Part shown: positions 1-64,000 of the stretch, one piece after another
Position numbering within the stretch: the stretch's first letter is position 1
Layout: the number at the start of each line of letters is the position of its first letter
From: a virus
Reading direction: 5' to 3' (one strand)
Length of the DNA: 64,000 nucleotides
Virus record (IMG/VR): IMGVR_UViG_3300044641_010298
Span: 40,213-104,212 of that record
Translations under genes and position numbers: made by a program
Notes under the pieces: generated by a model
Seen by the model: the letters and a program-made list of their open reading frames with translations, nothing else
Database searches by the model: none
Told to the model about the DNA's origin: nothing

Positions 1-1942
1 TGGATGCAGACAAAAAAGTACTTACAATCCGTGGAGAATCTGTCCTAAATCCGGGATAAGAAATTGACCCGGATGGAGTAGTGAGACTTCCTGAGAAGTT
101 GACCATTGATGTTACTTCAATTGTTTGATCTCTAAGATCTGCAAGTCTAGCTTCTCCAGACATTCCATACTCTCTAATGGTAAAGAAGTTCTCAGGAACT
201 ATTCCTGACGATAGCATAATTGACCTTACTGCTGATTTTGTTCCTTTTGCAGAATTAACGTAAGACATGTTTGAAATAATTCTACGCCAGAGATCATCTC
301 GAAGAGATCGAAGCGTATAAGTTGTTAACTCATCATCGTTGACATTGTTTCCAAATGAAAATTGCTCTGTAGTTGACTTTGCAAAGAAGTTTGGAAGATC
401 TATTCCAAAATAGTCGGCTGCATATTTGATCATCTGGCTGTTTATCTTCTCTTCTTCTCCTAGCTCAACAGCCAGAAGATTAGACATGCTGTCAATAAAC
501 TGCTTGATCTCATCAACCTGTATGGACATCAAAGAGAGAGTAGAAAGGAGGGGAGAAGATCTTGGCATCTCTCCAGTTCCTGGAATAGAATCTAGTTCAG
601 GAAATTCACCAATTCCTGAATCAAATCTGGATAAGCCGCTTGCGATAGCACTTTCCTGCAAATAGTGAGCCGGCACAAAATTTGTTACAATATTTGGATT
701 CTCTTCATCGTAATCTGAGGCACTCGTGATCAGATTATTAATCTCTGTTTGAAAACTAGAAAAATCAGGATAGAGAACTGGACTATAATATGGGTTCTGA
801 TTTGAAAGTGGGACTCCGATAGAGCTTGTCATACGAAGGTGCTGTGAGAAATTTAAAATTTCAGAATGAAGACATTCTCCAGAATAGTCTAGTGCTACAT
901 TATTCATGTCATACGAACCGCTTGGTTCATCAAATCTAAAATAAAGCTTTAAGCTAGAGGTAGAAAAAATCTGACAATTTTTGTATTTCTCAATATTTTC
1001 TTCAGTTCTCTGGTCTGTAAAAAATCTCAATTCATCAATTGCGCCGCTCAGGGTTTGTCTGGGAAAAAATCTGTAGTCAAATATCTCGTGTAGACTTCCG
1101 CTTCCTATAAAAAGACTTGAAGTGTCAAAACTAAGTGATCCAAAATCCTGGTAATCAGATGATGAACCTACAAGATTTTGATCAACAAATATTTTTGCTC
1201 TTTTTCCTCCATCTTCATCAAACAGACAAGCTCTGACGTGTGAAAAATTTCCCTTTGAGAAAGTTCCAGATGCTATCACGTATGAATCAGAAGCTGAGGA
1301 GACAAGAAATAGAATTCTACAGTCAGACGTTGAAGCTGATTGTGAGATAGCAAGCGTGTATCCCGCAGAGCCTTGCAGTCTCTGAACAATAACCTGATTA
1401 TCGTTTGAAATAGGGGGAACATAAAGATGTGCCTCTATCTCAAAGGGACTTTGCCCAATAACAATTGCTGCTTCTCCGCTTGCGCCAGGTGCTTCCGGAA
1501 AACTATAGCCCTTGTATGGCTTTACCTCGATGTATGTACCACCTGTCCGTTCAGTTACTTGAGTTCCAGAGAAAAAAAGATATCCTATATTCTTTGGAAC
1601 ACTATCAAAAATGTACTTCTCAAATCCTGTAAGTCTAAAGAGGAATTCATCTATTTCTGCACCAGATCCTGTATATGGGTACTCATTTATCGACTTGTAC
1701 AGAGCAACATCCAGCTTTGACCGGGCAGGAGAAAAGAAAGTGTGATTGCTAAATTTAGAAAAGTCTAATGAAAGCTGCTGTGTAGACTTAAATCCTGCAA
1801 GATATGAGTCTATCACAAAGTTGTTATCAGAGACATCGTGGTCAGCTAGTGCTGAATTACTTATGCCCCTTCTAACAGCATTTGTAGTTGTCTGGCTTTT
1901 TCTTCCTCTAAAAAGAGGAGGACGCGTTCTTAAACGAGGCAT
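1..1942 (-). CDS. Tail/baseplate structural protein with LamG-like domain (partial)
   Basis: The reading frame is open from the ATG at 1940-1942 to the window edge, so the C-terminus lies outside; about 647 codons are visible. The N-terminus is Arg/Ser-rich. Roughly residues 100-320 are beta-rich and end in GAIDELRFF, typical of laminin-G/concanavalin-like jelly rolls in phage tail proteins. The ATG overlaps the stop of the preceding gene (ATGA), and the next upstream genes are baseplate components, so I infer a tail or baseplate protein, possibly with a sugar-binding surface. The exact structural role is unknown. Confidence 0.7.
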   Translation of the reverse strand, partial: MPRLRTRPPLFRGRKSQTTTNAVRRGISNSALADHDVSDNNFVIDSYLAGFKSTQQLSLDFSKFSNHTFFSPARSKLDVALYKSINEYPYTGSGAEIDEFLFRLTGFEKYIFDSVPKNIGYLFFSGTQVTERTGGTYIEVKPYKGYSFPEAPGASGEAAIVIGQSPFEIEAHLYVPPISNDNQVIVQRLQGSAGYTLAISQSASTSDCRILFLVSSASDSYVIASGTFSKGNFSHVRACLFDEDGGKRAKIFVDQNLVGSSSDYQDFGSLSFDTSSLFIGSGSLHEIFDYRFFPRQTLSGAIDELRFFTDQRTEENIEKYKNCQIFSTSSLKLYFRFDEPSGSYDMNNVALDYSGECLHSEILNFSQHLRMTSSIGVPLSNQNPYYSPVLYPDFSSFQTEINNLITSASDYDEENPNIVTNFVPAHYLQESAIASGLSRFDSGIGEFPELDSIPGTGEMPRSSPLLSTLSLMSIQVDEIKQFIDSMSNLLAVELGEEEKINSQMIKYAADYFGIDLPNFFAKSTTEQFSFGNNVNDDELTTYTLRSLRDDLWRRIISNMSYVNSAKGTKSAVRSIMLSSGIVPENFFTIREYGMSGEARLADLRDQTIEVTSMVNFSGSLTTPSGSISYPGFRTDSPRIVSTFLSAS

Positions 1943-3456
1943 CACTCCACCCTGAATTTGGCGGCAACATCATTGATTATGATCTCTTGCCCTTTATTAA
2001 CTATCTTGAAGTCAAATGTATATGTTCTACCTTTTGGCAAAGCTGACATATAAAGATCAAAATAGTGTGAAGTTGAGTCATTGGATGTTTGCGTGCCAGG
2101 AACGTGGAATGGAATAATCACATCGTCGCTTTCAAAATCTCTAACTCTATAGTAGCAGCTATCAACAATGACCCCTGTATTCTCAAGCGGAGTCTTTACC
2201 GTAATTACGTTTTTTGTGAAATTTTCGATAAATAATCTAAATCTGAATTTTTCAGTTGTCTTGTATGTCGAACGCATGTTAGTAATGTTGACGAAATATC
2301 TCTCTGGATTTTGCTGAAAATATGTTGTTTCTCTGCCGTCTATGCTTAGGGCACCTGTGGCAAATTGAACTGTTTGATCGGGCGAGAGCCACTTTACGCC
2401 AAATTCAAGTCCAGTCGCACTAGTGCCGGTGAGATATGCTCTTATATCGGAATCAAAAGAGTTTACCAAGAATGATGACTTATAAATTCCTGTAATTGGA
2501 ATGTTTCCAATCTTGTATTGTGATCCTGAGAAAACTTTTGTGATACTGCCAGATTGCAACTTAACCACAACGCAATTATCTCCCACAAGCTGTGTCAAGC
2601 TTGATCCAGATACGAGATTTGATGCGACTCCTCTTGAAAAAGAGTTTAGAAATATTGATCCAGTTGTATTAAATTCAAATATCTGCGTCTTGTCAGATAT
2701 AACGTCATTGTATGTGACAATTAACTTTGGTCTTTTGGCAGTATTAGTTGTGTTTCTTGATGCAAATCTCTTTACAAATCTAGACTTGGTATCAGATTCC
2801 TGGTCAGAGATAAAGGATACTCTGAATCCGGAATTTGAAATAAAACCCGCGAGAACACCTGAGACTATTTTTGTCACATTTACATTCAAGTCTTCCTGGC
2901 CTGTTGAAAAGGATTGAACTGATGAAAAGTTGACAATTCCTTTTCCGTCGTTTAGATTTCCAGATGTTATTATATCAATATCGTCGCTTCCAAGCAGCCC
3001 GCCTGCATTTGCACCCGATGCAGACCATGTCACGACTGTTCCTGAAACAGAAGCAGTAATGAAATTTGTTACATCAATGTCTTCAAATCTTACAACATCT
3101 CTTCCTGTTCCTTCATCAAAGCTCTTTGAAAGGGGATATACGACTAGAGAAAAATTAGTCGGTGTCGTCTGTCCTCCGAAGACATCATGCAAATACAGGC
3201 TGCATGTAAAGTCATTTGAATTTATATCAAACTCTCCTAGCGTCATTGAAGAGCTTAAATCTGAAAGATCAAAATGAAGAAGACCTCTGCTTATCTCAAT
3301 TGGGCTTGTCTCACCGGAAAATGTACTTTCATCATATAGCTTAAAAATATCAATCGTTCCTGCCTGACCAGTATTGGAGTCAGTTGCCCGCAATGTATTT
3401 GATATTATCTTGTTTGTTATGTAAGCATCCTTGTCGGCCTGAATTATTCTGTACAT
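1942..3456 (-). CDS. Virion structural protein, DNRLRE-like N-terminal half
   Basis: 504 residues without transmembrane segments. Residues about 1-250 have the pattern of DNRLRE-type beta domains: an AYIT opening, a row of hydrophobic strands, FDEGTGRD, VTWSASGAN and a closing KRPKLIVTY strand. The second half is beta-rich and ends in a domain that may pack against the baseplate. It sits 8 bp downstream of the baseplate-J-like gene and overlaps the LamG gene by 3 bp, so the three are probably co-translated. Domain naming is from pattern only; virion location is inferred from neighbours. Confidence 0.6.
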   Translation of the reverse strand: MYRIIQADKDAYITNKIISNTLRATDSNTGQAGTIDIFKLYDESTFSGETSPIEISRGLLHFDLSDLSSSMTLGEFDINSNDFTCSLYLHDVFGGQTTPTNFSLVVYPLSKSFDEGTGRDVVRFEDIDVTNFITASVSGTVVTWSASGANAGGLLGSDDIDIITSGNLNDGKGIVNFSSVQSFSTGQEDLNVNVTKIVSGVLAGFISNSGFRVSFISDQESDTKSRFVKRFASRNTTNTAKRPKLIVTYNDVISDKTQIFEFNTTGSIFLNSFSRGVASNLVSGSSLTQLVGDNCVVVKLQSGSITKVFSGSQYKIGNIPITGIYKSSFLVNSFDSDIRAYLTGTSATGLEFGVKWLSPDQTVQFATGALSIDGRETTYFQQNPERYFVNITNMRSTYKTTEKFRFRLFIENFTKNVITVKTPLENTGVIVDSCYYRVRDFESDDVIIPFHVPGTQTSNDSTSHYFDLYMSALPKGRTYTFDFKIVNKGQEIIINDVAAKFRVE

Positions 3457-3464
3457 AGTCTCTC

Positions 3465-5315
3465 CTAGATTGCGTTTCCAATGATGTCTGTATCTGGATA
3501 TTTGACTTCAAATATTCCACCAGTAGGCGGAAAGAAAACGCCCCTATTTATTGATCTAGCTGGGCTAATCGAAAAAGATGAATAACTCCTTTCGTCAACA
3601 TCTCCTGTCAGGCTAGAAAAGCTGTAGCTATCTAGTCCTATAACTCCATCTTGATTGAGTATTAGATTTATTAAATCTGAGACTCTTATTCCTCCATCGA
3701 TTTGCATGTTTTTTATGTCAAGGTAGTCTTTGAGGGCATTATTTATTTTTGTTATTATTCCTGATTTATCCTCTCTATCGTCAATTATAACTGTGTAATT
3801 AAATCCAATATTTATGATCTTGGAATCAAGGACATCAAATGAATCAGATATCACTCTGAACTCATTTATGTAAGTTGAAATATTTCTCTTTAGAGTGTCC
3901 GGAGATTGTGTGAGATATCCATCTGCATCTCTGCTAATCACAAACAAAAGTGAAGAAAGTGGATTAACTGGGTTTGGCTGTATGCCTACCCTAAATGCCC
4001 TACCAAAATTAGTTGGCATTAAGAATATTCTTGCTATCAAGTCTTCTTTTGAAATCACTCTATTTTGAGAATTTCTTACACTAAGAGCAATACTTCTTAG
4101 ATCTTCAAGCGTAGGTGCATCTTCACCACCTTGCGCAGAAGACAGATTGTTAATCAACAGAGACGACCTAACACTAGCAACTTTTGAAGGAGTAATTCCG
4201 TCTTTGAAGTGGGTCAGCAAGTTACTAACCGACCTTATGGTGTTTGATGAAACGTTGTGAGATACACCACCTCCGTGTCTATACCTTGTTCTAATAGTGG
4301 TATTCATGGGAGTAACTCCCATGCTCTTTGATCCAAGCAATGAATTTGGATCAATTGAAACACGAGAAAATACTCTCTTGTCACCGTAAAGAGGAAGAGA
4401 TACTTCGCTCGGATCCGGAAGTATATCATCATCTAGTGTGTCTGCAGCTCCCGATCCAAAGACAATAGTAACATTTCCAGAATCAGCATCTGACCTTGTA
4501 ATAAATCTATAAGGGGCCGGAACAACAGCAAGCGCATCATCGACTGCATCTGTATCTGAGTTGTTATTTTCAACTGCCTTGAATACTGTGTCCTGTGACA
4601 AAGCATCAACTTCATAATACTCATTCCCGTCAGAATCTCTAACCAGCAATATTTCGCTTACATTAGAATTTGACAGAGAGATTGTCTTGAATGGTGTAGC
4701 ATCAGGACCAAACGTAAATTGCTCTTCAGTTATATCGCCAGATGACATCAGCCCTGTTCTGGTGACCGAATATGTTAGCGGATTTCCTGTTGAATCTGTG
4801 CTAGATATTGTGTAGGTTGCTTTGTAATTTCCAAAAGAATCCAATTCTGAAAAATCAATATCGTCCAGAAGTGTGAAAGAAATTCCAGTATTGGATGTTG
4901 CTCTTGTTCCCGCTTTTATAGTGGGCAATTGTCCGTTATTTGGAAGATATCCCGCTGTTGAAAGCTGTGCATCAACTGTTATAGTAAAATCAACATCACA
5001 AAATGCTGGTGACGCACCCTTTATTTTCACACCTGCGAGTCGTATGAGTCTCTCGACGTTTCTTCTCTCTACTGCAGTATCAAGGCTAAGCTCATTAAAT
5101 TGATGGTCCATATAGAAAGATGTGATATCTCCAATGTAAGCGACTAGGTCAATAAGCATTCCTCCGACAGACGCTTCTGAGAAGTCTTGAATCTTGTCAG
5201 GAAAGTATATCTTTGCGTACTGCAAGAGTTCAGCTCGAAGGCTGTTAAAATCCTTTGCAAGATAGTTTCTTTGTCTTTTTTGCTTCAGATTTTTCTTTAC
5301 GTCTGTCAGTGACAT
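3465..5315 (-). CDS. Baseplate wedge protein, gp6 / baseplate-J-like
   Basis: 616 residues, close to the length of T4 gp6. The N-terminus (YLAKDFNSLRAELLQYA, then FPD and FSEASVGGMLIDLVAYIGD) is the hallmark of gp6/baseplate-J wedge proteins, as is DTAVERRNVERLIRLAG around residues 80-96. In contractile phages this protein forms the wedge ring that holds the inner baseplate. It lies between gp25-like and DNRLRE-like genes with gaps of 3 and 8 bp, the usual wedge-operon arrangement. The function is well supported by motif and synteny. Confidence 0.88.
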   Translation of the reverse strand: MSLTDVKKNLKQKRQRNYLAKDFNSLRAELLQYAKIYFPDKIQDFSEASVGGMLIDLVAYIGDITSFYMDHQFNELSLDTAVERRNVERLIRLAGVKIKGASPAFCDVDFTITVDAQLSTAGYLPNNGQLPTIKAGTRATSNTGISFTLLDDIDFSELDSFGNYKATYTISSTDSTGNPLTYSVTRTGLMSSGDITEEQFTFGPDATPFKTISLSNSNVSEILLVRDSDGNEYYEVDALSQDTVFKAVENNNSDTDAVDDALAVVPAPYRFITRSDADSGNVTIVFGSGAADTLDDDILPDPSEVSLPLYGDKRVFSRVSIDPNSLLGSKSMGVTPMNTTIRTRYRHGGGVSHNVSSNTIRSVSNLLTHFKDGITPSKVASVRSSLLINNLSSAQGGEDAPTLEDLRSIALSVRNSQNRVISKEDLIARIFLMPTNFGRAFRVGIQPNPVNPLSSLLFVISRDADGYLTQSPDTLKRNISTYINEFRVISDSFDVLDSKIINIGFNYTVIIDDREDKSGIITKINNALKDYLDIKNMQIDGGIRVSDLINLILNQDGVIGLDSYSFSSLTGDVDERSYSSFSISPARSINRGVFFPPTGGIFEVKYPDTDIIGNAI

Positions 5316-5318
5316 TTT

Positions 5319-5789
5319 TTATCCGATGTTTGTGACAATAATTTCTACTGTTTTCTGGCTGGTGGATGCTCTAGGTATAGAGAATCTAACCCGTATTCTT
5401 ATCTTTGAAACACCATTTTGATCAGTTTGCAAGGCTTGTGTCTCAAAATCATCAAGGCTGATGTACGGCATGTATCTTTCTGTCGTTTGCTTGACTAGAG
5501 ACATTGCTCTTTCATCGTAATCAGGTAACGCCAGCCTTTCTGTCAAGAGAGATCTTAGATTTGCACCAAAATCAAATAGAGGCACCCTCTCTCCGTGATT
5601 TGTTAGAAGCATATTTCTAAAATTATCAACCATCTGGTCGATGGCCGCGCTAGACATTTCAAAGGGACCTCCAAGCTTTCCAGAAAGAACAATCGGCGTC
5701 AATATTCCTACGGGTCGAATCTGCGCAGGCTGTACACTCCTGGGGTTATTTGATAAGTCTCCAACACTCTTAAAGCTTATTGCTGCCAT
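5319..5789 (-). CDS. Baseplate wedge subunit, gp25-like
   Basis: 156 residues. The centre carries the gp25/GpW signature: MVDNFRNMLLTNHGERV, then FGANLRSLLTERL, then a C-terminal beta-strand pair with RIRVRFSIP. gp25 is the small conserved sheath-initiating wedge protein of contractile injection machines. It is directly followed by the gp6-like gene, a nearly universal pairing. The N-terminal 35 residues are extended compared with minimal gp25 proteins. Confidence 0.88.
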   Translation of the reverse strand: MAAISFKSVGDLSNNPRSVQPAQIRPVGILTPIVLSGKLGGPFEMSSAAIDQMVDNFRNMLLTNHGERVPLFDFGANLRSLLTERLALPDYDERAMSLVKQTTERYMPYISLDDFETQALQTDQNGVSKIRIRVRFSIPRASTSQKTVEIIVTNIG

Positions 5790-5828
5790 GTTGATAACTA
5801 TTTGAGTATGATGCAGTCATCGATTGTT

Positions 5829-6962
5829 TTAAGAAACTTCAAGAATCTTTGAAACAGACGTTGCAATCAGTCCTGACCCTAGCACAAATCCTACCAATGT
5901 AACAATGAAAGATTTGACAAAGAAAATAACAACACTGATTGTTGACGCAATCTCAAGTACAGCATTAGGATTAATATCAATAGTTGCACTAATTCTCTCC
6001 CAGATGAGGCCAAGAAGAGCTTGAAGCATGTCTTTTACTGCTTGAACTATATCCGTAAAAATTTTCTTAATGGCGTCAACTAGCTGCAAAATAGATTCAG
6101 TTGCTTCGCTTATTGCTCCAGTTATTACTCCGGTTACAGTCTCGATAATTTCTGATGGTATTTTTAAGAATACTGTCATAAGCTTTATGAACTTTGTAGC
6201 AATTCCATCTTGTCCATCTCTTTCAACTGTTGCAAAAAGAGGAGTAATGCTCAGAGAAGGATCCAGGAAAGAAATGTCAAGAACAGGAAGGCTAAAGTCT
6301 GGAACTAGAGATAGAGCAGCATTTTTTATATTTTCTGCAATTTCAACAATTTTCTGTGTGATTGTGTCTTTTGCTTCTTCTATTTTTGAAATTACTTCTT
6401 CGACTGCCTCTCCGGCGCGGTCTAGTGCCTCTTCAATTGCAGACTTTATTATCTCAAAAAATTCTTCAGCTTTTTCCAGGGCTGCATCTATTCCTTCAGA
6501 AAGAGAATCAACTATCTCTTTTAATTTTGAGGCAATCTCTTCTCCCTTTGACAAAAAGACACCAATTTGAGAGACTATAATATCTGTTATTGGCGAGCTT
6601 AGAATTGAGTTTATTGGCTCAAATATTGCAGAAAGCTCTGTTAATATTATTGCAATAGGTCTAGTTGGGTCAAAAAGAAATGGAAAAGCAGCACCCGTGT
6701 CTGGCACGGTGTCCAGGCCTTTTGCAATACTAGAAAGCAATCCCTCTACGTAATATGCGTTCCAAGCAGGATATTCGCTGATTACATCTTCTGTGGTTCC
6801 TGTCTCAAATTTTCCTAAACTAATTGAGCCCGGAGGAAGGCTAGTACTCCCAAGAGTAATTCCATCTCTTAAGATTCCTACAATAGAATCTCTATATTTT
6901 GATATCACACCGCTACTTACAGAGTCACCATCTAAAATTCCAACCGTCGACAACGTTCCCAT
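5829..6962 (-). CDS. Unknown baseplate-region protein, helical with hydrophobic C-terminus
   Basis: 377 residues. Residues about 130-220 are strongly amphipathic and Glu/Lys/Ile-rich, suggesting a long coiled coil. The last 60 residues contain hydrophobic stretches (IASTISVVIFFVKSFIVTLVGFV region), a possible membrane-inserting end. I do not recognise the family. The ATG overlaps the stop of the spike-like gene by one base (TAATG) and the gene precedes gp25, so it is probably a baseplate or hub component. A tape-measure fragment or membrane-penetrating protein are alternatives. Confidence 0.55.
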   Translation of the reverse strand: MGTLSTVGILDGDSVSSGVISKYRDSIVGILRDGITLGSTSLPPGSISLGKFETGTTEDVISEYPAWNAYYVEGLLSSIAKGLDTVPDTGAAFPFLFDPTRPIAIILTELSAIFEPINSILSSPITDIIVSQIGVFLSKGEEIASKLKEIVDSLSEGIDAALEKAEEFFEIIKSAIEEALDRAGEAVEEVISKIEEAKDTITQKIVEIAENIKNAALSLVPDFSLPVLDISFLDPSLSITPLFATVERDGQDGIATKFIKLMTVFLKIPSEIIETVTGVITGAISEATESILQLVDAIKKIFTDIVQAVKDMLQALLGLIWERISATIDINPNAVLEIASTISVVIFFVKSFIVTLVGFVLGSGLIATSVSKILEVS

Positions 6963-8065
6963 TAGGTAACCTTGACCAAAACCTTGGTGGAAAAAATTCC
7001 AGTTGCAGGAAGAGCGGGGGCGCCAAGTATTCCTCCTGCTGTTGAGACAAGAGATGGTGCTGCAACTTTTCCTGCAGTGACAACTGAATCAACAGAAGCA
7101 AGAATTGCTCCTGTTGCATCTTCGCCGCCCAGCTTTATGATTCCCAGAGAGGAAGGCGTGATAATAATGTCTCCATTGCTCTTTAATATTATGCTAGATG
7201 GATCAGAACTAGGTCCGACAAGTATTTTCATGTCCTTTCTTGCCTGTATTCTTACTGAGTCCGTTACGAGTGAGATAGTTGGAGATTCTCCTGCATCATC
7301 GCCTGGCAGAGAGTAATAAGAATCAGCATTAAAACCACTTGATACAACAATTCGAGATGAATCATCACTCTTTAAAGTTCCAAGACCAGAAGTCTGCAAG
7401 GGCTTGACAGATTCAACATACTTGTCTGCGTTTGTTATCTTTTGGCTTTCAGGAAGCTTTATTGTGTCTGATAGTCCTGCAACTATGTCTACTGTTCCAG
7501 TTCCTGGACTTCCATTGTTTGTCAAAACTATTGCAGTCCCATTTGATCCCTGCAAAGTTAGATCAACTGATTTGCTCTTTACAGAGATAATTGGTTCGCC
7601 AATAAATTCTGATCTTGCATTTGAATTCTTTCTAACATCTGCTAAATTTACTGTAGATGAATTTGGATCATAAAAAGTGCTAGAAGTTGTCTGCGCAGCA
7701 TTTTGTGACTTTAGTGAAAGGCTATTGTAGAGATCTGCACGCAAATCGTGAGTAAAATTTAAATCATCTGCAGATTCATTTTGAACTTTTCTTGATAGCC
7801 AGTATGGAACAAGATCTGCCTGCTGACTAAAAACCCAGACTCTCTCTCCTGACTTAATCGGTAGTCTTATATGAGAGAAAAATGGATAATGGATGATTTT
7901 TTGAAGGCTAGATTTGTCATCAACAATGGCTGCTATAATTGTTCCATTTGGACAATTTTTAAAGAACTTTTTGTTAGTGACACCTGTGAGAATCTTAGTG
8001 ATTTGTTCAGAAGTTAGAGAGCTATAATCTGTAATGTAGTCTATGACAACAGCCTCTCTAAACAT
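6962..8065 (-). CDS. Baseplate hub spike, gp5/gpV-like without lysozyme
   Basis: 367 residues. Residues about 70-95 (HIRLPIKSGERVWVF) match the OB-fold of gp5/gpV spike proteins. The C-terminal third has the repeats of a beta-helix tip (SVRIQARKDMKILVG, SIILKSNGDIIITPSSLG, IIKLGGEDA). No lysozyme catalytic domain is visible, as in many non-enteric contractile phages. It overlaps the stop of the upstream gene by one base (TAATG). Role: central needle that punctures the host envelope. Confidence 0.72.
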   Translation of the reverse strand: MFREAVVIDYITDYSSLTSEQITKILTGVTNKKFFKNCPNGTIIAAIVDDKSSLQKIIHYPFFSHIRLPIKSGERVWVFSQQADLVPYWLSRKVQNESADDLNFTHDLRADLYNSLSLKSQNAAQTTSSTFYDPNSSTVNLADVRKNSNARSEFIGEPIISVKSKSVDLTLQGSNGTAIVLTNNGSPGTGTVDIVAGLSDTIKLPESQKITNADKYVESVKPLQTSGLGTLKSDDSSRIVVSSGFNADSYYSLPGDDAGESPTISLVTDSVRIQARKDMKILVGPSSDPSSIILKSNGDIIITPSSLGIIKLGGEDATGAILASVDSVVTAGKVAAPSLVSTAGGILGAPALPATGIFSTKVLVKVT

Positions 8066-8448
8066 TACTCACCCTCGTTGATTTGGCTGAAGATTGAGTC
8101 AGAGTCTACTGGCCTGCTCTCCTCGCTAGTGATTATCTCAGCAAGCTTTATGAGCTGATCATTTGCCCTAGACATTCTCTCAATGTACTTGACAACAACG
8201 GGACCAAGTATGCTGTGATTTGCAGCGTTCCCCTTGAGCTGAATGAAAGTGTCAGTAAAAAGAATTGCTGCGCTCTCTCTATCAGCCAGCGCATTGTTGT
8301 AGATTTCTGACCACAGGAGTTTTTTCTTATCATCGACTCCTTCGAGAGAACTTAAAAGATCATCAAATTGAGCAACTTTCTTCTGTCGATTATTCAGAAT
8401 GTCAATCTGATCATTTATCTTTTCCATCTCTGATTTTTTACCGGCCAT
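8065..8448 (-). CDS. Small helical protein in baseplate operon, unknown
   Basis: 127 residues, mainly charged helices with an N-terminal coiled-coil-like stretch (MEKINDQIDILNNRQKK) and an acidic C-terminus. No recognised domain. Its position between the gp55-like sigma gene and the spike gene, with TAATG coupling to the latter, suggests a late structural or assembly role. It could be a chaperone of the hub. Confidence 0.55.
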   Translation of the reverse strand: MAGKKSEMEKINDQIDILNNRQKKVAQFDDLLSSLEGVDDKKKLLWSEIYNNALADRESAAILFTDTFIQLKGNAANHSILGPVVVKYIERMSRANDQLIKLAEIITSEESRPVDSDSIFSQINEGE

Positions 8449-8456
8449 CTGATCTC

Positions 8457-9182
8457 CTAGTCTACAATGTCAAATTCACATTCAACCATCGCTTCTCTAT
8501 AGTGCCGTTTAATTGATGACATTGCAGTTGATATCTGCTTTGTGGTTAGGTTTGTCATCTCTCTAATATACACAAAAATTGCACGCTTATTGAAAAAATC
8601 AATATCATCAATGTTCTGGAATATCTTAACAATGGCGTCCATGCACATCTTTTCATGATCTTGAGTTATTCTATCAGATACCTCAAGAAACATCATCTCA
8701 AGCTGCTCGGACTGAATTGCTTTCTTTCCAGCAGATCCGTATATTTCAAATGTTGGCTCAACAATATCAATTATTTCAATCTCTGGAACTATTGTCTTAT
8801 CATCGATATTGATATGCTTCTTTGTGTGCTTTATCTTCTGTCTCATCTTCACAATGATCCAGTTTTTTGCAACAACGTTGAAGTATGAGAATGCTTTTGA
8901 TCCTCTCGATGCGTCAAATTTCTTCAACTTTTCATACAGAAAACTTACGCAATCATTCTTGAATTCATCGACCGATACATGTACATTTGCGCCATGAATG
9001 AATATTAGATTCTCAACAAGCTTTCCAAAGGCAGGCAGGATTTCTTCTGTGTAGATTCTATCCCTCTCTGCCTGGTCCTCTTCACTCTGGAACTTAACGA
9101 TTGCATCATGAGTTCCTGAATGGAAATAAAGCTTTAGGTCGTTCTTCTTTGGTCCGGCGCTACTACTTTTCTTTGCTCTCAC
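8457..9182 (-). CDS. Late transcription sigma factor, gp55-like
   Basis: 241 residues. The central part carries a sigma region-2-like core: KKFDASRGSKAFSYFNVVAKNW followed by basic RQKIKHTKKH. This is the signature of T4 gp55-type late sigma factors, which direct host RNA polymerase to short -10-only late promoters. The last 60 residues resemble a helical region 4-like end (TKQISTAMSSIKRHYREAM). It lies inside the structural block and overlaps the next upstream gene by 20 bp. It is the natural candidate to recognise the GATATGTAG boxes found upstream of tagged late genes in this window. Confidence 0.75.
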   Translation of the reverse strand: MRAKKSSSAGPKKNDLKLYFHSGTHDAIVKFQSEEDQAERDRIYTEEILPAFGKLVENLIFIHGANVHVSVDEFKNDCVSFLYEKLKKFDASRGSKAFSYFNVVAKNWIIVKMRQKIKHTKKHINIDDKTIVPEIEIIDIVEPTFEIYGSAGKKAIQSEQLEMMFLEVSDRITQDHEKMCMDAIVKIFQNIDDIDFFNKRAIFVYIREMTNLTTKQISTAMSSIKRHYREAMVECEFDIVD

Positions 9183-9465
9183 CTGGACCTCCCATATCCG
9201 TTATTGAGTTAGCTATTTTGAGAATCAGATCTTGACACCCTTTTATTTCAGAAATTACCTGTCTTACTTCAACTGAATCAAAAAATACAGGTTTCTCAAG
9301 TATCTTAGAAAAGATTGCAAATTTTTCATCAAGTGCATCGAGGCATTCTTCCACAGCGTCTTGCATTTTGAGGATAATTAATCCAAATCTTACGTTGTAG
9401 TAGATGGAAACGCAAAGAAGACAAAAATTAATTGCGGCAAATAGGTAGATGACCACATCAAGCAT
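9163..9465 (-). CDS. Small single-pass membrane protein
   Basis: 100 residues with one N-terminal hydrophobic helix (about residues 3-32: VVIYLFAAINFCLLCVSIYY) and a helical charged cytoplasmic part. Family not recognised. It overlaps the gp55-like gene by 20 bp and the glycosyltransferase upstream by 8 bp, so translation is probably coupled. Confidence 0.55.
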   Translation of the reverse strand: MLDVVIYLFAAINFCLLCVSIYYNVRFGLIILKMQDAVEECLDALDEKFAIFSKILEKPVFFDSVEVRQVISEIKGCQDLILKIANSITDMGGPGESKEK

Positions 9466-10618
9466 TACTTAATATCTCTATAAATGTCCGCTCGTACATC
9501 TTGAGAATTGAATCTCTTGAGAACTTTGATCTGCACAAGGCAGAAAGCTCTCTTGCCCATTGAGTCGGAGTCTCACTTGAATCTCTAAATTTTCTTATCT
9601 TCTTTTTGAAGATATCTTCAGAGGGATTTGCCCACTTAGATCCTGCTACGAATATTCTTCCATCAATTCTTGACTCTGGAACGTCTATCATGTCGTGTTC
9701 AATCTTTATCCACTTTCCAGTATTCAAGAACTCTGTGTGGGCAGACCAGCCTGTTGCAATTACAGGAAGCCCAGAAGCTGCTGCCTCGAGAAGGGGTAGC
9801 CCAAAACCCTCGCCCCGTGTTAGGCTGACAAGTGCCTTAATCTTTGGATTTCGATATAGCCTAGAAATTTCCTCATTTGTCATATTTCCATGAATAAAAT
9901 AGACAGGAACCTTACTAATTGATCGAATCTGAGATACCACAGATCGAATTGCCTGGGATGTCATTCCCTTGTCGATAGTTGTGCCTCTTCCGCTATTTGT
10001 CTTGAGAACAATTCCTACGCTCTTGTCATCCTTAAATGATTCACATATCCACTTAATTGTATTCACTATGTTCTTTCTATCTACAGACGAATCAACAGAG
10101 GTCAGCTGGCTTACTATCAAGAAATTGAATTCTGTTCTTAGCGGTATATCGAGATAGGAATCTACCTTTTCAATCTCCTCAATGAACCACTCGGGAATTA
10201 CGTAGACAGGAACATTAATTTTTCCGGACTTCTCGAGGACGCTTCTTGTGAAGCTTGATGGGACAATAATTGCAGACATCTTATTGCAAGCTTCAACCCA
10301 TGCAGGGTTACAAACATCCGTCTCAACAGCAGCTGTTATTCCTACGTTTATCTTTGCAAGTGTGGGAGTCCACTCATCGGGTAGCTGAACCTGGAAAGAT
10401 ACATCAAATCCCGTCTGCTGGTCTGTTGATCTCTTCATTACATCGCCAACAAGCCCGCCTTCTGCCTCTTGATCAATAAACCAGGAGGTATTTCCCCACT
10501 GTACTATCTGTGTAGATACCTCGGAGGATGGTATCTTTTTTACTGCCTCAAAAACTTGTCTGCTGTGCTGCCCGTATCCTGAAATGCTCAAAAGCGGAGC
10601 ACGAACTACGATGCGCAT
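9458..10618 (-). CDS. Glycosyltransferase, GT4/GT-B type
   Basis: 386 residues. An N-terminal nucleotide-binding-like start (MRIVVRAPLLSISGYGQHSR) with the GYG motif of GT4 enzymes, and a C-terminal donor-binding stretch LTRGEGFGLPLLEAAASGLPVIA with the E-x7-E spacing of retaining GT-B enzymes. The ATG at 10616-10618 overlaps the stop of the upstream glycosyltransferase (TGATG); a TTG one codon earlier is less likely. First of a long run of sugar genes; substrate unknown. Confidence 0.82.
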   Translation of the reverse strand: MRIVVRAPLLSISGYGQHSRQVFEAVKKIPSSEVSTQIVQWGNTSWFIDQEAEGGLVGDVMKRSTDQQTGFDVSFQVQLPDEWTPTLAKINVGITAAVETDVCNPAWVEACNKMSAIIVPSSFTRSVLEKSGKINVPVYVIPEWFIEEIEKVDSYLDIPLRTEFNFLIVSQLTSVDSSVDRKNIVNTIKWICESFKDDKSVGIVLKTNSGRGTTIDKGMTSQAIRSVVSQIRSISKVPVYFIHGNMTNEEISRLYRNPKIKALVSLTRGEGFGLPLLEAAASGLPVIATGWSAHTEFLNTGKWIKIEHDMIDVPESRIDGRIFVAGSKWANPSEDIFKKKIRKFRDSSETPTQWARELSALCRSKFSRDSILKMYERTFIEILSNA

Positions 10619-11859
10619 CAAAACTCCTGAACGCTATAGGTCTTTCTATTTTTCTTCCAGTTCTCGACGAGATTTGACGCAGTATTGTGCCAGTCATCTA
10701 CAGTCTTCTGGAAGCTAAACTCTGATCTTGCATAATTGAAGACTTTTCTTGATAGATTCTGTCGTTCAACATCAGAAAGCTCATACATTTTCATGATTCC
10801 AAGTGCAACATTTTCATTTTTAACGTAGTCTTCGTAAATGTAGGGAACGCTCTGCGAACCAACCAGAGTCTTCAGATCGATGTCAAGACCGACGCCATTG
10901 TGAGATCCGTCTCTATGATCAATAGCTTGTCTAGTCATGCCACCTGTCTTTGCAGCAATTATGGGAGTTCCTGCATTCATGGATTCTAGAGTTGCAAGAC
11001 CGAATCCCTCAGCAAAGCTTATGTTAATGCAAACGTCTGAGATGTTGTAGAGAATATTCATCTTGCTGAACTCTAGTCTCTCTTTTGAGAAGACTATATT
11101 ATCCTGCACTCCTAGCTGCTCAGATACTGCGTAGAGATTTGGTCCCTCTTGGTCAAGCGGGTCTGTATGCATAATGAGAGTAGCTTTTCTGTGACCGTGC
11201 TTCTTTTGTAGATCATCAAGGAAAATCTTCCATGACTCAATGACGTCGCTTGGTCGCTTCCTTCTTGCGTTTCTATTCACCCATATCGCCACAAAATGAT
11301 CTGCGCGATTGCTACCAAGAAGCTGATGTCTGTACATTCTCTTCTCATGCTGCGAGATAGGATAGAATAGGTCAGGCGGCAGCGCATGAGGAATGAAGTT
11401 TGTCTTATCCGGGAATCGATCTTTTATCATGTCATATGTTGCATAAGAATGACAATTTATTAGATCTGTCGCTTCATATAGCGAAGAATTGAAGGAAGGA
11501 TAGGGAAGATTATCCCAGACATGCCACCATGCAATAGGGCATACCTGGTGAACTTCATCCTCCATTTCAAAGAGCCAAATAAAGAATCTTGGATCTGTGA
11601 ATATGAGAAGCAAATCGGGCTTCTCAGTGGCGAGTGTAACCCTGATTAGGTCTCTATTTCCAAATCCGTCGATTGGCTTGATGATGAAGTCTTCATTAAC
11701 AACGACTGTCCTGTAATCTGTGTGCTTGACAGCAGCACCAAATTGCCTAAATGTCCAGCCGCCCTTATCAAGCATGCCGTTCACGAGATGTCTTGTCTGG
11801 GTTCCTACACCCGAAGTGGATAGAGCGTGATCCGATAGAATTAGAACTTTCTTTTTCAT
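10618..11859 (-). CDS. Glycosyltransferase, GT4/GT-B type
   Basis: 413 residues. It opens with MKKKVLILSDHALSTSGVGTQ, the acceptor-side GT-B start, and carries VNRNARRKRPSDVIESW in mid-protein. The donor-site block ISFAEGFGLATLESMNAGTP is typical of GT4. Co-translated with the next glycosyltransferase through TGATG. Likely to extend a phage- or host-surface glycan; donor unknown. Confidence 0.83.
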   Translation of the reverse strand: MKKKVLILSDHALSTSGVGTQTRHLVNGMLDKGGWTFRQFGAAVKHTDYRTVVVNEDFIIKPIDGFGNRDLIRVTLATEKPDLLLIFTDPRFFIWLFEMEDEVHQVCPIAWWHVWDNLPYPSFNSSLYEATDLINCHSYATYDMIKDRFPDKTNFIPHALPPDLFYPISQHEKRMYRHQLLGSNRADHFVAIWVNRNARRKRPSDVIESWKIFLDDLQKKHGHRKATLIMHTDPLDQEGPNLYAVSEQLGVQDNIVFSKERLEFSKMNILYNISDVCINISFAEGFGLATLESMNAGTPIIAAKTGGMTRQAIDHRDGSHNGVGLDIDLKTLVGSQSVPYIYEDYVKNENVALGIMKMYELSDVERQNLSRKVFNYARSEFSFQKTVDDWHNTASNLVENWKKNRKTYSVQEF

Positions 11860-11881
11860 GATTCTCTAAGAACAATAGGCA

Positions 11882-12694
11882 TTATCTAGCACTCGTAAAT
11901 GCTGGAAATTCAGCAGATCCTGGACAATGATCGGTTCCTTTGAACTCGCAATATGTGCATGACATTCTATTCTTTAGATACTTCCCAGAAGAAACTCCAT
12001 TAATCATTGACTTTACTAGCTTATTTGAATCATCAAGCATCTTAGGCCCAACAGATATTTCAACTAGTTCGCAAGACTTTCCCTTCTTTGATCCACGCTT
12101 TAGGAGAACAAATCCGCACTTTATCTCTTTGGGATCAACTTCAAACTTTTGGCTTGTATAGAACTTGTAGAGGGCAAGCTGTGCCTGAACAAGAAAATCT
12201 CTTTTCTTGTCTGACGACCATCCTCGAGCGCTGGTAGTCTTCCAGTCTATAATCCAGAGCTTATCCTGCCCCCTTTTGTTCTTTGCCTTTATCATTCCAT
12301 CGACAAATCCCTTAAATTTAACATTAGAATCTTGAACAGATTCATATAGTGCATGCTCTGATGCAATAAATTCCCAATCTGGGAATGTCTCTGACATAAA
12401 ATCAGGAATATCTTCGATGATCTGCTTGGCTTCCTTTACCCAGGTATCAGGATTATTGAAACTTTTTTCTTTCCATCCATTCCGTATGCTTGATTCCAGC
12501 CGATCTAGATTAAACTCTCGGGATTTGAGATAGTCTTCACACTCAGCGTGGACGTGTGTTCCAAAATCGATATTAGGGCTTGGAACAAACTTATCAATCT
12601 TGTCAATATAGACTAGCTTGTGACGCCAGGAGCATTCCTTCCAAGCCTTTACCTCAGAATAAGAAACATGCGGTTTTCCAGTTGGAAAAATCAT
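11882..12694 (-). CDS. PD-(D/E)XK nuclease, RecB/Cas4-like
   Basis: 270 residues. Motifs in order: SYSEVKAWKECSWRHKL (N-terminal helix with Cys), FGTHVHAECEDYL (His motif), FKGFVDGMI and LWIIDWKTT (PD-(D/E)XK core with D and K), QAQLALYKF (motif QxxxY), and a C-terminal CTYCEFKGTDHC cluster. With the upstream Cys this could hold an Fe-S cluster as in Cas4/AddB-type exonucleases. Role probably in phage DNA recombination or end processing. It is oddly placed inside the sugar island. Confidence 0.8.
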   Translation of the reverse strand: MIFPTGKPHVSYSEVKAWKECSWRHKLVYIDKIDKFVPSPNIDFGTHVHAECEDYLKSREFNLDRLESSIRNGWKEKSFNNPDTWVKEAKQIIEDIPDFMSETFPDWEFIASEHALYESVQDSNVKFKGFVDGMIKAKNKRGQDKLWIIDWKTTSARGWSSDKKRDFLVQAQLALYKFYTSQKFEVDPKEIKCGFVLLKRGSKKGKSCELVEISVGPKMLDDSNKLVKSMINGVSSGKYLKNRMSCTYCEFKGTDHCPGSAEFPAFTSAR

Positions 12695-12733
12695 TTAGTC
12701 CTCATGTTATCTTACTTCGCTTAGGAGTCGTAT

Positions 12734-13675
12734 TCAACTCTTTTTGCTGACTGCTCGACCAATCTGGTGTTCCCAGTCTCTATCTTTTTCTCCGCGGACC
12801 TCTAGATTCTTTTCCCACGCAGATACCAAAACCTTTGGATCAATTCCGTTCTTTCTAGCAACTGATATTAGTGCGTTGATGTCCTTTGGGAAACAATGTC
12901 CGCCAAATCCTCTTACATGGTTTCCCTCGTGAGTTGGAACCGGGCCAGGAACAGACCAGTGGGTACTTCCTAGTCTAGTATCGAATTTTGCGTACTCTAC
13001 AACCTTGTCATAGTCAACATTGAGACCGCTAGCATCAAGAGATTCACAAATCTGTGAAATCTCGTTAGCAAAAGAGACTTTCACTGCAAGAAAGCAGTTC
13101 GTAACGTACTTAACCATTTCAGCTGTGGTCGAGTCTGTCTTAACAATTGGTACACTGGGAAATGCTCTCTGGAAAACATTCTTTACAGTGTTTATCTGCG
13201 GTCGTGGTCCTCCCAGAATAATTCTATTTTGGCTTCTCATATCATTCAGAGCATTTGCTTCTGTTAAAAATTCGGGATTAAAAACTACGTAGAGTCCATT
13301 TGAATTATATTTTTCATTCCACGACTCTGTTGATCCCGGAGGAACTGTAGATTTAATAACTGCAATTCTCTCACCCGGGATAGCAGCAAGCTCTTCCAGA
13401 ACGCTCTCAACAATCGAAAGATCAGCTGATCCATCTTCTTGCATCGGAGTTGGAACACAGACAAAATATACCCCTGAAAATTGTGTCCCTTTTTCTGGTC
13501 CCACTCTTTCTGCGTAGTCTATCATTCCCTTTAGAGACCAAAGATCAGACATCTCAAATACACCAGGGACTACTTTTCCAGCTTTATCAAAAGCATAGAC
13601 AGTAAATCCTCGTTCAGAAAATACAGTCGCAAGTGAACCGCCAACAAATCCTTGTCCAATAACAGCTATGCTCAT
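12734..13675 (-). CDS. UDP-glucose/GDP-mannose dehydrogenase family protein, short form
   Basis: 313 residues; family members are usually about 390-440. The N-terminal Rossmann fold ([14 protein letters not shown]), the [12 protein letters not shown] block, IKSTVPPGS and the catalytic Cys motif [10 protein letters not shown] are all present. The protein stops about 50 residues after the catalytic Cys, so the normal C-terminal UDP-binding Rossmann domain is missing. Probably oxidises a nucleotide sugar to a uronic acid, but substrate binding must differ. Overlaps Gmd by 4 bp (ATGA). Confidence 0.8.
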
Positions 13676-14646
13676 TTTATTTTCTCTCTCTCTGCAGCAA
13701 GATCAGATTCATACATTAGCTTTGCGAGACTCTTGAACGTAGTCTTTGGTGTCCATCCGAGCTTTTCCTTGGCCTTGGTGCAATCTCCCTCCAGCCAGGG
13801 CACCTCGTGTGGTCTCCTGAGCCGATCATCTATGATGAGATGCTTGTCAACATCAAGGCCGGCAATCTGGAAGACCTCATCAAGGAACTCTCTAACTGTA
13901 TGAGTCTCTCCGGTGGAAATCACGTAGTCATCGGGCCTGTCTTGCTGCAGCATGAGCCACATTGCCTCAACATAGTCCTTTGCGTATCCCCAGTCTCGGA
14001 GCGCATCGAGATTTCCAAGAGAGATATTGTCCTGGAGACCGAGCTTGATCCTTGCCGCTGCAAGGGTGATCTTGCGGGTCACAAATGTCTCGCCACGACG
14101 AGGGCTCTCATGGTTGAAGAGAATACCGGAAGAAGCGTGGATGCCGTATCCCTCGCGGTAGTTACGTGTTAGACCATGAGCAAAGACCTTCGCGCATGCG
14201 TATGGCGAGGCCGGCATCAGACGTGTCAGTTCATTCTGGGGGTGTTCCGGGTTGTCACCGTACATCTCAGAAGAAGACGCTTGATAGAATCGACAATTTG
14301 GTTGCATTGTGCGAATGCACTCTAGAAGTCGAAGCGGTCCCATGGCAACTGCGTCCACTGTCTCTTCCGGAACGTCAAATGACACCCTGACGTGTGACTG
14401 TGCAGCGAGATTGTAGACCTCATCGAACTTCTGGTTCGAGAAGAGCCGGTAGAATGCTCCGACATCGTTCATTGAGCCGTAAACGAGCTGGAAGTTTGGA
14501 TTTGCGAGGAGATGGTCAATTCTGTCAGTCGCCAATAGTGAGGTTCTCCTCTTCACTCCGACGACCTTGTATCCCTTCTCCAGAAGGAGCTCTGCCAGGT
14601 ATGAACCGTCCTGTCCTGTGACTCCAGTGACCAGTGCTGTCTTCAT
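13672..14646 (-). CDS. gmd: GDP-mannose 4,6-dehydratase
   Basis: 324 residues. Converts GDP-D-mannose to GDP-4-keto-6-deoxymannose. The NADP-binding [20 protein letters not shown], the KRRTS block, ASSSEMYG and YACAKVFAH (catalytic Ser/Tyr/Lys) are all present, as is [14 protein letters not shown]. An ATG at 14644-14646 is preferred to the TTG two codons upstream. Directly followed upstream by the GDP-fucose synthase gene, the classic pair. Base composition looks more GC-rich than the flanking sugar genes. Confidence 0.93.
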
Positions 14647-14648
14647 GT

Positions 14649-15575
14649 TCAAACTATAACACCACGAACGTTCGGGTATCTTACTTGAAAGTACTTAATA
14701 GTCTCTCTTAGACCCTCGCGAAGAGGTGTATATTCACCCTTCCAGCCAAGAGACCTAAGCCTCTCGTTGGACGAAGGCTTTTCGTACTGTCCGTCAGGCT
14801 TACTCTTATCAAAGTTACAACCTCCCTCGTATCCAATCTCCTCAGCAATCATACGAGCAAGACTTTCAATCGAGACCTGCTCTGGATTTCCAATGTTGAC
14901 AGGCTCTGCTTTGTCATAGTTCTCTGCAAGCCAGAGAATAATTCTTGCTGCATCACGTGCAAAAGTGAACTCACGTAACGGCTTGCCACTTCCCCAGACA
15001 TCTACATGGTCGTGTCCGTAGACCTTTGCCTCGTGAAATTTTCTGATGAGAGACGGTATGACATGACCGCTGTTTAGATCGTAGTTGTCGTTAAGACCGT
15101 AGAGATTGTTAGGAATGACTGAGATAAAGTTACATCCGAACTGTTGACGGTATGCCCTGCTCTGTACCTCTAGCATCCTCTTTGCGTATGCGTAACCAAA
15201 GTTTGAAGGGTGTGGTGGACCGAGATGAAGCTGGTCCTCTGTGAGCGGGTATTTCACGTATGCAGCATCTGGATAGATGCAAGTTGAGAGGATAGAGACA
15301 AGCTTTAGTCCGTCATGCTTGCAGGCTTCAAGAATGTTCATGCTCATACGAACGTTATCATCAAAGAAATCTGCGACATAGTCAGTGTTTGCTTTCACAC
15401 CTCCTACTCTTGCAGCGCAATGAATAACTGTGTCAAACTTACCATTTGGACAAAGTCTGAGTTTAAAATTGCCCGTGAGATCACAATTTTTCGAATTAAA
15501 ACCAATTGATCCTGGTGAAAGAGATAGAACCTCACTTCCAAGTAGACCAGTTGAACCTGTAATCAGTCTCATCAT
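14649..15575 (-). CDS. fcl: GDP-L-fucose synthase
   Basis: 308 residues. A bifunctional epimerase-reductase that turns GDP-4-keto-6-deoxymannose into GDP-L-fucose. Visible: [10 protein letters not shown] Rossmann motif, [25 protein letters not shown] and the catalytic YAYAKRMLE. The pair with Gmd completes GDP-fucose synthesis from GDP-mannose. The ATG overlaps the stop of the preceding methyltransferase (ATGA). Confidence 0.93.
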
Positions 15576-16210
15576 GATTCTCTATTGACTTCCCAGACAG
15601 TCAAAGATTCTCTCCACCAGTAGGAAAAGTTGGAATATTTTACAGAGGCCTGGCCTAATGCATTGCTAGCAGGAACATTTAGAGTAAATCCTTTCCCTAC
15701 CATAAGATCAACAAAAGAATCAAAAGGCAAGGGATTTAAATGCTGGTGGTGTGGATCGCTTTCTGGATTTTCAGATCCACCATATCGACTCCACGTCATT
15801 ATTAGATACTTACCCGTTAGAGATCTTAGATTTTTTAGTAGAGTCTCTGTGTATTCGGGTTCGATATGTTCGCCAACTTCAGTGCATATCACAATATCGA
15901 ACTTCTTTTCTTCTAAGCCTTCCGGCAAAGGATCTCTTATATCAATAAAGTGAATATTATCAACAATTGATTTGCTAGCGTACTTTTTATGATACTCAAA
16001 ATATTCTATTCCTTCAACACTAACATTTTTGAATCCTGATTTAATGAAATCAATAAGATGACCATCTGCACAACCTACATCAATAGCACTTGAGACACTA
16101 CTAAAATTAAATACTTCTTTTAAGACTTGAAAAAATGATTCATATGGTGCAGGAGAGCGACCTGTCTCCTCGCCCTCTGGATATCTTTTCTCAATGTTAA
16201 TTTTTTCCAT
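15572..16210 (-). CDS. Class I SAM-dependent methyltransferase
   Basis: 212 residues from the ATG at 16208-16210 (TAATG overlap with the upstream stop, preceded by AGGTGG). Motif I is SSAIDVGCADGHLIDFI; the acidic motif after it is VEGIEYFEYHK; DIVICTEVGEHIEPEYTE fits motif II/III of UbiG/MetW-like enzymes. Likely methylates a sugar or glycan of the surface cluster. Substrate not deducible. Confidence 0.82.
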   Translation of the reverse strand: MEKINIEKRYPEGEETGRSPAPYESFFQVLKEVFNFSSVSSAIDVGCADGHLIDFIKSGFKNVSVEGIEYFEYHKKYASKSIVDNIHFIDIRDPLPEGLEEKKFDIVICTEVGEHIEPEYTETLLKNLRSLTGKYLIMTWSRYGGSENPESDPHHQHLNPLPFDSFVDLMVGKGFTLNVPASNALGQASVKYSNFSYWWRESLTVWEVNRES

Positions 16211-17085
16211 TAAATCCACCTTTCTTTGGACACGACTGGGACATACTGCAAAAAATCAATCTGGCTATAGTCAAAAGACTTTAGTCTAAAATTGGTCCAT
16301 GATCCCATATACGGTCTTTCAAAATCAACTATTCCAGCAAGAGCATCAATACCAGATCCTACATCATAGAATATAGCATTTTTGTATTTTTTAAGTCTGT
16401 GAAGAAGTCCAGATTTAACATGCCCAATTCCGACTAAAAATATGCGAGTCTCTTCTGATGAGTTCTCAAGCTGAGTTGCAACGCTTCGTTCAAGAGATTC
16501 AAGATCATCACACGCAAATTTCTGCGGGATCTTAATATAGTCATTAAAAGTCTCAAGACCAAGAAACTCTTGATATTCTACATTTTCCATTAAACCCTGG
16601 ATTAAGTCAATCTTTTTATCAGCTCCAATTATACCAATCTTTCCAGAAAAATTCTTTGTTAGCCATCTGCTAGAAACAAGACCGTATCCAAATTCAGCAG
16701 GAATATTGATTGGACGGTCAGGGTACAGATCTCTAAAAAGGTGAGTGTTATAAAGCTCAACAGCAATCAGATCGTTTTGCACAACACCATTAATAAAATC
16801 ATCGTGATTAAGCATCTGACTGTAATCTTTTCCAATAGATCTCTTTCCAGGAGTTGCACTTCCATATGGAATCTTTTTAAGAAAGTAATAGTCGCCATCT
16901 CCAAACTTATAAATTGTGCAGCTATTTCCCGCAGAAGTCGCTTCAATTAACCACTTCTTGAATCCTTCTAATCCCTCCTGGAAGTTTGGACAAGCATCCG
17001 GATTTTGAAAAACTGGGTGTTGATCTAGATTTAGCGATCCTTCTATTTCATATTGTGGCAAAAAACCCGGATGCTTATCAAGCAA
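16210..17085 (-). CDS. Probable GT-D-fold glycosyltransferase
   Basis: 291 residues, apparently started by TTG at 17083-17085 with AGGAGA five bases upstream. Two blocks recall GT-D (DUF1792-type) enzymes: YKFGDGDYYFLK near residue 60, and FLVGIGHVKSGLLHRLKK followed by AIFYDVGSGIDALAGI near residues 215-250. GT-D enzymes transfer glucose onto glycan chains. The assignment rests on these two motifs only; an unrelated sugar-cluster protein is possible. Confidence 0.55.
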   Translation of the reverse strand: MLDKHPGFLPQYEIEGSLNLDQHPVFQNPDACPNFQEGLEGFKKWLIEATSAGNSCTIYKFGDGDYYFLKKIPYGSATPGKRSIGKDYSQMLNHDDFINGVVQNDLIAVELYNTHLFRDLYPDRPINIPAEFGYGLVSSRWLTKNFSGKIGIIGADKKIDLIQGLMENVEYQEFLGLETFNDYIKIPQKFACDDLESLERSVATQLENSSEETRIFLVGIGHVKSGLLHRLKKYKNAIFYDVGSGIDALAGIVDFERPYMGSWTNFRLKSFDYSQIDFLQYVPVVSKERWI

Positions 17086-17133
17086 GATTATCTCCTAGTT
17101 AGAAAACAATAATTTGTCTTTTCTAGATTTATA

Positions 17134-18228
17134 CTAGGGCCTGTATTGATTTACGACATCAGAAATATACCTTAGCTGATTCTCTTCTAGCCACCATCCA
17201 ACTGGAATGTTGATCATTCTGCTGCAGAAATAGTCGCAGCCTGGCAGACTATCTGAAACATAGTCCGAAAAGACAGAATATCTGTCATTTCTCACGTGAA
17301 CAACATCTGATGCGATTCCCTTTTCAAGGAGATACTTTGAAAAATGAGAAGGAGAATCAACAACAAGCGTATAGATCCAGTATGCAGATTCAGCATCCGG
17401 AGTCTGTCTTAGCTTTTTAACATAGACATTTTCTATTTCACGATCGTAGAACTTTCCATTTTTTATGTGCTTCTCAACAATTCCGTCAATTTTTTCCATC
17501 TGAAGTAATCCAATTGAAGCATTGACATTATTCATGTGGAATTTGTATCCAGATCTCGTAATGTCCTGGGACCACTTCTGGCCTGTGAACTTTCTATCAA
17601 GACCAAACCACTTTATCTTTCTGAGTGTTTCAATTTCTTCTTTTCCAAGATTTGTAGAAATTGCGCCCCCATCGACTGTGGTCAGGTGCTTGATTGCTTG
17701 AAAAGAGAAGCAAACATAATCAGAGTGACTTCCGATCTTTTGACCCTTGTATGAGGCACCTAGTGCATGTGCTGCATCTTCAATAACCCTGATTCCGTGA
17801 TTCTTGGCAATTCTATTAATTTCATCAATTTCAAATGGTAATCCGCTCCAGTGAACACCTACGATTGCCTTTGTTTTCTTGGTGATCTTCTTTTCAACAG
17901 AAGCTGGATCAATATTTCCTGTTGTGGGATCAATATCTGCCCAGACAATTTTCGCCCTAGCATTGTGAATTGGTTCATTTGTTGCCATGCATGTCATAGG
18001 TGTCGTAATAACTTCGTCTCCCGGACCGACTCCCGACATATCATAGGCAAGTGTGAGTGCGCTGGTGCAGCTATTGACAATGGCAACATCTCTATTCTGG
18101 ATGTATTCACCAAAACTTCTCTCAAATTGATCTGACTTTTCACCCTCGGTAATAAATCCTGAGTCGAAGACTTCTTGGATTGCTTGACCAATGCCTACCG
18201 GTGTGTGTATCTTGAAGAGGGGAATCAC
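17134..18228 (-). CDS. DegT/DnrJ/EryC1/StrS aminotransferase
   Basis: 364 residues, normal family length. PLP-dependent sugar aminotransferase: IVNSCTSALTLAY (phosphate site), VIEDAAHALGASYKG (Asp for the pyridine nitrogen), and SDYVCFSFQAIKHLTTVDGG with the Schiff-base Lys. With the adjacent 4,6-dehydratase and cupin it fits synthesis of a 3-amino-3,6-dideoxy hexose (FdtB/QdtB-like). Overlaps the dehydratase gene by 4 bp. Confidence 0.9.
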   Translation of the reverse strand: MIPLFKIHTPVGIGQAIQEVFDSGFITEGEKSDQFERSFGEYIQNRDVAIVNSCTSALTLAYDMSGVGPGDEVITTPMTCMATNEPIHNARAKIVWADIDPTTGNIDPASVEKKITKKTKAIVGVHWSGLPFEIDEINRIAKNHGIRVIEDAAHALGASYKGQKIGSHSDYVCFSFQAIKHLTTVDGGAISTNLGKEEIETLRKIKWFGLDRKFTGQKWSQDITRSGYKFHMNNVNASIGLLQMEKIDGIVEKHIKNGKFYDREIENVYVKKLRQTPDAESAYWIYTLVVDSPSHFSKYLLEKGIASDVVHVRNDRYSVFSDYVSDSLPGCDYFCSRMINIPVGWWLEENQLRYISDVVNQYRP

Positions 18229-19178
18229 TTGGTTTTTCTCCTGTATTCGCTGATTATATTCTCAATTTCTTTGTCAAGGAATCTTGTTTGCTTCCATCCT
18301 AGATTCAAAACCTTGCTATTGTCGAGAGCGTATCTGACATCAGCACCCGATCTATCCATTACGTTTTTTGTAACATCTTTGTAGTCAACTTTCATATTTT
18401 TACAAATTATCCTTACGACTTCTTCTACAGAATATTCTTCGTCAGAAGAAATGTGATAAGACTCATTTCTATTTCCTTCTTCGATTATTCTAAAAATTGC
18501 GTCAACATTATCATCAACGTGAATCCAGTTTCTAATATGGGTGCCGCTTCCGTGAATTGGTATCTTGTTTCCATCAAGGATGCTCGTTATAGATCTAGGA
18601 ATTAATTTTTCTGAGTTTTGTCTTGGGCCGTAGTTGTTAGTAGTTCTTGTGATAATGTATGGAATTTTATAGGTTCTTCCCCACGCAGAAACAAGCTGTT
18701 CAGCGGCTGACTTTGTTGCAGAGTAGGGATTACTTGGTGTGTGCTTGTCAGACTCCCCAAAGAAACCATCTTCAATGTCTCCAAATACCTCGTCTGTGCT
18801 GATTTGTACGAAAAGCGGGCACTCATATTCCCAGGCGGACATTACGCTTTTTATGTTCTTGTTCTTTATAATTTCAAGCAAATTATAGACACCTAGCACG
18901 TTGGTTCTAACAAAATTGAAGCTGTCTTCTATTGAGTTATCAACATGTGATTCAGCAGCAAAATTTATTATTGCGTGACAGTGGGGAAGATCTTTGATTT
19001 GTGAAATATCCTCTTTTATGTGAACATAATTTCCCTTAAAATTCAGATCCTTATTAGCTGCATAAGTCTCGCAATCAATGTTGATGATTGAATATCCCTT
19101 TTCAAGGGCTTTCTCGACAAAATGAGAGCCTATGAATCCTAAGCCTCCAGTAACTACAAAAGTCTTACTTCTGGACAT
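18225..19178 (-). CDS. NAD-dependent sugar 4,6-dehydratase, RmlB-like
   Basis: 317 residues from the ATG at 19176-19178. An upstream in-frame start would overlap the cupin gene by 77 bp and adds no family-like sequence. Motifs: TGGLGFIGSHFVEKAL, INFAAESHVDNSI, QISTDEVFGD and YSATKSAAEQL (catalytic Tyr/Lys), TRTTNNYGPRQ. Typical dTDP-glucose 4,6-dehydratase. RmlA is not in the window, so the nucleotide could be supplied by the host. Confidence 0.9.
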   Translation of the reverse strand: MSRSKTFVVTGGLGFIGSHFVEKALEKGYSIINIDCETYAANKDLNFKGNYVHIKEDISQIKDLPHCHAIINFAAESHVDNSIEDSFNFVRTNVLGVYNLLEIIKNKNIKSVMSAWEYECPLFVQISTDEVFGDIEDGFFGESDKHTPSNPYSATKSAAEQLVSAWGRTYKIPYIITRTTNNYGPRQNSEKLIPRSITSILDGNKIPIHGSGTHIRNWIHVDDNVDAIFRIIEEGNRNESYHISSDEEYSVEEVVRIICKNMKVDYKDVTKNVMDRSGADVRYALDNSKVLNLGWKQTRFLDKEIENIISEYRRKTK

Positions 19179-19596
19179 TTTCAAAAAAGATCTCCCAATT
19201 TTCAAATTTCTCTGTGTCCTGATTTTCAGGATGCCATGCAATATTAGGCAGGTTTATTACAGTTGATATCTCTGATTCACTATTATTCACAATTCTTATA
19301 GGCATTCCTGGCGGAATAAAGACTACTCGAATTTGATTTTCATCAACTCTTAGATTGACCTTTTTTACTTGACCATCCTCAAAATACTCAACAAAACTTT
19401 CTCCACCAATTGCAGTCAGATACCCAGATCTTTTCCTGTGAAGAATTGGCCCCTTTTTCATAAGGGGACCAATCGTTGTTGCGTAGACCATTGCAGGTTG
19501 ATATCCTGGAACAAGAGAATCCCAATCCCTGTATATTGGAATCATGAGACCCTCAGCCGTCTTGTTGATGAATATTTCCCTATAAGAGAGAGTCAT
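19165..19596 (-). CDS. Cupin sugar isomerase, WxcM/FdtA/RmlC-like
   Basis: 143 residues forming one beta-barrel. The pattern VFIPPGMPIRIVNNSES followed by TVINLPNIAWHPENQD fits sugar 3,4-ketoisomerases and dTDP-4-keto-rhamnose 3,5-epimerase-like cupins. The 14-bp overlap with the RmlB-like gene and the nearby DegT gene favour the ketoisomerase step before transamination. It could also be a 3,5-epimerase. Confidence 0.65.
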   Translation of the reverse strand: MTLSYREIFINKTAEGLMIPIYRDWDSLVPGYQPAMVYATTIGPLMKKGPILHRKRSGYLTAIGGESFVEYFEDGQVKKVNLRVDENQIRVVFIPPGMPIRIVNNSESEISTVINLPNIAWHPENQDTEKFENWEIFFENVQK

Positions 19597-20222
19597 TTAT
19601 TTTCCTTTTTAATCTTATCAATAAAATCCGAGCTTATACAATCAGAAAAAATTGAAATTCCAGGAAATTTTTCATTTATTACAGTGTAATTAAGCTTATC
19701 CCTAGTTGAGCAAATTGAAGCTCTTTTGTATTTTGTCATCCACTCAACATTGTCTCTCTCAGGAGTTCCGCCTTCAAAAATTACTGGGATCCCACTTTTT
19801 ATTTTTTCCTTGAATATTTCATGAATTTGATAAATCTTTTCTCCATCATTTGAAACATCAATGTGACAAAAATCAAAATTTAGATTGGACCAATCTCCCT
19901 CAAATATGTTTCCCTTCTCAAGAGTCACAAAATCTGAAACGCCAAGATCATCTATCCTTTGCTGAACATCTGATCTTTTGCTGCTCTTATAAGAGTAATC
20001 TTCCCACAAGTCAAAGCATGTAAGTGATCCATTTCCGAGTGTCTTCAAAGCAAGGCCCATGCAAATTGCAGAATATCCAAAAAGAGTCCCAAACTCAACA
20101 ATTTTTAAGGGAGAAATTTCTAAAACTGTCTCATACAAAAAAATACCAAGACCATTCTTGGAATAAGAAGACTCAATTTCTAGCCTATTTATAATTTCTC
20201 TTGCCTCATTCTCTCTTATCAT
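19593..20222 (-). CDS. SAM-dependent methyltransferase, O-methyltransferase-like
   Basis: 209 residues. Motif I is KIVEFGTLFGYSAICMGLAL, followed by SLTCFDLWEDYSY and the acidic FDFCHIDVSNDGEKIYQ. Pattern of class I O-methyltransferases acting on sugars (CmcI/MdmC-like). ATGA overlap with the cupin gene. Substrate unknown. Confidence 0.72.
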   Translation of the reverse strand: MIRENEAREIINRLEIESSYSKNGLGIFLYETVLEISPLKIVEFGTLFGYSAICMGLALKTLGNGSLTCFDLWEDYSYKSSKRSDVQQRIDDLGVSDFVTLEKGNIFEGDWSNLNFDFCHIDVSNDGEKIYQIHEIFKEKIKSGIPVIFEGGTPERDNVEWMTKYKRASICSTRDKLNYTVINEKFPGISIFSDCISSDFIDKIKKENK

Positions 20223-20243
20223 TAATTCCTCACGTTCTGGAAT

Positions 20244-20900
20244 CTAGTAATCTCTTGGATTTTCACCATGCGGATACCAAGTCAATCCCATCTCATCTCT
20301 AGTGTCAAATTGAATCTTCTCTTTTTGAAAAAAATTAAAAATTTGATCTTCAATTGAGATTGAATTCTTGACCATTTCAATTAAATTAATTGATCTACAG
20401 TAGCTTAAAAGATCCTTAGAGCTTATACAAAAAAGACCTGTATTAAAATGTCGACCGTGCTCTCTGTTAATTGTGAATAGATTTCTTGGATTTGACAAAA
20501 AAGAATCAATAAAATTAAAGTTTCTTGTCTTCTGCCTCGGTTCGTGATGAATTATCCAGTCATATTCTTTTATTTCATTTTCAAGACAAAGCCACGTAAA
20601 AATCAGTCCAGCACCGTTATTTAATCCCCCAAATTGATTGTTTTTAGTTAAAAAAACTCTAGAATTTGAGGGAAATCTATCAACAATTCTTTGATCAATC
20701 TCGGAAAAACTAGAAGATGTATTATCAGATATGATGATGTCCACATTCTTGAATCTATCATGTCCGCTCAAGAATGTATCTAGCCCCGCCATATACTGGT
20801 TTACTCTATCCTCTCCTGTAAATCTTCCAGAACCATATCCGGTGCGAGGAGGCGGATTAAATGCACAGCTCAGGATGATTAAGCACCTGCTTTTTTCCAT
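20244..20900 (-). CDS. Probable GT-A glycosyltransferase
   Basis: 218 residues with a GT-A-like beginning (CLIILSCAFNPPP), VDIIISDNTSSSF, FLTKNNQFGGLNNGAG, and DWIIHHEPRQ at the place of the metal-binding DxD. FNTGLFCISSKDLL follows. Start supported by GGAG seven bases before the ATG. Family placement is tentative; DxD is replaced by HxE. Confidence 0.5.
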   Translation of the reverse strand: MEKSRCLIILSCAFNPPPRTGYGSGRFTGEDRVNQYMAGLDTFLSGHDRFKNVDIIISDNTSSSFSEIDQRIVDRFPSNSRVFLTKNNQFGGLNNGAGLIFTWLCLENEIKEYDWIIHHEPRQKTRNFNFIDSFLSNPRNLFTINREHGRHFNTGLFCISSKDLLSYCRSINLIEMVKNSISIEDQIFNFFQKEKIQFDTRDEMGLTWYPHGENPRDY

Positions 20901-20955
20901 GTGAAATCTCCAGTATTTGTCTCGTTTTATGTTTTCTGAAGTTTGCTAACTCGTC

Positions 20956-21657
20956 TTAGTTTCTCTGGTCTTCCACAAGGTTCTTTCTCATGAAGTAGAT
21001 GTTTGTGTGCTCATAATCATCATCTTTGTTTTCTACTTTCAAAAAGTACAAAGAATTTTCTCGAATGAGTGCACGATAAGCAATAAATCCTGATGTTTCA
21101 AGAAGCTGAAGCATATCAGAAATCTTTATTCCTCGCTCTTTCCAGCATCCTCCGTACTCGAATTGTCCGGCTAGTATTTTTTCGTGATTAGCATATCTTC
21201 CAATGCTAGAAAAAGTCTCTAGCTCAAATCCCTCTGTATCAATCTTGAGATACCATGAGCTAGAAGGGGATTGATCAAATTCTGATTCATCCAGTATGCT
21301 CTCAAGCCTTCTGAGGCTGACTTCGATCTTCTCTCTTTGATTCAGTATCTCTATCTCGTTAAATGCCTGTCTGTCATAGAGAGCTGAACACTTGGGAAAA
21401 TTAGGCGTCACAAACATATCAGACTTTTTTTCTTCTGTGGAGATTGCGCATTGAAATACTTTTGCGCTTGGGAATCTATTTCTAATGATCTCAGCCTTTT
21501 CTGGTATCGGCTCGATCATGATTGCATTTTTTCTAGATCCCATCCCTAGAACAAAACTAACAAAGTCACCCTCGTGACTTCCTACGTCAATTATTCCAAA
21601 ATCTTTTGGAAAAACTCGATCAATTATCGATTTTGCAATGATAAAATCTTCTTCCAC
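20956..21657 (-). CDS. FkbM-family methyltransferase
   Basis: 233 residues. IIDVGSHEGDFVSFVLGMG (motif I), MIEPIPEKAEII and WYLKIDTEGFELETFSSIG (the LKIDTEG box) mark the FkbM family, which O-methylates sugars and polyketides. It sits in the glycosyltransferase run and probably caps or decorates a glycan. Confidence 0.85.
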   Translation of the reverse strand: MEEDFIIAKSIIDRVFPKDFGIIDVGSHEGDFVSFVLGMGSRKNAIMIEPIPEKAEIIRNRFPSAKVFQCAISTEEKKSDMFVTPNFPKCSALYDRQAFNEIEILNQREKIEVSLRRLESILDESEFDQSPSSSWYLKIDTEGFELETFSSIGRYANHEKILAGQFEYGGCWKERGIKISDMLQLLETSGFIAYRALIRENSLYFLKVENKDDDYEHTNIYFMRKNLVEDQRN

Positions 21658-21670
21658 AGCAGCTCCCGTC

Positions 21671-22513
21671 TCAAATATACCCGAGAATAATGTTCTCGTA
21701 TTTCTTTGCAGCCTGCTCGAGAGTAAAACTCTCCTCTATGAATTCTCTTGGTAAGAAACTTGAAATTTTTTGAGAAAATTCATCAAATCTATCAATATTA
21801 AAGGTGTCAAAGATCTCACCGCAGCGCTGGTCAAAATATGGAACGCTAGTTGAATCAGCAGGGTTATCCTTGTAGTGAAAATAGTCAAACTTTGATTTAT
21901 TCACAACATAGCAGGGCACACCCATTGAGAGTATCTGCATGTAAGCAATTCCTTGTGACTCAGTACCCGTCAAAAGAATGCAAGATCTAGCGCTTTCACA
22001 GGCAAGATATAGATCTTTCTCTTCGTATTTTCCATACTCTATGATCCTGTGAGGGACGGACCTGCTTCTGAGGTGATTGATGACAAAATCAAGCTCTTCT
22101 CTCTGCCGACTCTTGAAATAGACTAAGACCTCTTTCTTTTGTTGATTTTTTGGGGACCAAAGATCAGTATCAATGCCTGCGGGCCACACATCAATTGTGG
22201 ATGATGACATCTCTGCGTATTTTTGGTACTTTTTCTTAACCCATTCGCTTGGGACAACATAGTGATCAAATTTTTTACAAATTTCTCCCCACTCACTTGG
22301 AAAGATGAATAAATTTGGTCCCATTATAGCATTTCTAGGAAGAGATCCCAGAGCTTGAGTGGGCTGTAAACATCCCTGGATAACATCGGATTGTATCCTG
22401 CTATTTCCATAGACAGACCATCCAATTCCAGCTAGGCCTCTTGCAAGACTTTCAACAACTCTTCCAGGTCCTCTTTGAGTCGAAGAAAAATGCAAGTTTA
22501 TTTCTTTTTTCAA
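21671..22513 (-). CDS. Glycosyltransferase, GT-B type
   Basis: 280 residues, short for GT-B. It starts MKKEINLHFSSTQRGPGRVV with a GPGR nucleotide-side loop and has VVPSEWVKKKYQKYA and a donor-binding CILLTGTESQGIAYMQILSM. Overlaps the next upstream gene by 4 bp. Donor and acceptor unknown. Confidence 0.68.
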   Translation of the reverse strand: MKKEINLHFSSTQRGPGRVVESLARGLAGIGWSVYGNSRIQSDVIQGCLQPTQALGSLPRNAIMGPNLFIFPSEWGEICKKFDHYVVPSEWVKKKYQKYAEMSSSTIDVWPAGIDTDLWSPKNQQKKEVLVYFKSRQREELDFVINHLRSRSVPHRIIEYGKYEEKDLYLACESARSCILLTGTESQGIAYMQILSMGVPCYVVNKSKFDYFHYKDNPADSTSVPYFDQRCGEIFDTFNIDRFDEFSQKISSFLPREFIEESFTLEQAAKKYENIILGYI

Positions 22514-23313
22514 CTTCTTTCCAGAAGGCTTATAGAAGAAGGATAATGAGCAGAAGTATTGTTTATCTCAGAAAGCGACAAGAAGTCAATCTTCTTTCCC
22601 TGATCCCAGATCTTTTTCAAATTTTCTGGTAATTCCTCGCCCGACTTGTTCTTGTACTCATCTTGGACACGATTGATGGGCAAGTTCACTATGCAGGAAG
22701 ATGCCATACAGACACATCCAAAGTTTTGAGACATCTGCTTGGCAATTTGCAACCTGTCCTCGAACTGATTTGGATTATTGAATTCAATCATCTGAATCCA
22801 TGATAGCATCTGATCTTTTCTAAAGACGTGTCCATCAACAGATATTGGGTAACTCCAGTCTCCAGATCCAGCGCGCCAGTCCCAAGCAAAAAATCCTCCC
22901 TGGATCATTCCGTCTGGGATTGGCTGCTTCTCTCCTGTTGGATAGCAATAGTTTAGATGCATACCCATTCTCATTGAGAATGTTAGAATGCTGGGATTTG
23001 CATCCAAGATGCCGCACATTGTCAATATTGAGCATCTCTTCTTGAAGATGATATCATCAACAAAGAATGTGCAAAATCTGCTTGCCTCAGAAAAGCAAGA
23101 CATGATATCTTGCTTAAAATTTCCCTGATTTACGAACCTAACATGTGGAAATTTTTTTCTTATCTCTTCGAGACCATCAACATAGAGATCATCGTATTTG
23201 AAAATAACAGATATTGAGGAGTGATCCTTGATGTCAGAATAAAAATGAAGAGATTCTAACAATGCATAGAGCTGGAGGGGTCTATTCCTAGAAAATATTA
23301 CAGTATCGATCAT
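22510..23313 (-). CDS. Glycosyltransferase-like protein, GT-A type
   Basis: 267 residues. The opening MIDTVIFSRNRPLQLYALLE and CTFFVDDIIFKK (VDD in place of DxD) suggest a GT-A enzyme. The remaining sequence, including NYCYPTGEKQPIPDG and WDWRAGSGDWSYPISVDGH, resembles a family often seen in phage and capsular clusters. Overlaps both neighbours by 4 bp. Confidence 0.62.
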   Translation of the reverse strand: MIDTVIFSRNRPLQLYALLESLHFYSDIKDHSSISVIFKYDDLYVDGLEEIRKKFPHVRFVNQGNFKQDIMSCFSEASRFCTFFVDDIIFKKRCSILTMCGILDANPSILTFSMRMGMHLNYCYPTGEKQPIPDGMIQGGFFAWDWRAGSGDWSYPISVDGHVFRKDQMLSWIQMIEFNNPNQFEDRLQIAKQMSQNFGCVCMASSCIVNLPINRVQDEYKNKSGEELPENLKKIWDQGKKIDFLSLSEINNTSAHYPSSISLLERS

Positions 23314-24011
23314 TTTACCACGCCCGTATAAAGATACAGGGATCTATAGAAGCTTGACAATGATAATGCAATTTTTGGATCATAGGCTGGACTGTGTTCG
23401 AACCTATAGGTTACAAGTCGCTCAGGAAGTATTTCAATTTTTGCAAACTTGATCGCTCTTAGCCAGAAATGATAATCCTCGCAGAAAGGAAAGCAATCTT
23501 CGTAGACCCCAATGTGATCAATCAGGGACCGCTTAAAGATCATGCTGGAATTTGCAAGGCAATTTCTTCCAGAAAGCATGCTGCTGATTATTTCATTGTG
23601 TGTCAGAGGATGGAATATCTGATTTTCGTAGAGCGTTCCATCTTTATGTGTTGTCAATATCTGTGTACCAACAACATCTGCTCCATTTTCATCGATGCAC
23701 TTGATCTGCTTTTCAATCTTTCCATCGTGCCAGATATCATCAGCATCCAAGAGGGCAACTAGATCACCCTTTGCAATAAAAAGACCCTTGTTTCTTGCAG
23801 GAACTTTTCCCTTTTGAGATTCAACAACGATCACCCTGCCATCTATTTCTGCTTCTTTGTTGGCAACTTCCATTGTTGAATCTGTGCAGCCATTGACAAT
23901 TACAATGACCTCTTCAATGACAGGACCCTGGGAAAGCGCGCTCTGGATTGCGTCACGAAGTGTGGATTCAGCATTATAGGCAGGAATTATGACCGAGACG
24001 CTGTGATTCAC
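23310..24011 (-). CDS. Family 2 glycosyltransferase
   Basis: 233 residues. Classical GT2 features: SVIIPAYNAESTLRDAIQSA, EEVIVIVNGCTDSTMEVA, KVPARNKGLFIAKGDL and LLDADDIWHDGKIEKQI with DxD. Transfers a sugar with inversion. Overlaps the bifunctional glycosyltransferase gene by 4 bp. Confidence 0.9.
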   Translation of the reverse strand: MNHSVSVIIPAYNAESTLRDAIQSALSQGPVIEEVIVIVNGCTDSTMEVANKEAEIDGRVIVVESQKGKVPARNKGLFIAKGDLVALLDADDIWHDGKIEKQIKCIDENGADVVGTQILTTHKDGTLYENQIFHPLTHNEIISSMLSGRNCLANSSMIFKRSLIDHIGVYEDCFPFCEDYHFWLRAIKFAKIEILPERLVTYRFEHSPAYDPKIALSLSSFYRSLYLYTGVVK

Positions 24012-25840
24012 TGGATCCCCTCGATGTGTGGGACCTTGTTCTTCCAGTCCACCTTTCTGTGAAAGATATGCCCACCTAGCTCTTTTGCCAGCTTATCTGC
24101 AAGCTGTCTAATGTCTTCGTCTGAGACTTCTGCCCAAGGCTTATCAAAGAACATGTTATTGTCAGCGCTATCCTCCTGTCGGATATCAAATAGGCTCTCC
24201 CAGTGACGCTGCCAGTAATCTCTGTATGTTCTAATCTTTCTCTCCATGTTAAACCACGAGTAGTGTCGAGGAGAGGGCAGGCTGCTGACAACGTGCTTGA
24301 ACCATGACTGGTAGGCGTGAAGCGCCTCTGGATGACCTCCAATGGCTGCGATTCTTGCACGATGAGCTTCTTCTGTGTAGAAATTTGCGCAAGGAATTGG
24401 GTCACCTGTTGAAACGTGAATGTAATCACATCCGTCTGTCCCCTGCCTTGCATACAGATTCCCCTCAGAATCTGTCATTCGAAGCTGTGCTGGTATTCCA
24501 TGCGTTATATGGGGAAGATTTCTAGATAGTCTCCACTTCCAGGGAGTGATATCCATTCTAACCTTCTCTTTTGATCCCCAAAATTCAACAACTGGAAGGC
24601 AGACAAGGTTTGAAGTCTTTGGAAATGACTTACAAAGATCTCTTACCTTTGTCCAGTCAGATTCTGGTAAGACCTCATCTGCATCCATCTGCCAGCAAAA
24701 ATCACCAGTACAATGGCTTCTTGCAACTGCCTTCTGGTCTCCATCAAATACAGCAAACCGCTTGTGTGACCAATCTCTCTCGTTTCTTACGAGCTTGATC
24801 CTGGGATCATTGCTAGCCATTTCTTGGAGCCTTTCCCAGGTTCCATCCTTCGAGCCGCCATCAACGATGACAACCTCATCGCAGAACCCGACCATTGACC
24901 TAATTGAATCCTCGTACGGGTATTGATGCTTGATGCAATCAAGCGTGGTTGTGTATCCGGATATGCTGGGTTCATTCTGTGCTATCTTGTTGACAACGCC
25001 CCAGAACATATCAGGCCTGTTCCTGAGATAAGCACAGACGTCATTTGGCGCTGCCTGGAACCATGGCTCTGCAGCATGCTGCACGTTCTCATTTGTGACA
25101 ACTTCACATCCGAGCAGCTTGGCCTCTATGACCATTCTTGGGCATGTATCTCCGCCTTTTGGCAAGTAGACAAATCCCGATGATTCTGACATCTTTTGTA
25201 GCATTTGATCATATGGAAGGTCCCAAACAATCTCATACTGCTTGTTATTGCTGATGCACCACTGCTCAGCGTCATCGGCGCCCTTTATCCATGATTTTGA
25301 TCCAAGAACTAACCATCCAGATCTTGTATTTTCAGATTTTGATAAATCATCAACCTTTTGGAAAAATTCATCTCCAAAAACAGAGCTTAGGACAGTTGTC
25401 TTCTTGTCATTAAGAAATGGAAATCTATCTGTGTAGCGCTGCTTTTGTGCTTCAGACATCCAGAAGACGTGATCAGCAGCATAATAGAACGCAGAAACAA
25501 GCTTTCCTAAGTCTTTTTCGTGGCAATCACAATCCTTTCCAGTCTCTGACTTGTGCTTCTCAATTGACCTATATTGGCAGAATTTATAATCATACTCAAG
25601 GATGGCAAACTTAAGATTTGATGCAATTGTCGGAATGAGATTAAAATCGATTGATGCAAAATTACCAAAAACCCAGATGTCATCCTTGTGATTCTGGATT
25701 AGATTCATTGTAAGATTTCTGGCGTGAATCTTGACAACCTCAAACGGGCTCTTTCCAATAAGAGACTCAGTTGTAAGCTCAGCACCTCCAGCATAATTTT
25801 CTGCAAAAAGATCAGCTACGAAGACTACTTTGTTTTTCAT
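24008..25840 (-). CDS. Two-domain glycosyltransferase: GT-B half plus GT2 half
   Basis: 610 residues from the ATG at 25838-25840 (MKNKVVFVADLF). The longer frame begins with TTG inside a terminator and is rejected. Residues about 1-300 look like a truncated GT4 (AENYAGGAELTTESL, FVYLPKGGDTCPRMVIEAKL). From about 305 a GT2 of the LPS-core type starts (IKHQYPYEDSI, DEVVIVDGGSKDGTWERL, FCWQMDADEVLP). It may add two sugars in sequence. No strong ribosome site is visible in front of the ATG. Confidence 0.78.
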   Translation of the reverse strand: MKNKVVFVADLFAENYAGGAELTTESLIGKSPFEVVKIHARNLTMNLIQNHKDDIWVFGNFASIDFNLIPTIASNLKFAILEYDYKFCQYRSIEKHKSETGKDCDCHEKDLGKLVSAFYYAADHVFWMSEAQKQRYTDRFPFLNDKKTTVLSSVFGDEFFQKVDDLSKSENTRSGWLVLGSKSWIKGADDAEQWCISNNKQYEIVWDLPYDQMLQKMSESSGFVYLPKGGDTCPRMVIEAKLLGCEVVTNENVQHAAEPWFQAAPNDVCAYLRNRPDMFWGVVNKIAQNEPSISGYTTTLDCIKHQYPYEDSIRSMVGFCDEVVIVDGGSKDGTWERLQEMASNDPRIKLVRNERDWSHKRFAVFDGDQKAVARSHCTGDFCWQMDADEVLPESDWTKVRDLCKSFPKTSNLVCLPVVEFWGSKEKVRMDITPWKWRLSRNLPHITHGIPAQLRMTDSEGNLYARQGTDGCDYIHVSTGDPIPCANFYTEEAHRARIAAIGGHPEALHAYQSWFKHVVSSLPSPRHYSWFNMERKIRTYRDYWQRHWESLFDIRQEDSADNNMFFDKPWAEVSDEDIRQLADKLAKELGGHIFHRKVDWKNKVPHIEGIQ

Positions 25841-25881
25841 AGAAAAATAGTAGTCAAGAACTCTTAAATGTTTAAAAGAAA

Positions 25882-25904
25882 AAGCCGGGCTCAAGGCCCA
25901 GCTT
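25882..25904 (-). terminator. Rho-independent terminator behind the fibre operon
   Basis: On the minus strand AAGCTGGGC, a 5-base loop, GCCCGGCTT (one mismatch), then TTTTTCTTTT. It separates the fibre genes from the glycosyltransferase operon. Confidence 0.75.
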
Positions 25905-25924
25905 AGTCTTTGTCAGCTAAAGAG

Positions 25925-28303
25925 CTAGATCTCTTCGATCACAAACTTGTATCTCTTTCCAGAGTGATTGTTTGTAATTGAGAGGAAGTCTCTCTCCTCA
26001 ATGATGGTCCAGTCACCACGATCGTTGCGAAGGTGCAAGTCGCCGGTGTACATGTTGCGCCACCGGAATGAAGGTGAGCCAAGGTCATAGGCAACGTCTG
26101 CTCCTGGAAGCATATTCTCATTGACAGTGATCGTTCCTGCACCTGACGTGGATCCAATGTTAATATTTGTCGTCGAGTTAGAAGCACCACCAGTTCCAAT
26201 GTTGATCGTCTTTGTGGTGGATGCGGCAGTCGCACCAGTTCCAAGGTTGTAAGTCGAGGATCCCGTTGAAGCAGTTCCAAGATTTACTGTCTGCGTCGAC
26301 GTGGTGGTGCTTGCAATTGAGAGTGTTGTTGAAACACCTGCAAAATTAATCGTTGTTACGTCGGAATTTAGAAGGTCAGCTCTTGTTATAGTGGGGCCTG
26401 ATCCTAGAATCAAGCTTCCGCCTATTGTACCGCTCTGGACAGTAAAGATGTTATCTGAGTCAGCACGGAAGAAAGCACCTTGGCCTGTAACACCCTTTGC
26501 GATGTTCAGGTATACAGCTGATCCGCTGACTATTGTTGTCGAAGTACCTCCAACAACCATTGCCTTTCCAGAATCAGCTGTAATAAGCGCTGCATTTGAT
26601 GAAAGAGATACAGATGATGAATTTATTGTCAGGTATGGCTGAGCATGCTTCTGAAATCCAACACCAGTATCACCATGTCGCATCAAGAAGTTGCTTGATC
26701 CGCTGAGGTTTAGATTGGATCCTGCTGCTGATCCGAGTGTAAATCCGTTTGCGCTAGTGGCAGTTCCTACAGCAGCAGCACCTGCAAATGCGAAGCTTGT
26801 TGATCCTCCGTGCGATCCGATTGTGACGCCAGATCCCGTAAGAACAAGGTTTCTTGCTATAGATCCAGCCCCTCCATCTCTTGCAAACAACGTGAGGCTT
26901 GTCGATGGAATGCCCGTAACCGATCCGGCCTGTATTCCATTGACGTCAAAATTGACGCCAGTCGTTGAATCAAGATCAACAGCGGCGCCGCTGAGGATTA
27001 GTGACTTTCCTCCAACAGCTCCGAACTTAGCTGCTCCGGCTGATCCTGTGAGCTCGGCATGAGAGCTTCCTCCAATCTGGAACTCAATGGGCTGATTTGA
27101 TGCAGGATTGAGGGTAATCTTGCTCGCTGTTGAATTGACTGTGACAGGTCCCGATGCCTGGGCAAGAAGAGATGTACCATCAGAGGAAGAAACAAATGCT
27201 GTAGTTCCTCCAACATCAAATCTAGCCGCCCTTACTGGCTGCAGAGCAGTAACGCTAACAGCTGTTGCAACGCTTCCTGTTGGTGAGCTTGTTGTCTTTG
27301 TTGCTACGAAAGATGAGTTGGAATTTGACCAGACGAATGCAACATTATTTCCGTCACCAGTAATTCCACCAATGAATCCTCGATCACCAGCAGATAGAGC
27401 AATTGATCCAGAAGAGAACCCAAGACCGATGACAGGATCTTGAATCTCTGTGACTGTTGAATCAATTGTGGTAACTGTTCCGCTGATGTAGAGATCGCCC
27501 TTGACTGTGAGGCTGTTGTTGACTGTAGTCGTGCCAGTGCTTGAACCGATTGCTACTGCAGTAGCAGCACCGCCAATGTTAACAGTTGTTGCACTTGTGT
27601 TGAACAGGGTCGCTGTTGCAGCGGTGGTCGTAATATCTCCACCGTTGACTGCTAGATCACTGCTGGCGCTTACAATGCCAACAAGAGTCGATGTTCCAGC
27701 AACAGTAAGATTTCCACCGGCTTGTAGATCACTAGAGCCGCTTATTACACCGTCATTGCCTAGAGAGACAACCTGCAGTCCTGATCCATTCTTTGTGACA
27801 AAGGATCCAGAGGTTACAACGTTATTTGTATCATCAATTGTAACACCGGATGTATCCTGGATGAGCTTTCCGGTCAATCCATCAAAACGAGCAATGGCAT
27901 TATCCGTTGCGCTAGCCGGTCCGTCAACGTCTCCACCACCTGCGCCTGCTGTAAGAGATGTGAGTGTTACACCGCCTGAGTTTCCGCTATCAAAGAATGT
28001 GAGGCCGCCAGATCCTGAGGTGATCTTTGCTGCACCTCCTAAGAACTGGATCTCGTTAGATGTGATTGTGATCGATCCAGTTCCTACGGTCAAAGATCCG
28101 CTAACAACTGCATCTCCGCCAAAAATTGCGGTTCCTGAGGTTCCTTTTCCTCCAATCGAACCGCTGACGAAGAACGAGCTATCTGTTCCTGGGTTTGATG
28201 GAAACGTTCCTGGGCCTGGATTTCCAAAGATAACAGACCCTGTTATTCCAATCTTCCAGGCATCTGCGCTACTGCCCGAGATGTTGTTAGTGATTAATGC
28301 CAT
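25925..28303 (-). CDS. Long tail fibre protein with repeated beta segments
   Basis: 792 residues, Gly/Ser/Thr-rich and low in Cys. The body consists of short recurring units such as VSGSLTV, INIGTG, TVNIGG and TTINFAG, typical of fibrous trimeric phage proteins. The C-terminal about 55 residues (LGSPSFRWRNMYTGDLHLRN, then DWTIIEER and GKRYKFVIEE) recur in the next fibre gene. Start supported by GAGAGAGG. Likely a receptor-binding or whisker-like fibre. Confidence 0.82.
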   Translation of the reverse strand: MALITNNISGSSADAWKIGITGSVIFGNPGPGTFPSNPGTDSSFFVSGSIGGKGTSGTAIFGGDAVVSGSLTVGTGSITITSNEIQFLGGAAKITSGSGGLTFFDSGNSGGVTLTSLTAGAGGGDVDGPASATDNAIARFDGLTGKLIQDTSGVTIDDTNNVVTSGSFVTKNGSGLQVVSLGNDGVISGSSDLQAGGNLTVAGTSTLVGIVSASSDLAVNGGDITTTAATATLFNTSATTVNIGGAATAVAIGSSTGTTTVNNSLTVKGDLYISGTVTTIDSTVTEIQDPVIGLGFSSGSIALSAGDRGFIGGITGDGNNVAFVWSNSNSSFVATKTTSSPTGSVATAVSVTALQPVRAARFDVGGTTAFVSSSDGTSLLAQASGPVTVNSTASKITLNPASNQPIEFQIGGSSHAELTGSAGAAKFGAVGGKSLILSGAAVDLDSTTGVNFDVNGIQAGSVTGIPSTSLTLFARDGGAGSIARNLVLTGSGVTIGSHGGSTSFAFAGAAAVGTATSANGFTLGSAAGSNLNLSGSSNFLMRHGDTGVGFQKHAQPYLTINSSSVSLSSNAALITADSGKAMVVGGTSTTIVSGSAVYLNIAKGVTGQGAFFRADSDNIFTVQSGTIGGSLILGSGPTITRADLLNSDVTTINFAGVSTTLSIASTTTSTQTVNLGTASTGSSTYNLGTGATAASTTKTINIGTGGASNSTTNINIGSTSGAGTITVNENMLPGADVAYDLGSPSFRWRNMYTGDLHLRNDRGDWTIIEERDFLSITNNHSGKRYKFVIEEI

Positions 28304-28363
28304 TTTTTCCTCTCTCGATTAACTATCTTGATCTTGTTAAGGGGAAGCCTAAATCATCTGTTT

Positions 28364-29821
28364 TTAATCAAATTCAGGTGCTGGCTCGAGGACAAATTTG
28401 TATCTCTTTCCTGTCTTATTAAATCTAATTGTTAAACATTCCTCTTCCTCAATGATGGTGTAATCTCCTCGATCATTTCGAAGGTGAAGGTCGCCCGTGT
28501 AGACATTTGCAAATCTTCGGACGGGAGATCCCAGATTTCTCGACATATCAGCATCTGGAATTATGTTTGATCCTAGATTTGATCTAAAGTTCACAACATC
28601 AGCACCTGTTCTTCCAAGATAAACAGATCCTGATATCATTACGTCACCGCCAAAGACTGCAGTTCCCTTTGTTGCTCCGTCTTTTGAGCTAGGCGCACCT
28701 CCGACAAAGAAGTTTGTATCAGAAGATAGGAATGGATTTGCTGCTGCAGGATATATGCTTGGCATTATTGCAACAGTTACCTCGGATGCAGCCGTACTCG
28801 ATGTTACGTACAGGAAGTTAACTGTATTGCCACCTGTAGTCCTGATACTTCCAAAGAAATCTCCTCCGCTTGTTAGGTTTCTTAGCTCGAGATTTCCCGC
28901 TGGGGTCTGTTCAAGTATTCCATTTCCTGCTACATCAGTTAGTGTTAAGAGGCCACCTCTTACAGTTGCATTGCCCGCAACAGTAATATTTCCTCCTCCC
29001 AAGATATTTGAAGAAGCGCTGATCACTCCGGCTGTTGTCACAACAAAATCTGTGTCACCAGCTGCATCTTTTATGATAAGAGATCCAGACGATACTATGT
29101 TTCCGCCAAAAAGTGCAACAGATGTTGAAGAAGATCCGGATACAAAGAAGAATACATCTGATCCTGCATTGTTTGTGACGTATGATGATCCTAGATTTCC
29201 TGCTAGCGCAAGCGAACCGGTCGTATTAAGCCTTCCAGCTACTGGATCAGTGAAATAAGAAGATCCTCCGCCTCCACCACCCGTTGAAGTGATAGTGATA
29301 GAGCCGTTTGAAGCTGTTGAAAGCGAGATATTTGATCCTGCGATAAGATATGAGGATCCATCTGAAACTCTCTGTAGAGACCCTGTGATACCAGCAGAAA
29401 AAATAGCATTTTCTGTTGCTTGGACGTATTTGAAAGATCCTGATTTTGCATAAATCTGATCCCATAGAAGAGCAGGCGACCCAAGATCATAGTCTTCACT
29501 TGATACAGGAACTATATTAGATCCTACTCTTCCTGAAAAATCGATGATATCGGCTGATGTTTGTCCAAGGACTGTGTTATCAAATACAGTCAAAGATCCA
29601 CTGATCTTTACGCTACCACCAAACACTGTGAAAGCGTTAGTGCCTCTACTTCCTGTGACAAACAGGAATGTATCAGATCCTGCACCAAGCGCAGGCGTAA
29701 TTGATCCTAGCCCATCAGCATTTGAAGCAGATATTATGACAAGAGAAGGACCAGGAGATAGGCTTCTCGATGCAATTATCTGACTTGTTCTAATCTGTGA
29801 AGTAAGAAAGTCTCTTGCCAT
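28364..29821 (-). CDS. Tail fibre protein, paralogue of its neighbour
   Basis: 485 residues. Same style as the larger fibre: KISGSLTV, VFGGSVKISG, VALFGGNIVSSG and MISGSVYLG repeats. The C-terminus (LGSPVRRFANVYTGDLHLRN, DYTIIEEEE, GKRYKFVLEP) is clearly homologous to the C-terminus of the 25925-28303 product. AGAGG precedes the ATG. A paralogous fibre pair; the shared end is likely a trimerisation or attachment module. Confidence 0.82.
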   Translation of the reverse strand: MARDFLTSQIRTSQIIASRSLSPGPSLVIISASNADGLGSITPALGAGSDTFLFVTGSRGTNAFTVFGGSVKISGSLTVFDNTVLGQTSADIIDFSGRVGSNIVPVSSEDYDLGSPALLWDQIYAKSGSFKYVQATENAIFSAGITGSLQRVSDGSSYLIAGSNISLSTASNGSITITSTGGGGGGSSYFTDPVAGRLNTTGSLALAGNLGSSYVTNNAGSDVFFFVSGSSSTSVALFGGNIVSSGSLIIKDAAGDTDFVVTTAGVISASSNILGGGNITVAGNATVRGGLLTLTDVAGNGILEQTPAGNLELRNLTSGGDFFGSIRTTGGNTVNFLYVTSSTAASEVTVAIMPSIYPAAANPFLSSDTNFFVGGAPSSKDGATKGTAVFGGDVMISGSVYLGRTGADVVNFRSNLGSNIIPDADMSRNLGSPVRRFANVYTGDLHLRNDRGDYTIIEEEECLTIRFNKTGKRYKFVLEPAPEFD

Positions 29822-29822
29822 T

Positions 29823-30038
29823 TTATCCTCTCACCGCGACGACCCTAATTGCCCCTGTGAAAGCGGCTGAGGTGTTTAGTGTGCAGCCCGATGATGTTAA
29901 GTTACTTACGAACACTTCAACATTTGTCTGCACGGGCAAGGCTGTAATTGCAGGTGCTGATATAAATGCTGTTGAGAAGCTCACGCTTTTTGTGGTTTCT
30001 CCGACAAAAGGAATTATCTGGTTTTCAATTTGAATCAT
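29823..30038 (-). CDS. Small beta-rich lectin-like protein
   Basis: 71 residues. The pattern FSTAFISAPAITALPVQTN, VEVFVSNLTSSG, LNTSAAFTGAIRVVAV resembles an H-type-lectin-like beta fold. It matches the last two thirds of the next gene product. Start overlaps its stop (TGATG). Probably binds glycans or caps a fibre. Confidence 0.6.
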   Translation of the reverse strand: MIQIENQIIPFVGETTKSVSFSTAFISAPAITALPVQTNVEVFVSNLTSSGCTLNTSAAFTGAIRVVAVRG

Positions 30039-30370
30039 CAGGCCACCTGTATTGCAGAGAAAGTTACCTGACCAGTGAATTGTGCACTTACAGAAATTGT
30101 AACCGATGTTGTAGTTACTGCATTTATGTAGACATTAACGTTTGAATTATCAGTTGTTTGAACTGAAATTGCAGAGATTGCTGGTGCAGAAGCGAAGGAT
30201 GAGACAAAGTTGTAAGTCTTTGGCCCATCCTCATTTGCAAACTCTATTACACCTGTCTCAACATTGAAATCTTCTGATGTTTCAGTAACTTCCCTTTTTT
30301 CAAATCTCGCATAGGGATACACCTTTGTGAACCTATTGAGATCTCGCTTTTTCAGTGTTACAGTTGCCAC
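30038..30370 (-). CDS. Small lectin-like virion protein, paralogue of 29823-30038
   Basis: 110 residues, with GTG as the likely start (AGGGTG shortly before). The N-terminal 60 residues are extra; the rest (FVSSFASAPAISAISVQT, VNVYINAVTTTSVTI, AQFTGQVTFSAIQV) aligns by eye with the downstream 71-residue protein. The lectin-like assignment is by pattern. Confidence 0.6.
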   Translation of the reverse strand: MATVTLKKRDLNRFTKVYPYARFEKREVTETSEDFNVETGVIEFANEDGPKTYNFVSSFASAPAISAISVQTTDNSNVNVYINAVTTTSVTISVSAQFTGQVTFSAIQVA

Positions 30371-30394
30371 TTTTCACCCTACTTCTTAATTATG

Positions 30395-31702
30395 CTAGAG
30401 GAGGCGTGAAGCAAGCGTAGCAAGCTCAGATCTTTCTCCCTTTGTTAGTGTAATGTGGCCTGCAATTCTCTCGTTTTTGAATTTTTCTATTGTAATGGTG
30501 AGTCCGTTTGAAAGACTGTCAAGGTAGGGAGTATCAATCTGTTCAATATCTCCCAAAAGAACAATCTTTGAATTCTCTCCCATTCTTGTGATAATAGTCT
30601 TTAGCTCATGAATGGTAGAGTTTTGAGCCTCATCAACAATCAAAAAAGTGTTATTAAAGGTCCTTCCTCTAATAAATGCAAGAGGAGAAACCTCTATTTG
30701 CCCCTTTTGTCTCATTGCCTCAAAGTACGTGACATCCTTGAATGCTTGCCTAAAATTATCAAGGATGGGTGAAAGCCATGGACTCATCTTATCATCAATA
30801 TCTCCAGGCAAGAATCCAATTTCCTTTCCAACAGTCTGGAGAGATCTTGTAATCACTATTCTGTCGTACTTCTTGTCCTGGAGCCCTGATAGTCCTGCCA
30901 TTAGAGTCAAAAAAGTCTTACCAGACCCTGCAAGGCCTGTCATTGTCACCATTTGAACGTCGTCTCTGGTAAGAAGATCTAGTGCAAATTTTTGCTCCTT
31001 ATTTCTTGGAGATATTCCAATTACCCTAGAAATCTTATTCACAGGCTGCCTAATGAATCCGTCATAAAAGACGCCAATTGCAGACTGATTTCCGGACCTG
31101 AGTACAACAAACTGATTTTGATGTAATTCCTCATCAACTTTTGATACTTCGATTTTATCAGACTGATAGAACTCATCAATAATCGAAGAATCTTCAATTT
31201 CTATCTCTTCGACGCCAGAGTACATCTGGCTCTTGTCTTTGACAATTCTGTCCTTGTAATAGTCCTCTGCATTTATTCCTAGAGAATCGCACTTAACCCT
31301 GAAATTGATGTCTTTTGTGATGACAACTACTTTTCCGGGCGTATTTCTCTTGCAGTTAAGCGCGCAGGCAATGATCTTGTTGTCGCCTGTTGCAGAATCT
31401 AAGCCTCCTGGGACCTCGTATGTTCCAATATCAACTCTGATTGTCTGATCTCCTTCGATTGTTACGCCATCGTGAAGAGATCCCTGACTTCTAAGCTTAT
31501 CTAGATATCGATTGATGTATCTTGCTGATTCTCCTAGAATTTCTTGCTTCTCCTTGAATCTATCAAGCTCATCAAGGACGACGATTGGAATCACAACGTC
31601 ATTTCCTGGCAAAGAATGAATAGAACTCTTGTCGTAGAGAAGAACCGAGGTATCAATTATGAAAGTCTTTCTCTTTGCCTGGGCTGTAATTTCAGTCTGC
31701 AT
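30395..31702 (-). CDS. phoH: PhoH-like protein: PIN domain plus PhoH ATPase
   Basis: 435 residues, the PhoH2 (YlaK-type) layout. The N-terminal PIN nuclease has acidic residues in IIDTSVLLYD (D17), VLDELDRF (D45), GDNKII (D108) and ITKDINF (D131). A P-loop ATPase follows with GLAGSGKT (residues 256-263) and LIVDEAQN Walker B. Family members are proposed RNA-unwinding nucleases and are widespread in phages, often as phosphate-stress-type auxiliary genes. All catalytic residues look intact. Confidence 0.92.
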   Translation of the reverse strand: MQTEITAQAKRKTFIIDTSVLLYDKSSIHSLPGNDVVIPIVVLDELDRFKEKQEILGESARYINRYLDKLRSQGSLHDGVTIEGDQTIRVDIGTYEVPGGLDSATGDNKIIACALNCKRNTPGKVVVITKDINFRVKCDSLGINAEDYYKDRIVKDKSQMYSGVEEIEIEDSSIIDEFYQSDKIEVSKVDEELHQNQFVVLRSGNQSAIGVFYDGFIRQPVNKISRVIGISPRNKEQKFALDLLTRDDVQMVTMTGLAGSGKTFLTLMAGLSGLQDKKYDRIVITRSLQTVGKEIGFLPGDIDDKMSPWLSPILDNFRQAFKDVTYFEAMRQKGQIEVSPLAFIRGRTFNNTFLIVDEAQNSTIHELKTIITRMGENSKIVLLGDIEQIDTPYLDSLSNGLTITIEKFKNERIAGHITLTKGERSELATLASRLL

Positions 31703-31757
31703 TTTTTCCCTTTAGTAAAATCTATACCGGACAGTTACATTTTAATCAGAGGTAACG

Positions 31758-31979
31758 ATGAAGTGTTATGAAATGCATGATTCTGGAAAAATAGATTGCC
31801 AAAATAAGTCATGCAGGCAATGGATAAACTGTAAGCAGCATCAAAATTGCACGCTGATTGCATCAAAGTCAGGACCAATGTCTCTCCAGGAAATAGGGGA
31901 CATCATGGGTGTGACAAGAATGAGAATCTGTCAAATGGAAAAGAGAATAGTTCAAAAAATATCTGATTTCATTAAGTAA
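31758..31979 (+). CDS. Cys-rich small protein with sigma region-4-like HTH
   Basis: 73 residues on the opposite strand to its neighbours. The N-terminal 30 residues hold five Cys (C3, C14, C19, C25, C30), a likely zinc site. The C-terminal half (MSLQEIGDIMGVTRMRICQM followed by EKRIVQKI) closely follows the sigma-70 region 4.2 helix-turn-helix (LxEIGxxxGVTRxRxxQxEK). AGAGG precedes the ATG, and a strong terminator follows the stop directly. Likely a transcription regulator that contacts -35 DNA or host RNA polymerase. Confidence 0.75.
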   Translation: MKCYEMHDSGKIDCQNKSCRQWINCKQHQNCTLIASKSGPMSLQEIGDIMGVTRMRICQMEKRIVQKISDFIK

Positions 31980-31980
31980 T

Positions 31981-32008
31981 AAAAAGGCCACCTTTCGGTG
32001 GCCTTTTT
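31981..32008. terminator. Bidirectional intrinsic terminator
   Basis: Perfect 12-bp stem AAAAAGGCCACC / GGTGGCCTTTTT with a TTTC loop, flanked by A and T runs on both sides. It lies between the convergent sigma-4-like gene and the Hc1-like operon and should work both ways. Confidence 0.92.
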
Positions 32009-32025
32009 ATTTTGTGCAAAATCTA

Positions 32026-32223
32026 TCAGGTAGACTCTGCTGTGGTGTCCTCAGCACTCTTTGAAAGCTTAACGAGATCACCTGCAGACTGCTTGATCAA
32101 GCGAAGACCCTTCCTTGCGCGGACGCCTGCAGACTTATTTCCCTTTGCATTCTTCTTTACATCAAGCTCAACACTCTCAAAAAGGGTGCGAAGCTCTTCC
32201 CACTTATCAACAAGACTCATCAT
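32026..32223 (-). CDS. Histone H1-like (Hc1-type) basic protein
   Basis: 65 residues; the second of two adjacent ATGs has better spacing from GGAGG. The core VELDVKKNAKGNKSAGVRAR followed by KGLRLIKQ matches the Hc1 family (KGNKxAxxRxR), which binds nucleic acid. It could compact phage or host DNA. Last gene of a leftward operon that ends at the bidirectional terminator. Confidence 0.7.
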   Translation of the reverse strand: MMSLVDKWEELRTLFESVELDVKKNAKGNKSAGVRARKGLRLIKQSAGDLVKLSKSAEDTTAEST

Positions 32224-32453
32224 ACCTCCAATTGTGTTTTTTCAGCCTCTTCAAGAGGACTTCCTACAAATAACTTTGTCACGCCTGATATCTGCTCAAG
32301 CGCATCTCTGTTTTCTAGCGATATGCTTAAGAGATAGATTATTTGAAGTCTTTGCATATCATCAACTCCAAAATTTTCAATCTCTTTCACTATTTCTCTG
32401 CACTGTTGCAGTTTTTCAGCAACTTTATGCACCTTTGTGTGACCATAATCCAT
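32220..32453 (-). CDS. Small helical protein, unknown
   Basis: 77 residues, charged helices (VAEKLQQCREIVKEIENFG; MQRLQIIYLLSISLENRDAL). No recognised domain. TAATG coupling with the gene upstream and ATGA with the Hc1-like gene show it is a real member of the operon. Confidence 0.55.
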   Translation of the reverse strand: MDYGHTKVHKVAEKLQQCREIVKEIENFGVDDMQRLQIIYLLSISLENRDALEQISGVTKLFVGSPLEEAEKTQLEV

Positions 32454-32920
32454 TAGAATCCAACTCCATCGCTGACTATCTCATTTCTGGTTCGGAAACT
32501 TCCATCTTTCTTGATCATCAGTATCTTTAAGTTTGTTCTGTTTGCCTGTTCGTCACGTCTAATAACAACCTCGGTCTCTTGGTTGTTTTCAAGGAGCCAC
32601 TCAATCTGTTCCCACGTTGCTATGTCAATATTTTGTGACTTGAGGTAGGCAGAAAGCCTCTCTGGTAGTCCAAGTTCAACATCTTCAATTGTTCTAACAC
32701 TTCCGCTCTCTTCTTTTCCATGAATTATCTCAGATCTACAATGATCGGTAATTCTGTGAAGAACGCCACAGTTATTGCATTGAACGACCTTTTCTCTTAC
32801 CTGATCATCTTCAACTATACTGAATGCAATGAACTTGTGAAAGATAGGAGGATTTGTGCTCCTGTACTGCGGTAGAACACAATGACACTGGATGAGGTGC
32901 TTGATGCCCTCGGTTGGCAT
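32453..32920 (-). CDS. Probable zinc-binding protein, unknown
   Basis: 155 residues. HCVLPQYR and FHKFIAFSIVED are followed by VVQCNNCGVLHRITDHC, which with the N-terminal CHC suggests a zinc ribbon in the first 65 residues. The second half is helical, then beta. Function not known. Two bases separate it from the downstream end of the next gene. Confidence 0.55.
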   Translation of the reverse strand: MPTEGIKHLIQCHCVLPQYRSTNPPIFHKFIAFSIVEDDQVREKVVQCNNCGVLHRITDHCRSEIIHGKEESGSVRTIEDVELGLPERLSAYLKSQNIDIATWEQIEWLLENNQETEVVIRRDEQANRTNLKILMIKKDGSFRTRNEIVSDGVGF

Positions 32921-32922
32921 TT

Positions 32923-33144
32923 TTACCTCACTACCTCTTCAATGGACTTCTCGATCTGGCCAGAAGCATTGATGAATCCCTGCTCAAAAGAAGACTCAAT
33001 GACTCGAATTAGCTTCTGAGCGTCATTGTCATCGATCTTATAGATTCCTTGCATCTTTGCTTCAACGATATTTGCAATTACCCTATCCTTGACATGATCA
33101 ACAGCGACCTTAAATTCCGTTCTTAGTCGCGATGTTTTTGACAT
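32923..33144 (-). CDS. Small helical protein, unknown
   Basis: 73 residues from the ATG at 33142-33144 (MSKTSRLRTEFK). The longer open frame runs back into the chaperonin-like gene and its extra N-terminus is antisense-like, so it is not used. Charged helices only; function not recognised. Confidence 0.55.
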   Translation of the reverse strand: MSKTSRLRTEFKVAVDHVKDRVIANIVEAKMQGIYKIDDNDAQKLIRVIESSFEQGFINASGQIEKSIEEVVR

Positions 33145-33166
33145 TTTCTTTTTTGCCTCACTTAAA

Positions 33167-34468
33167 TTAAACTGTTTCGATACCAGCAGCAACTGATCTG
33201 ATCGACGTCCTCGTCGATAAAAAAACCTTGATAGCCTGGTAAGCCATTTCAGCGGGTACCACATTGTTCCTTCCAAATAATAGACACATCTTAGCAGATG
33301 AAAACTCTTGGAAATCATTTTTTTCAATAAATCCAGATTTAAAAATCTTGGGAAGAGATCGAAATGTTCTATCTAGTCTCTCAACAATGTTAGGATCATT
33401 TTTTTGATCATCTATCCCGACTTCAATCTTTGTAGAAGAAGAAGAAAGGCTCCTTATTCTAGGCTCAAGAATATGAGCAAGATTTAGATTTTCATCAATT
33501 CTTTTTCTCAATCCCGTTGTATGAGCATGAACATCCTTTCTTGCAGACTCTCTTTCAATGCTAATTTGATTTCTTGAGATGATAACTCTGTCTGCTTCAG
33601 ACTTTTGTCTATCGATTCCTGTTGAAATCGTATCTCCTCGGGCTGCTGCAATGGGTTCAATTCCAAATATTATCCCAAGATCAACAAGAGTGTTGACGTG
33701 AAATTCTGTCACAGGAACTTTAACAAGAATTACGTCTAAATTTCCTGCAATGTAGTTCTTTGTCAAGGTTTCCATGACATCGGGTAGACAATCTAGACAA
33801 AATATTACACAAGGAATTCTATTTTTAGAAGAATCCTCGAGAAATCTGTGAATTTCGCTCACATTCTCAATTATTCCATCAATAATTATTGATCTTACAT
33901 TTTTCCTATTCCAAACACCTTTTTGAAGAAATCTCTGATCAATTTCAAGATCAGAAAATCCATATCCTAAAGACCTTGTGATCTTAGTGGCGGAAAGGGG
34001 AGACTTCTTCACAAGAATCTTGTCATCAGACATTATTGTAGAAAAAGTCTTCTCTATAATTCTTCTGTAAGGTTCACTTCCGGCATCAAAAGTCCTGAGA
34101 ATATCTCTCTTCCTTGAGGGAATTGATCTCTCTGAAATTTTGGACAATATCTTGTCCCACTCATCATCGGGCTCTGCGCCAATCGACTTCTTTGCGATGT
34201 CGTCAATTACTGCACTTGATAAAATTCTAAGAAATAGCTCTCCTGCGCCAGCAGCATATTTTTCAGCCTGAATTGCTGCTGACTCGATCATAGGGGTTAT
34301 CAATCCGTCTCTATTAGATCCTCTCCTGATCACAAGGGTCTGTACTGGATCCCTGTGGGATCCAGACTGAGTGAAGGCATCTCCAGCATCGCAAATTTTT
34401 TGTATGTCATCACATGCTTTTCTTGCTTTGCTGGAGATCTCTCTTTCATTTAGGAATCTTGTGTACAT
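33167..34468 (-). CDS. Divergent chaperonin-like (GroEL-fold) protein
   Basis: 433 residues from the ATG at 34466-34468; further upstream the frame overlaps prkA. The order of blocks follows GroEL: LVIRRGSNRDGLITPMIESA (equatorial), KYAAGAGELFLRILSSAVID where GroEL has AGDGTTTATVLA, GYGFSDLEID, then an apical-like SIIIDGIIENVSEIHRFLED, VIFCLDCLPDVMETL and NLDVILVKVP, ending with NNVVPAEMAYQAI. The ATP-site GDGTTT is not conserved, so it may be non-hydrolysing. About 100 residues shorter than GroEL. Possibly a capsid- or kinase-specific chaperone; fold assignment is by eye. Confidence 0.55.
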   Translation of the reverse strand: MYTRFLNEREISSKARKACDDIQKICDAGDAFTQSGSHRDPVQTLVIRRGSNRDGLITPMIESAAIQAEKYAAGAGELFLRILSSAVIDDIAKKSIGAEPDDEWDKILSKISERSIPSRKRDILRTFDAGSEPYRRIIEKTFSTIMSDDKILVKKSPLSATKITRSLGYGFSDLEIDQRFLQKGVWNRKNVRSIIIDGIIENVSEIHRFLEDSSKNRIPCVIFCLDCLPDVMETLTKNYIAGNLDVILVKVPVTEFHVNTLVDLGIIFGIEPIAAARGDTISTGIDRQKSEADRVIISRNQISIERESARKDVHAHTTGLRKRIDENLNLAHILEPRIRSLSSSSTKIEVGIDDQKNDPNIVERLDRTFRSLPKIFKSGFIEKNDFQEFSSAKMCLLFGRNNVVPAEMAYQAIKVFLSTRTSIRSVAAGIETV

Positions 34469-34481
34469 GTCTCCATTATTA

Positions 34482-36407
34482 TCAGGAATCTCTCCAAAGA
34501 TTATTGGCAGCGAAAGTAATAATCTCTTCTGCTGATTCTGGCGTGTAACCGTAGTCCTTGACCATGGTCTCAACCATCTCAGAGTACTTCTTCTGCTGCT
34601 CATTATCACGGCTCTTGGACTTGGTGACAATCCTCGCTAGATCCTTGACAGTGGCAATCAGATAGCTCTCAATTGCCTCTTTGAGGGGCTCATAGGACTT
34701 ATAATCAACCTTTTGTCCGCGACGAACCTTGGCAAACATGTAAGCCGTGACATCAGCTCGGAATCCATCACGAGAAGATCCGACAATTCCGATCTGCTCC
34801 TCGATTGCCTTCATAAACTTCTCATCAGGCTCTCTCTCCTCGTTTGTCACACGATCCTTGAGCCGCTGCTTTGTGGTGAATGACTCAGCATTGTCGAGGT
34901 AGTTGTCGAAGAGCGACTGTGCCTGTTCCTCGTAGGCGGTGACAAAGGCCTTGGCAATCTCACCCTCAAGGATTTTTAGATATTCCTCGCGAATAAGCTT
35001 CTGCAGAATCTCTAGGTAGTTCTTCTTCTTCTCCTCGTCAATGATCTGCTCCTTCACCTGCTTGATAAGCGCATCGATGACTCGCATGGGAGTGATGAAA
35101 CTCTTATCAGAATCAGTGAGAGCAGAGTCGATTGCCTTGGTGATGAATCGTGTTGAGATTCCGTCCATTCCCTCGTGCTTGGCCTCGTCTCGGAGGTCCT
35201 TGATATCAACCTTCTTGGTGCGACCCTTCTCGACAACTTCTTGGCCATCATAGATCTTCATCTTGGTGAGAAGATCGCACTTCTGAGATGGCTTTAGGCG
35301 GCTCATGACCGAGAACATTGCAGCGACCTTGATGGTGTGCGGAGAGAGATGTGCCTTAAAATCAGATCTACGAAGCATCTTATCGTAAATCTTCATCTCC
35401 TGAGTGAGCTCTAGGACGTATGGGACCTCAATCTTTACGACTCGATCTAGAATTGCCTCGTTCGTATGCTCCGACTTAAATCGATTCCACTCTGACTCAT
35501 TACAGTGTGAGATGATGACTCCATCGAAGTAAAGCATTGCGTTCTTACCAGGAGTCGGAACGTTCTTTTCTTGGGTTGCTGTGATGATGGTATGGAGGAA
35601 CTCGATCTCATTCTTAAAGATCTCAACGAATTCAACCACGCCGCGGTTGCCAACATTGAAGGCACCGTCAAGAGAAAGAACCCGAGGATCATTCTCAGAG
35701 TACTTGTCGAGCTTCGAGATGTCCTCAGAACCGATGAGTGCAGAGACGTCCTGAGAGTTGGCATCCATGGGAGGTACAACAGCAATACCACGACGAGCAC
35801 GCTGTGAAAACCCGCTGCGAACAATTGGGAACTTCTCGTACTCTCCCTTGAAATCCTCCATCAGCCTGTGTCGACAAATTGGACAGAGGTCACCCTCGAT
35901 GTGCACACCAAGCGCCTTCTCAAATTGATCTCTGAGGGCGCGCGGTAGAAGGTGAAGGGGCTCCTCTCGAACTGGGCACCCTTCGAGGTGGTAAACAGGC
36001 TCAGCTGCCTTCTCAAGCGACTTCTTGACAGCATCTGCAAGTGCGCTCTTTCCGGATCCAACTGGTCCCATGAGAAGAAGAACCTGTCGACTCTCCTCGC
36101 CCTTCAGTGACGCAGACTTTAGGAATCTCATGATCTTAGCGATGACTCGCTCATGACCATAAAACTCGTCCTTAAAGTAATTGTAGATCTTGAGCTTGTC
36201 ACCATCGAATAGCTTCTTGCAACGTGGATCTGATTCATCCATTGTTTCGATTCCGTATGTTGCAACTGAATCGAAAAGTCGACGTGCTGAAAGCTTGGAA
36301 ACATCTGGATTCTCCTTTAGGACTTCCAGATAGTCCACCAGCGTTCCTGTCCAGGGCTCCTTCTGGCTCTCTGCTCTTTGCTGCTTAATAAGCTTTAGAA
36401 AATCCAT
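34482..36407 (-). CDS. prkA: PrkA serine protein kinase (YeaG-like)
   Basis: 641 residues, full family length. Start ATG 36405-36407 is set by GAGG six bases upstream; the ORF extension of seven codons overlaps spoVR. The AAA+ part has YGHERVIAKIMRFLKSAS, GPVGSGKS (residues 114-121), LCPICRH and a Walker-B-like MLYFDGVIISHCNESEW. The C-terminal kinase-like half is complete. In bacteria PrkA works with YeaH and SpoVR in stationary-phase and nitrogen-stress responses. All three occur here as one operon; phage copies may shift host physiology. Confidence 0.93.
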   Translation of the reverse strand: MDFLKLIKQQRAESQKEPWTGTLVDYLEVLKENPDVSKLSARRLFDSVATYGIETMDESDPRCKKLFDGDKLKIYNYFKDEFYGHERVIAKIMRFLKSASLKGEESRQVLLLMGPVGSGKSALADAVKKSLEKAAEPVYHLEGCPVREEPLHLLPRALRDQFEKALGVHIEGDLCPICRHRLMEDFKGEYEKFPIVRSGFSQRARRGIAVVPPMDANSQDVSALIGSEDISKLDKYSENDPRVLSLDGAFNVGNRGVVEFVEIFKNEIEFLHTIITATQEKNVPTPGKNAMLYFDGVIISHCNESEWNRFKSEHTNEAILDRVVKIEVPYVLELTQEMKIYDKMLRRSDFKAHLSPHTIKVAAMFSVMSRLKPSQKCDLLTKMKIYDGQEVVEKGRTKKVDIKDLRDEAKHEGMDGISTRFITKAIDSALTDSDKSFITPMRVIDALIKQVKEQIIDEEKKKNYLEILQKLIREEYLKILEGEIAKAFVTAYEEQAQSLFDNYLDNAESFTTKQRLKDRVTNEEREPDEKFMKAIEEQIGIVGSSRDGFRADVTAYMFAKVRRGQKVDYKSYEPLKEAIESYLIATVKDLARIVTKSKSRDNEQQKKYSEMVETMVKDYGYTPESAEEIITFAANNLWRDS

Positions 36408-36417
36408 TTTAGACCTC

Positions 36418-37722
36418 TCAGATTTCAAAATATTCGTCCTCGATCTCAGTTACCAGCTTAACTGGACCACCCCAGATCTCGCTGATATTTTTTACGCAAT
36501 TGTCAGCATAGTCAAGCTCAAGATCCCTGCCATCATGTTCGTGAACAAGTATCAAAGTATCCTTCTTGACTTCATCAACGTAAATGATAGGAATGCCATT
36601 GCCACCCACTGAGTTCAGTAGCGTCTGACGACACACCTTCCATCCGTCCTCATCTGACAAATCATCAATTGTCCAGTCTCCGTTCCGCTTCTTTGCTGAG
36701 TAGGTGAAAAGATTAAGCTTCTCACAAATGTCTCGATCCAGATACTGCATGATGAAAGACTCGTCATTGTGGACCTCCCTTGCGATAAAGCACTCCTCGA
36801 TTCCTCTCTCCTCTTCAATTTTCTTGAAGAGCTCAAATCCCAGATGATAAGGGTTGATTGATCCACCCCAGGGTCGAAGAACAAGGTTATGAATTCTGAG
36901 AAATGGAATGTGCATACTGTCAGGTAGCTCAAGCTGATTTAAAGTACGATAGTGCCAAAAACTTGCCCATCCCTCATTCATTACCTTTGTCCTGATCTGT
37001 GGCATGAAGTAGAGAGATTCTCCCCTGATGATCTCAATAATATCTTTCTGCCAAGGCTTAAGGTCTTTACAATTTTCCTGAAGGAATAGTAGAAGATCAT
37101 ATTCAGGTGCTAAAGGATGCTTAATCTGATCAGAATCTTTAAGATTTTTTGTATTCTTACTATCCTTCCAGAAAGATTCAACTAGATCTCTCTCTTCTCT
37201 CCTGAATCTTCCTCTCCTGTCAACCTGATACTGAATACTGTGGCATGAATCTATTAATTTCTCAACTCTTTCTATTCCAATTGAAGGATCTTCAATGTAT
37301 GACTGAATTCTAGATCTTGCGCTTCTAAATCTTGTTGTTACATTGTCAGCATCTGTATCTCTAAAAGTTCTGTTCTTCTTAAAGAAATCAGAATGACCCA
37401 CACAATGAGCCATAATCAGAACCTGAAGATATAGAGGATTCTCAAGCATCAGATATGCAATAGAAGGATTTGAGTTAATGATCAACTCATAAGGCAATCC
37501 CTCAGCTCCTGCATTGTACATGTGATGAGTTCTTTCAAATGACTTTCCATATGACCAGTGAGAAAAGTGAGAAGGCATGCCATGATAAGACATGTTTCCT
37601 ATCATCTCAAAATAATCACATGTCTCATATGCAATCTCATACCAGTCTAGCCCGCTCGCCTTAGAGATTTCGCATATCCTCCGGTCCCAGTCGGCAAGCT
37701 CCTCCATGGTCCAATTAGACAT
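36418..37722 (-). CDS. spoVR: SpoVR family protein
   Basis: 434 residues from ATG 37720-37722 with GGAGG eight bases ahead. Characteristic SpoVR blocks: FEMIGNMSYHGMPSHFSHWS, YELIINSNPSIAYLMLENP, MAHCVGHSDFFKKN, NEGWASFWHYRTLNQL and a C-terminal GNGIPIIYVDE. Full-length compared with bacterial SpoVR (about 450-510). Biochemical role unknown in bacteria. Overlaps yeaH by 8 bp. Confidence 0.93.
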   Translation of the reverse strand: MSNWTMEELADWDRRICEISKASGLDWYEIAYETCDYFEMIGNMSYHGMPSHFSHWSYGKSFERTHHMYNAGAEGLPYELIINSNPSIAYLMLENPLYLQVLIMAHCVGHSDFFKKNRTFRDTDADNVTTRFRSARSRIQSYIEDPSIGIERVEKLIDSCHSIQYQVDRRGRFRREERDLVESFWKDSKNTKNLKDSDQIKHPLAPEYDLLLFLQENCKDLKPWQKDIIEIIRGESLYFMPQIRTKVMNEGWASFWHYRTLNQLELPDSMHIPFLRIHNLVLRPWGGSINPYHLGFELFKKIEEERGIEECFIAREVHNDESFIMQYLDRDICEKLNLFTYSAKKRNGDWTIDDLSDEDGWKVCRQTLLNSVGGNGIPIIYVDEVKKDTLILVHEHDGRDLELDYADNCVKNISEIWGGPVKLVTEIEDEYFEI

Positions 37723-38908
37723 CTTCGATTCCTCCAAAAAGCTTCTTGAATACTGGCCAGATATCCTGTGCATTCTTAATAATGTTCATTTTAAACTTGG
37801 TATTCTGAAGTGAAACAAGGCTTCCCCAGACTGTCTTATCAACATCCTCATTCCAAGAGCTATCTGAACGAACTCCTGTTAAAATCTCAGAATATCCAAT
37901 CATTTGTGATATATCAGCAAGCTCTGCAAATTCTTTCTTTGCTTTTGCATTGTCTTCAGGCCAGTTATCACCATCAGTACAATGAAAAGCGTAGATGTTC
38001 CATGAAGAAGGGTGGAAGCGCTTCATTGCAATCTCTCTGGCAAGTGCCGGAGCCGAGCTAATGTACGTTCCTCCAGACTCGACACGCTTAAAGAACGAGT
38101 CTTCGTCAACTTCCCTAGCCTCAGTTGTGTGAGAGATGAATACAATTTCAAGATTCTCATACTTGTATCGAAGAAAATGGTATAGAACAAAGAAGAATGA
38201 TCTTGCTATGTATTTAACATCTTTCGTCATTGATCCTGATACATCCATCATAAAAAATACAACCGCGCTTGATGACTCCTTTGGTTTTGACTTAATGTGA
38301 TGATACCTTAGATCATTATCATGAAACGGGAATAGCTCTTCACCTGTCTCAGGATCTATCTCAATCTCGCCTGCTCTCTTTGCAGCAGATTTTCTCTTGA
38401 TTCTCTCAATTGCAGAAAGCTTCTTGTCAAGACGAGGCTGGATGCCAGTAGTTCTAGTTCCGTGGCGCTTTGGCTTCTCCTGCATGATTGTCTTGAGTCT
38501 CTTCTTATCAAGATCTGGCAGGCTTAAAGAGTCAAAAAGATATTCAGCTAATTCCTCTAGGGAGATCTCAACCTCATATGCCTCTTCGCCTTTATCTTTT
38601 CCCGCCTTGTTTCCACCGCCCTGACCTTGTTGTTGACCCTTTCTAACAACCTGACCTTCCTCAATGTCTTGACCCGGAGCAGATCCTATCTTCTTTTGTC
38701 CGGTGTTGTCACCGTATACAAACTGCCATTCCTTAATTCCTCGAACTGGAATTTTTATCCGCTTCTTTCCGTCTTGGCCAATAATTGATTCTTCAGAAAT
38801 AATGTCAGTAATACCATCTCTAATGGCTTTTTCAATCTTCTTCTTGTGTCTCGATCGATCTGAAGCAGACCTATCTGCAGACGTCTTGTGTTCGCGAAAG
38901 ATTGACAA
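37715..38908 (-). CDS. YeaH/YhbH (UPF0229) VWA-like protein
   Basis: 397 residues, TTG start at 38906-38908 with TAAGGAG ahead. N-terminal FREHKTSADRSASDRSRHKK and a Gly/Gln-rich linker (near residues 75-110) are typical of UPF0229. The VWA core FMMDVSGSMTKDVKYIARSF holds the metal-site DxSxS. In bacteria it is encoded with PrkA. It heads the three-gene operon; a GATATGTAG-like box (38963-38971) and an A/T-rich -10-like stretch lie upstream. Confidence 0.9.
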   Translation of the reverse strand: MSIFREHKTSADRSASDRSRHKKKIEKAIRDGITDIISEESIIGQDGKKRIKIPVRGIKEWQFVYGDNTGQKKIGSAPGQDIEEGQVVRKGQQQGQGGGNKAGKDKGEEAYEVEISLEELAEYLFDSLSLPDLDKKRLKTIMQEKPKRHGTRTTGIQPRLDKKLSAIERIKRKSAAKRAGEIEIDPETGEELFPFHDNDLRYHHIKSKPKESSSAVVFFMMDVSGSMTKDVKYIARSFFFVLYHFLRYKYENLEIVFISHTTEAREVDEDSFFKRVESGGTYISSAPALAREIAMKRFHPSSWNIYAFHCTDGDNWPEDNAKAKKEFAELADISQMIGYSEILTGVRSDSSWNEDVDKTVWGSLVSLQNTKFKMNIIKNAQDIWPVFKKLFGGIEDV

Positions 38909-38962
38909 AATTACTCCTTAGGACATTAGAATAATACACCAGCATGTTGATTCGTTCTATAG

Positions 38963-38971
38963 CTACATATT
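38963..38971 (-). promoter_or_regulatory. GATATGTAG-like box (8 of 9) upstream of yeaH
   Basis: AATATGTAG on the minus strand, about 55 bp before the TTG. Weaker and more distant than the boxes in front of the tagged genes. Confidence 0.35.
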
Positions 38972-39033
38972 TAGAAATACTAGCAATATTCGTCTCACGG
39001 GCTTTATTTTGGATCACAAGAGGAAAAGAAAAG

Positions 39034-39414
39034 ATGAGAAAAATGATAGTAGAAAAGAGTTGCGCTCAAGACAAAGATTCTGTATCTCTCATCTGCCAAT
39101 TTTGTCTATTTGCTACAGATCATCTTAAAATCGGAGATACAGATTATAAAGTTGTCATTACTGGGGATAAAGAAAAGCACGGAATTAAAACAACGGCATA
39201 TTTCAATCCCCAAACAAATGATCTAGTTATCTTTACAGCTGGCAGACATCCGCACGATATTTGTCGATCAATTGCACACGAGATGGTCCACATGCGTCAA
39301 GGAAAGCACAATTTCTATGGAAAGAAGAATATTAAAGATGTCGGAGGATTCTTTGAGGACGAAGCAAACGCTGTCGCAGGTCAAATTGTAAAGCTTTTTA
39401 TAGCATACAGATGA
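39034..39414 (+). CDS. Small zinc metallopeptidase-like protein (HExxH)
   Basis: 126 residues from the ATG at 39034; the earlier ATG (38944) lacks a ribosome site and would cover the divergent yeaH promoter region. Residues 82-86 are HEMVH inside SIAHEMVHMRQGK, a zincin motif; FFEDEANAVAG at about 106-116 could supply the third ligand. No signal peptide. One of only three rightward genes in the window; its stop nearly meets the end of the convergent tagged gene. Could process a virion or host protein. Confidence 0.72.
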   Translation: MRKMIVEKSCAQDKDSVSLICQFCLFATDHLKIGDTDYKVVITGDKEKHGIKTTAYFNPQTNDLVIFTAGRHPHDICRSIAHEMVHMRQGKHNFYGKKNIKDVGGFFEDEANAVAGQIVKLFIAYR

Positions 39415-39416
39415 AA

Positions 39417-39710
39417 CTATCTTCCAAATGCGATAATCTTCCATGCCTCTGGAAGGACTGCAATTCCTTCTTCGTGATCATTATCAAATGTCTCATCCTC
39501 AGCGTCTGTGTGCATTGCTTTACCTTGCGCTGCATCTAGGGCACTATCTGGATCCTCATCTGGAATTACTTCAATTCTAGACTGCGTGCCTACAGAATAT
39601 GAGCCAGGCTCGGCGACATAAGACTCTCTCTTGCCTGTAATCTCACCTTCTAGAAATTTTTTAACTTCCTCTTTGATGATTCTTCGAACCATTTTTTCGG
39701 ATATTATCAT
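39417..39710 (-). CDS. Tagged protein, 97 residues, unknown cargo
   Basis: Begins MIISEKMVRRIIKEEV, the N-terminal tag shared in this region, with a possible I-x-E cleavage site at residues 12-14. The rest is acidic and low-complexity (DEDPDSALDAAQ, DAEDETFDNDHEEG), without known domains. Preceded by GATATGTAG. Proposed head-internal protein. Confidence 0.6.
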   Translation of the reverse strand: MIISEKMVRRIIKEEVKKFLEGEITGKRESYVAEPGSYSVGTQSRIEVIPDEDPDSALDAAQGKAMHTDAEDETFDNDHEEGIAVLPEAWKIIAFGR

Positions 39711-39727
39711 TTAAGGCCTCTGTGATT

Positions 39728-39736
39728 CTACATATC
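39728..39736 (-). promoter_or_regulatory. GATATGTAG box
   Basis: GATATGTAGAATC on the minus strand, 17 bp before the ATG of the 39417-39710 gene. Confidence 0.55.
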
Positions 39737-39746
39737 TAGCCTATTG

Positions 39747-40568
39747 TCACTCATCCGGAAAAATCGATGAATCAAGCAATACCAGCCTGCCATCTCTGGC
39801 AATTCCAGTATTTTCACCGTTTATCTCGCTAACCCTGATATTGTACCGACCTAGCGCTCGGATGAATCCAGCAAACGTGGACGAGCTATCTTTGAGATCA
39901 CTGCGGATCGAGAGGAGAGAAATATCAGGATTTTGACTTTTTCTCACAATTTCCCCGCCAGGAAAATAATGTCGCAGGGTATCTTCCTCCCTCAATCTCT
40001 CCTGACGCCTGTCATTGTACCCTCCGAGGAGCACACGAATTAGGGTCGCGTATTCCTCAAGGCCCGTTTCCCCTAGAGATTTTGGATTAGGCAGAAGATC
40101 TGTTCGAAAGAATCGAAAGAAATCCGCCTCACGACGCAGCGGCTCAACTTCCTCCATGACGATCCAGGAGAAATCAGGCGCGTGCTCATATGATCGCGGA
40201 AAAACATCCGTTACGAGATCGTCTTGCCCCATTGTCCAGTCGTCCTGATTCATCTGACCAACATCAAAATCATCTGCTGGAATAGATCTCAGCCTGTCCT
40301 TGGAGATCTTGAGGACACGATTATTTCCAATAGTGAAAGTGACCCGAAAGGAGCCGTCTGCAATGTACTCAACCGGAATCCCGAATTTTTCTCGCAAGGA
40401 TTCAACTTCAGGATCATCAGGTCCAAACATCCACTCACCATGTCGACTAAACATCTCCATGAGAATATCTGAAAGTGCATCCAGGGTGCTTACACTTGTG
40501 ACCGCTTTCTGCTTTATTGAATCTGCAATAACCTCTTGAATTAAAGATTTAAGTAGATTCATCTTCAT
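39747..40568 (-). CDS. Kinase-like-fold protein with N-terminal tag variant
   Basis: 273 residues. The start MKMNLLKSLIQEVIADSIK is a tag variant with I-Q-E at residues 10-12. The body resembles a compact protein-kinase fold: EYIADGSFRVTFTIGNNRVLK (glycine-loop and Lys about 87), WIVMEEVEPL (hinge, 135-144), ENTGIARDGRLVLLDSS (N253 and D266 in the places of catalytic-loop Asn and DFG Asp). The catalytic-loop HxD is not clear, so activity is uncertain. Overlaps the next gene by 20 bp. Confidence 0.5.
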   Translation of the reverse strand: MKMNLLKSLIQEVIADSIKQKAVTSVSTLDALSDILMEMFSRHGEWMFGPDDPEVESLREKFGIPVEYIADGSFRVTFTIGNNRVLKISKDRLRSIPADDFDVGQMNQDDWTMGQDDLVTDVFPRSYEHAPDFSWIVMEEVEPLRREADFFRFFRTDLLPNPKSLGETGLEEYATLIRVLLGGYNDRRQERLREEDTLRHYFPGGEIVRKSQNPDISLLSIRSDLKDSSSTFAGFIRALGRYNIRVSEINGENTGIARDGRLVLLDSSIFPDE

Positions 40569-41418
40569 CTTTCAGAAGCTCCAAGATCTCGCCCGCCTGA
40601 ATCGCTCCAACAGGTCCAGTTAGCACCATCCCGAGCAATCGCTCAACGAGATCCTCGTCCTCCTCAAATTTGAGGAACTCGGCGACCCTCCCGAAAGAAC
40701 CGTTGATGGTCCGAAGGGCCTCGATCTCCTCAGGGTTGCTCTTGATGATCTCAATCGCATCAAGGTAACCCGCTGAGTACTGCTTGTTCTTCTCATTGTA
40801 CGTGTTTCGGAGCCAGGCACTGATCCGCTCACAGGCGAAATCAAGATCGCTGACCCCTTCAACCCAGCGTTGGCTCTCATTGGACGCTGTACGCTGGATC
40901 TCTTTTCCCATCTCCGGATGCTGCCTGTAGACTGTTGCACCGAGGCTATCGAGGAAGTACTGTGGACTTGCGACAAAGTTGTCCTCAGTGTGGCTCTCGT
41001 AGTACTCCATTACCTTACTGAAGATCGAGATGAGGTGCTCGGCAGCACGACGCTGGTCATCTGCATCCTGATCTTCAATCTTCACGTACTTCCAGCCGCC
41101 GTCAGGATCTTTCACCACACGCCACGCAGCGTCGTCGGCAATCTCCTTGAGGCGCTTGAGACCGGTGCCGGTGATCCAGGTACGGCAGAAGCAGGCGATG
41201 ACGTAAGCGACGTCATCGATGTGGGTGGGATCCTCAACATTTGGCAGCGGCTTCGGTGGGTCTTCCTTCTTTGCAGGCGGTGTCCAGTCCTCCTCGCCAT
41301 CGTCCGCGTCGGAAGCGCCGTCCCAGTCATCTTCGTAATCATCATCATCGACTGCCTCGAGGACCCGCTTCATCTCTTCCTTGATAATGTTTCTAAGTCT
41401 TGTTTCATTGATGAACAT
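40549..41418 (-). CDS. Tagged protein with C-terminal GPxGxxQAxE box (paralogue 1)
   Basis: 289 residues from ATG 41416-41418. This start, five codons inside the frame, places IIKEE at residues 11-15 as in the other tagged genes. An acidic linker (about 20-50) leads to a helical domain of about 200 residues. It ends in LTGPVGAIQAGEILELL, shared with the next three genes. More GC-rich than paralogue 2. Function unknown. Confidence 0.62.
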   Translation of the reverse strand: MFINETRLRNIIKEEMKRVLEAVDDDDYEDDWDGASDADDGEEDWTPPAKKEDPPKPLPNVEDPTHIDDVAYVIACFCRTWITGTGLKRLKEIADDAAWRVVKDPDGGWKYVKIEDQDADDQRRAAEHLISIFSKVMEYYESHTEDNFVASPQYFLDSLGATVYRQHPEMGKEIQRTASNESQRWVEGVSDLDFACERISAWLRNTYNEKNKQYSAGYLDAIEIIKSNPEEIEALRTINGSFGRVAEFLKFEEDEDLVERLLGMVLTGPVGAIQAGEILELLKDEDEST

Positions 41419-41441
41419 AGGATCTTCTCTCATGTCTTTAA

Positions 41442-42146
41442 TTATCCCAGAATATTAATGATCTCATAAGCCTGGATGACGCCATCCGGGCCCGATAGTA
41501 TCATATTTGTCAAATTTTCTTGATATTCTGGATCTATGTTACTAAAATTCACGTCCCTAAAAAAGACAAGTGCTTGCAAATAATTCATGTACAATTCTTT
41601 CATTTCTGGATCTGTTTTGTCAAACACAGATCTGAGCTCTTTAATCTCTGTGGATATAATTTTTTCTCTAGGAAAATCTCCTATTGACATCGATCTAGAT
41701 CTTATCTCAGCCATCTGGTTAAGGACATTATTTATTATTGATGAAATCTTATAGTATTTTCTCATAAATTCATCGCCGAATTTTTGTCTTTCTAGCGCTT
41801 GGAGCCCTGCAAATGTTTCTTCAATTTCTTGTCTTTTTAGACCTGGTGAAACATTTTTAATTACATCATAGAAATCATAGCTTTTGAAAAATGAAGAATT
41901 CACTCTAGAATTCTGTAGCATGTCTCTAAAGCTCTCAACTTCAAGAATTATGTCTGGATTAATGTCTTTGGAATTAGGACTCTCAAGAAAAATCTTGATG
42001 GAATATATGCGAGACTTAATTGTTTCATCTACTCCGAATCTCGCAAGAAGGGCACACATTAGCTGATAATCACTTTCCTGTGCAAGCTCATATGATTCCA
42101 AAAGAATCACACGAATTGCATGACGGATGGAATTTTCTTTTTTCAT
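41442..42146 (-). CDS. Tagged protein with GPxGxxQAxE box (paralogue 2)
   Basis: 234 residues, AT-rich. N-terminus MKKENSIRHAIRVILLESYE is a divergent tag with L-L-E at about residues 15-17. All-helical; ends VNFSNIDPEYQENLTNMILS then GPDGVIQAYEIINIL. The VN-x-S/T-N-I-D-x-E-Y stretch is shared with paralogue 3. Confidence 0.6.
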   Translation of the reverse strand: MKKENSIRHAIRVILLESYELAQESDYQLMCALLARFGVDETIKSRIYSIKIFLESPNSKDINPDIILEVESFRDMLQNSRVNSSFFKSYDFYDVIKNVSPGLKRQEIEETFAGLQALERQKFGDEFMRKYYKISSIINNVLNQMAEIRSRSMSIGDFPREKIISTEIKELRSVFDKTDPEMKELYMNYLQALVFFRDVNFSNIDPEYQENLTNMILSGPDGVIQAYEIINILG

Positions 42147-42154
42147 GACTTTAA

Positions 42155-42868
42155 TTATTCCAGAACTGATGCAAGCTCTGCAGCCTGCATAAGACCTTCC
42201 GGACCCTCAGCAATAAGTTCGCTGAGCTTCTCTCGATATTCAGCGTCTATATTAGTAGTGTTGACCTTCCTAAATCGAGATGCGCTTCTCATGCAAGACA
42301 CGTAAGTTTCTATTGTTGATCTTGGGATTTTCTGCAATATGAATCTGAGCGAGCGTATATTGCGCTTGGCCCCATCATGAGCGCTGATACCTGCATAGCT
42401 CTCTTGACCCTCAGCAAGCATTCTCAAGTTCCTTGCTAGGCCAGAAATGGGAGTCCTAATGTAGACTTCGTGCTCAAATAAGAAGGAGAAATTCTCATCG
42501 ATCCATACTCTGATCCTTTTCCATATATCATTTCTCGAATCTACATCAGCATAATCGTAAGCTAGTCCTATAACACTGTCAAGATCTCTTCTTCTTGCCA
42601 ACTCAGGGTCAGAGAGGCCAGATTTCAGCGCTTTTCCTACGTTCTCAATGTATTCAATGTCATTTTGGTCAAAAGTTTCTCGAGCGGGGCTTGCCAGGAA
42701 TCTAGAGATTGAATCTGCGAACCTAACAACGTTGCTTCTTTCTTCATCGTTTAGCATTATCGAGCAGATAAAATAAGCATTATCATCTGCTGAAGATGAC
42801 TTATTTTCCTCTGAGTCCTGGATCTGCTCAAAGATGAGCTGCCGAATTAGAGATTCTTTTTTATTCAT
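42155..42868 (-). CDS. Tagged protein with GPxGxxQAxE box (paralogue 3)
   Basis: 237 residues. N-terminus MNKKESLIRQLIFEQIQDSE (I-F-E at 12-14). Helical body; C-terminus VNTTNIDAEYREKLSELIAE then GPEGLMQAAELASVL. Closest by eye to paralogue 2. Eight bases separate it from the gene downstream. Confidence 0.6.
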   Translation of the reverse strand: MNKKESLIRQLIFEQIQDSEENKSSSADDNAYFICSIMLNDEERSNVVRFADSISRFLASPARETFDQNDIEYIENVGKALKSGLSDPELARRRDLDSVIGLAYDYADVDSRNDIWKRIRVWIDENFSFLFEHEVYIRTPISGLARNLRMLAEGQESYAGISAHDGAKRNIRSLRFILQKIPRSTIETYVSCMRSASRFRKVNTTNIDAEYREKLSELIAEGPEGLMQAAELASVLE

Positions 42869-42901
42869 TGCACTTCTCTCTGATCTATTTGTTTGATGGA
42901 T

Positions 42902-43579
42902 TCAAATTATTGAGTAAATTTCCAAAGCCTGCAAGAATCCAGATCCGTCAGGGCCAATGATCTTCATGAGCTGCTGCTTCTTTATTTTTGGGATGTCCTT
43001 CATGTTGCTCGCCATCTCGTACATGGAATCCATCAGCCTAATGGCCTCCTCGAGGTCGTCCCTGTTGATCTTTTGAAGCTTTTCGATATCTGGCTTCATG
43101 CCTCGAGGTGTGTTGTTGTCACGGTTAAACTGGCCTGCGGCCCAGCCATTTGCAAGAGTCCAGAAGATCTGCGGGCTTACATCCTTCGCGACGCTGTCGT
43201 ATAGTTGACCCTTGATCCTTGAGATGAGCTTCTTCGCCCGAACTGGATCGTACCCGAGCGCCTCGATCACCACCTTGGGTGCCTCATCAAGGTCGAAAGG
43301 AAAATCCTCTCCGGATCCCATGGACATGATCCCAAGATCAGCGACCTCCTCAGCCTCCTTCTGAGACAGCATGCTGTCAAGACCGAGCTTGATGAGACGT
43401 TCCCTGTTCTCAGGGGTGAACTTTGCCGACCAGCCCGGTCCAGGATTGATGAGCCTCCGGAAGCAATCGACGTAGAGCTCAGCAGGAACACTCGGCGGAA
43501 GGATGCTCATCACAGTGTATCTCTCGAGCAGAAGTGTCTCACTGATGATGCTACGAATCAAGGCCTCTTGTCTTCTCAT
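42902..43579 (-). CDS. Tagged protein with GPxGxxQAxE box (paralogue 4)
   Basis: 225 residues, GC-richer. N-terminus MRRQEALIRSIISETLLLE (I-S-E at 12-14). Contains AAGQFNRDNNTPRG and ends KKQQLMKIIGPDGSGFLQAL EIYSII-like. Preceded by GATATGTAAA 17 bp upstream, so it heads the four-paralogue operon. Confidence 0.6.
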   Translation of the reverse strand: MRRQEALIRSIISETLLLERYTVMSILPPSVPAELYVDCFRRLINPGPGWSAKFTPENRERLIKLGLDSMLSQKEAEEVADLGIMSMGSGEDFPFDLDEAPKVVIEALGYDPVRAKKLISRIKGQLYDSVAKDVSPQIFWTLANGWAAGQFNRDNNTPRGMKPDIEKLQKINRDDLEEAIRLMDSMYEMASNMKDIPKIKKQQLMKIIGPDGSGFLQALEIYSII

Positions 43580-43595
43580 TGAATCTCCGATAGAT

Positions 43596-43605
43596 TTACA
43601 TATCC
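43596..43605 (-). promoter_or_regulatory. GATATGTA(A) box
   Basis: GATATGTAAA on the minus strand, within about 25 bp of the ATG at 43577-43579; CGGAGA ribosome site lies between. Confidence 0.5.
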
Positions 43606-43706
43606 CGGAAAGGGATTCGAAAATTTTTTGAAAACCTCAAAAACAAAGAGGGAACTTCCCGTCAGTCAAAAAATCCCAGAAGAACATCCGAGCCTAGCAG
43701 CAAAAA

Positions 43707-44042
43707 TCAAGCCTTTCTGGCAGAAAAAATGATGTCACCCTCACGTGAAAAATCATACGCGATCTTCTTTCCACCATAAGCAGATCTTAGCTTTGACAGG
43801 CGGACAAGGGCGCGCTCAGCTGCCTTCTCGCTAATACCGAGCATTCCTGCAATCATCCAGGGAAAAATGATATTTCCACCCTTGGCGCCGCCCATGCTGT
43901 CGACTATGTCAATTGCCGTCCTAAGAACTTCCTCTTCTACCTCTGTCAGAGGATCAGTGAAGTAGCCATCGTTGGATTCTCTAATCAGAGAAGAAATTTC
44001 ACGTCTTACGATTCGACGAAGATTTGACTCAGATATGTTCAT
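43707..44042 (-). CDS. Tagged winged-helix-like protein
   Basis: 111 residues. Tag MNISESNLRRIVRREISSLI (possible I-R-E further along at SSLIRES). Residues about 35-105 look like a winged helix: LTEVEEEVLRTAIDIVDSM, WMIAGMLGISEKAAERALVR, then a beta wing GGKKIAYDFSREGDIIFSA. A DNA-binding regulator delivered with the genome is one reading. Confidence 0.58.
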   Translation of the reverse strand: MNISESNLRRIVRREISSLIRESNDGYFTDPLTEVEEEVLRTAIDIVDSMGGAKGGNIIFPWMIAGMLGISEKAAERALVRLSKLRSAYGGKKIAYDFSREGDIIFSARKA

Positions 44043-44055
44043 GATTTTTTCTCCT

Positions 44056-44928
44056 CTAGTTCACGTCAACGACAAGGATCTTTCCACGAAGATTCTGTCT
44101 CGCCTCGACGGCAGCCTGCTTGATCATTTTTCTAAGCAATTTGAACGCCTCCTGGACCTCCTCGGGTGCGGTCTCGAAAGCTTCAGAAAAAACAAATCCC
44201 TTGCCCGTGATGAGCTCCTGCGTCATCACCTCGGCAAGTGACTCAATATAGGAGCCGAGCTCTCCCTTCCTGGCAGAACCCATCGTTAGATACTTGTCGA
44301 AAGGAACATTAGCGCCCTCATCAATGATAGGAAATAGAGGATCATCAGGGCCCGCATAGTAGGTCTTGCTGCCAAGCTCGATGAAAGTGGGAGAGATCTT
44401 TGAAACCTCCTTGGCCGAATCATCATCCATACCATCAATGTTGAAAAATGCGTGGAAGATCATCCAGGGAGATGCCATGGTCCCACGCTCGGCGCCCGAG
44501 GTCGTATACAGTAAGATCAGATCATCAGGGCCCAGGTCATCAGGAGTTTTCCGATAGCCCATCTTCTGCATCTGTTTGATCTTTCTAGGCGTCAACGTCA
44601 GGACAATACCCCGGTTTGTGACACCATCAGTGAAATCTGTCCCACGTGCGTCAATGTCCTCAATATTTCCGACATAGGGCGCGACAAAGACTCGAAATGG
44701 AAGATGTGCGTAAAGTCGGAGCGCCGTATCTTCAAACTTCTTGCTAAGCGCAAGAGCCGTCGCCGCCCGGGGATTGGGAGAATATTGACCAGTTCCGCCT
44801 GCTTCAAAATCTTTGCTAGGCTTTCTTGAAAAACCAACGCCCAGCCTTCCAGCATAGGGCATCTCATCTAGCTTTCGAGAAAGCTCTTCTCTAATGATCT
44901 GCCTGATCGTGCTCTCTAGTATTCTCAA
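44056..44928 (-). CDS. Tagged protein, 290 residues, unknown enzyme-like
   Basis: Tag MRILESTIRQIIREELSRK followed by DEMPYAGRLGVGFSRKPSK, a Pro/Gly stretch often following such tags. A globular alpha/beta body follows (FRVFVAPYVGNIEDIDARG, GIVLTLTPRKIKQMQKMGY, DLILLYTTSGAERGTM). I do not recognise the fold. Preceded by a GATATGTAG box; followed with a 13-base gap by the winged-helix-like gene. Confidence 0.6.
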   Translation of the reverse strand: MRILESTIRQIIREELSRKLDEMPYAGRLGVGFSRKPSKDFEAGGTGQYSPNPRAATALALSKKFEDTALRLYAHLPFRVFVAPYVGNIEDIDARGTDFTDGVTNRGIVLTLTPRKIKQMQKMGYRKTPDDLGPDDLILLYTTSGAERGTMASPWMIFHAFFNIDGMDDDSAKEVSKISPTFIELGSKTYYAGPDDPLFPIIDEGANVPFDKYLTMGSARKGELGSYIESLAEVMTQELITGKGFVFSEAFETAPEEVQEAFKLLRKMIKQAAVEARQNLRGKILVVDVN

Positions 44929-44946
44929 GTGAAATCCTTGTTAGGG

Positions 44947-44955
44947 CTACATATC
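44947..44955 (-). promoter_or_regulatory. GATATGTAG box
   Basis: CGATATGTAGCCC on the minus strand, 18 bp before the ATG of the 44056-44928 gene; AAGGA lies between. Confidence 0.55.
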
Positions 44956-45421
44956 GAGGCTCAAAAGTGACCCATTTTTCCCGGGAAATTTTTAGGACCA
45001 CTTTTGATTCCCAAAATTCTCTCGGCCCAGATTTTTGAGCTCGCGCGGGAGCCCTCGGCAGATGATGGGGGCGATGGGCCCTTCGGGTCAAATTTTCTCG
45101 GGAAATTTTCGGGAGATCGCGGGAATGAGGGAAAATCAGCGATCCGGGTGAGAGGGCTGACTTGTTTAAGTCAAAATTTTCCGGGCGGTCGGCGGAGACT
45201 TAGGCGGCCCCGGCGCCCTGCAGGGAGCGCCGGTGGGCTTGGGACCCTGGGGGGCCCGCCCGGGGCGGGCCCCCCAGCCCCCTGCCATAGGGCCCCCTGG
45301 GGCGCCCCCTGCCCTGCCAGGGGTAGCCCTGACGCTACACGAGCCCTACCCAGCCCCGGGCAGCAGGGTGGGCAGCGTCCGCCAGAATGCAGGGCTGGGG
45401 GGCAGACTGCCCGGTGGCTAC
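44956..45421. other. Gene-free boundary segment rich in palindromes
   Basis: No convincing gene. Near 44970-44992 and 45089-45112 two related A/T-flanked palindromic units occur (core TTTCCCGGGAAA and a one-base variant); a half-copy follows near 45172. 45247-45277 forms a perfect 14-bp stem (CTGGGGGGCCCGCC, loop CGG). Other GC hairpins follow. The segment lies exactly where composition turns from AT-rich to GC-rich. It may hold a terminator cluster, a replication origin or a recombination joint. Confidence 0.55.
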
Positions 45422-45523
45422 CTACAGCAGGCTGAGGATCCAGGCGCTGATGACCGAGCCGGCAACACCGAGGGCCACCATCGTGACCACCTGGCGGCGT
45501 GTCATGAACCAGTTCCACTCCAT
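45422..45523 (-). CDS. 33-residue single-pass membrane peptide
   Basis: MEWNWFMTRRQVVTMVALGV opens a peptide that ends AWILSLL; one hydrophobic helix follows a short basic, aromatic N-terminus. GGGAGGAG lies five bases before the ATG, and a promoter of the CGTGCG class (variant) lies 22 bp upstream. Function unknown. Confidence 0.6.
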   Translation of the reverse strand: MEWNWFMTRRQVVTMVALGVAGSVISAWILSLL

Positions 45524-45544
45524 GTTGCTCCTCCCTACCTGATC

Positions 45545-45573
45545 ATAGTACCACAGCGGGTCGCGGTGACACG
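45545..45573 (-). promoter_or_regulatory. Promoter, CGTGTC-17-TACTAT
   Basis: Variant -35 (45568-45573), 17-bp spacer, TGG-extended -10 (45545-45550). Serves 45422-45523. Leftmost member of the promoter class. Confidence 0.5.
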
Positions 45574-45576
45574 CGG

Positions 45577-46365
45577 CTACGGGTTCTTTGGATCCCAGCG
45601 CCTCTGCTCGGGGATCGACTCGGTGTACAGCCGCACCGCTCGGGCAACATCTGTGTGCCCAGCCGACTCTGCCAGCCGCGCGATGGCGTTGCCCTCTCTC
45701 TCTATGATGTCGTTCATCATCTGTGACACCTGGCTGATGTCCTCTGGCATCGTGTTATAGACATCCCTGAGGTAATCAGCTGACACCTGGTAGGCATCGT
45801 CTGTCTTGTCGAGGAAGTCGATTGTGCTGAGGCCGTAGCCGCCCCACTTGATCATCTTGAAGGCTCCCTCGATGACAGTGCCGGCGCGGATCTCCACCAT
45901 GTCCATGAGCGCGCCGACATAGCCCAGGATTGACATGCCCATGAAGAAGATGGAGATGTGGTAGGCGGTCTCGTAGGCTTCTAGCACGGTGGCTCGCTGC
46001 GCCGGGTCCAGCCTCTCCTGCTGCGCGAGCGCATCCTCGTACCTCTTCTTCGCCAGCGAGAACTGGACGACAGAGGTGAGCAGCGCTGTTGTGTCAAATA
46101 TGAACCCAGTGTACCTCAGGTTCCCCTGGATGAAGTTGGTGACGAAGCCGAACAGGTCGTTGATCGCGCTGATCGACTGGAGGCTGTCCTCCATGTCTTG
46201 AGTGTCTAGCATCTGCAGCACATCAGCGTGAGAGGCTGCGACCGTGGCTGCTGGGTTCTTGTGTGCTAGCCGCCCGGTGTCTGGCTCGAAGGTCCCGAGC
46301 TCAGCCTCTCTCAGCAGCTCTCTCACCGCCTCTCGAAGCAGGCGGCCCTGTGTCGTCACGCTCAT
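45577..46365 (-). CDS. Tagged multi-helix membrane-associated protein
   Basis: 262 residues. N-terminus MSVTTQGRLLREAVRELLRE is a tag variant with several V/L-x-E sites, followed by a linker and hydrophobic helices near residues 65-100 and 130-185 (FIFDTTALLTSVVQFSLA; ISIFFMGMSILGYVGALMDM). GATATGTAG is found 21 bp upstream. If ejected, it could insert into the host membrane to help DNA entry; this is inference. Confidence 0.58.
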   Translation of the reverse strand: MSVTTQGRLLREAVRELLREAELGTFEPDTGRLAHKNPAATVAASHADVLQMLDTQDMEDSLQSISAINDLFGFVTNFIQGNLRYTGFIFDTTALLTSVVQFSLAKKRYEDALAQQERLDPAQRATVLEAYETAYHISIFFMGMSILGYVGALMDMVEIRAGTVIEGAFKMIKWGGYGLSTIDFLDKTDDAYQVSADYLRDVYNTMPEDISQVSQMMNDIIEREGNAIARLAESAGHTDVARAVRLYTESIPEQRRWDPKNP

Positions 46366-46385
46366 CGTGTAGCCCCATGTTGAGG

Positions 46386-46394
46386 CTACATATC
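46386..46394 (-). promoter_or_regulatory. GATATGTAG box
   Basis: GATATGTAGCCTC on the minus strand, about 20 bp before the ATG at 46363-46365. Confidence 0.55.
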
Positions 46395-46403
46395 ACCCGC
46401 CGA

Positions 46404-46727
46404 TCAGCTGTGGACCAGGGCCTTGCACATCCGGGCGATCGCCACCCGACCACCGCGGCCGATCAGCAGGTCCGGGTCGTGCCCCTCGGTCACGGACAGG
46501 GTGGCCTCGGGGACACCGTGGCCGACGGGCTTCGGCATCCGGGGGAGGAGCCCGTTCCAGTTCACCTTGAACCGGGTCGGGTACCGGGGATCCATGCGGT
46601 CGGTGGCCACGAACTTGTGCTCCTGGCCTTCGGGGCCGACCGCGATCCCGCTGACCGCGGTGGTGCCCAGGGGGGAGACCGTGACGGAGGTGATCTTGAA
46701 GGTCCAGCGGAGGTTGGCGGTGGCCAT
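46404..46727 (-). CDS. Small protein, paralogue of 57596-57928
   Basis: 107 residues. ANLRWTFKIT start, then HKFVATDRMDPRYPTRFKVN, PRMPKPVGHGV and RVAIARMCKALV, all shared nearly word for word with the product of 57596-57928. Probably one alpha/beta domain; function unknown. Own promoter. Confidence 0.7.
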   Translation of the reverse strand: MATANLRWTFKITSVTVSPLGTTAVSGIAVGPEGQEHKFVATDRMDPRYPTRFKVNWNGLLPRMPKPVGHGVPEATLSVTEGHDPDLLIGRGGRVAIARMCKALVHS

Positions 46728-46763
46728 GTTGTCGTCCTTGGTTTGGGGTCCGTTAGCTCAGAC

Positions 46764-46792
46764 ATCATACCATTCAACGCCTGAGGCGCACG
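46764..46792 (-). promoter_or_regulatory. Promoter, CGTGCG-17-TATGAT
   Basis: -35 at 46787-46792, TGG-extended -10 at 46764-46769. Serves 46404-46727. Confidence 0.72.
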
Positions 46793-46796
46793 GGCC

Positions 46797-46916
46797 TCAG
46801 TTGAGGCAGTTGATCAGCGGGCAGATCCCGGAGAGGTAGACGAGGGCCGCGACATTGGCGACGAAGAGGGACCCAGCGATCGAGACGGTGCCCCAGATGA
46901 CGGTGTCGGTGGTCAT
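46797..46916 (-). CDS. 39-residue membrane peptide
   Basis: MTTDTVIWGTVSIAGSLFVA starts a peptide with one hydrophobic helix and two Cys near the end (ICPLINCLN). GGAAGGAGG precedes the ATG. A leader hairpin with an out-of-frame ATGGAC mini-ORF, whose TGA overlaps this ATG, lies just upstream (46934-46952). Confidence 0.62.
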   Translation of the reverse strand: MTTDTVIWGTVSIAGSLFVANVAALVYLSGICPLINCLN

Positions 46917-46933
46917 TTGATTCCTCCTTCCTG

Positions 46934-46952
46934 GGCGGTGTCCATCACCGCC
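46934..46952 (-). repeat. Leader hairpin GGCGGTG-ATGGA-CACCGCC (copy 1)
   Basis: Perfect 7-bp stem with ATGGA in the loop, between promoter and second ribosome site. Here the ATG is preceded by AAGGAGG but opens a 10-codon mini-ORF out of frame with the gene. Confidence 0.65.
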
Positions 46953-46965
46953 TCCTTGCCAGATC

Positions 46966-46994
46966 ATCATACCATTCAGCGGTCAGCCCGCACG
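46966..46994 (-). promoter_or_regulatory. Promoter, CGTGCG-17-TATGAT
   Basis: -35 at 46989-46994 within palindrome AGCCCGTGCGGGCT, -10 at 46966-46971. Serves 46797-46916. Confidence 0.75.
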
Positions 46995-46998
46995 GGCT

Positions 46999-47208
46999 TC
47001 AGTGGTTGGCGATCCGGTTCGCCGCGGTCCGGTCGAGGTCCCAGCCCTTCTGCTGGACCGTCTGGTGGCTCGTGTCGACCAGGTCCTTCACCTCACCGCC
47101 CACCGTCCGGACAGTGAAGTTGCGGCCCGCAACCTCGATCACCTCAGCCGCCATCCACTCACCTCGGATCCGAACCACCAGGCTCTCACCAATCAGGGGA
47201 TTGACCAT
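46999..47208 (-). CDS. Small beta-rich protein, SH3/KOW-like
   Basis: 69 residues. LIGESLVVRIRGEWMAAEVI followed by GRNFTVRTVGGEVKDLVDT gives the strand pattern of an SH3/KOW-like barrel; the tail is basic. Function unknown. AAGGAGG ribosome site. Confidence 0.58.
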   Translation of the reverse strand: MVNPLIGESLVVRIRGEWMAAEVIEVAGRNFTVRTVGGEVKDLVDTSHQTVQQKGWDLDRTAANRIANH

Positions 47209-47227
47209 GTTGCCTCCTTGTGATCCT

Positions 47228-47256
47228 ATTCTACCACCGCGACCCTGCCCCGCACG
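47228..47256 (-). promoter_or_regulatory. Promoter, CGTGCG-17-TAGAAT
   Basis: -35 at 47251-47256, -10 at 47228-47233. Serves 46999-47208. Confidence 0.74.
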
Positions 47257-47261
47257 GGCCG

Positions 47262-47543
47262 TCAGCCGACCATGAAGGCCGCCATCGGGACCCGCAGCGG
47301 GCGGCAGGCCGTCACCTCGGCCACCCAGGCCTCGTGCTTCGCCTCGGCCTCCGCCTCGAGCCGGGCCCGCTCACGCCACTCATCCTCGAGGTCCCGGGTC
47401 GCCGCCTCCCAGCCCTCCGCCGTGTCGTCCTCCGGGCGGTACCACCGCGGCTTGATGTTGTGGACCGCCTTGAAGGCGTCGACGAAGTTGTAGAAGGCCT
47501 CGACCTGGGCGTGGGTGGCGAAGGAGGCGGTGTTGATGGCCAT
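47262..47543 (-). CDS. Small helical protein, unknown
   Basis: 93 residues, largely helical with a charged Glu/Arg/Ala stretch (DEWRERARLEAEAEAKHEAW). No known domain. Own promoter. Confidence 0.58.
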   Translation of the reverse strand: MAINTASFATHAQVEAFYNFVDAFKAVHNIKPRWYRPEDDTAEGWEAATRDLEDEWRERARLEAEAEAKHEAWVAEVTACRPLRVPMAAFMVG

Positions 47544-47579
47544 GTTTGACTCCGTTCTCTGAGGTTGCCTAGCTCTGTT

Positions 47580-47608
47580 ATTCTACCAACGGGTCCCAGG
47601 GACGCACG
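47580..47608 (-). promoter_or_regulatory. Promoter, CGTGCG-17-TAGAAT
   Basis: -35 at 47603-47608, -10 at 47580-47585. Serves 47262-47543. Confidence 0.73.
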
Positions 47609-47611
47609 GGC

Positions 47612-47824
47612 CTACGTGAATCTTGAGCGGCGCCTTGCATCGATGTAGGCATCACCGGAGTCTTCAGCATCGCCAAACATTGGCTGAAACCGCTTGCTGT
47701 AGTGAGATCGGGTCGCTGTCTCGTCTTCCTCAGGCTCCCGCCAGGTCTCAGGGTCTTGATCGGGATCAGGCTTTCGTAGCTCTTCTCTGATGATGTGTCG
47801 AAGCTGGCGCTCGGTGATCCTCAC
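47612..47824 (-). CDS. Tagged protein, 70 residues
   Basis: Tag MRITERQLRHIIREELRK, then a Pro/Asp/Glu-rich linker (DPDQDPETWREPEEDE) and a short basic end. Nothing else is recognisable. GATATGTAG upstream. Confidence 0.6.
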   Translation of the reverse strand: MRITERQLRHIIREELRKPDPDQDPETWREPEEDETATRSHYSKRFQPMFGDAEDSGDAYIDARRRSRFT

Positions 47825-47842
47825 ATGTGCCCCTAGATGGGT

Positions 47843-47851
47843 CTACATATC
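47843..47851 (-). promoter_or_regulatory. GATATGTAG box
   Basis: CGATATGTAGACC on the minus strand, 18 bp before the ATG at 47822-47824. Confidence 0.55.
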
Positions 47852-47892
47852 GCCCTGGGCCAACAGCGACAACATCGCACAGACACAAGTCA

Positions 47893-47910
47893 GGCCCCAG
47901 TGACGGGGCC
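47893..47910 (-). terminator. Possible terminator hairpin after 47921-48301
   Basis: GGCCCC / GGGGCC 6-bp stem with a 6-base loop just after the gene end; only a weak T-rich tail follows. Confidence 0.35.
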
Positions 47911-47920
47911 CGAGGTGGTG

Positions 47921-48301
47921 TTAGCGCGAGCGCTTGATTTGCAAGCCGTGCGGAACTCTTCCCGCCTCTATGCGGCTCTGGATCTCACCGGCTGGTAGAT
48001 CCAAGAATTCATCCGGATCGTCGCCGTACTCGTACTCATCCTCGTCTGGCTCATCGAGGTCGAGATTTGAAAACATGTCATCAAACTTCTTGCCAAAGTC
48101 AGGGTCAGTGAGCTTGGGTCGCCTGAACATTGTGGGCTCTCTCATCTTGCGGGCGGTCTCTGCACCCGGGCCAGAGAAGTCATCCATCCCAGACTCCTCG
48201 TAATCGCCTGTCTCTGGGTTCTTGCGGAATGTAACGCCCTTCCTCATCTCATTCAGCTCCTCGCGGACTATCCGGCGAAGCTGGCCCTCAGTGATCCTCA
48301 T
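47921..48301 (-). CDS. Tagged acidic protein, 126 residues
   Basis: Tag MRITEGQLRRIVREELNEM, then polar and acidic sequence (LDLDEPDEDEYEYGDDPDE) and a short basic C-terminus. Likely disordered cargo or linker protein. GATATGTAG lies 18 bp ahead with AGGAGG between. Confidence 0.6.
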   Translation of the reverse strand: MRITEGQLRRIVREELNEMRKGVTFRKNPETGDYEESGMDDFSGPGAETARKMREPTMFRRPKLTDPDFGKKFDDMFSNLDLDEPDEDEYEYGDDPDEFLDLPAGEIQSRIEAGRVPHGLQIKRSR

Positions 48302-48319
48302 GATGTGCCTCCTGTGATT

Positions 48320-48328
48320 CTACATATC
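48320..48328 (-). promoter_or_regulatory. GATATGTAG box
   Basis: CGATATGTAGAATCAC on the minus strand before the ATG at 48299-48301. Confidence 0.55.
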
Positions 48329-48459
48329 GCCCCGCTCACCCAGTGCAGGATCAATGTTGCGCAGCGCCAGATCGCGCCCCTTGCATCAGGATCTCGGCGC
48401 CGTGATGCACATCGGGCGCCCCCAGACCGCATCTCCTGCAGCCTGTGGCGCCCTAGTGA

Positions 48460-48777
48460 TTAAGCCTTTGAACGCTTCCAGGCCATGTAGGCTGCCCTTC
48501 CCTCTTCAGCTGATCCGAAGTCCTGTCCGTGAGAAGGATGCGAAGATGGGAACTTGAGGCCGTAACGGAACTCATAATCAGCCTCTGACTCACCGGGACC
48601 GTCGTCGTCAACTCCGTAGTTCATCTCAGCGCTGCGGTCGTAGTCATATCCGCTGCTGTACCCGCCGCCGTAATAGCCGCTACCACCGTATTTGCTCCCG
48701 CCGCGGCGGTAGGTCTCTGTCATCCTGCTGATCTCTTCCTTGATGATCTTTCTCAACTGCGATGCTGTGATTCTCAT
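48460..48777 (-). CDS. Tagged Gly/Tyr-rich protein, 105 residues
   Basis: Tag MRITASQLRKIIKEEISRM, then a Gly/Tyr/Ser low-complexity stretch (GGSKYGGSGYYGGGYSSGYD) resembling phase-separating or fibrous sequences, and a C-terminal helix (SAEEGRAAYMAWKRSKA). Upstream box is the variant GATAAGTACA. Confidence 0.6.
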   Translation of the reverse strand: MRITASQLRKIIKEEISRMTETYRRGGSKYGGSGYYGGGYSSGYDYDRSAEMNYGVDDDGPGESEADYEFRYGLKFPSSHPSHGQDFGSAEEGRAAYMAWKRSKA

Positions 48778-48794
48778 GTGATCCTCTTGGTGTC

Positions 48795-48804
48795 TGTACT
48801 TATC
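48795..48804 (-). promoter_or_regulatory. Variant late box GATAAGTACA
   Basis: Differs from GATATGTAG(A) at the fifth base and the end; same distance (about 17 bp) from the ATG at 48775-48777. Confidence 0.4.
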
Positions 48805-48871
48805 ACCATCCGTAGAACTTTAGCAGCGTTGTGAACACAACATTCCAGAACAGGATCAGCGTTGCCTTCAA
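48803..48871 (-). other. Possible 22-residue hydrophobic peptide, TTG start
   Basis: Frame KATLILFWNVVFTTLLKFYG after a TTG at 48869-48871. Hydrophobic and open, but without a ribosome site; may be chance. Confidence 0.2.
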
Positions 48872-48894
48872 CAGGGTATCGAGGACCCAGAGCT

Positions 48895-49110
48895 CTACAG
48901 CCTGCCGTGTGATTCGAGCATGGTCACCACCTCGGGCGGTAGCTCCTCCTTCAGGATGCTCTGTGTCCCCACGCGGCCGTCCTTCGTCTTGTAGCCGATC
49001 TGCCATCCGTGCCTCACCTTCTGCTCTACCTCTAGCTCTGTCCCCTTGGGCCACTCAGTGCCGAAGCGGGTCGTGTACTTCTGCTTGAGAGTTACAACTT
49101 CACCAACCAT
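48895..49110 (-). CDS. Small beta-barrel-like protein, unknown
   Basis: 71 residues. VGEVVTLKQKYTTRFGTEWP, KGTELEVEQKVRHGWQIGYK and VGTQSILKEELPPEVV suggest an SH3-like fold. GGAGAGA precedes the ATG. Ten bases after the end of the membrane-protein gene upstream. Confidence 0.55.
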   Translation of the reverse strand: MVGEVVTLKQKYTTRFGTEWPKGTELEVEQKVRHGWQIGYKTKDGRVGTQSILKEELPPEVVTMLESHGRL

Positions 49111-49120
49111 TCTCTCCTCC

Positions 49121-49432
49121 TTAGCCTAGCGCCCAGCAGAGCGCAGCGAAAGCGATTGTGAATCCGATCTCCATCACCACCCGGGCCACATCTCTCGCCA
49201 GCGGCGGCGGCATCACCAGGAGCGACAAGCCCACCAGCCCGAGGGCAGCGGAGTACATGATCACATTGGCGATCAGGAACGCCGTCCCCCAGCCCCCAGC
49301 GATCAGGAGCACCGTGAGCAGGGACCAGCACCCGCGGAGCATGAGCGCCCAGGTTGGGTCATTCGCTCGCAGCGCCCGCCACATGTCCCAGATGGTCAGG
49401 GCGCCCCAGAGAATTGCACCGATCGATGGCAT
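49121..49432 (-). CDS. Four-helix membrane protein, unknown
   Basis: 103 residues from ATG 49430-49432 (MPSIGAILWGALTIWDMWRA) with AGGA eight bases ahead; a GTG five codons upstream is an alternative. About four hydrophobic segments. No family recognised. Confidence 0.55.
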   Translation of the reverse strand: MPSIGAILWGALTIWDMWRALRANDPTWALMLRGCWSLLTVLLIAGGWGTAFLIANVIMYSAALGLVGLSLLVMPPPLARDVARVVMEIGFTIAFAALCWALG

Positions 49433-49465
49433 AGAACATCCTAACACCCAGTGGGTGCTTGTGTA

Positions 49466-49606
49466 TCAGGTTCGAGAGATCTGGGAACAGACCACCAGCA
49501 TCACGACCCAAGCGACCATCAGGCCCAGGAGCCAGGCGGGGCCGTCGGACCAGGCGATGTGATCGACGGCCATGAGCTGGTGGAAACCCGAGATGACGTT
49601 GTCCAT
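49466..49606 (-). CDS. 46-residue single-pass membrane peptide
   Basis: MDNVISGFHQLMAVDHIAWS followed by a hydrophobic helix (AWLLGLMVAWVVMLVV) and a short C-terminus. GGAGGGA precedes the ATG. Own promoter. Confidence 0.6.
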   Translation of the reverse strand: MDNVISGFHQLMAVDHIAWSDGPAWLLGLMVAWVVMLVVCSQISRT

Positions 49607-49624
49607 TCTTCCCTCCGTGGATCT

Positions 49625-49653
49625 ATTATAACACGTGACCAAGATCCTGCACG
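49625..49653 (-). promoter_or_regulatory. Promoter, CGTGCA-17-TATAAT
   Basis: -35 at 49648-49653, consensus -10 at 49625-49630. Serves 49466-49606. Confidence 0.7.
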
Positions 49654-49658
49654 GGTCT

Positions 49659-50111
49659 CTACCCAGCGTCCTCCCAGTCCTTGATCCGCTGCCAGAGGTC
49701 GAAGAGCCGCTTCACATCGGCGAGGGGCAGGGAGGTGAGTCCCTCGCTGAACTTGAGCGAGAGCTCGTCCATGTCCACCGTCACATCACCGCCACCCATG
49801 TTCACCGTGATGCTCCGGATCGGCTGGAAGGGGACGATGCAGCCCGAGGGGCTGACGGGACGGACAGCCGGCGTGCCGTCAGCAGTGGTCATGCCCCTGT
49901 CAGCCATCAGGACCTCGACGGCCTCCTTCGCCTCCTTCAGGCCGACGCCGGGCCGGTCCTTGCCGCTGAAAGGATCGATCGTTCGGTGGCGAGAGGCGTC
50001 GCGGACCACCTTGATCGCGTTGATCTTGTTGGCGTAGCCGCCGCCCGTCTTGTCGTCCAGGAGCGTCTTCACCTGGCTCATCTCTTCCGCGGTCAGCATG
50101 ATCTTGATCAT
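49659..50111 (-). CDS. Protein with ribosomal L7/L12 C-terminal-like motif
   Basis: 150 residues. Near residues 28-70: NKINAIKVVRDA, an insertion, then GVGLKEAKEAVEVLM. This is the KxxVIKxVRxxTGLGLKEAKxxVE pattern of the L7/L12 C-terminal domain, which recruits translation factors. The rest (ITVNMGGGDVTVDMDELSLK and LADVKRLFDLWQRIKDWE) is unrelated. Could mimic L12 or bind a host GTPase; this is inference. Confidence 0.6.
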   Translation of the reverse strand: MIKIMLTAEEMSQVKTLLDDKTGGGYANKINAIKVVRDASRHRTIDPFSGKDRPGVGLKEAKEAVEVLMADRGMTTADGTPAVRPVSPSGCIVPFQPIRSITVNMGGGDVTVDMDELSLKFSEGLTSLPLADVKRLFDLWQRIKDWEDAG

Positions 50112-50128
50112 CTTTCCTCTCCGTGGTT

Positions 50129-50467
50129 CTATTCTACCAGGACCCCGCGCTCTCGCAGGAGCTTCACAGCTGCGGTGTGCCCGTGAGCCGTGAGGATCTC
50201 GATCGCTTTCGCCTCAGCGGTGGGCTCGTCATCGGTGTCAGCGAGGATGTGACCCAGCTCGTGAGCCTCAATCGCCAGCAGGTGGTCGGGAGTGCACCAT
50301 CCCTGGCTGGCGATGCGCCCATCGATCACAGCGACTGGGTACTCCGTCCCGCGGATCGCATAGCCGTGATTCTGATCAGAGAGCCGCTCGACCACCGTGC
50401 CTTCATCTCGGTCCTCAACCTCGACGACCAGCACATTGCTTGCCATGTCGGACATCCTGAACTTCAT
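50129..50467 (-). CDS. Small HExxH metallopeptidase-like protein
   Basis: 112 residues. LLAIEAHELGHIL carries HELGH at residues 69-73; the following DDEPTAEAKAIEIL may give the third zinc ligand. No signal peptide. GGGAGG lies five bases before the ATG. Possibly a cytoplasmic protease acting early on host proteins. Confidence 0.65.
   Translation of the reverse strand: MKFRMSDMASNVLVVEVEDRDEGTVVERLSDQNHGYAIRGTEYPVAVIDGRIASQGWCTPDHLLAIEAHELGHILADTDDEPTAEAKAIEILTAHGHTAAVKLLRERGVLVE
50131..50159 (-). promoter_or_regulatory. Promoter, CCTGCG-17-TAGAAT
   Basis: One mismatch in -35 (50154-50159); -10 at 50131-50136 with TGG extension. Lies in the 3' end of the next gene. Serves 49659-50111. Confidence 0.6.
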
Positions 50468-50487
50468 CTCGCCTCCCTTCTACATCT

Positions 50488-50516
50488 ATCGTATCACTTC
50501 GCATGCCCGTCACACA
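50488..50516 (-). promoter_or_regulatory. Degenerate promoter, TGTGTG-17-TACGAT
   Basis: Poor -35 match (50511-50516), correct spacing, TGA-extended -10. Serves 50129-50467. Confidence 0.4.
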
Positions 50517-50913
50517 GCGTGCGGACCCAGCCTCCGCCGCGGGGCTTCCCAGGTGCACCACAGATCTCACAGGTGCGGAGCGCAAGCGATTCAGCGAGAG
50601 CGATTGCACCGTCGATGTAGTCGTCGCTATTGCTCACATAGAATCGCAGCCCGCCCCACTTCTCCTTCACCTGCACCGCGACTGTCTGGTGGCCCTCATC
50701 CCATTCAGCATCAGTGAGGTCCTTAAAGTCGCTCTTCTTCCGCTTCCAGTCCAGGTGGTGCTGGATTGTGTTACACAGCGTGTCGACGATGTCATACCAG
50801 CCGTCGTCATGCTCGAAGCCGAAGCACATCAGTGTCTGGCGGGGATCGCCCCGCCTGTCACAAAAGATCTTCGGGTATCGCTCACACAGTGACTTGTCCT
50901 TCTCCTCAGTCAT
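50494..50913 (-). CDS. Conserved phage protein with C-terminal zinc motif
   Basis: 139 residues. GWYDIVDTLCNTIQHHLDW, AVQVKEKWGGLRFYVSNSDD and TCEICGAPGKPR with TLCDGHA at the end follow a hypothetical family I know from many phages and prophages. Two CxxC/CxxH pairs suggest one zinc. Overlaps the downstream end of the next gene by 4 bp. Function unknown. Confidence 0.68.
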   Translation of the reverse strand: MTEEKDKSLCERYPKIFCDRRGDPRQTLMCFGFEHDDGWYDIVDTLCNTIQHHLDWKRKKSDFKDLTDAEWDEGHQTVAVQVKEKWGGLRFYVSNSDDYIDGAIALAESLALRTCEICGAPGKPRGGGWVRTLCDGHAK

Positions 50914-51119
50914 TTATTCCTCTCGTTGTGTCTATCGAGCATCGCTTGAATCGCTTCGATCACCACCCGCTGGAATCCCTCTTGATCGTCCGGCTGGAGC
51001 CCAAACGCTGCATAGAACTGGTCAACCTTGTCATCCTCGATCTCGAAGACAAATCGCGACCCGCCACCCTCTTGCGGAGCCTCGCTAATGCTCAGCAGCC
51101 CAGGAATATCACTCATCAT
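50910..51119 (-). CDS. Small protein, unknown
   Basis: 69 residues. FVFEIEDDKVDQFYAAFGLQ followed by QRVVIEAIQAMLDRHNERN; alpha/beta. Start ATG overlaps the end of the upstream gene by 11 bp. Part of an operon with its neighbours. Confidence 0.55.
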   Translation of the reverse strand: MMSDIPGLLSISEAPQEGGGSRFVFEIEDDKVDQFYAAFGLQPDDQEGFQRVVIEAIQAMLDRHNERNK

Positions 51120-51453
51120 TCTTCACCTTTCCAGACGCAGCCAGCTCGGCGTAGCCTGGGTAGTACCCAGTTCCCTCGTGTAGATGCCTGAGCAGATTCT
51201 GGGGCCCGAATCCCTCAGCGTCACAGTGGGCATCCCAGAAGTCCTTGATCTCATCATAGGCTCGCAGCTGGACGGTGCGGAGCCGGAGGATCTCTTGGCT
51301 GAGGCGGGTCACCTCCGACTCAAGCGCAGCGACCTTGCTCGGCTCCGACACCCAGCGAGCGAAATCACGAATGACACCCTTGTGTGATCGAAGCAGGTCC
51401 TCGACATCCTGCTCGTTGATTCTATGCAGCCAGCCTGGCACATCGTTTGACAT
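51109..51453 (-). CDS. Coiled-coil protein, unknown
   Basis: 114 residues. A central heptad-like stretch (KVAALESEVTRLSQEILRLR) predicts a coiled coil; the N-terminus WLHRINEQDVEDLLRSH is helical. Function unknown. Confidence 0.58.
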   Translation of the reverse strand: MSNDVPGWLHRINEQDVEDLLRSHKGVIRDFARWVSEPSKVAALESEVTRLSQEILRLRTVQLRAYDEIKDFWDAHCDAEGFGPQNLLRHLHEGTGYYPGYAELAASGKVKNDE

Positions 51454-51461
51454 CGCTCCCC

Positions 51462-51629
51462 CTAGAAGGTGATCACCTGCTCCCAGTCAAATTCCTCGGC
51501 ATCCGTGAGCAGCGCATCAAAGAGGCTCTGCTCAGCGCCGGAATCACCCAGTGCCTCCTGCATCGCCTCGCTTGGTGGCTGGTCAGGCCGCCGCTCGATT
51601 ACAATCTGGCGCGTCCTGGCGCGGTCCAT
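51462..51629 (-). CDS. 55-residue acidic protein, unknown
   Basis: MDRARTRQIVIERRPDQPPS then an acidic end (LLTDAEEFDWEQVITF). The ATG overlaps the stop of the upstream gene (TGATG). No domain recognised. Confidence 0.55.
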   Translation of the reverse strand: MDRARTRQIVIERRPDQPPSEAMQEALGDSGAEQSLFDALLTDAEEFDWEQVITF

Positions 51630-51859
51630 CACTCATCCTCGCCACGCTTCGTGTTGCCTGTCTGGGGCTGGCGCTTCCGGATCACCAGGGTGGCCCGTGG
51701 GCGCTCGCCTGGCTTGAGCTCGGCGTCATCCTTCGGGTAGAAGACCACGAAGGTGCTGTCGCGGAGGTCAACGAGCGCTGGAAGATCGGCTCCGCCGATC
51801 AGGTACTCATCCCCGTTCTTGTCGGTGCGGGGCGTCAAACGGATCTCAAATTGGTTCAT
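51629..51859 (-). CDS. 76-residue protein, unknown
   Basis: Start ATG 51857-51859 chosen for AAAGGAT ahead; an in-frame ATG eight codons upstream is possible. FEIRLTPRTDKNGDEYLIGG and FVVFYPKDDAELKPGERPRA suggest a beta fold. Coupled to the downstream gene by TGATG. Confidence 0.55.
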   Translation of the reverse strand: MNQFEIRLTPRTDKNGDEYLIGGADLPALVDLRDSTFVVFYPKDDAELKPGERPRATLVIRKRQPQTGNTKRGEDE

Positions 51860-51872
51860 GGTAACATCCTTT

Positions 51873-52142
51873 CTATGATACATCTTTGTCGTCTGGCTCC
51901 TCGCTCACCGGACCATTCCGGAAAGGGAGGACATTGGGTCGAGGCGGAGCCTCCTCCTCGTCATCATCGTCGTCGTCATCGTACTGCCACCCGTTGGCGA
52001 GCAGCATCGCGATGAAGGTCGCCACCGTCTCCTGATGCATCTTGATGATCCGATCCCCGGTCCGCAGGCCGTAGATCGCGCCAAGGATCGCACCGCTGAT
52101 GAAAGAGAGCGTGACGAGGATGAGGGCGACTGAGGGGTCCAT
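51873..52142 (-). CDS. Single-pass membrane protein with acidic tail
   Basis: 89 residues. Hydrophobic helix at about 4-26 (SVALILVTLSFISGAILGAI), a helical neck, then a run of Asp/Glu (residues 55-65). No clear ribosome site; probably part of the 52361-52173 transcript. Confidence 0.5.
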   Translation of the reverse strand: MDPSVALILVTLSFISGAILGAIYGLRTGDRIIKMHQETVATFIAMLLANGWQYDDDDDDDEEEAPPRPNVLPFRNGPVSEEPDDKDVS

Positions 52143-52172
52143 GGCTATATTCTGGTCCAGGGCTGCGGGTTG

Positions 52173-52352
52173 TTAATGCTCGAGCGAGCCGGTCCGCACT
52201 TGGACCAGCGTCCATAGGTCATCCAGCGCCGGGTCCGGGTCCTCCTGTAGGGCAGCTTTAAGCGAGAAGAGGTCGTCGGGTTCCATCTCGTTCAGGAGCC
52301 AGAGGTTGTCTGCGACCTGACGAGGGGTGGGCGGTGCTTCAAGATTGATCAT
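52173..52352 (-). CDS. 59-residue acidic helical protein
   Basis: MINLEAPPTPRQVADNLWLL then EMEPDDLFSLKAALQED. AGGAG seven bases before the ATG, which lies 8 bp past the micro-gene upstream. No domain recognised. Confidence 0.58.
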   Translation of the reverse strand: MINLEAPPTPRQVADNLWLLNEMEPDDLFSLKAALQEDPDPALDDLWTLVQVRTGSLEH

Positions 52353-52360
52353 GTTGACTC

Positions 52361-52414
52361 CTATCGGAAAGAAGCGAGGAAGAGAAGGATGATGATGCCC
52401 ATGATGATCGCCAT
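52361..52414 (-). CDS. 17-residue hydrophobic micropeptide
   Basis: The whole peptide is MAIIMGIIILLFLASFR: a single membrane helix with a terminal Arg. Supported by a perfect AAGGAGG ribosome site seven bases ahead and its own full-consensus promoter. Confidence 0.6.
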   Translation of the reverse strand: MAIIMGIIILLFLASFR

Positions 52415-52435
52415 TGTTTGCCTCCTTACCTTGTT

Positions 52436-52464
52436 ATTGTACCAGGTCGCCCACCGCCCGCACG
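52436..52464 (-). promoter_or_regulatory. Promoter, CGTGCG-17-TACAAT
   Basis: -35 at 52459-52464 in GCCCGTGCGGGC, TGG-extended -10. Serves 52361-52414 and probably 52173-52352. Confidence 0.75.
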
Positions 52465-52467
52465 GGC

Positions 52468-52614
52468 TTAGCCCTCGACCTCGATCACCTGGAGGAGGCC
52501 CTCGATCGTGTCGAGGTCGAGGCCGGACCAGAGGGCGCGGGAGATGACCACGCCGGTGTCGAGCCCCTGGGCCTTGGTCGCGAGGATCTGGTCGATGAAG
52601 TGGTGAGCTGCCAT
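52468..52614 (-). CDS. 48-residue protein, paralogue of 59658-59810
   Basis: MAAHHFIDQILATKAQGLDT, then VVISRALWSGLDLDTIEGLL. The HHxFIDQ, ISRxLWSGLDLxTIxxLL pattern recurs at 59658-59810. An in-frame alternative ATG lies in the leader hairpin eight codons upstream (MDSALEAN extension). Confidence 0.66.
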   Translation of the reverse strand: MAAHHFIDQILATKAQGLDTGVVISRALWSGLDLDTIEGLLQVIEVEG

Positions 52615-52626
52615 GTTTGCCTCCAG

Positions 52627-52645
52627 GGCGGAGTCCATCCCCGCC
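52627..52645 (-). repeat. Leader hairpin with ATGGAC (copy 2)
   Basis: GGCGGGGATGGACTCCGCC; stem GGCGG/CCGCC. The ATG is in frame with the gene. Confidence 0.6.
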
Positions 52646-52658
52646 GCCTTGCCAGATT

Positions 52659-52687
52659 ATTCTACCATCAGCTGTCAGGGTCGCACG
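52659..52687 (-). promoter_or_regulatory. Promoter, CGTGCG-17-TAGAAT
   Basis: -35 at 52682-52687, -10 at 52659-52664. Serves 52468-52614. Confidence 0.73.
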
Positions 52688-52705
52688 AGGCCCCGGCCGG
52701 TGAGG

Positions 52706-53011
52706 CTAGAGGGAAAGGAATCGAGAGATATCAGAGGAATCAATGTAGAACTCAATGCCGGATTGAGTCTTGAGGCGGAGCTGGGGATGGGCCAGGCCGG
52801 CCTGCTTGGAGGTCAGGATGGCCAGGAGCTGGACTTGATCACCGGGGTTCAGGTGGGAGGTGGGATCAGGATTGATGGGGTAGGAATTGAAGGGGCCGGG
52901 GTGCCGGGAAACAAGGTTGGGAATGCGGGGGTTGAAGTTGATGCAGGTTTTCTTGGTGATGGTGAGGGTGGAGGGGTTGGTGTTCCGGATGATGGTGAGG
53001 TTGAGAGCCAT
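52706..53011 (-). CDS. Small protein, unknown
   Basis: 101 residues, Pro/Asn-rich middle (NPRIPNLVSRHPGPFNSYPI) between beta-like ends (LNLTIIRNTNPSTLTITKK; FYIDSSDISRFLSL). Less GC-rich at the third codon position than its neighbours. Own promoter. Confidence 0.56.
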   Translation of the reverse strand: MALNLTIIRNTNPSTLTITKKTCINFNPRIPNLVSRHPGPFNSYPINPDPTSHLNPGDQVQLLAILTSKQAGLAHPQLRLKTQSGIEFYIDSSDISRFLSL

Positions 53012-53031
53012 TTGTCCTCCTTGGCCTATTC

Positions 53032-53060
53032 ATTATACCAATCGATTCCGGATTCGCACG
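53032..53060 (-). promoter_or_regulatory. Promoter, CGTGCG-17-TATAAT
   Basis: -35 at 53055-53060, consensus -10 at 53032-53037. Serves 52706-53011. Confidence 0.76.
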
Positions 53061-53087
53061 AGGCCCGGAAGGCCGGAGGCCATCCCG

Positions 53088-53471
53088 TTACGGGGCCGCC
53101 TCGAGCCCGAAGAAGCCGTCGTCACCGAGGACGAGGTCGAGCTTCGCCATCATCGCCGCGGCCTCGCCGCTGACCACCTCCTCGGCCGTCAGGACCGGGA
53201 CCACGACCGGCGCCGCTTCGACCACCTTCCGGGGCCGCTTGAGGACCGCCTCCGGGAGGGTCATGCCCGCCGCCTTCACCGCGGCCTTCGCACGATGGCC
53301 GATCGAGACCCGGGTCCCGCGGTCGAAGTCACCGCCGGTCACGTGCATGAGCATCTTCGAACCCCAGCGAAGAGGGGATGCGACAAACACTTCACCATCA
53401 GCAATCCCGTGGACCACGATGTTTCCGTCCTCAAGAACCACAGATTCGATAGAGATGTTCTTTGAAGCCAT
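53088..53471 (-). CDS. KRPRK-family paralogue A, 127 residues
   Basis: Start ATG 53469-53471 (MASKNISIESVVLEDGNIVV). Shared with 59139-59588 and 61753-62079: a beta-rich first half (FVASPLRWGSKMLMHVTGGD, FDRGTRVSIGHRAKAAVKAA) then a basic VLKRPRK linker. The tail is unique (MMAKLDLVLGDDGFF). Probably nucleic-acid- or protein-binding; function unknown. Confidence 0.68.
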   Translation of the reverse strand: MASKNISIESVVLEDGNIVVHGIADGEVFVASPLRWGSKMLMHVTGGDFDRGTRVSIGHRAKAAVKAAGMTLPEAVLKRPRKVVEAAPVVVPVLTAEEVVSGEAAAMMAKLDLVLGDDGFFGLEAAP

Positions 53472-53512
53472 GTTTAACTCCTTGGTTGATTGCTGTTTGT
53501 TTCCGCCAGGAT

Positions 53513-53541
53513 ATTTTACCACTCATCTCAATGTTCGCACG
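53513..53541 (-). promoter_or_regulatory. Promoter, CGTGCG-17-TAAAAT
   Basis: -35 at 53536-53541, TGG-extended -10 at 53513-53518. Serves 53088-53471. Marks the left edge of the HNH insertion. Confidence 0.72.
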
Positions 53542-53581
53542 AGAATCGATACATGAGAGAAGTTGTCGCCATACTTAGACT

Positions 53582-53672
53582 AGACCCCTGGTGAGTTAGT
53601 TCTCTTCTCCGGCAGAGAACTTCTGCGACAAACGATTTGTTCGCAACTCAGTATCAACCAGGGGTCTTTTTT
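53582..53672 (+). ncRNA. Structured RNA with intrinsic terminator, ahead of HNH gene
   Basis: Outer stem AGACCCCTGGT (53582-53592) / ACCAGGGGTCT (53657-53667), perfect 11 bp, continued by GAGTT/AACTC and enclosing two hairpins: GTTCTC/GAGAAC (53599-53620) and GCGACAAA/TTTGTTCGC (53625-53644, one bulge). A T-run follows, so it reads rightward. It may be a stand-alone small RNA or an attenuating leader of the endonuclease gene. Family not recognised. Confidence 0.6.
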
Positions 53673-53729
53673 GTCAGAAGAGAATATATAGAAACATCGA
53701 GGATTGATACTCCTCGTCCGGAGAGAAAC

Positions 53730-54392
53730 ATGACCAAAGCAATATACGCAGAGTGCATGTATTGTGGGAAGCCACACAGAAAGAAATCAGCAAGCCCACG
53801 ATGTTCCAAGTGCAAATACCTCGACCCTGATTTTAGGAAGAAAGTTTCAGATGGTCTCAAACAAAGCCTCAACAATCCTGAGACAAGAAAGTCAAGATCA
53901 GAGAAAGCAAAGCGAATGTGGTCTGATGAATCATACAGAGAAAAACAAGCTGAATCATATTCCTCCAGAAAAGACGAAGAATATCGATCCAAGCAATCGA
54001 TTTCAAATAGCTCTATTTGGTCAAGCCTAGAGCTTCGAGAAAGACAATCAAAAATGGCAAAAGAAAGATGGGACAATCCTGATTACAGGAGCAAATTTCT
54101 TGAAACAGTCAGGGAAGAAGAATACAGAAAGAGAAAATCTCTCTCGCTGGGCGGAGATGGTGACTTAAGTAGAATCGAAAATGATCAATCATCTGCGCTC
54201 AAGCAGTGGTCAAAGAAAGTAAAAACAAGAGACAACCATCAATGCCAGCACTGCGGATCAGTGAATGATTTGCATGCTCATCACGTCAAGCGAAAAGCAA
54301 TGTTTCCTGATCTGGCCCTTGAGATTACCAATGGAATCACGCTCTGCTCATTGTGCCATGCACAAGAGCACAGAAAGCTGAACAATCAGTAG
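53730..54392 (+). CDS. HNH homing endonuclease
   Basis: 220 residues, AT-rich and rightward amid GC-rich leftward genes, so a mobile insertion. Start ATG 53730 with GGAGAG five bases ahead. N-terminal CMYCGKPHRKK and CSKC zinc pair; repeated DNA-contact segments (NPETRKSRSEKAKRMWSDES, SKMAKERWDNPDYRSKF); C-terminal HNH core CQHCGSVNDLHAHHVKRK, then TLCSLCHAQEHRK. Its stop overlaps the convergent next gene by 7 bp. Confidence 0.88.
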   Translation: MTKAIYAECMYCGKPHRKKSASPRCSKCKYLDPDFRKKVSDGLKQSLNNPETRKSRSEKAKRMWSDESYREKQAESYSSRKDEEYRSKQSISNSSIWSSLELRERQSKMAKERWDNPDYRSKFLETVREEEYRKRKSLSLGGDGDLSRIENDQSSALKQWSKKVKTRDNHQCQHCGSVNDLHAHHVKRKAMFPDLALEITNGITLCSLCHAQEHRKLNNQ

Positions 54393-54580
54393 ACAACGAC
54401 TTTAATTATCTGGTCGTCGTAGCCCCAGCACCACTCGCCGGGGCGGACCATGCCGTCGAAGCCGGGCCGGCCGTTCTTGATGTCCGATTCCTTGGACTCG
54501 ACCTCGACCGTGCGGACCTCGCCGCCAAAGGCGCGGTACTTGATGATGGAGCCGACGCGGTAGTTGTGCTGCTTGTTCAT
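54386..54580 (-). CDS. 64-residue SH3/KOW-like protein
   Basis: YRVGSIIKYRAFGGEVRTVE, then ESDIKNGRPGFDGMV and DDQIIKVVVY; short beta-barrel pattern as in KOW-type phage proteins. Convergent with the endonuclease gene. AAGGAGG site and own promoter. Confidence 0.6.
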   Translation of the reverse strand: MNKQHNYRVGSIIKYRAFGGEVRTVEVESKESDIKNGRPGFDGMVRPGEWCWGYDDQIIKVVVY

Positions 54581-54599
54581 CTTGCCTCCTTGTGAAGTT

Positions 54600-54628
54600 A
54601 TTCTACCACACCCGACCCGACCCGCACG
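54600..54628 (-). promoter_or_regulatory. Promoter, CGTGCG-17-TAGAAT
   Basis: -35 at 54623-54628, -10 at 54600-54605. Serves 54386-54580. Confidence 0.75.
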
Positions 54629-54630
54629 GG

Positions 54631-54915
54631 TCAGATCGACGCGAGTCCCATCTTCAGGAGGTCGATCCTCCGGACCTGGGAAGGACGGGGGTCACGGTGA
54701 TTGGACCACTTCTTGATGTCCTTCTCGATCACACCCTTCAGGAGTCGGATCGAGTCCTCCTGGGTCGAACCCCACTTTCCACACTCCACAGTCCTGGATC
54801 CATCCGCGCACATCCAGGTCTTCCACACGTCCTCAGTCAGTCCCTGGACCTTGAGATAGGAGAAGAATCCATTGGGGGCGACCGTCGTTTCGATGAAGAA
54901 GTTGAGACCCATCAT
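54631..54915 (-). CDS. 94-residue protein, unknown
   Basis: Start is the first of two ATGs (54913-54915) after AAGGAGGACAGA. FFIETTVAPNGFFSYLKVQG then WKTWMCADGSRTVECGKWG; ends helical and basic. No family recognised. Confidence 0.6.
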   Translation of the reverse strand: MMGLNFFIETTVAPNGFFSYLKVQGLTEDVWKTWMCADGSRTVECGKWGSTQEDSIRLLKGVIEKDIKKWSNHRDPRPSQVRRIDLLKMGLASI

Positions 54916-54943
54916 TCTGTCCTCCTTGGTTCCTGACCTCGAT

Positions 54944-54972
54944 ATCATACCATCGATCGGGTCGGTCGCACG
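54944..54972 (-). promoter_or_regulatory. Promoter, CGTGCG-17-TATGAT
   Basis: -35 at 54967-54972, -10 at 54944-54949. Serves 54631-54915. Confidence 0.74.
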
Positions 54973-54974
54973 GG

Positions 54975-55205
54975 TCAGATCGCGACGGAGCCGTCCTGGG
55001 GGAGGTGCAGCCGGGCGACCGCCGCATCCATCTCAGCAGCGGACCACTCTTGGAGCTGAGCATCGACCTCGGGGGCCAGACTCCGCTCCCGGGCGAGGTC
55101 CCACAGGTCGCGGTTGATGACCGAGCCGGTCTCGAGCGGGAGCTCTCCCTTGAAGGTGGCGTTGCCGACGAGACGGATGAGGGTCGCGATTCGGTGAGCG
55201 GTCAT
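54975..55205 (-). CDS. 76-residue helical protein, related to 60122-60319
   Basis: MTAHRIATLIRLVGNATFKG, LPLETGSVINRDLWDLARER and EVDAQLQEW share the spacing IAxLIxL, ET, LxxLAxER, AxLxE with the 60122-60319 product. Unknown function. Confidence 0.62.
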   Translation of the reverse strand: MTAHRIATLIRLVGNATFKGELPLETGSVINRDLWDLARERSLAPEVDAQLQEWSAAEMDAAVARLHLPQDGSVAI

Positions 55206-55226
55206 GCTGTCCTCCGTTGTGTGTAG

Positions 55227-55255
55227 ATCATACCATCGATCGGGTCGGGCGCACG
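55227..55255 (-). promoter_or_regulatory. Promoter, CGTGCG-17-TATGAT
   Basis: -35 at 55250-55255, -10 at 55227-55232. Serves 54975-55205; lies just after the stop of the GIY-YIG gene. Confidence 0.74.
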
Positions 55256-55257
55256 GG

Positions 55258-55821
55258 TCAGCTGCCGGCGATCGTGGTCACCTGCCTGACCTCTCGGTAG
55301 CCGCCCACGCTGAAGTAGGAGCGCTGCCGGTCAGCGAGCGAGACGAGAGTTGGATCCAACGCTCGGGCCCACTTGAGCCGGTTCTCGATGATGGCGATCT
55401 GGTGCTGGTGACCGCGGCCATTCGTGGGCGGCGGGACATGGGCCCAGAGCACCCGCATCCCCATCAGCCGGTCCACAGCCGCGACCCGATCCGGGCACAG
55501 GCCCTGGTGCACCATGGCTGCAGCAGCACAGGACATCGACCAGCCAGTGCCCGTCGGGGTCCGGCTGTCGAGATGGGTGATCAGCCTCTCAGCCAGCGAG
55601 CGCCCGTGGGTCTTGCCCGCGTACATGATCTGCTCGCCCTCGAACAGGATGTAGATGCCCACGGGGTGGGGCTCGCCCGCCAGCGCCTGCACCATCAGGT
55701 CGCGGACGGAGAGATCGCCCAGCACCGGGGCGGTCCCGCTGCGGTGGAGAGCCGCGCCCTGGATCCGACCTAGCGGGAGCCCGCCCCAGTCCTCGAACCG
55801 CCAGATCTGGGCGCCGCTCAC
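55258..55821 (-). CDS. GIY-YIG nuclease domain protein
   Basis: 187 residues, GTG start overlapping the upstream stop (GTGA). Residues about 53-85 carry GIYILFEGEQIMYAGKTHGR with SLAERLITHL, the GIY-YIG core with the conserved Arg; IIENRLKWARALDPTLVS supplies the Glu. The N-terminal 50 residues are unrelated. Composition matches the GC-rich genes, unlike the HNH gene, so it may be a resident nuclease that attacks host or rival DNA rather than a recent invader. Confidence 0.72.
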   Translation of the reverse strand: MSGAQIWRFEDWGGLPLGRIQGAALHRSGTAPVLGDLSVRDLMVQALAGEPHPVGIYILFEGEQIMYAGKTHGRSLAERLITHLDSRTPTGTGWSMSCAAAAMVHQGLCPDRVAAVDRLMGMRVLWAHVPPPTNGRGHQHQIAIIENRLKWARALDPTLVSLADRQRSYFSVGGYREVRQVTTIAGS

Positions 55822-55910
55822 TGGCGATCCCCAAGCCAGAGCTGCAGGTTGCCAAGCATCCAGCCAGAGGTGAGAGCGAGGGTCAGAAGAGCCAGAATGT
55901 CGATGACCAT
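55818..55910 (-). CDS. 30-residue membrane peptide
   Basis: MVIDILALLTLALTSGWMLG then NLQLWLGDRQ. One hydrophobic helix; AGGAGG precedes the ATG. Co-translated with the GIY-YIG gene. Confidence 0.58.
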   Translation of the reverse strand: MVIDILALLTLALTSGWMLGNLQLWLGDRQ

Positions 55911-55926
55911 GTTGCCTCCTGTGATC

Positions 55927-55955
55927 ATTGTATCAATGTATCAGTGCGTTGCACG
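55927..55955 (-). promoter_or_regulatory. Promoter, CGTGCA-17-TACAAT
   Basis: -35 at 55950-55955, TGA-extended -10. Serves 55818-55910 and 55258-55821. Confidence 0.68.
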
Positions 55956-55959
55956 CGAG

Positions 55960-56076
55960 CTACATGAGCCGTTCGATCAGCCTGATGAGCCCAAAGGTGA
56001 CGAAGGGAGAGACCAGTCCCGCTGCGATGAAGATCGGGACGGGGTGTCGAATGATTGTCGGGTCCGTGTGCCTCAT
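55960..56076 (-). CDS. 38-residue membrane peptide
   Basis: MRHTDPTIIRHPVPIFIAAG, then LVSPFVTFGLIRLIERLM. Single helix. ATG overlaps the upstream stop (ATGA). Last gene of an operon of small genes. Confidence 0.55.
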   Translation of the reverse strand: MRHTDPTIIRHPVPIFIAAGLVSPFVTFGLIRLIERLM

Positions 56077-56258
56077 AGGATGTGGGGCCTCGGGTCGTAG
56101 AGCCGCCGCTCGGCCTCGAGCGCCTCGATGTGCAGCCGCATGTCCCGTGCTGCCTCCTTGCGAAGGGGTGATGGCGACCTCTCCATCGCAGCAGCCTCGC
56201 GCCGGAGACACTCGATCGTGTTGTTCAATTGGTTCCAGGGCATCCCGCTTCGGGTCAT
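56073..56258 (-). CDS. 61-residue helical protein, unknown
   Basis: MTRSGMPWNQLNNTIECLRR, then AARDMRLHIEALEAERRLYD; amphipathic helices. ATGA overlaps on both sides. Confidence 0.56.
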   Translation of the reverse strand: MTRSGMPWNQLNNTIECLRREAAAMERSPSPLRKEAARDMRLHIEALEAERRLYDPRPHIL

Positions 56259-56527
56259 TTGGGCTTCCTCTTGCGCAGTTCCTCGATCGGGATCCCGCTG
56301 AAGGCAGACCGGAGCTTCTTCTTGGCCGCGGCGTTGAAGGGGATCCCATTGACGGAGTGGACCTCCTCCGCCATCTTGAAGACCCACTCGATCGTCCCAT
56401 ACTTGTCCCGCAGCACGCGGCCCGCCCGATCAGGCTCTCGGCCCCAGTAGACATCCCAGCAGGCCTCGGCGACTGTCCGGGGCATGTCATCGGGGTGGGG
56501 GTAGGTGAATCCGACTCTGTCGCTCAT
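56255..56527 (-). CDS. 90-residue protein, unknown
   Basis: Start ATG 56525-56527 after AAGGAGA. ACWDVYWGREPDRAGRVLRD, YGTIEWVFKMAEEVHSVNG and a basic C-terminus (ELRKRKPK). Family not recognised. Confidence 0.58.
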   Translation of the reverse strand: MSDRVGFTYPHPDDMPRTVAEACWDVYWGREPDRAGRVLRDKYGTIEWVFKMAEEVHSVNGIPFNAAAKKKLRSAFSGIPIEELRKRKPK

Positions 56528-56567
56528 GTTGTCTCCTTGTGTATCATATCGCCCGGGATGGGCTCGT

Positions 56568-56792
56568 TCACTGGATCTCACTGCACGGGACGCTCTCCTC
56601 CATGATCAGGTCCTCGGGCCAGCCGGTGCTGATCTGCCCGTCGTAGAGGAGCTCCCAGTGATCGGTCCGAGTGGCACCTGCCCGCGACCCGTTCGGGACG
56701 AACTTCCCAATCCGCCGGACCACGATGAAGTAGTCCGACTGCCCCTCGACCGGGTGGTGCCACTTCCTGAGCTGCCCGAGATGGACGCTCAT
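56568..56792 (-). CDS. 74-residue beta-rich protein, unknown
   Basis: LRKWHHPVEGQSDYFIVVRR, IGKFVPNGSR, HWELLYDGQISTGWPEDLI; a probable small barrel binding a ligand or nucleic acid. ATGA overlap with the upstream gene. Confidence 0.56.
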   Translation of the reverse strand: MSVHLGQLRKWHHPVEGQSDYFIVVRRIGKFVPNGSRAGATRTDHWELLYDGQISTGWPEDLIMEESVPCSEIQ

Positions 56793-57064
56793 GCGGCGAG
56801 CCTGGGCGACAGGATCCTGACGCCGGTGACCTGAACCAGGTGATCGATGTGCACATCGTCGAGCAGCTCACCGTCCTGGAAGTGGACCGAGACATAGTCG
56901 GGGTCGTCCTCGTCGATCTCCATTACCTCGCCCAGGAGGCCGTTGCAGTGCTTGATGAACTTCCCGAAGCCGTCACCGGGCTCCATCTCCCAGTCTGCCA
57001 GGGTCATGCCGCCCGCGGTCGCATCGAAGCGGACCGTGTCGCCCACCTTCAGGCCGCCTACCAC
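56789..57064 (-). CDS. 91-residue SH3-like protein, unknown
   Basis: GLKVGDTVRFDATAGGMTLA, NGLLGEVMEIDEDDPDYVSV and LLDDVHIDHLVQVTG read as a KOW/SH3-like barrel. Overlaps the zinc-protein gene upstream by 7 bp. Confidence 0.58.
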   Translation of the reverse strand: MVGGLKVGDTVRFDATAGGMTLADWEMEPGDGFGKFIKHCNGLLGEVMEIDEDDPDYVSVHFQDGELLDDVHIDHLVQVTGVRILSPRLAA

Positions 57065-57285
57065 AGGGCACCAGAGGCCGCGACATCGAAGGCCCGCTGG
57101 CGATCTGCCTCGACCGCAGCCTCGACCGTCTCGCTGCCGTAGGACCGGCGGGCACAGGGGTCGCAGTCGAAGAGGACCGGGGTCCCGTTGACCAGCGCCT
57201 CGAACCCAACGCCGCTGGGCCGGCCGCAGGAATCGCAGCGGGGCTGCGAGGGGCGGGTGACGAAGACCAGGTTGCTGCTGCTCAT
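57058..57285 (-). CDS. 75-residue zinc-finger-like protein
   Basis: Start ATG 57283-57285 with GGAGG ahead. RCDSCGRPSGVGF and DCDPCARRSYG give two CxxC pairs about 20 residues apart. The C-terminal third is helical. Heads the 57285-55960 operon. Confidence 0.6.
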   Translation of the reverse strand: MSSSNLVFVTRPSQPRCDSCGRPSGVGFEALVNGTPVLFDCDPCARRSYGSETVEAAVEADRQRAFDVAASGALW

Positions 57286-57315
57286 CTTACCTCCAAGATC
57301 GTTGTCCACATTCAT

Positions 57316-57344
57316 ATTGTAACACAGCGGGTGCCGCCCGCACG
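57316..57344 (-). promoter_or_regulatory. Promoter, CGTGCG-17-TACAAT
   Basis: -35 at 57339-57344, -10 at 57316-57321. Probably serves the whole 57285-55960 run, the longest operon of the region. Confidence 0.73.
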
Positions 57345-57392
57345 GGACGCAGCGTTCATGCCTCGCGCGTCGTTTTGATCGAAGATGGGTGG

Positions 57393-57596
57393 TTATATGG
57401 ACCGCTGCTCCAGGTCAGCATCCAAGGGCAGAAGCTCCTCTGGCCAGCAGGTGAGCGTGACGCCAGGGACGACAGGGTCCACCAGGATGATGAGCCTGTC
57501 ATCATCGCTGTCACAGCCCAGGACCATGGCAAGCCGCCCAGCGTATTCGGGGGTCCACATCTCGGGGATGAGGCGAACGATGTCGCCCGGCCCCAT
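57393..57596 (-). CDS. 67-residue SH3-like protein
   Basis: MGPGDIVRLIPEMWTPEYAG, RLAMVLGCDSDDDRLIILVD, VTLTCWPEELLPLDAD. ATG overlaps the stop of the paralogue gene upstream (TGATG). Confidence 0.58.
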   Translation of the reverse strand: MGPGDIVRLIPEMWTPEYAGRLAMVLGCDSDDDRLIILVDPVVPGVTLTCWPEELLPLDADLEQRSI

Positions 57597-57928
57597 CAGA
57601 AGGCCCCGTCCTGGACCAGGGCCTTGCACATCCGGGCGATGGCCACTCGGGCCCCTCGACCCATGAACAGGTCCTCATCGACCCCGGCCGTGCAGGCGAG
57701 AACCTCTTCCTTGACCCCGTGCCCGACCGGCTTGGGCATCCGGGGGTGGAGGCCATTCCAGTTGACCTTGAACCGGGTCGGGTACCGAGGGTCCATCCGG
57801 TCAGTCGCCACGAACTTGTGGGTCGTGCCGTCCGGAGCAGTGGCCACCCCGCTCACCGCGATCTGACCGATGGCCGAGCGGCGGATGTCCGTGATCGAGA
57901 AGCTCCAGCGAAGGTTGGCGGTGCTCAT
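57596..57928 (-). CDS. Small protein, paralogue of 46404-46727
   Basis: 110 residues. MSTANLRWSFSIT start; HKFVATDRMDPRYPTRFKVN, HPRMPKPVGHGV and RVAIARMCKALV are the same as in the other copy, with divergence between. A duplicated early gene, 11 kb apart. Function unknown. Confidence 0.7.
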   Translation of the reverse strand: MSTANLRWSFSITDIRRSAIGQIAVSGVATAPDGTTHKFVATDRMDPRYPTRFKVNWNGLHPRMPKPVGHGVKEEVLACTAGVDEDLFMGRGARVAIARMCKALVQDGAF

Positions 57929-57963
57929 TTCGTTCTCCTTGGTCCGTGGTTCCTTACCTTCCC

Positions 57964-57992
57964 ATCATACCAGGTCGCTGTCCGCCCGCACG
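57964..57992 (-). promoter_or_regulatory. Promoter, CGTGCG-17-TATGAT
   Basis: -35 at 57987-57992, -10 at 57964-57969. Serves 57596-57928 and 57393-57596. Confidence 0.75.
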
Positions 57993-58004
57993 GGACTCGT
58001 AAGC

Positions 58005-58157
58005 TCAGGCTCCACGAATGAGTTCGATGCCGAGCGAGATCGAGGCCATGATGCTGATGAGGAAGGCGGTGCAGGCGACCGCGATCACGAGCCAGATCAG
58101 CTCGTCACGGGTCGGGAGGGTCGCGAGAGCGTTCCGGATCTGCCACTTGATGTCCAT
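58005..58157 (-). CDS. 50-residue single-pass membrane protein
   Basis: MDIKWQIRNALATLPTRDEL, then a helix IWLVIAVACTAFLISIMASI. GGAGGACAGA before the ATG. Own promoter. Confidence 0.62.
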   Translation of the reverse strand: MDIKWQIRNALATLPTRDELIWLVIAVACTAFLISIMASISLGIELIRGA

Positions 58158-58177
58158 TCTGTCCTCCGTGCTCTGTT

Positions 58178-58206
58178 ATTGTACCATGCTTGCAGCCGCT
58201 CGCACG
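58178..58206 (-). promoter_or_regulatory. Promoter, CGTGCG-17-TACAAT
   Basis: -35 at 58201-58206, -10 at 58178-58183. Serves 58005-58157. Confidence 0.75.
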
Positions 58207-58209
58207 GGC

Positions 58210-58404
58210 TCAGTCCTTACACTTCTCACAGATGTACAGCTGATTGGCCGGCCAGTTCGCCTCGTAGGTGCCACACCACTTGCAGTCACGGCCCCAGTCC
58301 TTCGCCGACCCGACCATGTTCGCCTGAATGATGCGGGAGGGGCTGTGGGCCGCCTGGCGGCGCTTGGCGGTGGCGGCACGGGGATTGAAGAAGAGCTTGT
58401 CCAT
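58210..58404 (-). CDS. 64-residue zinc-ribbon-like protein
   Basis: Basic N-terminus (PRAATAKRRQAAHSPSR), then CKWCGTYEANW and YICEKCKD: two CxxC pairs near the C-terminus. Candidate host RNA polymerase or DNA binder; unproven. Confidence 0.62.
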   Translation of the reverse strand: MDKLFFNPRAATAKRRQAAHSPSRIIQANMVGSAKDWGRDCKWCGTYEANWPANQLYICEKCKD

Positions 58405-58425
58405 TCTGTCCTCCTTGGCCTGATT

Positions 58426-58454
58426 ATTCTACCATCCGTACCGCCGCCCGCACG
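58426..58454 (-). promoter_or_regulatory. Promoter, CGTGCG-17-TAGAAT
   Basis: -35 at 58449-58454, -10 at 58426-58431. Serves 58210-58404. Confidence 0.75.
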
Positions 58455-58457
58455 AGC

Positions 58458-58694
58458 TCAGTACATTGAGGCCAGGATGTCCATCTCACTGAAGCCGAAG
58501 GGGAACGGCTTGATCTGGTGGCTGAGCTCGGCCATGGCGACCAGGTGGTGCCCGCGGCCGGTGAAGGTGCAGACCACCATGTCGTTCCCGTAGTCGCCCT
58601 CCCACTGCTCGACCTTCAGGCCGAGCTCCTGGGCCAGGCTGAGGAAGCGGGGCAGGGTGTCCTTCGAGATGTTGATGTCGAGGTTCTTGGTCAT
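58458..58694 (-). CDS. 78-residue protein, unknown
   Basis: MTKNLDINISKDTLPRFLSL, LKVEQWEGDYGNDMVVCTFT, MAELSHQIKPFPFGFSEMD; alpha/beta. Start 58692-58694 after GGAGGACAGA; an in-frame ATG in the leader hairpin eight codons upstream would add MDPALEDR. Confidence 0.6.
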   Translation of the reverse strand: MTKNLDINISKDTLPRFLSLAQELGLKVEQWEGDYGNDMVVCTFTGRGHHLVAMAELSHQIKPFPFGFSEMDILASMY

Positions 58695-58705
58695 TCTGTC
58701 CTCCA

Positions 58706-58725
58706 GGGCGGGGTCCATCCCCTCC
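58706..58725 (-). repeat. Leader hairpin with ATGGAC (copy 3)
   Basis: GGAGGGGATGGACCCCGCCC; stem GGGG/CCCC. The ATG is in frame with the gene. Confidence 0.58.
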
Positions 58726-58738
58726 ACCTTGCTTGGAT

Positions 58739-58767
58739 ATTGTACCATGCCGCCGGTAAGTCGCACG
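58739..58767 (-). promoter_or_regulatory. Promoter, CGTGCG-17-TACAAT
   Basis: -35 at 58762-58767, -10 at 58739-58744. Serves 58458-58694. Confidence 0.74.
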
Positions 58768-58768
58768 A

Positions 58769-59050
58769 CTAGGGGGAAACTGCCGTCTTGACCTCCTTCT
58801 TGGTGTAGGGGTGGGTGTACCGGACGATGAGCTCGATCGAGTCTTCATAGGACCATCGGGCATCGACCACCACTGCCTTCAGGTCATGGAGCTGGGTCTG
58901 ACCGGTGGTGGGGTCCTTCAGCTTCCGCTGGATGGTGATGAAACGGTGGACCAGCGGGAGGAAGGCCTGGTCGAGGGCCTTCTGGCGGTAGTCAGCTAAG
59001 AGGTCGTGGGCGGTGGTGGTGAAGGTCTCGAGCTCGTCGGGGGTGATCAT
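58769..59050 (-). CDS. 93-residue helical protein, unknown
   Basis: LETFTTTAHDLLADYRQKAL, LPLVHRFITIQRKLKDPTTG, then DARWSYEDSIELIVRYTHPY; helices followed by strands. Own promoter, GGAGGACAGA site. Confidence 0.6.
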   Translation of the reverse strand: MITPDELETFTTTAHDLLADYRQKALDQAFLPLVHRFITIQRKLKDPTTGQTQLHDLKAVVVDARWSYEDSIELIVRYTHPYTKKEVKTAVSP

Positions 59051-59070
59051 TCTGTCCTCCTTGCTCCCTT

Positions 59071-59099
59071 ATCATACCATCAGGTGTCGGCCTCGCACG
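59071..59099 (-). promoter_or_regulatory. Promoter, CGTGCG-17-TATGAT
   Basis: -35 at 59094-59099, -10 at 59071-59076. Serves 58769-59050. Confidence 0.74.
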
Positions 59100-59102
59100 A
59101 AA

Positions 59103-59126
59103 CGGCCGCCCCCGAAGGGGCGGCCG
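59103..59126 (-). terminator. UUCG-tetraloop hairpin after 59139-59588
   Basis: Perfect 10-bp stem CGGCCGCCCC, loop TTCG (minus strand), GGGGCGGCCG, followed by TTTCG. Very stable; likely a terminator or 3' mRNA stabiliser, with a short U-run. Confidence 0.55.
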
Positions 59127-59138
59127 GCCGAGCTCCCA

Positions 59139-59588
59139 TCAGGCAAGGAGGAGGAGGAGCTCGGACTTGTTGAGGTCGGAGTAGCCCTTGAGGCCACGGT
59201 CCTTCGCACGGGCCTTCAGCTGGGGGACCGTCAGGGCGGTGAGGTCCTCGTGCGTCGGGGTCGGGTCCACGACCAGGTCGAGGAGGACCGGCTCGACCGG
59301 GGCCTCGACCTTCACGGTGACCGTGAGGTCGGCGGGGTCGGCCGCCTTCCGGGGCCGCTTGAGGGGCGCCGGGGTCATGTCGAGGCCGGCCTCGCGGACG
59401 GCCTTCTTGGCCGCGTGACCGACCGCGATCCGGGCCCCACGGTCGAGGTCACGGGCCGTGACGTGCATGAGGACCTTCGAGCCCCACTGGAGGCGGGTGG
59501 CGACGAAGGGGACATCGCCGATCGTGCCGACCACGGTGGGGGTGCCATCGACGGAGGTGACGGAGCTGATGGTGATGTTCTTGGCCAT
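59139..59588 (-). CDS. KRPRK-family paralogue B with C-terminal Rho-N/SAP-like domain
   Basis: 149 residues from ATG 59586-59588 (MAKNITISSVTSVDGTPTVV). Shared core: RLQWGSKVLMHVTARDLDRG, AVGHAAKKAVREAG, APLKRPRK. Unique end: LTALTVPQLKARAKDRGLKG then YSDLNKSELLLLL, the helix-extended-helix pattern of Rho N-terminal/SAP-type nucleic-acid-binding domains. Could link DNA or RNA binding to the core domain. Confidence 0.7.
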   Translation of the reverse strand: MAKNITISSVTSVDGTPTVVGTIGDVPFVATRLQWGSKVLMHVTARDLDRGARIAVGHAAKKAVREAGLDMTPAPLKRPRKAADPADLTVTVKVEAPVEPVLLDLVVDPTPTHEDLTALTVPQLKARAKDRGLKGYSDLNKSELLLLLA

Positions 59589-59624
59589 TTGTTCTTTCCT
59601 TGGTTGGTGGTGGGTGGCTTGATC

Positions 59625-59653
59625 ATTATACCAGGTCAGCGGCATCCCGCACG
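59625..59653 (-). promoter_or_regulatory. Promoter, CGTGCG-17-TATAAT
   Basis: -35 at 59648-59653, consensus -10 at 59625-59630. Serves 59139-59588. Confidence 0.76.
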
Positions 59654-59657
59654 GGAC

Positions 59658-59810
59658 CTATTCGGCGGCCAGGTCCTGGGCGGTCTCGAGGAGGCTGTCG
59701 ATCGTCTCGAGGTCGAGGCCGGACCAGAGGCCTCGGCTGATCAGGGTCGCCGTGTCCGCCCCGCCCTTGATTGCCGCCGCCGCCTGATCGATGAAGTCGT
59801 GATGAGCCAT
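59658..59810 (-). CDS. 50-residue protein, paralogue of 52468-52614
   Basis: MAHHDFIDQAAAAIKGGADT, LISRGLWSGLDLETIDSLLE. Shares HHxFIDQ and SRxLWSGLDLxTI with the other copy. Small helical fold; unknown function. Confidence 0.66.
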   Translation of the reverse strand: MAHHDFIDQAAAAIKGGADTATLISRGLWSGLDLETIDSLLETAQDLAAE

Positions 59811-59830
59811 TCTGTCCTCCTTACTCTGTT

Positions 59831-59859
59831 ATTCTACCACCACTCTGTCTGCCCGCACG
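59831..59859 (-). promoter_or_regulatory. Promoter, CGTGCG-17-TAGAAT
   Basis: -35 at 59854-59859, -10 at 59831-59836. Serves 59658-59810. Confidence 0.75.
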
Positions 59860-59864
59860 AACCC

Positions 59865-60038
59865 TCAGTACCCCCGGTGCGTGATCCGCTGGCCGACCAG
59901 GTTGAACACCTGCCCACAGGCGCACCGGGCACCGTCATGGGTGATGGTGAACGACTTGCCCGTCTCCTCGCACGCCACCCGGGTCCGGACCCGCTCCTTG
60001 CCGTTCACCGTGATCGTCACTTGGGTCTTCGTGTGCAT
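59865..60038 (-). CDS. 57-residue protein, possible zinc site
   Basis: MHTKTQVTITVNGKERVRTR, EETGKSFTITHDGARCACGQ. Three Cys, possibly with His, may bind metal. The leader-hairpin ATG lies nine codons upstream in frame (MDTVEKEGS extension). Confidence 0.58.
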   Translation of the reverse strand: MHTKTQVTITVNGKERVRTRVACEETGKSFTITHDGARCACGQVFNLVGQRITHRGY

Positions 60039-60053
60039 GCTGCCCTCCTTCTC

Positions 60054-60073
60054 GACGGTGTCCATCACTGTCC
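60054..60073 (-). repeat. Leader hairpin with ATGGAC (copy 4)
   Basis: GGACAGTGATGGACACCGTC; stem GACaGTG/CACCGTC with one mismatch. ATG in frame with the gene. Confidence 0.55.
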
Positions 60074-60086
60074 CCTTGATGATTCA

Positions 60087-60116
60087 GTTATACCAGGTGG
60101 GGGTCACCGTTGCACG
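60087..60116 (-). promoter_or_regulatory. Promoter, CGTGCA-18-TATAAC
   Basis: The only member with an 18-bp spacer; -35 at 60111-60116, TGG-extended -10. Serves 59865-60038. Confidence 0.6.
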
Positions 60117-60121
60117 AACCC

Positions 60122-60319
60122 TCAGCCGTTCGCCGGGGCCTCGTAGTTCCGGAGGTTGAACTCGCGGAGGGCGGCGCAGGTCTCCTTGTGGATGCCCCTC
60201 TCCTCGGCGAGCTTGAAGAGGGCGTTCGCGATGTCGGCGGTCTCCTTGGAGTCCAGGCCGTAGTTGACGTAGGCCTGGGTGGTGAGGCCGATGAGCTGAG
60301 CGATCTGGTTGGCGTTCAT
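60122..60319 (-). CDS. 65-residue helical protein, related to 54975-55205
   Basis: MNANQIAQLIGLTTQAYVNY, LDSKETADIANALFKLAEER, ETCAALREFNLRNYE. Same helix spacing as the 54975-55205 product. Unknown function. Confidence 0.62.
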   Translation of the reverse strand: MNANQIAQLIGLTTQAYVNYGLDSKETADIANALFKLAEERGIHKETCAALREFNLRNYEAPANG

Positions 60320-60339
60320 TCTGTCCTCCTTGCTCTGTT

Positions 60340-60368
60340 ATTCTACCAGGTCGTGGGCCGCCCGCACG
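60340..60368 (-). promoter_or_regulatory. Promoter, CGTGCG-17-TAGAAT
   Basis: -35 at 60363-60368 in GCCCGTGCGGGC, -10 at 60340-60345. Serves 60122-60319. Confidence 0.76.
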
Positions 60369-60371
60369 GGC

Positions 60372-60563
60372 TCAGCGGATCCAGCGAACCTCGACATCCA
60401 CCCACCGGTTGCCGTCCGGGTCGCCCGGGCTCGCCGCGACGATCTTGGCGCTGAGAACCCAGCGCCCCGGGTGCTCGGCCTCGAACTGGGCCTTCGCTGC
60501 GAGGATCGTCTCGCGGATATCGGCCGAGGTCTGGAAGAAGCGGATCTGATTGACGTGGGTCAC
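60372..60563 (-). CDS. 63-residue protein, unknown
   Basis: IRFFQTSADIRETILAAKAQ, HPGRWVLSAKIVAASPGDPD, RWVDVEVRWIR: helix then two strands. Own promoter and AAGGAGG site. Confidence 0.6.
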   Translation of the reverse strand: MTHVNQIRFFQTSADIRETILAAKAQFEAEHPGRWVLSAKIVAASPGDPDGNRWVDVEVRWIR

Positions 60564-60583
60564 GATTACCTCCTTGCTCAGTT

Positions 60584-60612
60584 ATTCTACCATCCGCTCC
60601 CCAGCCCGCACG
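60584..60612 (-). promoter_or_regulatory. Promoter, CGTGCG-17-TAGAAT
   Basis: -35 at 60607-60612, -10 at 60584-60589. Serves 60372-60563. Confidence 0.75.
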
Positions 60613-60616
60613 AGCC

Positions 60617-60898
60617 TCAGTCGTGGGAGCCACGGCACCGGACCCCGTGGTCGGGGCAGCTGTAGCTGACGATGCAGCAGCACGGGACCTCCTCGGCCTT
60701 CGGGCAGCAGCGGCCACCGCTGATGGTCTCGGTCACCTGGCGTGCGTGGTGGGTCCAGGCGATGGGGGTCGGAGTGCCGCGGCCGAGGGAGGACCGCACC
60801 CGGGTGTTGAAGTCCTCCGGGCTCACTCCGAAGATTCCGGCCGAGGTCTGAAGCGCCTTGTAGTCCGCCCGGTACTGCTCGATCGACTTCGTCTTCAT
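60617..60898 (-). CDS. 93-residue protein with Cys-rich C-terminus
   Basis: Start ATG 60896-60898. Helical N-terminal half (KSIEQYRADYKALQTSAGIF), then GGRCCPKAEEVPCCCIVSYS and CPDHGVRC: seven Cys and a His in about 30 residues, a probable multi-metal site. Unknown function. Confidence 0.62.
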   Translation of the reverse strand: MKTKSIEQYRADYKALQTSAGIFGVSPEDFNTRVRSSLGRGTPTPIAWTHHARQVTETISGGRCCPKAEEVPCCCIVSYSCPDHGVRCRGSHD

Positions 60899-60917
60899 CT
60901 TGCCTCCTAGCTCTGTT

Positions 60918-60946
60918 ATTGTACCACCCACTTGCCAACCCGCACG
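60918..60946 (-). promoter_or_regulatory. Promoter, CGTGCG-17-TACAAT
   Basis: -35 at 60941-60946, -10 at 60918-60923. Serves 60617-60898. Confidence 0.75.
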
Positions 60947-60951
60947 AGACC

Positions 60952-61092
60952 CTAGAACGGGGCCGTGCCGCTGTCGACCTGGGCCACCCAGGCCCAGAAG
61001 GTCTCGAGCTCCTCCGGGGTGGGGTCCTCGAGCCCCACCACCTCTTCATCATCACCACCGAAGTCGATGTCATCCACGATCAGGTCGCGCAT
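60952..61092 (-). CDS. 46-residue acidic protein
   Basis: MRDLIVDDIDFGGDDEEVVG, then EDPTPEELETFWAWVAQVDS. Strongly acidic, as in DNA-mimic or anti-restriction peptides, but without further evidence. Confidence 0.6.
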   Translation of the reverse strand: MRDLIVDDIDFGGDDEEVVGLEDPTPEELETFWAWVAQVDSGTAPF

Positions 61093-61109
61093 CTTGCCTC
61101 CGTAAAGCC

Positions 61110-61138
61110 ATCATACCATCACAGTCGTGGCGCGCACG
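61110..61138 (-). promoter_or_regulatory. Promoter, CGTGCG-17-TATGAT
   Basis: -35 at 61133-61138, -10 at 61110-61115. Serves 60952-61092. Confidence 0.74.
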
Positions 61139-61177
61139 GGCAGCGCGTCGTGCGGGTGCAGCTCGCCCGGTGTAGGG

Positions 61178-61327
61178 TTAGGGCGGTGGCGGCCCGCTGC
61201 GGAGGCGGTCGACGACGGCCGCGACGACTCGGTAGCTGACGTCGAGCAGAGCTCCGGCAGCGTAGAAGGCGAGGCCGGTCGCCACAGCGGCAGCGACCAG
61301 GGCACAGACGGTGTTGACCAGTGACAT
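61178..61327 (-). CDS. 49-residue membrane protein
   Basis: MSLVNTVCALVAAAVATGLA, FYAAGALLDVSYRVV, ending in SGPPPP. One or two hydrophobic helices. Starts one base after the upstream stop, so translation is coupled. Confidence 0.58.
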   Translation of the reverse strand: MSLVNTVCALVAAAVATGLAFYAAGALLDVSYRVVAAVVDRLRSGPPPP

Positions 61328-61328
61328 G

Positions 61329-61622
61329 TCAGCCCTCGTATCCGGCCGCGACGCAGCCGTTGATCCACTCGAAGAACATCTTCTGGCCGCTGATCCGGCT
61401 CACCTCATCACCGAGCTCGAGCCACCAGTCCAGGGGATTCGGGTGGTTGTAGTCGTTCGGGATCCCGGTCCCCTCGTGGATGATGCAGACCAGGGAGCCC
61501 TTCCGGCTCCAGCCGCCCGGGTCCTGCCCACCGCGGAAGACCATCTTGTTCACGTCCAGGTCCAGGCCCAGCTCCTTGCCGGCGATCTTGAGGGCGTGTT
61601 TCGTGGCGACGTAGGGGCTCAT
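61329..61622 (-). CDS. 97-residue protein, unknown
   Basis: ATKHALKIAGKELGLDLDVN, GWSRKGSLVCIIHEGTGIPN, LDWWLELGDEVSRISGQKMF. Alpha/beta globular. AGGAAAGGA ribosome site; own promoter. Confidence 0.6.
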   Translation of the reverse strand: MSPYVATKHALKIAGKELGLDLDVNKMVFRGGQDPGGWSRKGSLVCIIHEGTGIPNDYNHPNPLDWWLELGDEVSRISGQKMFFEWINGCVAAGYEG

Positions 61623-61643
61623 TCCTTTCCTCCTTGCCTCGTT

Positions 61644-61672
61644 ATTCTACCATGTGCTGGGCGCTGCGCACG
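61644..61672 (-). promoter_or_regulatory. Promoter, CGTGCG-17-TAGAAT
   Basis: -35 at 61667-61672, -10 at 61644-61649. Serves 61329-61622 and 61178-61327. Confidence 0.74.
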
Positions 61673-61714
61673 GGCGCAGGATGCTGGGCGCTCGATAACC
61701 TGGGCGCAAGATGA

Positions 61715-61732
61715 GCGCTCGACAGCGAGCGC
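61715..61732 (-). terminator. Possible terminator hairpin after 61753-62079
   Basis: GCGCTCG / CGAGCGC 7-bp stem with a 4-base loop, followed by TCATCTT; a weaker related repeat (CGAGCGCCC) lies 20 bp on. Confidence 0.4.
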
Positions 61733-61752
61733 CCACCCCGGACCCGGAGGTC

Positions 61753-62079
61753 TCAGGCCTCGAGCTCGACCTCGAAGACCACCTCGGACAGGGCCACCGG
61801 CTCGGAAGGGGCGGCCTCGGAGGCCTCGACCTTGGTCTTCCGGGGGCGCTTGAGGGGGGCCGGGGTGAGGTCGATGCCCTGGGCACGGACGGCCTTCTTG
61901 GCCGCATGTCCGATCGAGATTCGGGTGCCCCGATCGAAGTCACCACCGGTCACGTGCATGAGGACCTTGCCGCCCCACTGGAGCTGGGAGGCCTGGAAGC
62001 TCTGCTCACCGACCGTGCCGAAGACCACCGCCTTGCCGTCCACCACCGTCACGTCAGAGATCTTGATGTCCTTGGCCAT
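61753..62079 (-). CDS. KRPRK-family paralogue C, 108 residues
   Basis: MAKDIKISDVTVVDGKAVVF, LQWGGKVLMHVTGGDFDRGT, SIGHAAKKAVRAQG, APLKRPRK, then an acidic tail. Closest to paralogue B in the core but without its Rho-N/SAP-like end. Confidence 0.7.
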   Translation of the reverse strand: MAKDIKISDVTVVDGKAVVFGTVGEQSFQASQLQWGGKVLMHVTGGDFDRGTRISIGHAAKKAVRAQGIDLTPAPLKRPRKTKVEASEAAPSEPVALSEVVFEVELEA

Positions 62080-62117
62080 TTGATTTCCCCTTGATTGTTG
62101 CCGTGATTGGCTTGGTT

Positions 62118-62146
62118 ATTGTACCAGGTTCCCCGTCATTCGCACG
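62118..62146 (-). promoter_or_regulatory. Promoter, CGTGCG-17-TACAAT
   Basis: -35 at 62141-62146, -10 at 62118-62123. Serves 61753-62079. Confidence 0.75.
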
Positions 62147-62149
62147 GGA

Positions 62150-62377
62150 TCAGCGTTCGTATTCCTTGTACCGGCGCTGGATCTCAGCCACCTCTTTGCG
62201 GACGATTCGTGCGAGGGCCTCGCGGGCGTTCTGATCGTGCGACAGGGTGAAGGCGAGGCACTTGACCATCGTCTGGGCGACGACCGTCGAGCTCGCACCG
62301 GCGAAGCTGTCACCTTCGAGATCCATGTCGCACCAATCCACGAGGATGTCAGCGAGCTGAGCCATATCCGTGTCCAT
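62150..62377 (-). CDS. 75-residue helical protein, unknown
   Basis: MDTDMAQLADILVDWCDMDL, STVVAQTMVKCLAFTLSHDQ, then basic IVRKEVAEIQRRYKEYER. Start 62375-62377 after GGAGGAA; the hairpin ATG nine codons upstream is in frame (MDPALEEGI extension). Confidence 0.6.
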   Translation of the reverse strand: MDTDMAQLADILVDWCDMDLEGDSFAGASSTVVAQTMVKCLAFTLSHDQNAREALARIVRKEVAEIQRRYKEYER

Positions 62378-62392
62378 GATTCCTTCCTCCAG

Positions 62393-62414
62393 GGCGGGGT
62401 CCATCCCCGCTGCC
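62393..62414 (-). repeat. Leader hairpin with ATGGAC (copy 5)
   Basis: GGCAGCGGGGATGGACCCCGCC; stem GCGGGG/CCCCGC closing ATGGA. ATG in frame with the gene. Confidence 0.6.
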
Positions 62415-62424
62415 TTGCTTGATC

Positions 62425-62453
62425 ATTGTATCACTGTATCAGTCCGTCGCACG
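62425..62453 (-). promoter_or_regulatory. Promoter, CGTGCG-17-TACAAT
   Basis: -35 at 62448-62453, TGA-extended -10 at 62425-62430. Serves 62150-62377. Confidence 0.74.
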
Positions 62454-62456
62454 GGA

Positions 62457-62696
62457 TCACCAGATGACGAGCACCGCGATCTTGCCGTTCTCATCGTCCT
62501 GGTTGAACTCCGGCTCCTTGTCGGAGGGTTCCCAGTCATCCAGCTCGTCATCAGTCAGATCCGAGGTGTCATCGGACCAGGTGCCCCGAGAGACCTGGAC
62601 GATGTCCTCGGGATCACCCCGCTCCGGGTCCAGGACCTGGACCTTCATGTCCTGGGGGAGAGCCTGGAGCTCCTTGATCAGTTCCGAAACAGTCAT
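62457..62696 (-). CDS. 79-residue acidic protein, unknown
   Basis: TVSELIKELQALPQDMKVQV opens like a small family common in phages and plasmids (helix, then LP-x-D-x-x-V strand), followed by a long acidic insertion and IAVLVIW strand. Possibly a DNA mimic; unproven. Confidence 0.6.
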   Translation of the reverse strand: MTVSELIKELQALPQDMKVQVLDPERGDPEDIVQVSRGTWSDDTSDLTDDELDDWEPSDKEPEFNQDDENGKIAVLVIW

Positions 62697-62716
62697 GATT
62701 GCCTCCTTGCTTGATC

Positions 62717-62745
62717 ATTGTATCACCCGCCCAGCCTGGCGCACG
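62717..62745 (-). promoter_or_regulatory. Promoter, CGTGCG-17-TACAAT
   Basis: -35 at 62740-62745, -10 at 62717-62722. Serves 62457-62696. Confidence 0.74.
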
Positions 62746-62747
62746 GG

Positions 62748-63098
62748 TCAGAGGCGGCCCTTGTGGTTCGTTCCGATCGAGCCGCTCTCGCCCACCTTCC
62801 TGAACTTCAGATTGCCCATGTAGCTGTTGCTGTTGGACATCTGACAGGCCTTACCCACGTTCTGTCCGCTGTTGGATCGCCACGCCTTCACATAGGCAGC
62901 TCGATCCTTCTCAGATCCGAAGGCGAGGACGGTGACGCCCACACCCTTTCCGTCACCGGCCGCGACCCCGGCATAAGGGACCGCCGTCTCGGTGCCCAGC
63001 TCCTCCACGCAGTCTGGGCACTCGTTGATCCGCCCGCCGATCGAGCGCTTCTGAGGAGAGGTGTGATCGAACGAGACCCCGCAGTGCTTGCAGTCCAT
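62748..63098 (-). CDS. 116-residue zinc-ribbon protein
   Basis: Start ATG 63096-63098. MDCKHCGVSFDH and NECPDCVEELG form a CxxC...CxxC ribbon; VTVLAFGSEKDRAAYVKAWR and a Ser/Asn stretch follow. Resembles a hypothetical family in other phages. Upstream frame extension passes through the promoter and is rejected. Confidence 0.65.
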   Translation of the reverse strand: MDCKHCGVSFDHTSPQKRSIGGRINECPDCVEELGTETAVPYAGVAAGDGKGVGVTVLAFGSEKDRAAYVKAWRSNSGQNVGKACQMSNSNSYMGNLKFRKVGESGSIGTNHKGRL

Positions 63099-63114
63099 TA
63101 TGCCTCCTGCGCTT

Positions 63115-63143
63115 ATTGTATCAGGTGTTGTCAGTGTCGCACG
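63115..63143 (-). promoter_or_regulatory. Promoter, CGTGCG-17-TACAAT
   Basis: -35 at 63138-63143, -10 at 63115-63120. Serves 62748-63098; the upstream gene ends inside it. Confidence 0.73.
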
Positions 63144-63330
63144 CCCCGCGGCAAGCCTTCCGGCTCGCTTCCCGCCGCTTGTCCGGTCGGACGCTGTGCT
63201 CACCCCGCCAGTCAGCCGGGGTGCCGCCGGCTGCGAAGTGGGCAGCTCGATCGAATCCCCGAAGGAGGCGGAGGGTGTCCAGCCGCTTCAGGGTGGTGGC
63301 CTTCAGGGTGTGGCGATTCGTGTGTGCCAT
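63121..63330 (-). CDS. 69-residue basic protein
   Basis: MAHTNRHTLKATTLKRLDTL, then FDRAAHFAAGG and RPDKRREASRKACRGACD. Arg/Lys-rich, likely nucleic-acid binding. Its stop lies in the spacer of the next promoter. Confidence 0.58.
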   Translation of the reverse strand: MAHTNRHTLKATTLKRLDTLRLLRGFDRAAHFAAGGTPADWRGEHSVRPDKRREASRKACRGACDTDNT

Positions 63331-63349
63331 GATTCCTCCTTGCTCCTAT

Positions 63350-63378
63350 ATTGTATCAGGCTGCGGAGGACCCGCACG
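63350..63378 (-). promoter_or_regulatory. Promoter, CGTGCG-17-TACAAT
   Basis: -35 at 63373-63378, -10 at 63350-63355. Serves 63121-63330. Confidence 0.74.
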
Positions 63379-63380
63379 GG

Positions 63381-63545
63381 TTAGAACACCGTCTCATCCA
63401 GCGGCAGGGCGACGACCGGGCCTTCCCAGCCGGCCGGGACGTAGATCGCTTCCGCCTCGAGTCCACCGGTGTAGACGCGGCCCTCGAGCGTGGGGGCCTT
63501 CGCGACGTTGAAGAGGGTGGCGAGGAAGAGGATGATGGTGTTCAT
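63381..63545 (-). CDS. 54-residue protein with hydrophobic N-terminus
   Basis: MNTIILFLATLFNVAKAPTL, then a beta-like EAEAIYVPAGWEGPVVALPL. The start resembles a signal peptide or anchor. GGAGACATCA before the ATG. Confidence 0.6.
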   Translation of the reverse strand: MNTIILFLATLFNVAKAPTLEGRVYTGGLEAEAIYVPAGWEGPVVALPLDETVF

Positions 63546-63586
63546 TGATGTCTCCTTGGTTCTGGTCTGGTGGGTGGTGCCTGGTT

Positions 63587-63615
63587 ATTCTACTTGGTGG
63601 AACCGGTGACGCACG
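63587..63615 (-). promoter_or_regulatory. Promoter, CGTGCG-17-TAGAAT, inside upstream gene end
   Basis: -35 at 63610-63615 and spacer are coding for the last residues of 63590-63721; the TAG stop is part of the -10 (63587-63592). Serves 63381-63545. Confidence 0.68.
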
Positions 63616-63721
63616 CGCGATGGTTCGACAGACCGACGCAGGCGGTGGACCCCTTCAGGCTCACAGTGACACCGAGGTAGAGAGCGAGGCCGATCGCGGC
63701 GACAATGATCAGAAGCTTCAT
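63590..63721 (-). CDS. 43-residue membrane protein
   Basis: MKLLIIVAAIGLALYLGVTV, then GSTACVGLSNHRACVTGSTK with two Cys that could pair outside the membrane. GGAGGACAAG before the ATG; hairpin ATG eight codons upstream is in frame (MDTAKEDK). Confidence 0.6.
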   Translation of the reverse strand: MKLLIIVAAIGLALYLGVTVSLKGSTACVGLSNHRACVTGSTK

Positions 63722-63733
63722 CTTGTCCTCCTT

Positions 63734-63752
63734 GGCGGTGTCCATCACCGCC
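63734..63752 (-). repeat. Leader hairpin GGCGGTG-ATGGA-CACCGCC (copy 6)
   Basis: Same 19 bases as copy 1, 17 kb away; perfect 7-bp stem. ATG in frame with the gene. Confidence 0.65.
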
Positions 63753-63773
63753 GCCTTGGTTGGTTACCTGCCC

Positions 63774-63802
63774 ATTGTATCACCGCGCCTGGGCGGCGCA
63801 CG
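63774..63802 (-). promoter_or_regulatory. Promoter, CGTGCG-17-TACAAT
   Basis: -35 at 63797-63802, -10 at 63774-63779. Serves 63590-63721. Confidence 0.73.
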
Positions 63803-63803
63803 A

Positions 63804-63983
63804 TCAGAACTCGTTTGGCCGCGCGCTCTGGTGCATCTTCTTGAGGATCTCCTGCTCGCGGGCATCGATCTCCGCCTCGCGTCGGACGAAGGCCTCGGTC
63901 GCCTGCTTCAGCCGGCGGGCGGTGAGCCAGAGCATCGAGGTGTAGACACCGGTGATCGCAGCGATCGCAGCGATGGGCCCCAT
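63804..63983 (-). CDS. 59-residue membrane-anchored coiled coil
   Basis: Start ATG 63981-63983 with GGGAGG ahead (a GTG two codons earlier is possible). MGPIAAIAAITGVYTSMLWL is a membrane helix; the rest (ATEAFVRREAEIDAREQEIL) is a charged coiled coil. Its promoter lies beyond the window edge. Confidence 0.6.
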   Translation of the reverse strand: MGPIAAIAAITGVYTSMLWLTARRLKQATEAFVRREAEIDAREQEILKKMHQSARPNEF

Positions 63984-64000
63984 GATCACGCCTCCCCATA

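Follow-up and report, generated by a model that had tools for sequence, protein, structure and literature searches.

Putative early-type promoters with a CGTGCG -35 box form a dense array before micro-genes in an uncultured T4-like phage

The middle promoters of phage T4 carry a Mot box, GCTT, at -30 with 11–13 bp spacing, and MotA and AsiA redirect the host polymerase. The late pair of the same phage, gp55 and gp33, combines a sigma factor lacking a -35 reader with a separate small protein, gp33, which is not known to have a recognisable region-4.2 sequence or Cys cluster. The early promoters of T4-type phages (T4, RB69, RB49, 44RR, and Aeh1) have a -35 element, GTTTAC, unlike TTGACA, and 57 early promoters were predicted in RB69 (PMC1524935). 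The host-takeover module of SPO1 groups small early genes that have strong promoters and ribosome binding sites (PMC6873191). In Cluster K mycobacteriophages, a putative SigA-like promoter with 17–18 bp spacing lies within the ESAS, and Adephagia has only 7 ESAS promoters, with long (17-bp) inverted repeats (PMC3203893, PMC11373665).

This study concerns a window of 64,000 nucleotides, positions 40213–104212 of a linear virus record 104,212 bp long, which on sequence grounds is a fragment of an uncultured T4-like phage genome. The record has T4-type PHROG matches for its portal, terminase, baseplate wedge proteins, and major head protein; relatives of the last number in the hundreds in IMG/VR, whereas those among named phages are distant only. 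The GC content was 56–66% in the array region versus about 40% in the structural genes. The array had no Megablast match among 50,697 public phages, and no tRNA or Rfam match was found in the window.

The original prediction described 37 promoters, 31 of them with an exact CGTGCG at 17 bp and one with an 18-bp spacer, mostly one per small leftward gene. Our recount reproduced the total (36 matrix sites in the array plus the variant at 45573), both subsidiary counts, and the -10 tallies of 12 TACAAT, 11 TAGAAT, and 7 TATGAT. The window has 31 copies of CGTGCG-N17-TAnnAT, every one on the minus strand, whereas 100 dinucleotide shuffles averaged 0.05 copies; the density in shuffled sequence was thus far from the equality that would have spoken against the array. 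The fuller TGnTAnnAT was present in 30 of these 31 sites, and the exact pattern was absent from the remaining 40 kb of the record. Scanning the whole record with a matrix gave 40 minus-strand and 2 plus-strand hits, with 36 of the former within the array, while shuffles of the array strand gave 0.17 hits. The six non-exact sites (45573, 49653, 50159, 50516, 55955, and 60116, named by their upper coordinate) have the variant boxes given in Table 1.

The downstream Shine–Dalgarno (SD) sequence and start codon that had been claimed were found 3' of all 36 matrix sites, with the start codon typically 19–21 bp past the -10 and the -35 usually beginning 1–5 bp beyond the preceding stop codon. The genes behind the sites have 30–150 codons (median 75.5). 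The array logo is informative at CGTGCG, at a short flank rich in C that mostly coincides with stop codons, and at TGG, TAnnAT, and the leader; the spacer is free, and near-zero information upstream gives no upstream element. Such a compact promoter–gene cassette suggests that each micro-gene would be expressed on its own. One promoter per micro-gene describes most genes, but not the multi-gene units at, for example, 47.6–49.5, 50.5–52.2, and 56–57 kb.

A palindrome around the -35, proposed as a frequent feature that could bind a dimeric factor, was also considered. We rejected this reading, since CCCGTGCGGG was present in a minority of the sites (9/36) and the boxes of the relatives are non-palindromic.

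Table 1. Features of the promoter array and further genes, in window coordinates.
Feature	Position	Strand	Source
Array, 37 CGTGCG-type putative promoters, mostly one per micro-gene	45545..63802	-	
Promoter, CGTGTC variant, TGGTACTAT	45545..45573	-	
Promoter, exact	46764..46792	-	
Promoter, exact, hairpin leader	46966..46994	-	
Promoter, exact	47228..47256	-	
Promoter, exact	47580..47608	-	
Promoter, CGTGCA variant	49625..49653	-	matrix scan
Promoter, CCTGCG variant	50131..50159	-	matrix scan
Weak promoter-like site, TGTGTG	50488..50516	-	matrix scan
Promoter, exact	52436..52464	-	
Promoter, exact, hairpin leader	52659..52687	-	
Promoter, exact	53032..53060	-	
Promoter, exact	53513..53541	-	
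Promoter, exact	54600..54628	-	
Promoter, exact	54944..54972	-	
Promoter, exact	55227..55255	-	
Promoter, CGTGCA variant	55927..55955	-	matrix scan
Promoter, exact	57316..57344	-	
Promoter, exact	57964..57992	-	
Promoter, exact	58178..58206	-	
Promoter, exact	58426..58454	-	
Promoter, exact, hairpin leader	58739..58767	-	
Promoter, exact	59071..59099	-	
Promoter, exact	59625..59653	-	
Promoter, exact	59831..59859	-	
Promoter, CGTGCA, 18-bp spacer	60087..60116	-	matrix scan
Promoter, exact	60340..60368	-	
Promoter, exact	60584..60612	-	
Promoter, exact	60918..60946	-	
Promoter, exact	61110..61138	-	
Promoter, exact	61644..61672	-	
Promoter, exact	62118..62146	-	
Promoter, exact, hairpin leader	62425..62453	-	
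Promoter, exact	62717..62745	-	
Promoter, exact	63115..63143	-	
Promoter, exact	63350..63378	-	
Promoter, exact -35 and TAGAAT, without TG	63587..63615	-	
Promoter, exact, hairpin leader	63774..63802	-	
Five-copy micro-gene family, one copy	57596..57928	-	
Five-copy family, other members	46404-46727, 53088-53471, 59139-59588, 61753-62079		
Candidate -35 reader, a 73-aa stand-alone protein resembling sigma region 4.2	31758..31979	+	

A close relative (G001, 96.8 kb) has about 38 array-type sites on a single strand in its terminal 20 kb, and 27 cassettes were reciprocal best matches between the two arrays, in nearly identical order. The paired cassettes were 96.9% identical in the -35, 90.1% in the -10, and 91.4% in TGG, values inflated by the use of the matrix to choose the sites in both genomes; identity was 58.2% in the spacer and 47.5% upstream. 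When the genes were matched first, 24 of 28 orthologues had a promoter by a strict upstream pattern, and the remaining four had a variant or displaced site in the G001 scan. Selection on both promoter boxes is supported by sequence comparison of this kind. Eight cassettes in the window array and 10 in G001 had no counterpart, which suggests that promoter and gene are gained or lost as whole units.

Scanning the record and its relatives, as originally proposed, showed that the same promoter type recurs through much of the clade. The larger relatives carry CGTGYAA, mostly 18 bp before TGGTATAAT, and the clade-wide pattern CGTGYAA-18-TGGTATAAT has a purine at the 7th base past the -10; a reversed control pattern had 0 matches across 49 motif-selected or named records. 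Dense same-strand arrays were present in G036, G037, G038, and G044, and orthologous genes retain the promoter in distant clade members. In the pattern scan (at least 120 loci), clade proteins were encoded at 89 of the matches listed; an SD and start codon lay downstream of 124 of 152 sites in clade loci versus 9 of 32 in others, again among the matches listed, and, as judged by such matches, the motif falls close to background beyond the clade. Among 24 records picked by head protein alone, mostly fragments that may not include the early region, the strict pattern matched in G022 only. A real exception is G011 (257 kb), in which early-gene orthologues and core genes are present and the motif is absent; motif use therefore seems to be set by something beyond the shared core. 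The motif was also absent from the named relatives RM378, immuto, and Mel-JY01. By these pattern scans, the class is widespread, not universal, in the clade.

The genes behind the motif are micro-genes, mostly without known families, together with a MoxR-type ATPase and its VWA-type partner and a RecA/KaiC-like ATPase; in some clade members, Pol III alpha and a phage sigma body also follow it. The micro-genes scanned gave no defence-system matches and almost no Pfam matches. The structure model of the five-copy family had low confidence (pLDDT 55). None of 253 structural genes (30 structural clusters) had the motif within 110 bp, while RATAnTTAW occurred within 60 bp of 20 of the 253, compared with 0.5% of random 60-mers. 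The absence of the motif from structural genes and the presence there of RATAnTTAW, probably a late class element, indicate an early/middle class that differs from the probable late one. Early use of the CGTGCG class would agree with its gene content and with the T4-like precedent.

On balance, we favour the reading that the array consists of early-type promoters of a T4-like phage clade, read by host RNA polymerase carrying the primary sigma, with CGTGY as a lineage-specific -35. Each cassette would comprise the previous stop codon, 1–5 bp, the -35, 17 bp ending in TGn, the -10, about 20 bp, and the start codon; the host polymerase and primary sigma would recognise the strong extended -10 and use CGTGY much as GTTTAC is used in T4 early promoters, each micro-gene would be expressed independently soon after infection, and the units would come and go whole. 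We infer that the sites act as promoters, that they fire early, and that host sigma, not a phage protein, reads the -35. The host polymerase is favoured as the reader because primary-sigma features dominate (TG with TATAAT, an ordinary spacer length, and a purine at the expected start) and because T4 early promoters also have a non-canonical -35. Aligned to the -10, the box of the relatives is C(-36)GTGYAA(-30), which in our alignment keeps T-34 and G-33 of TTGACA. That these sites are repeats serving another purpose, such as repressor or replication sites or recombination seams, is scarcely probable, for although the cassettes vary as whole units between relatives, constraint falls on the -35, TG, and -10 with the spacer free, an SD and start lie downstream, and relatives show a canonical TATAAT. 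The fixed two-box geometry is typical of sigma recognition, and a host alternative sigma had been suggested as the reader; we consider this highly improbable, since the -10 matches the consensus of primary sigma and carries TG, and the motif follows one virus clade. The bacterial scan, which covered the single specific pattern CGTGYAA-18, found 40 scattered hits in 257 Gb of bacterial and archaeal genomes, with no lineage enriched and with the hits in a Halobacteriovorax MAG located on phage contigs; as a class, the pattern was absent from the 85,000 bacterial and archaeal species scanned. Clade contigs occur in the Halobacteriovorax MAG and in a Pelagibacteraceae single-cell genome and may be mis-binned or co-sorted. 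Thus, from the original proposal, a dedicated class with a non-TTGACA -35 before small non-structural genes, common to relatives, stands, while the palindrome with its dimeric factor does not, and the host alternative sigma is unlikely.

The absence of the pattern from bacterial chromosomes would suit both a variant specific to the phage that host sigma reads and a reader supplied by the phage itself, and the fact that the motif follows the virus clade, not a host lineage, counts against our favoured reading and fits a phage-encoded reader as well. Accordingly, a phage protein might read CGTGY and redirect a host polymerase that still reads the extended -10, much as MotA and AsiA act at T4 middle promoters, a reading that we regard as possible but doubtful. 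Besides the restriction of the motif to one clade, this alternative is helped by the position of the Pol III alpha and sigma body genes, which in some members also follow the motif, as would suit a middle class, and by a separately encoded region-4.2 helix-turn-helix with TRMRICQ in place of the TRERIRQ of host sigma. The clade sigma body, read in relatives since its gene lies outside the record analysed, keeps regions 1.2, 2, 3, and 4.1 and stops short of the region-4.2 helix-turn-helix, which a family search located in many clade members as a small gene of its own. The window protein matches Pfam Sigma70_r4 (E=1.2e-8), and seven region-4.2 sequences share invariant Cys3, Cys14, Cys19, and Cys31 and TRMRICQxEK; against the public phage set it had two weak matches, both annotated as Vibrio phage sigma-70. 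Its structure model had low confidence (pLDDT 55), and in a fold search, sigma region 4 came up with an E value no better than about 1, a result that carries no evidential weight. However, G011 carries both split-sigma halves, including the same helix, and no CGTG promoters, which disfavours reading of CGTGY by this protein; no gene was present in all motif-bearing and no motif-lacking records, which are fragmentary, and T4 early promoters show an odd -35 with no need of a phage factor. A phage activator for the class is possible. The specific version in which the Cys-rich protein displaces host sigma region 4, so that a hybrid sigma drives the array, appears unlikely; if true, this hybrid of host body and phage region 4 would mean that the -35 reader had been exchanged as a module. 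Direct reading by the split phage sigma in place of host sigma would use the two encoded halves, and we judge it very unlikely: in G026 and G027 the sigma itself lies behind such a promoter, so that the micro-genes would depend on it, G011 has both halves without the motif, and the RATAnTTAW of structural genes better suits a late sigma. The split sigma, whose logic is like that of gp55/gp33, probably serves late transcription.

Recurring as it does across much of the clade, the promoter type is apparently a real and previously undescribed early-gene on-switch. For this large clade of uncultured T4-like viruses, it would provide a precise, searchable promoter that marks early genes and, in each genome, tens of small proteins that are takeover candidates, encoded in promoter and micro-gene cassettes that turn over as units; the clade also presents a sigma factor that is split naturally, the partner being a candidate -35 reader.

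Compared with the described systems, the array shares with T4 middle promoters a strong -10 and a non-TTGACA upstream box, but this box is CGTGCG at 17 bp and not a Mot box, and neither MotA nor AsiA stood out in the proteins that were scanned from this partial genome. The split sigma resembles gp55/gp33 in its body without region 4.2 and its separate small protein, although the latter, unlike gp33, keeps a recognisable region-4.2 sequence and a Cys cluster. As in the SPO1 module, small genes with promoters and ribosome binding sites are clustered, whereas the 26 genes of SPO1, a Bacillus phage, are in operons. The SAS/ESAS of Cluster K is likewise a repeated start-linked sequence before small genes, but the array has no conserved inverted repeat (CCCGTGCGGG in 9/36) and far more copies. 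The T4-type early promoters are similar in being numerous in the genome of a T4-like phage, in lying before small ORFs of unknown function, and in joining a conserved sigma70-type -10 (TGGTAnnAT in the array logo) to a non-TTGACA -35. They differ in that the -35 is CGTGCG in the array and CGTGYAA in relatives rather than GTTTAC, that the A-rich UP-like upstream region of T4 has no conserved equivalent, and that one promoter per micro-gene is arranged here in a single dense array.

The sigma factor of this clade is, judging from the sequences, split into a body and a separate region-4.2 protein, since the sigma body in the relatives (regions 1.2, 2, 3 and 4.1) lacks region 4.2, and the region-4.2 protein stands alone. 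Orthologues of the stand-alone protein were found in the related records G001, G011, G022, G038, G040 and G044. A sigma-like micro-gene of 159 aa was also observed in G038 (84944-85423), within that record's own promoter array.

Clade-wide, the motif RATAnTTAW was located in the upstream regions of 20 of 253 structural genes, versus 0.5% of random stretches, and is regarded as a putative late element of these genes; GATATGTAG may be a variant of it.

At the head of some micro-gene leaders lies a hairpin, for example GGCGGTGATGGACACCGCC, whose stem sequence differs between leaders, and hairpin-type leaders are also present in the relatives G036, G037, G040 and G045. Among the long leaders, 10 of 58 gave a fold z < -2.

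Features in the window
Feature	Position	Strand	Remark
Stand-alone sigma region-4.2 protein	31758-31979	+	conserved Cys cluster
Hairpin leaders	after promoters at 63802, 62453, 60116, 58767, 52687, 46994
GATATGTAG	near 48327, 47850, 46393, 44954, 39735
MRIT-x-LRRIVREEL-like N-terminus	44056-44928, 47921-48301, 48460-48777
AT-rich insert	53560-54392		HNH endonuclease gene on opposite strand
GC step	44000-46000		~40% to ~62%
PrkA, SpoVR and DUF444 genes	34482-38908		grouped

Several otherwise unrelated proteins have a similar N-terminus (MRIT-x-LRRIVREEL-like), perhaps a shared targeting peptide. The GC content steps abruptly from the structural region to the array, as it does in G001, and the GC-rich array contains an AT-rich insert.

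Regarding bacterial genome data, a contig (L342) from the Pelagibacteraceae single-cell genome AG-430-L09 represents a phage of this clade carrying a CGTGCAA promoter, which is possibly a host hint or a co-sorted virus. In a Defluviitaleaceae MAG (G104), CGTGCA-N15-TGnTATAAT occurs nine times, with several copies nearly identical, and is probably a repeated element. As for the PrkA-type gene, Thermus phages also have one.
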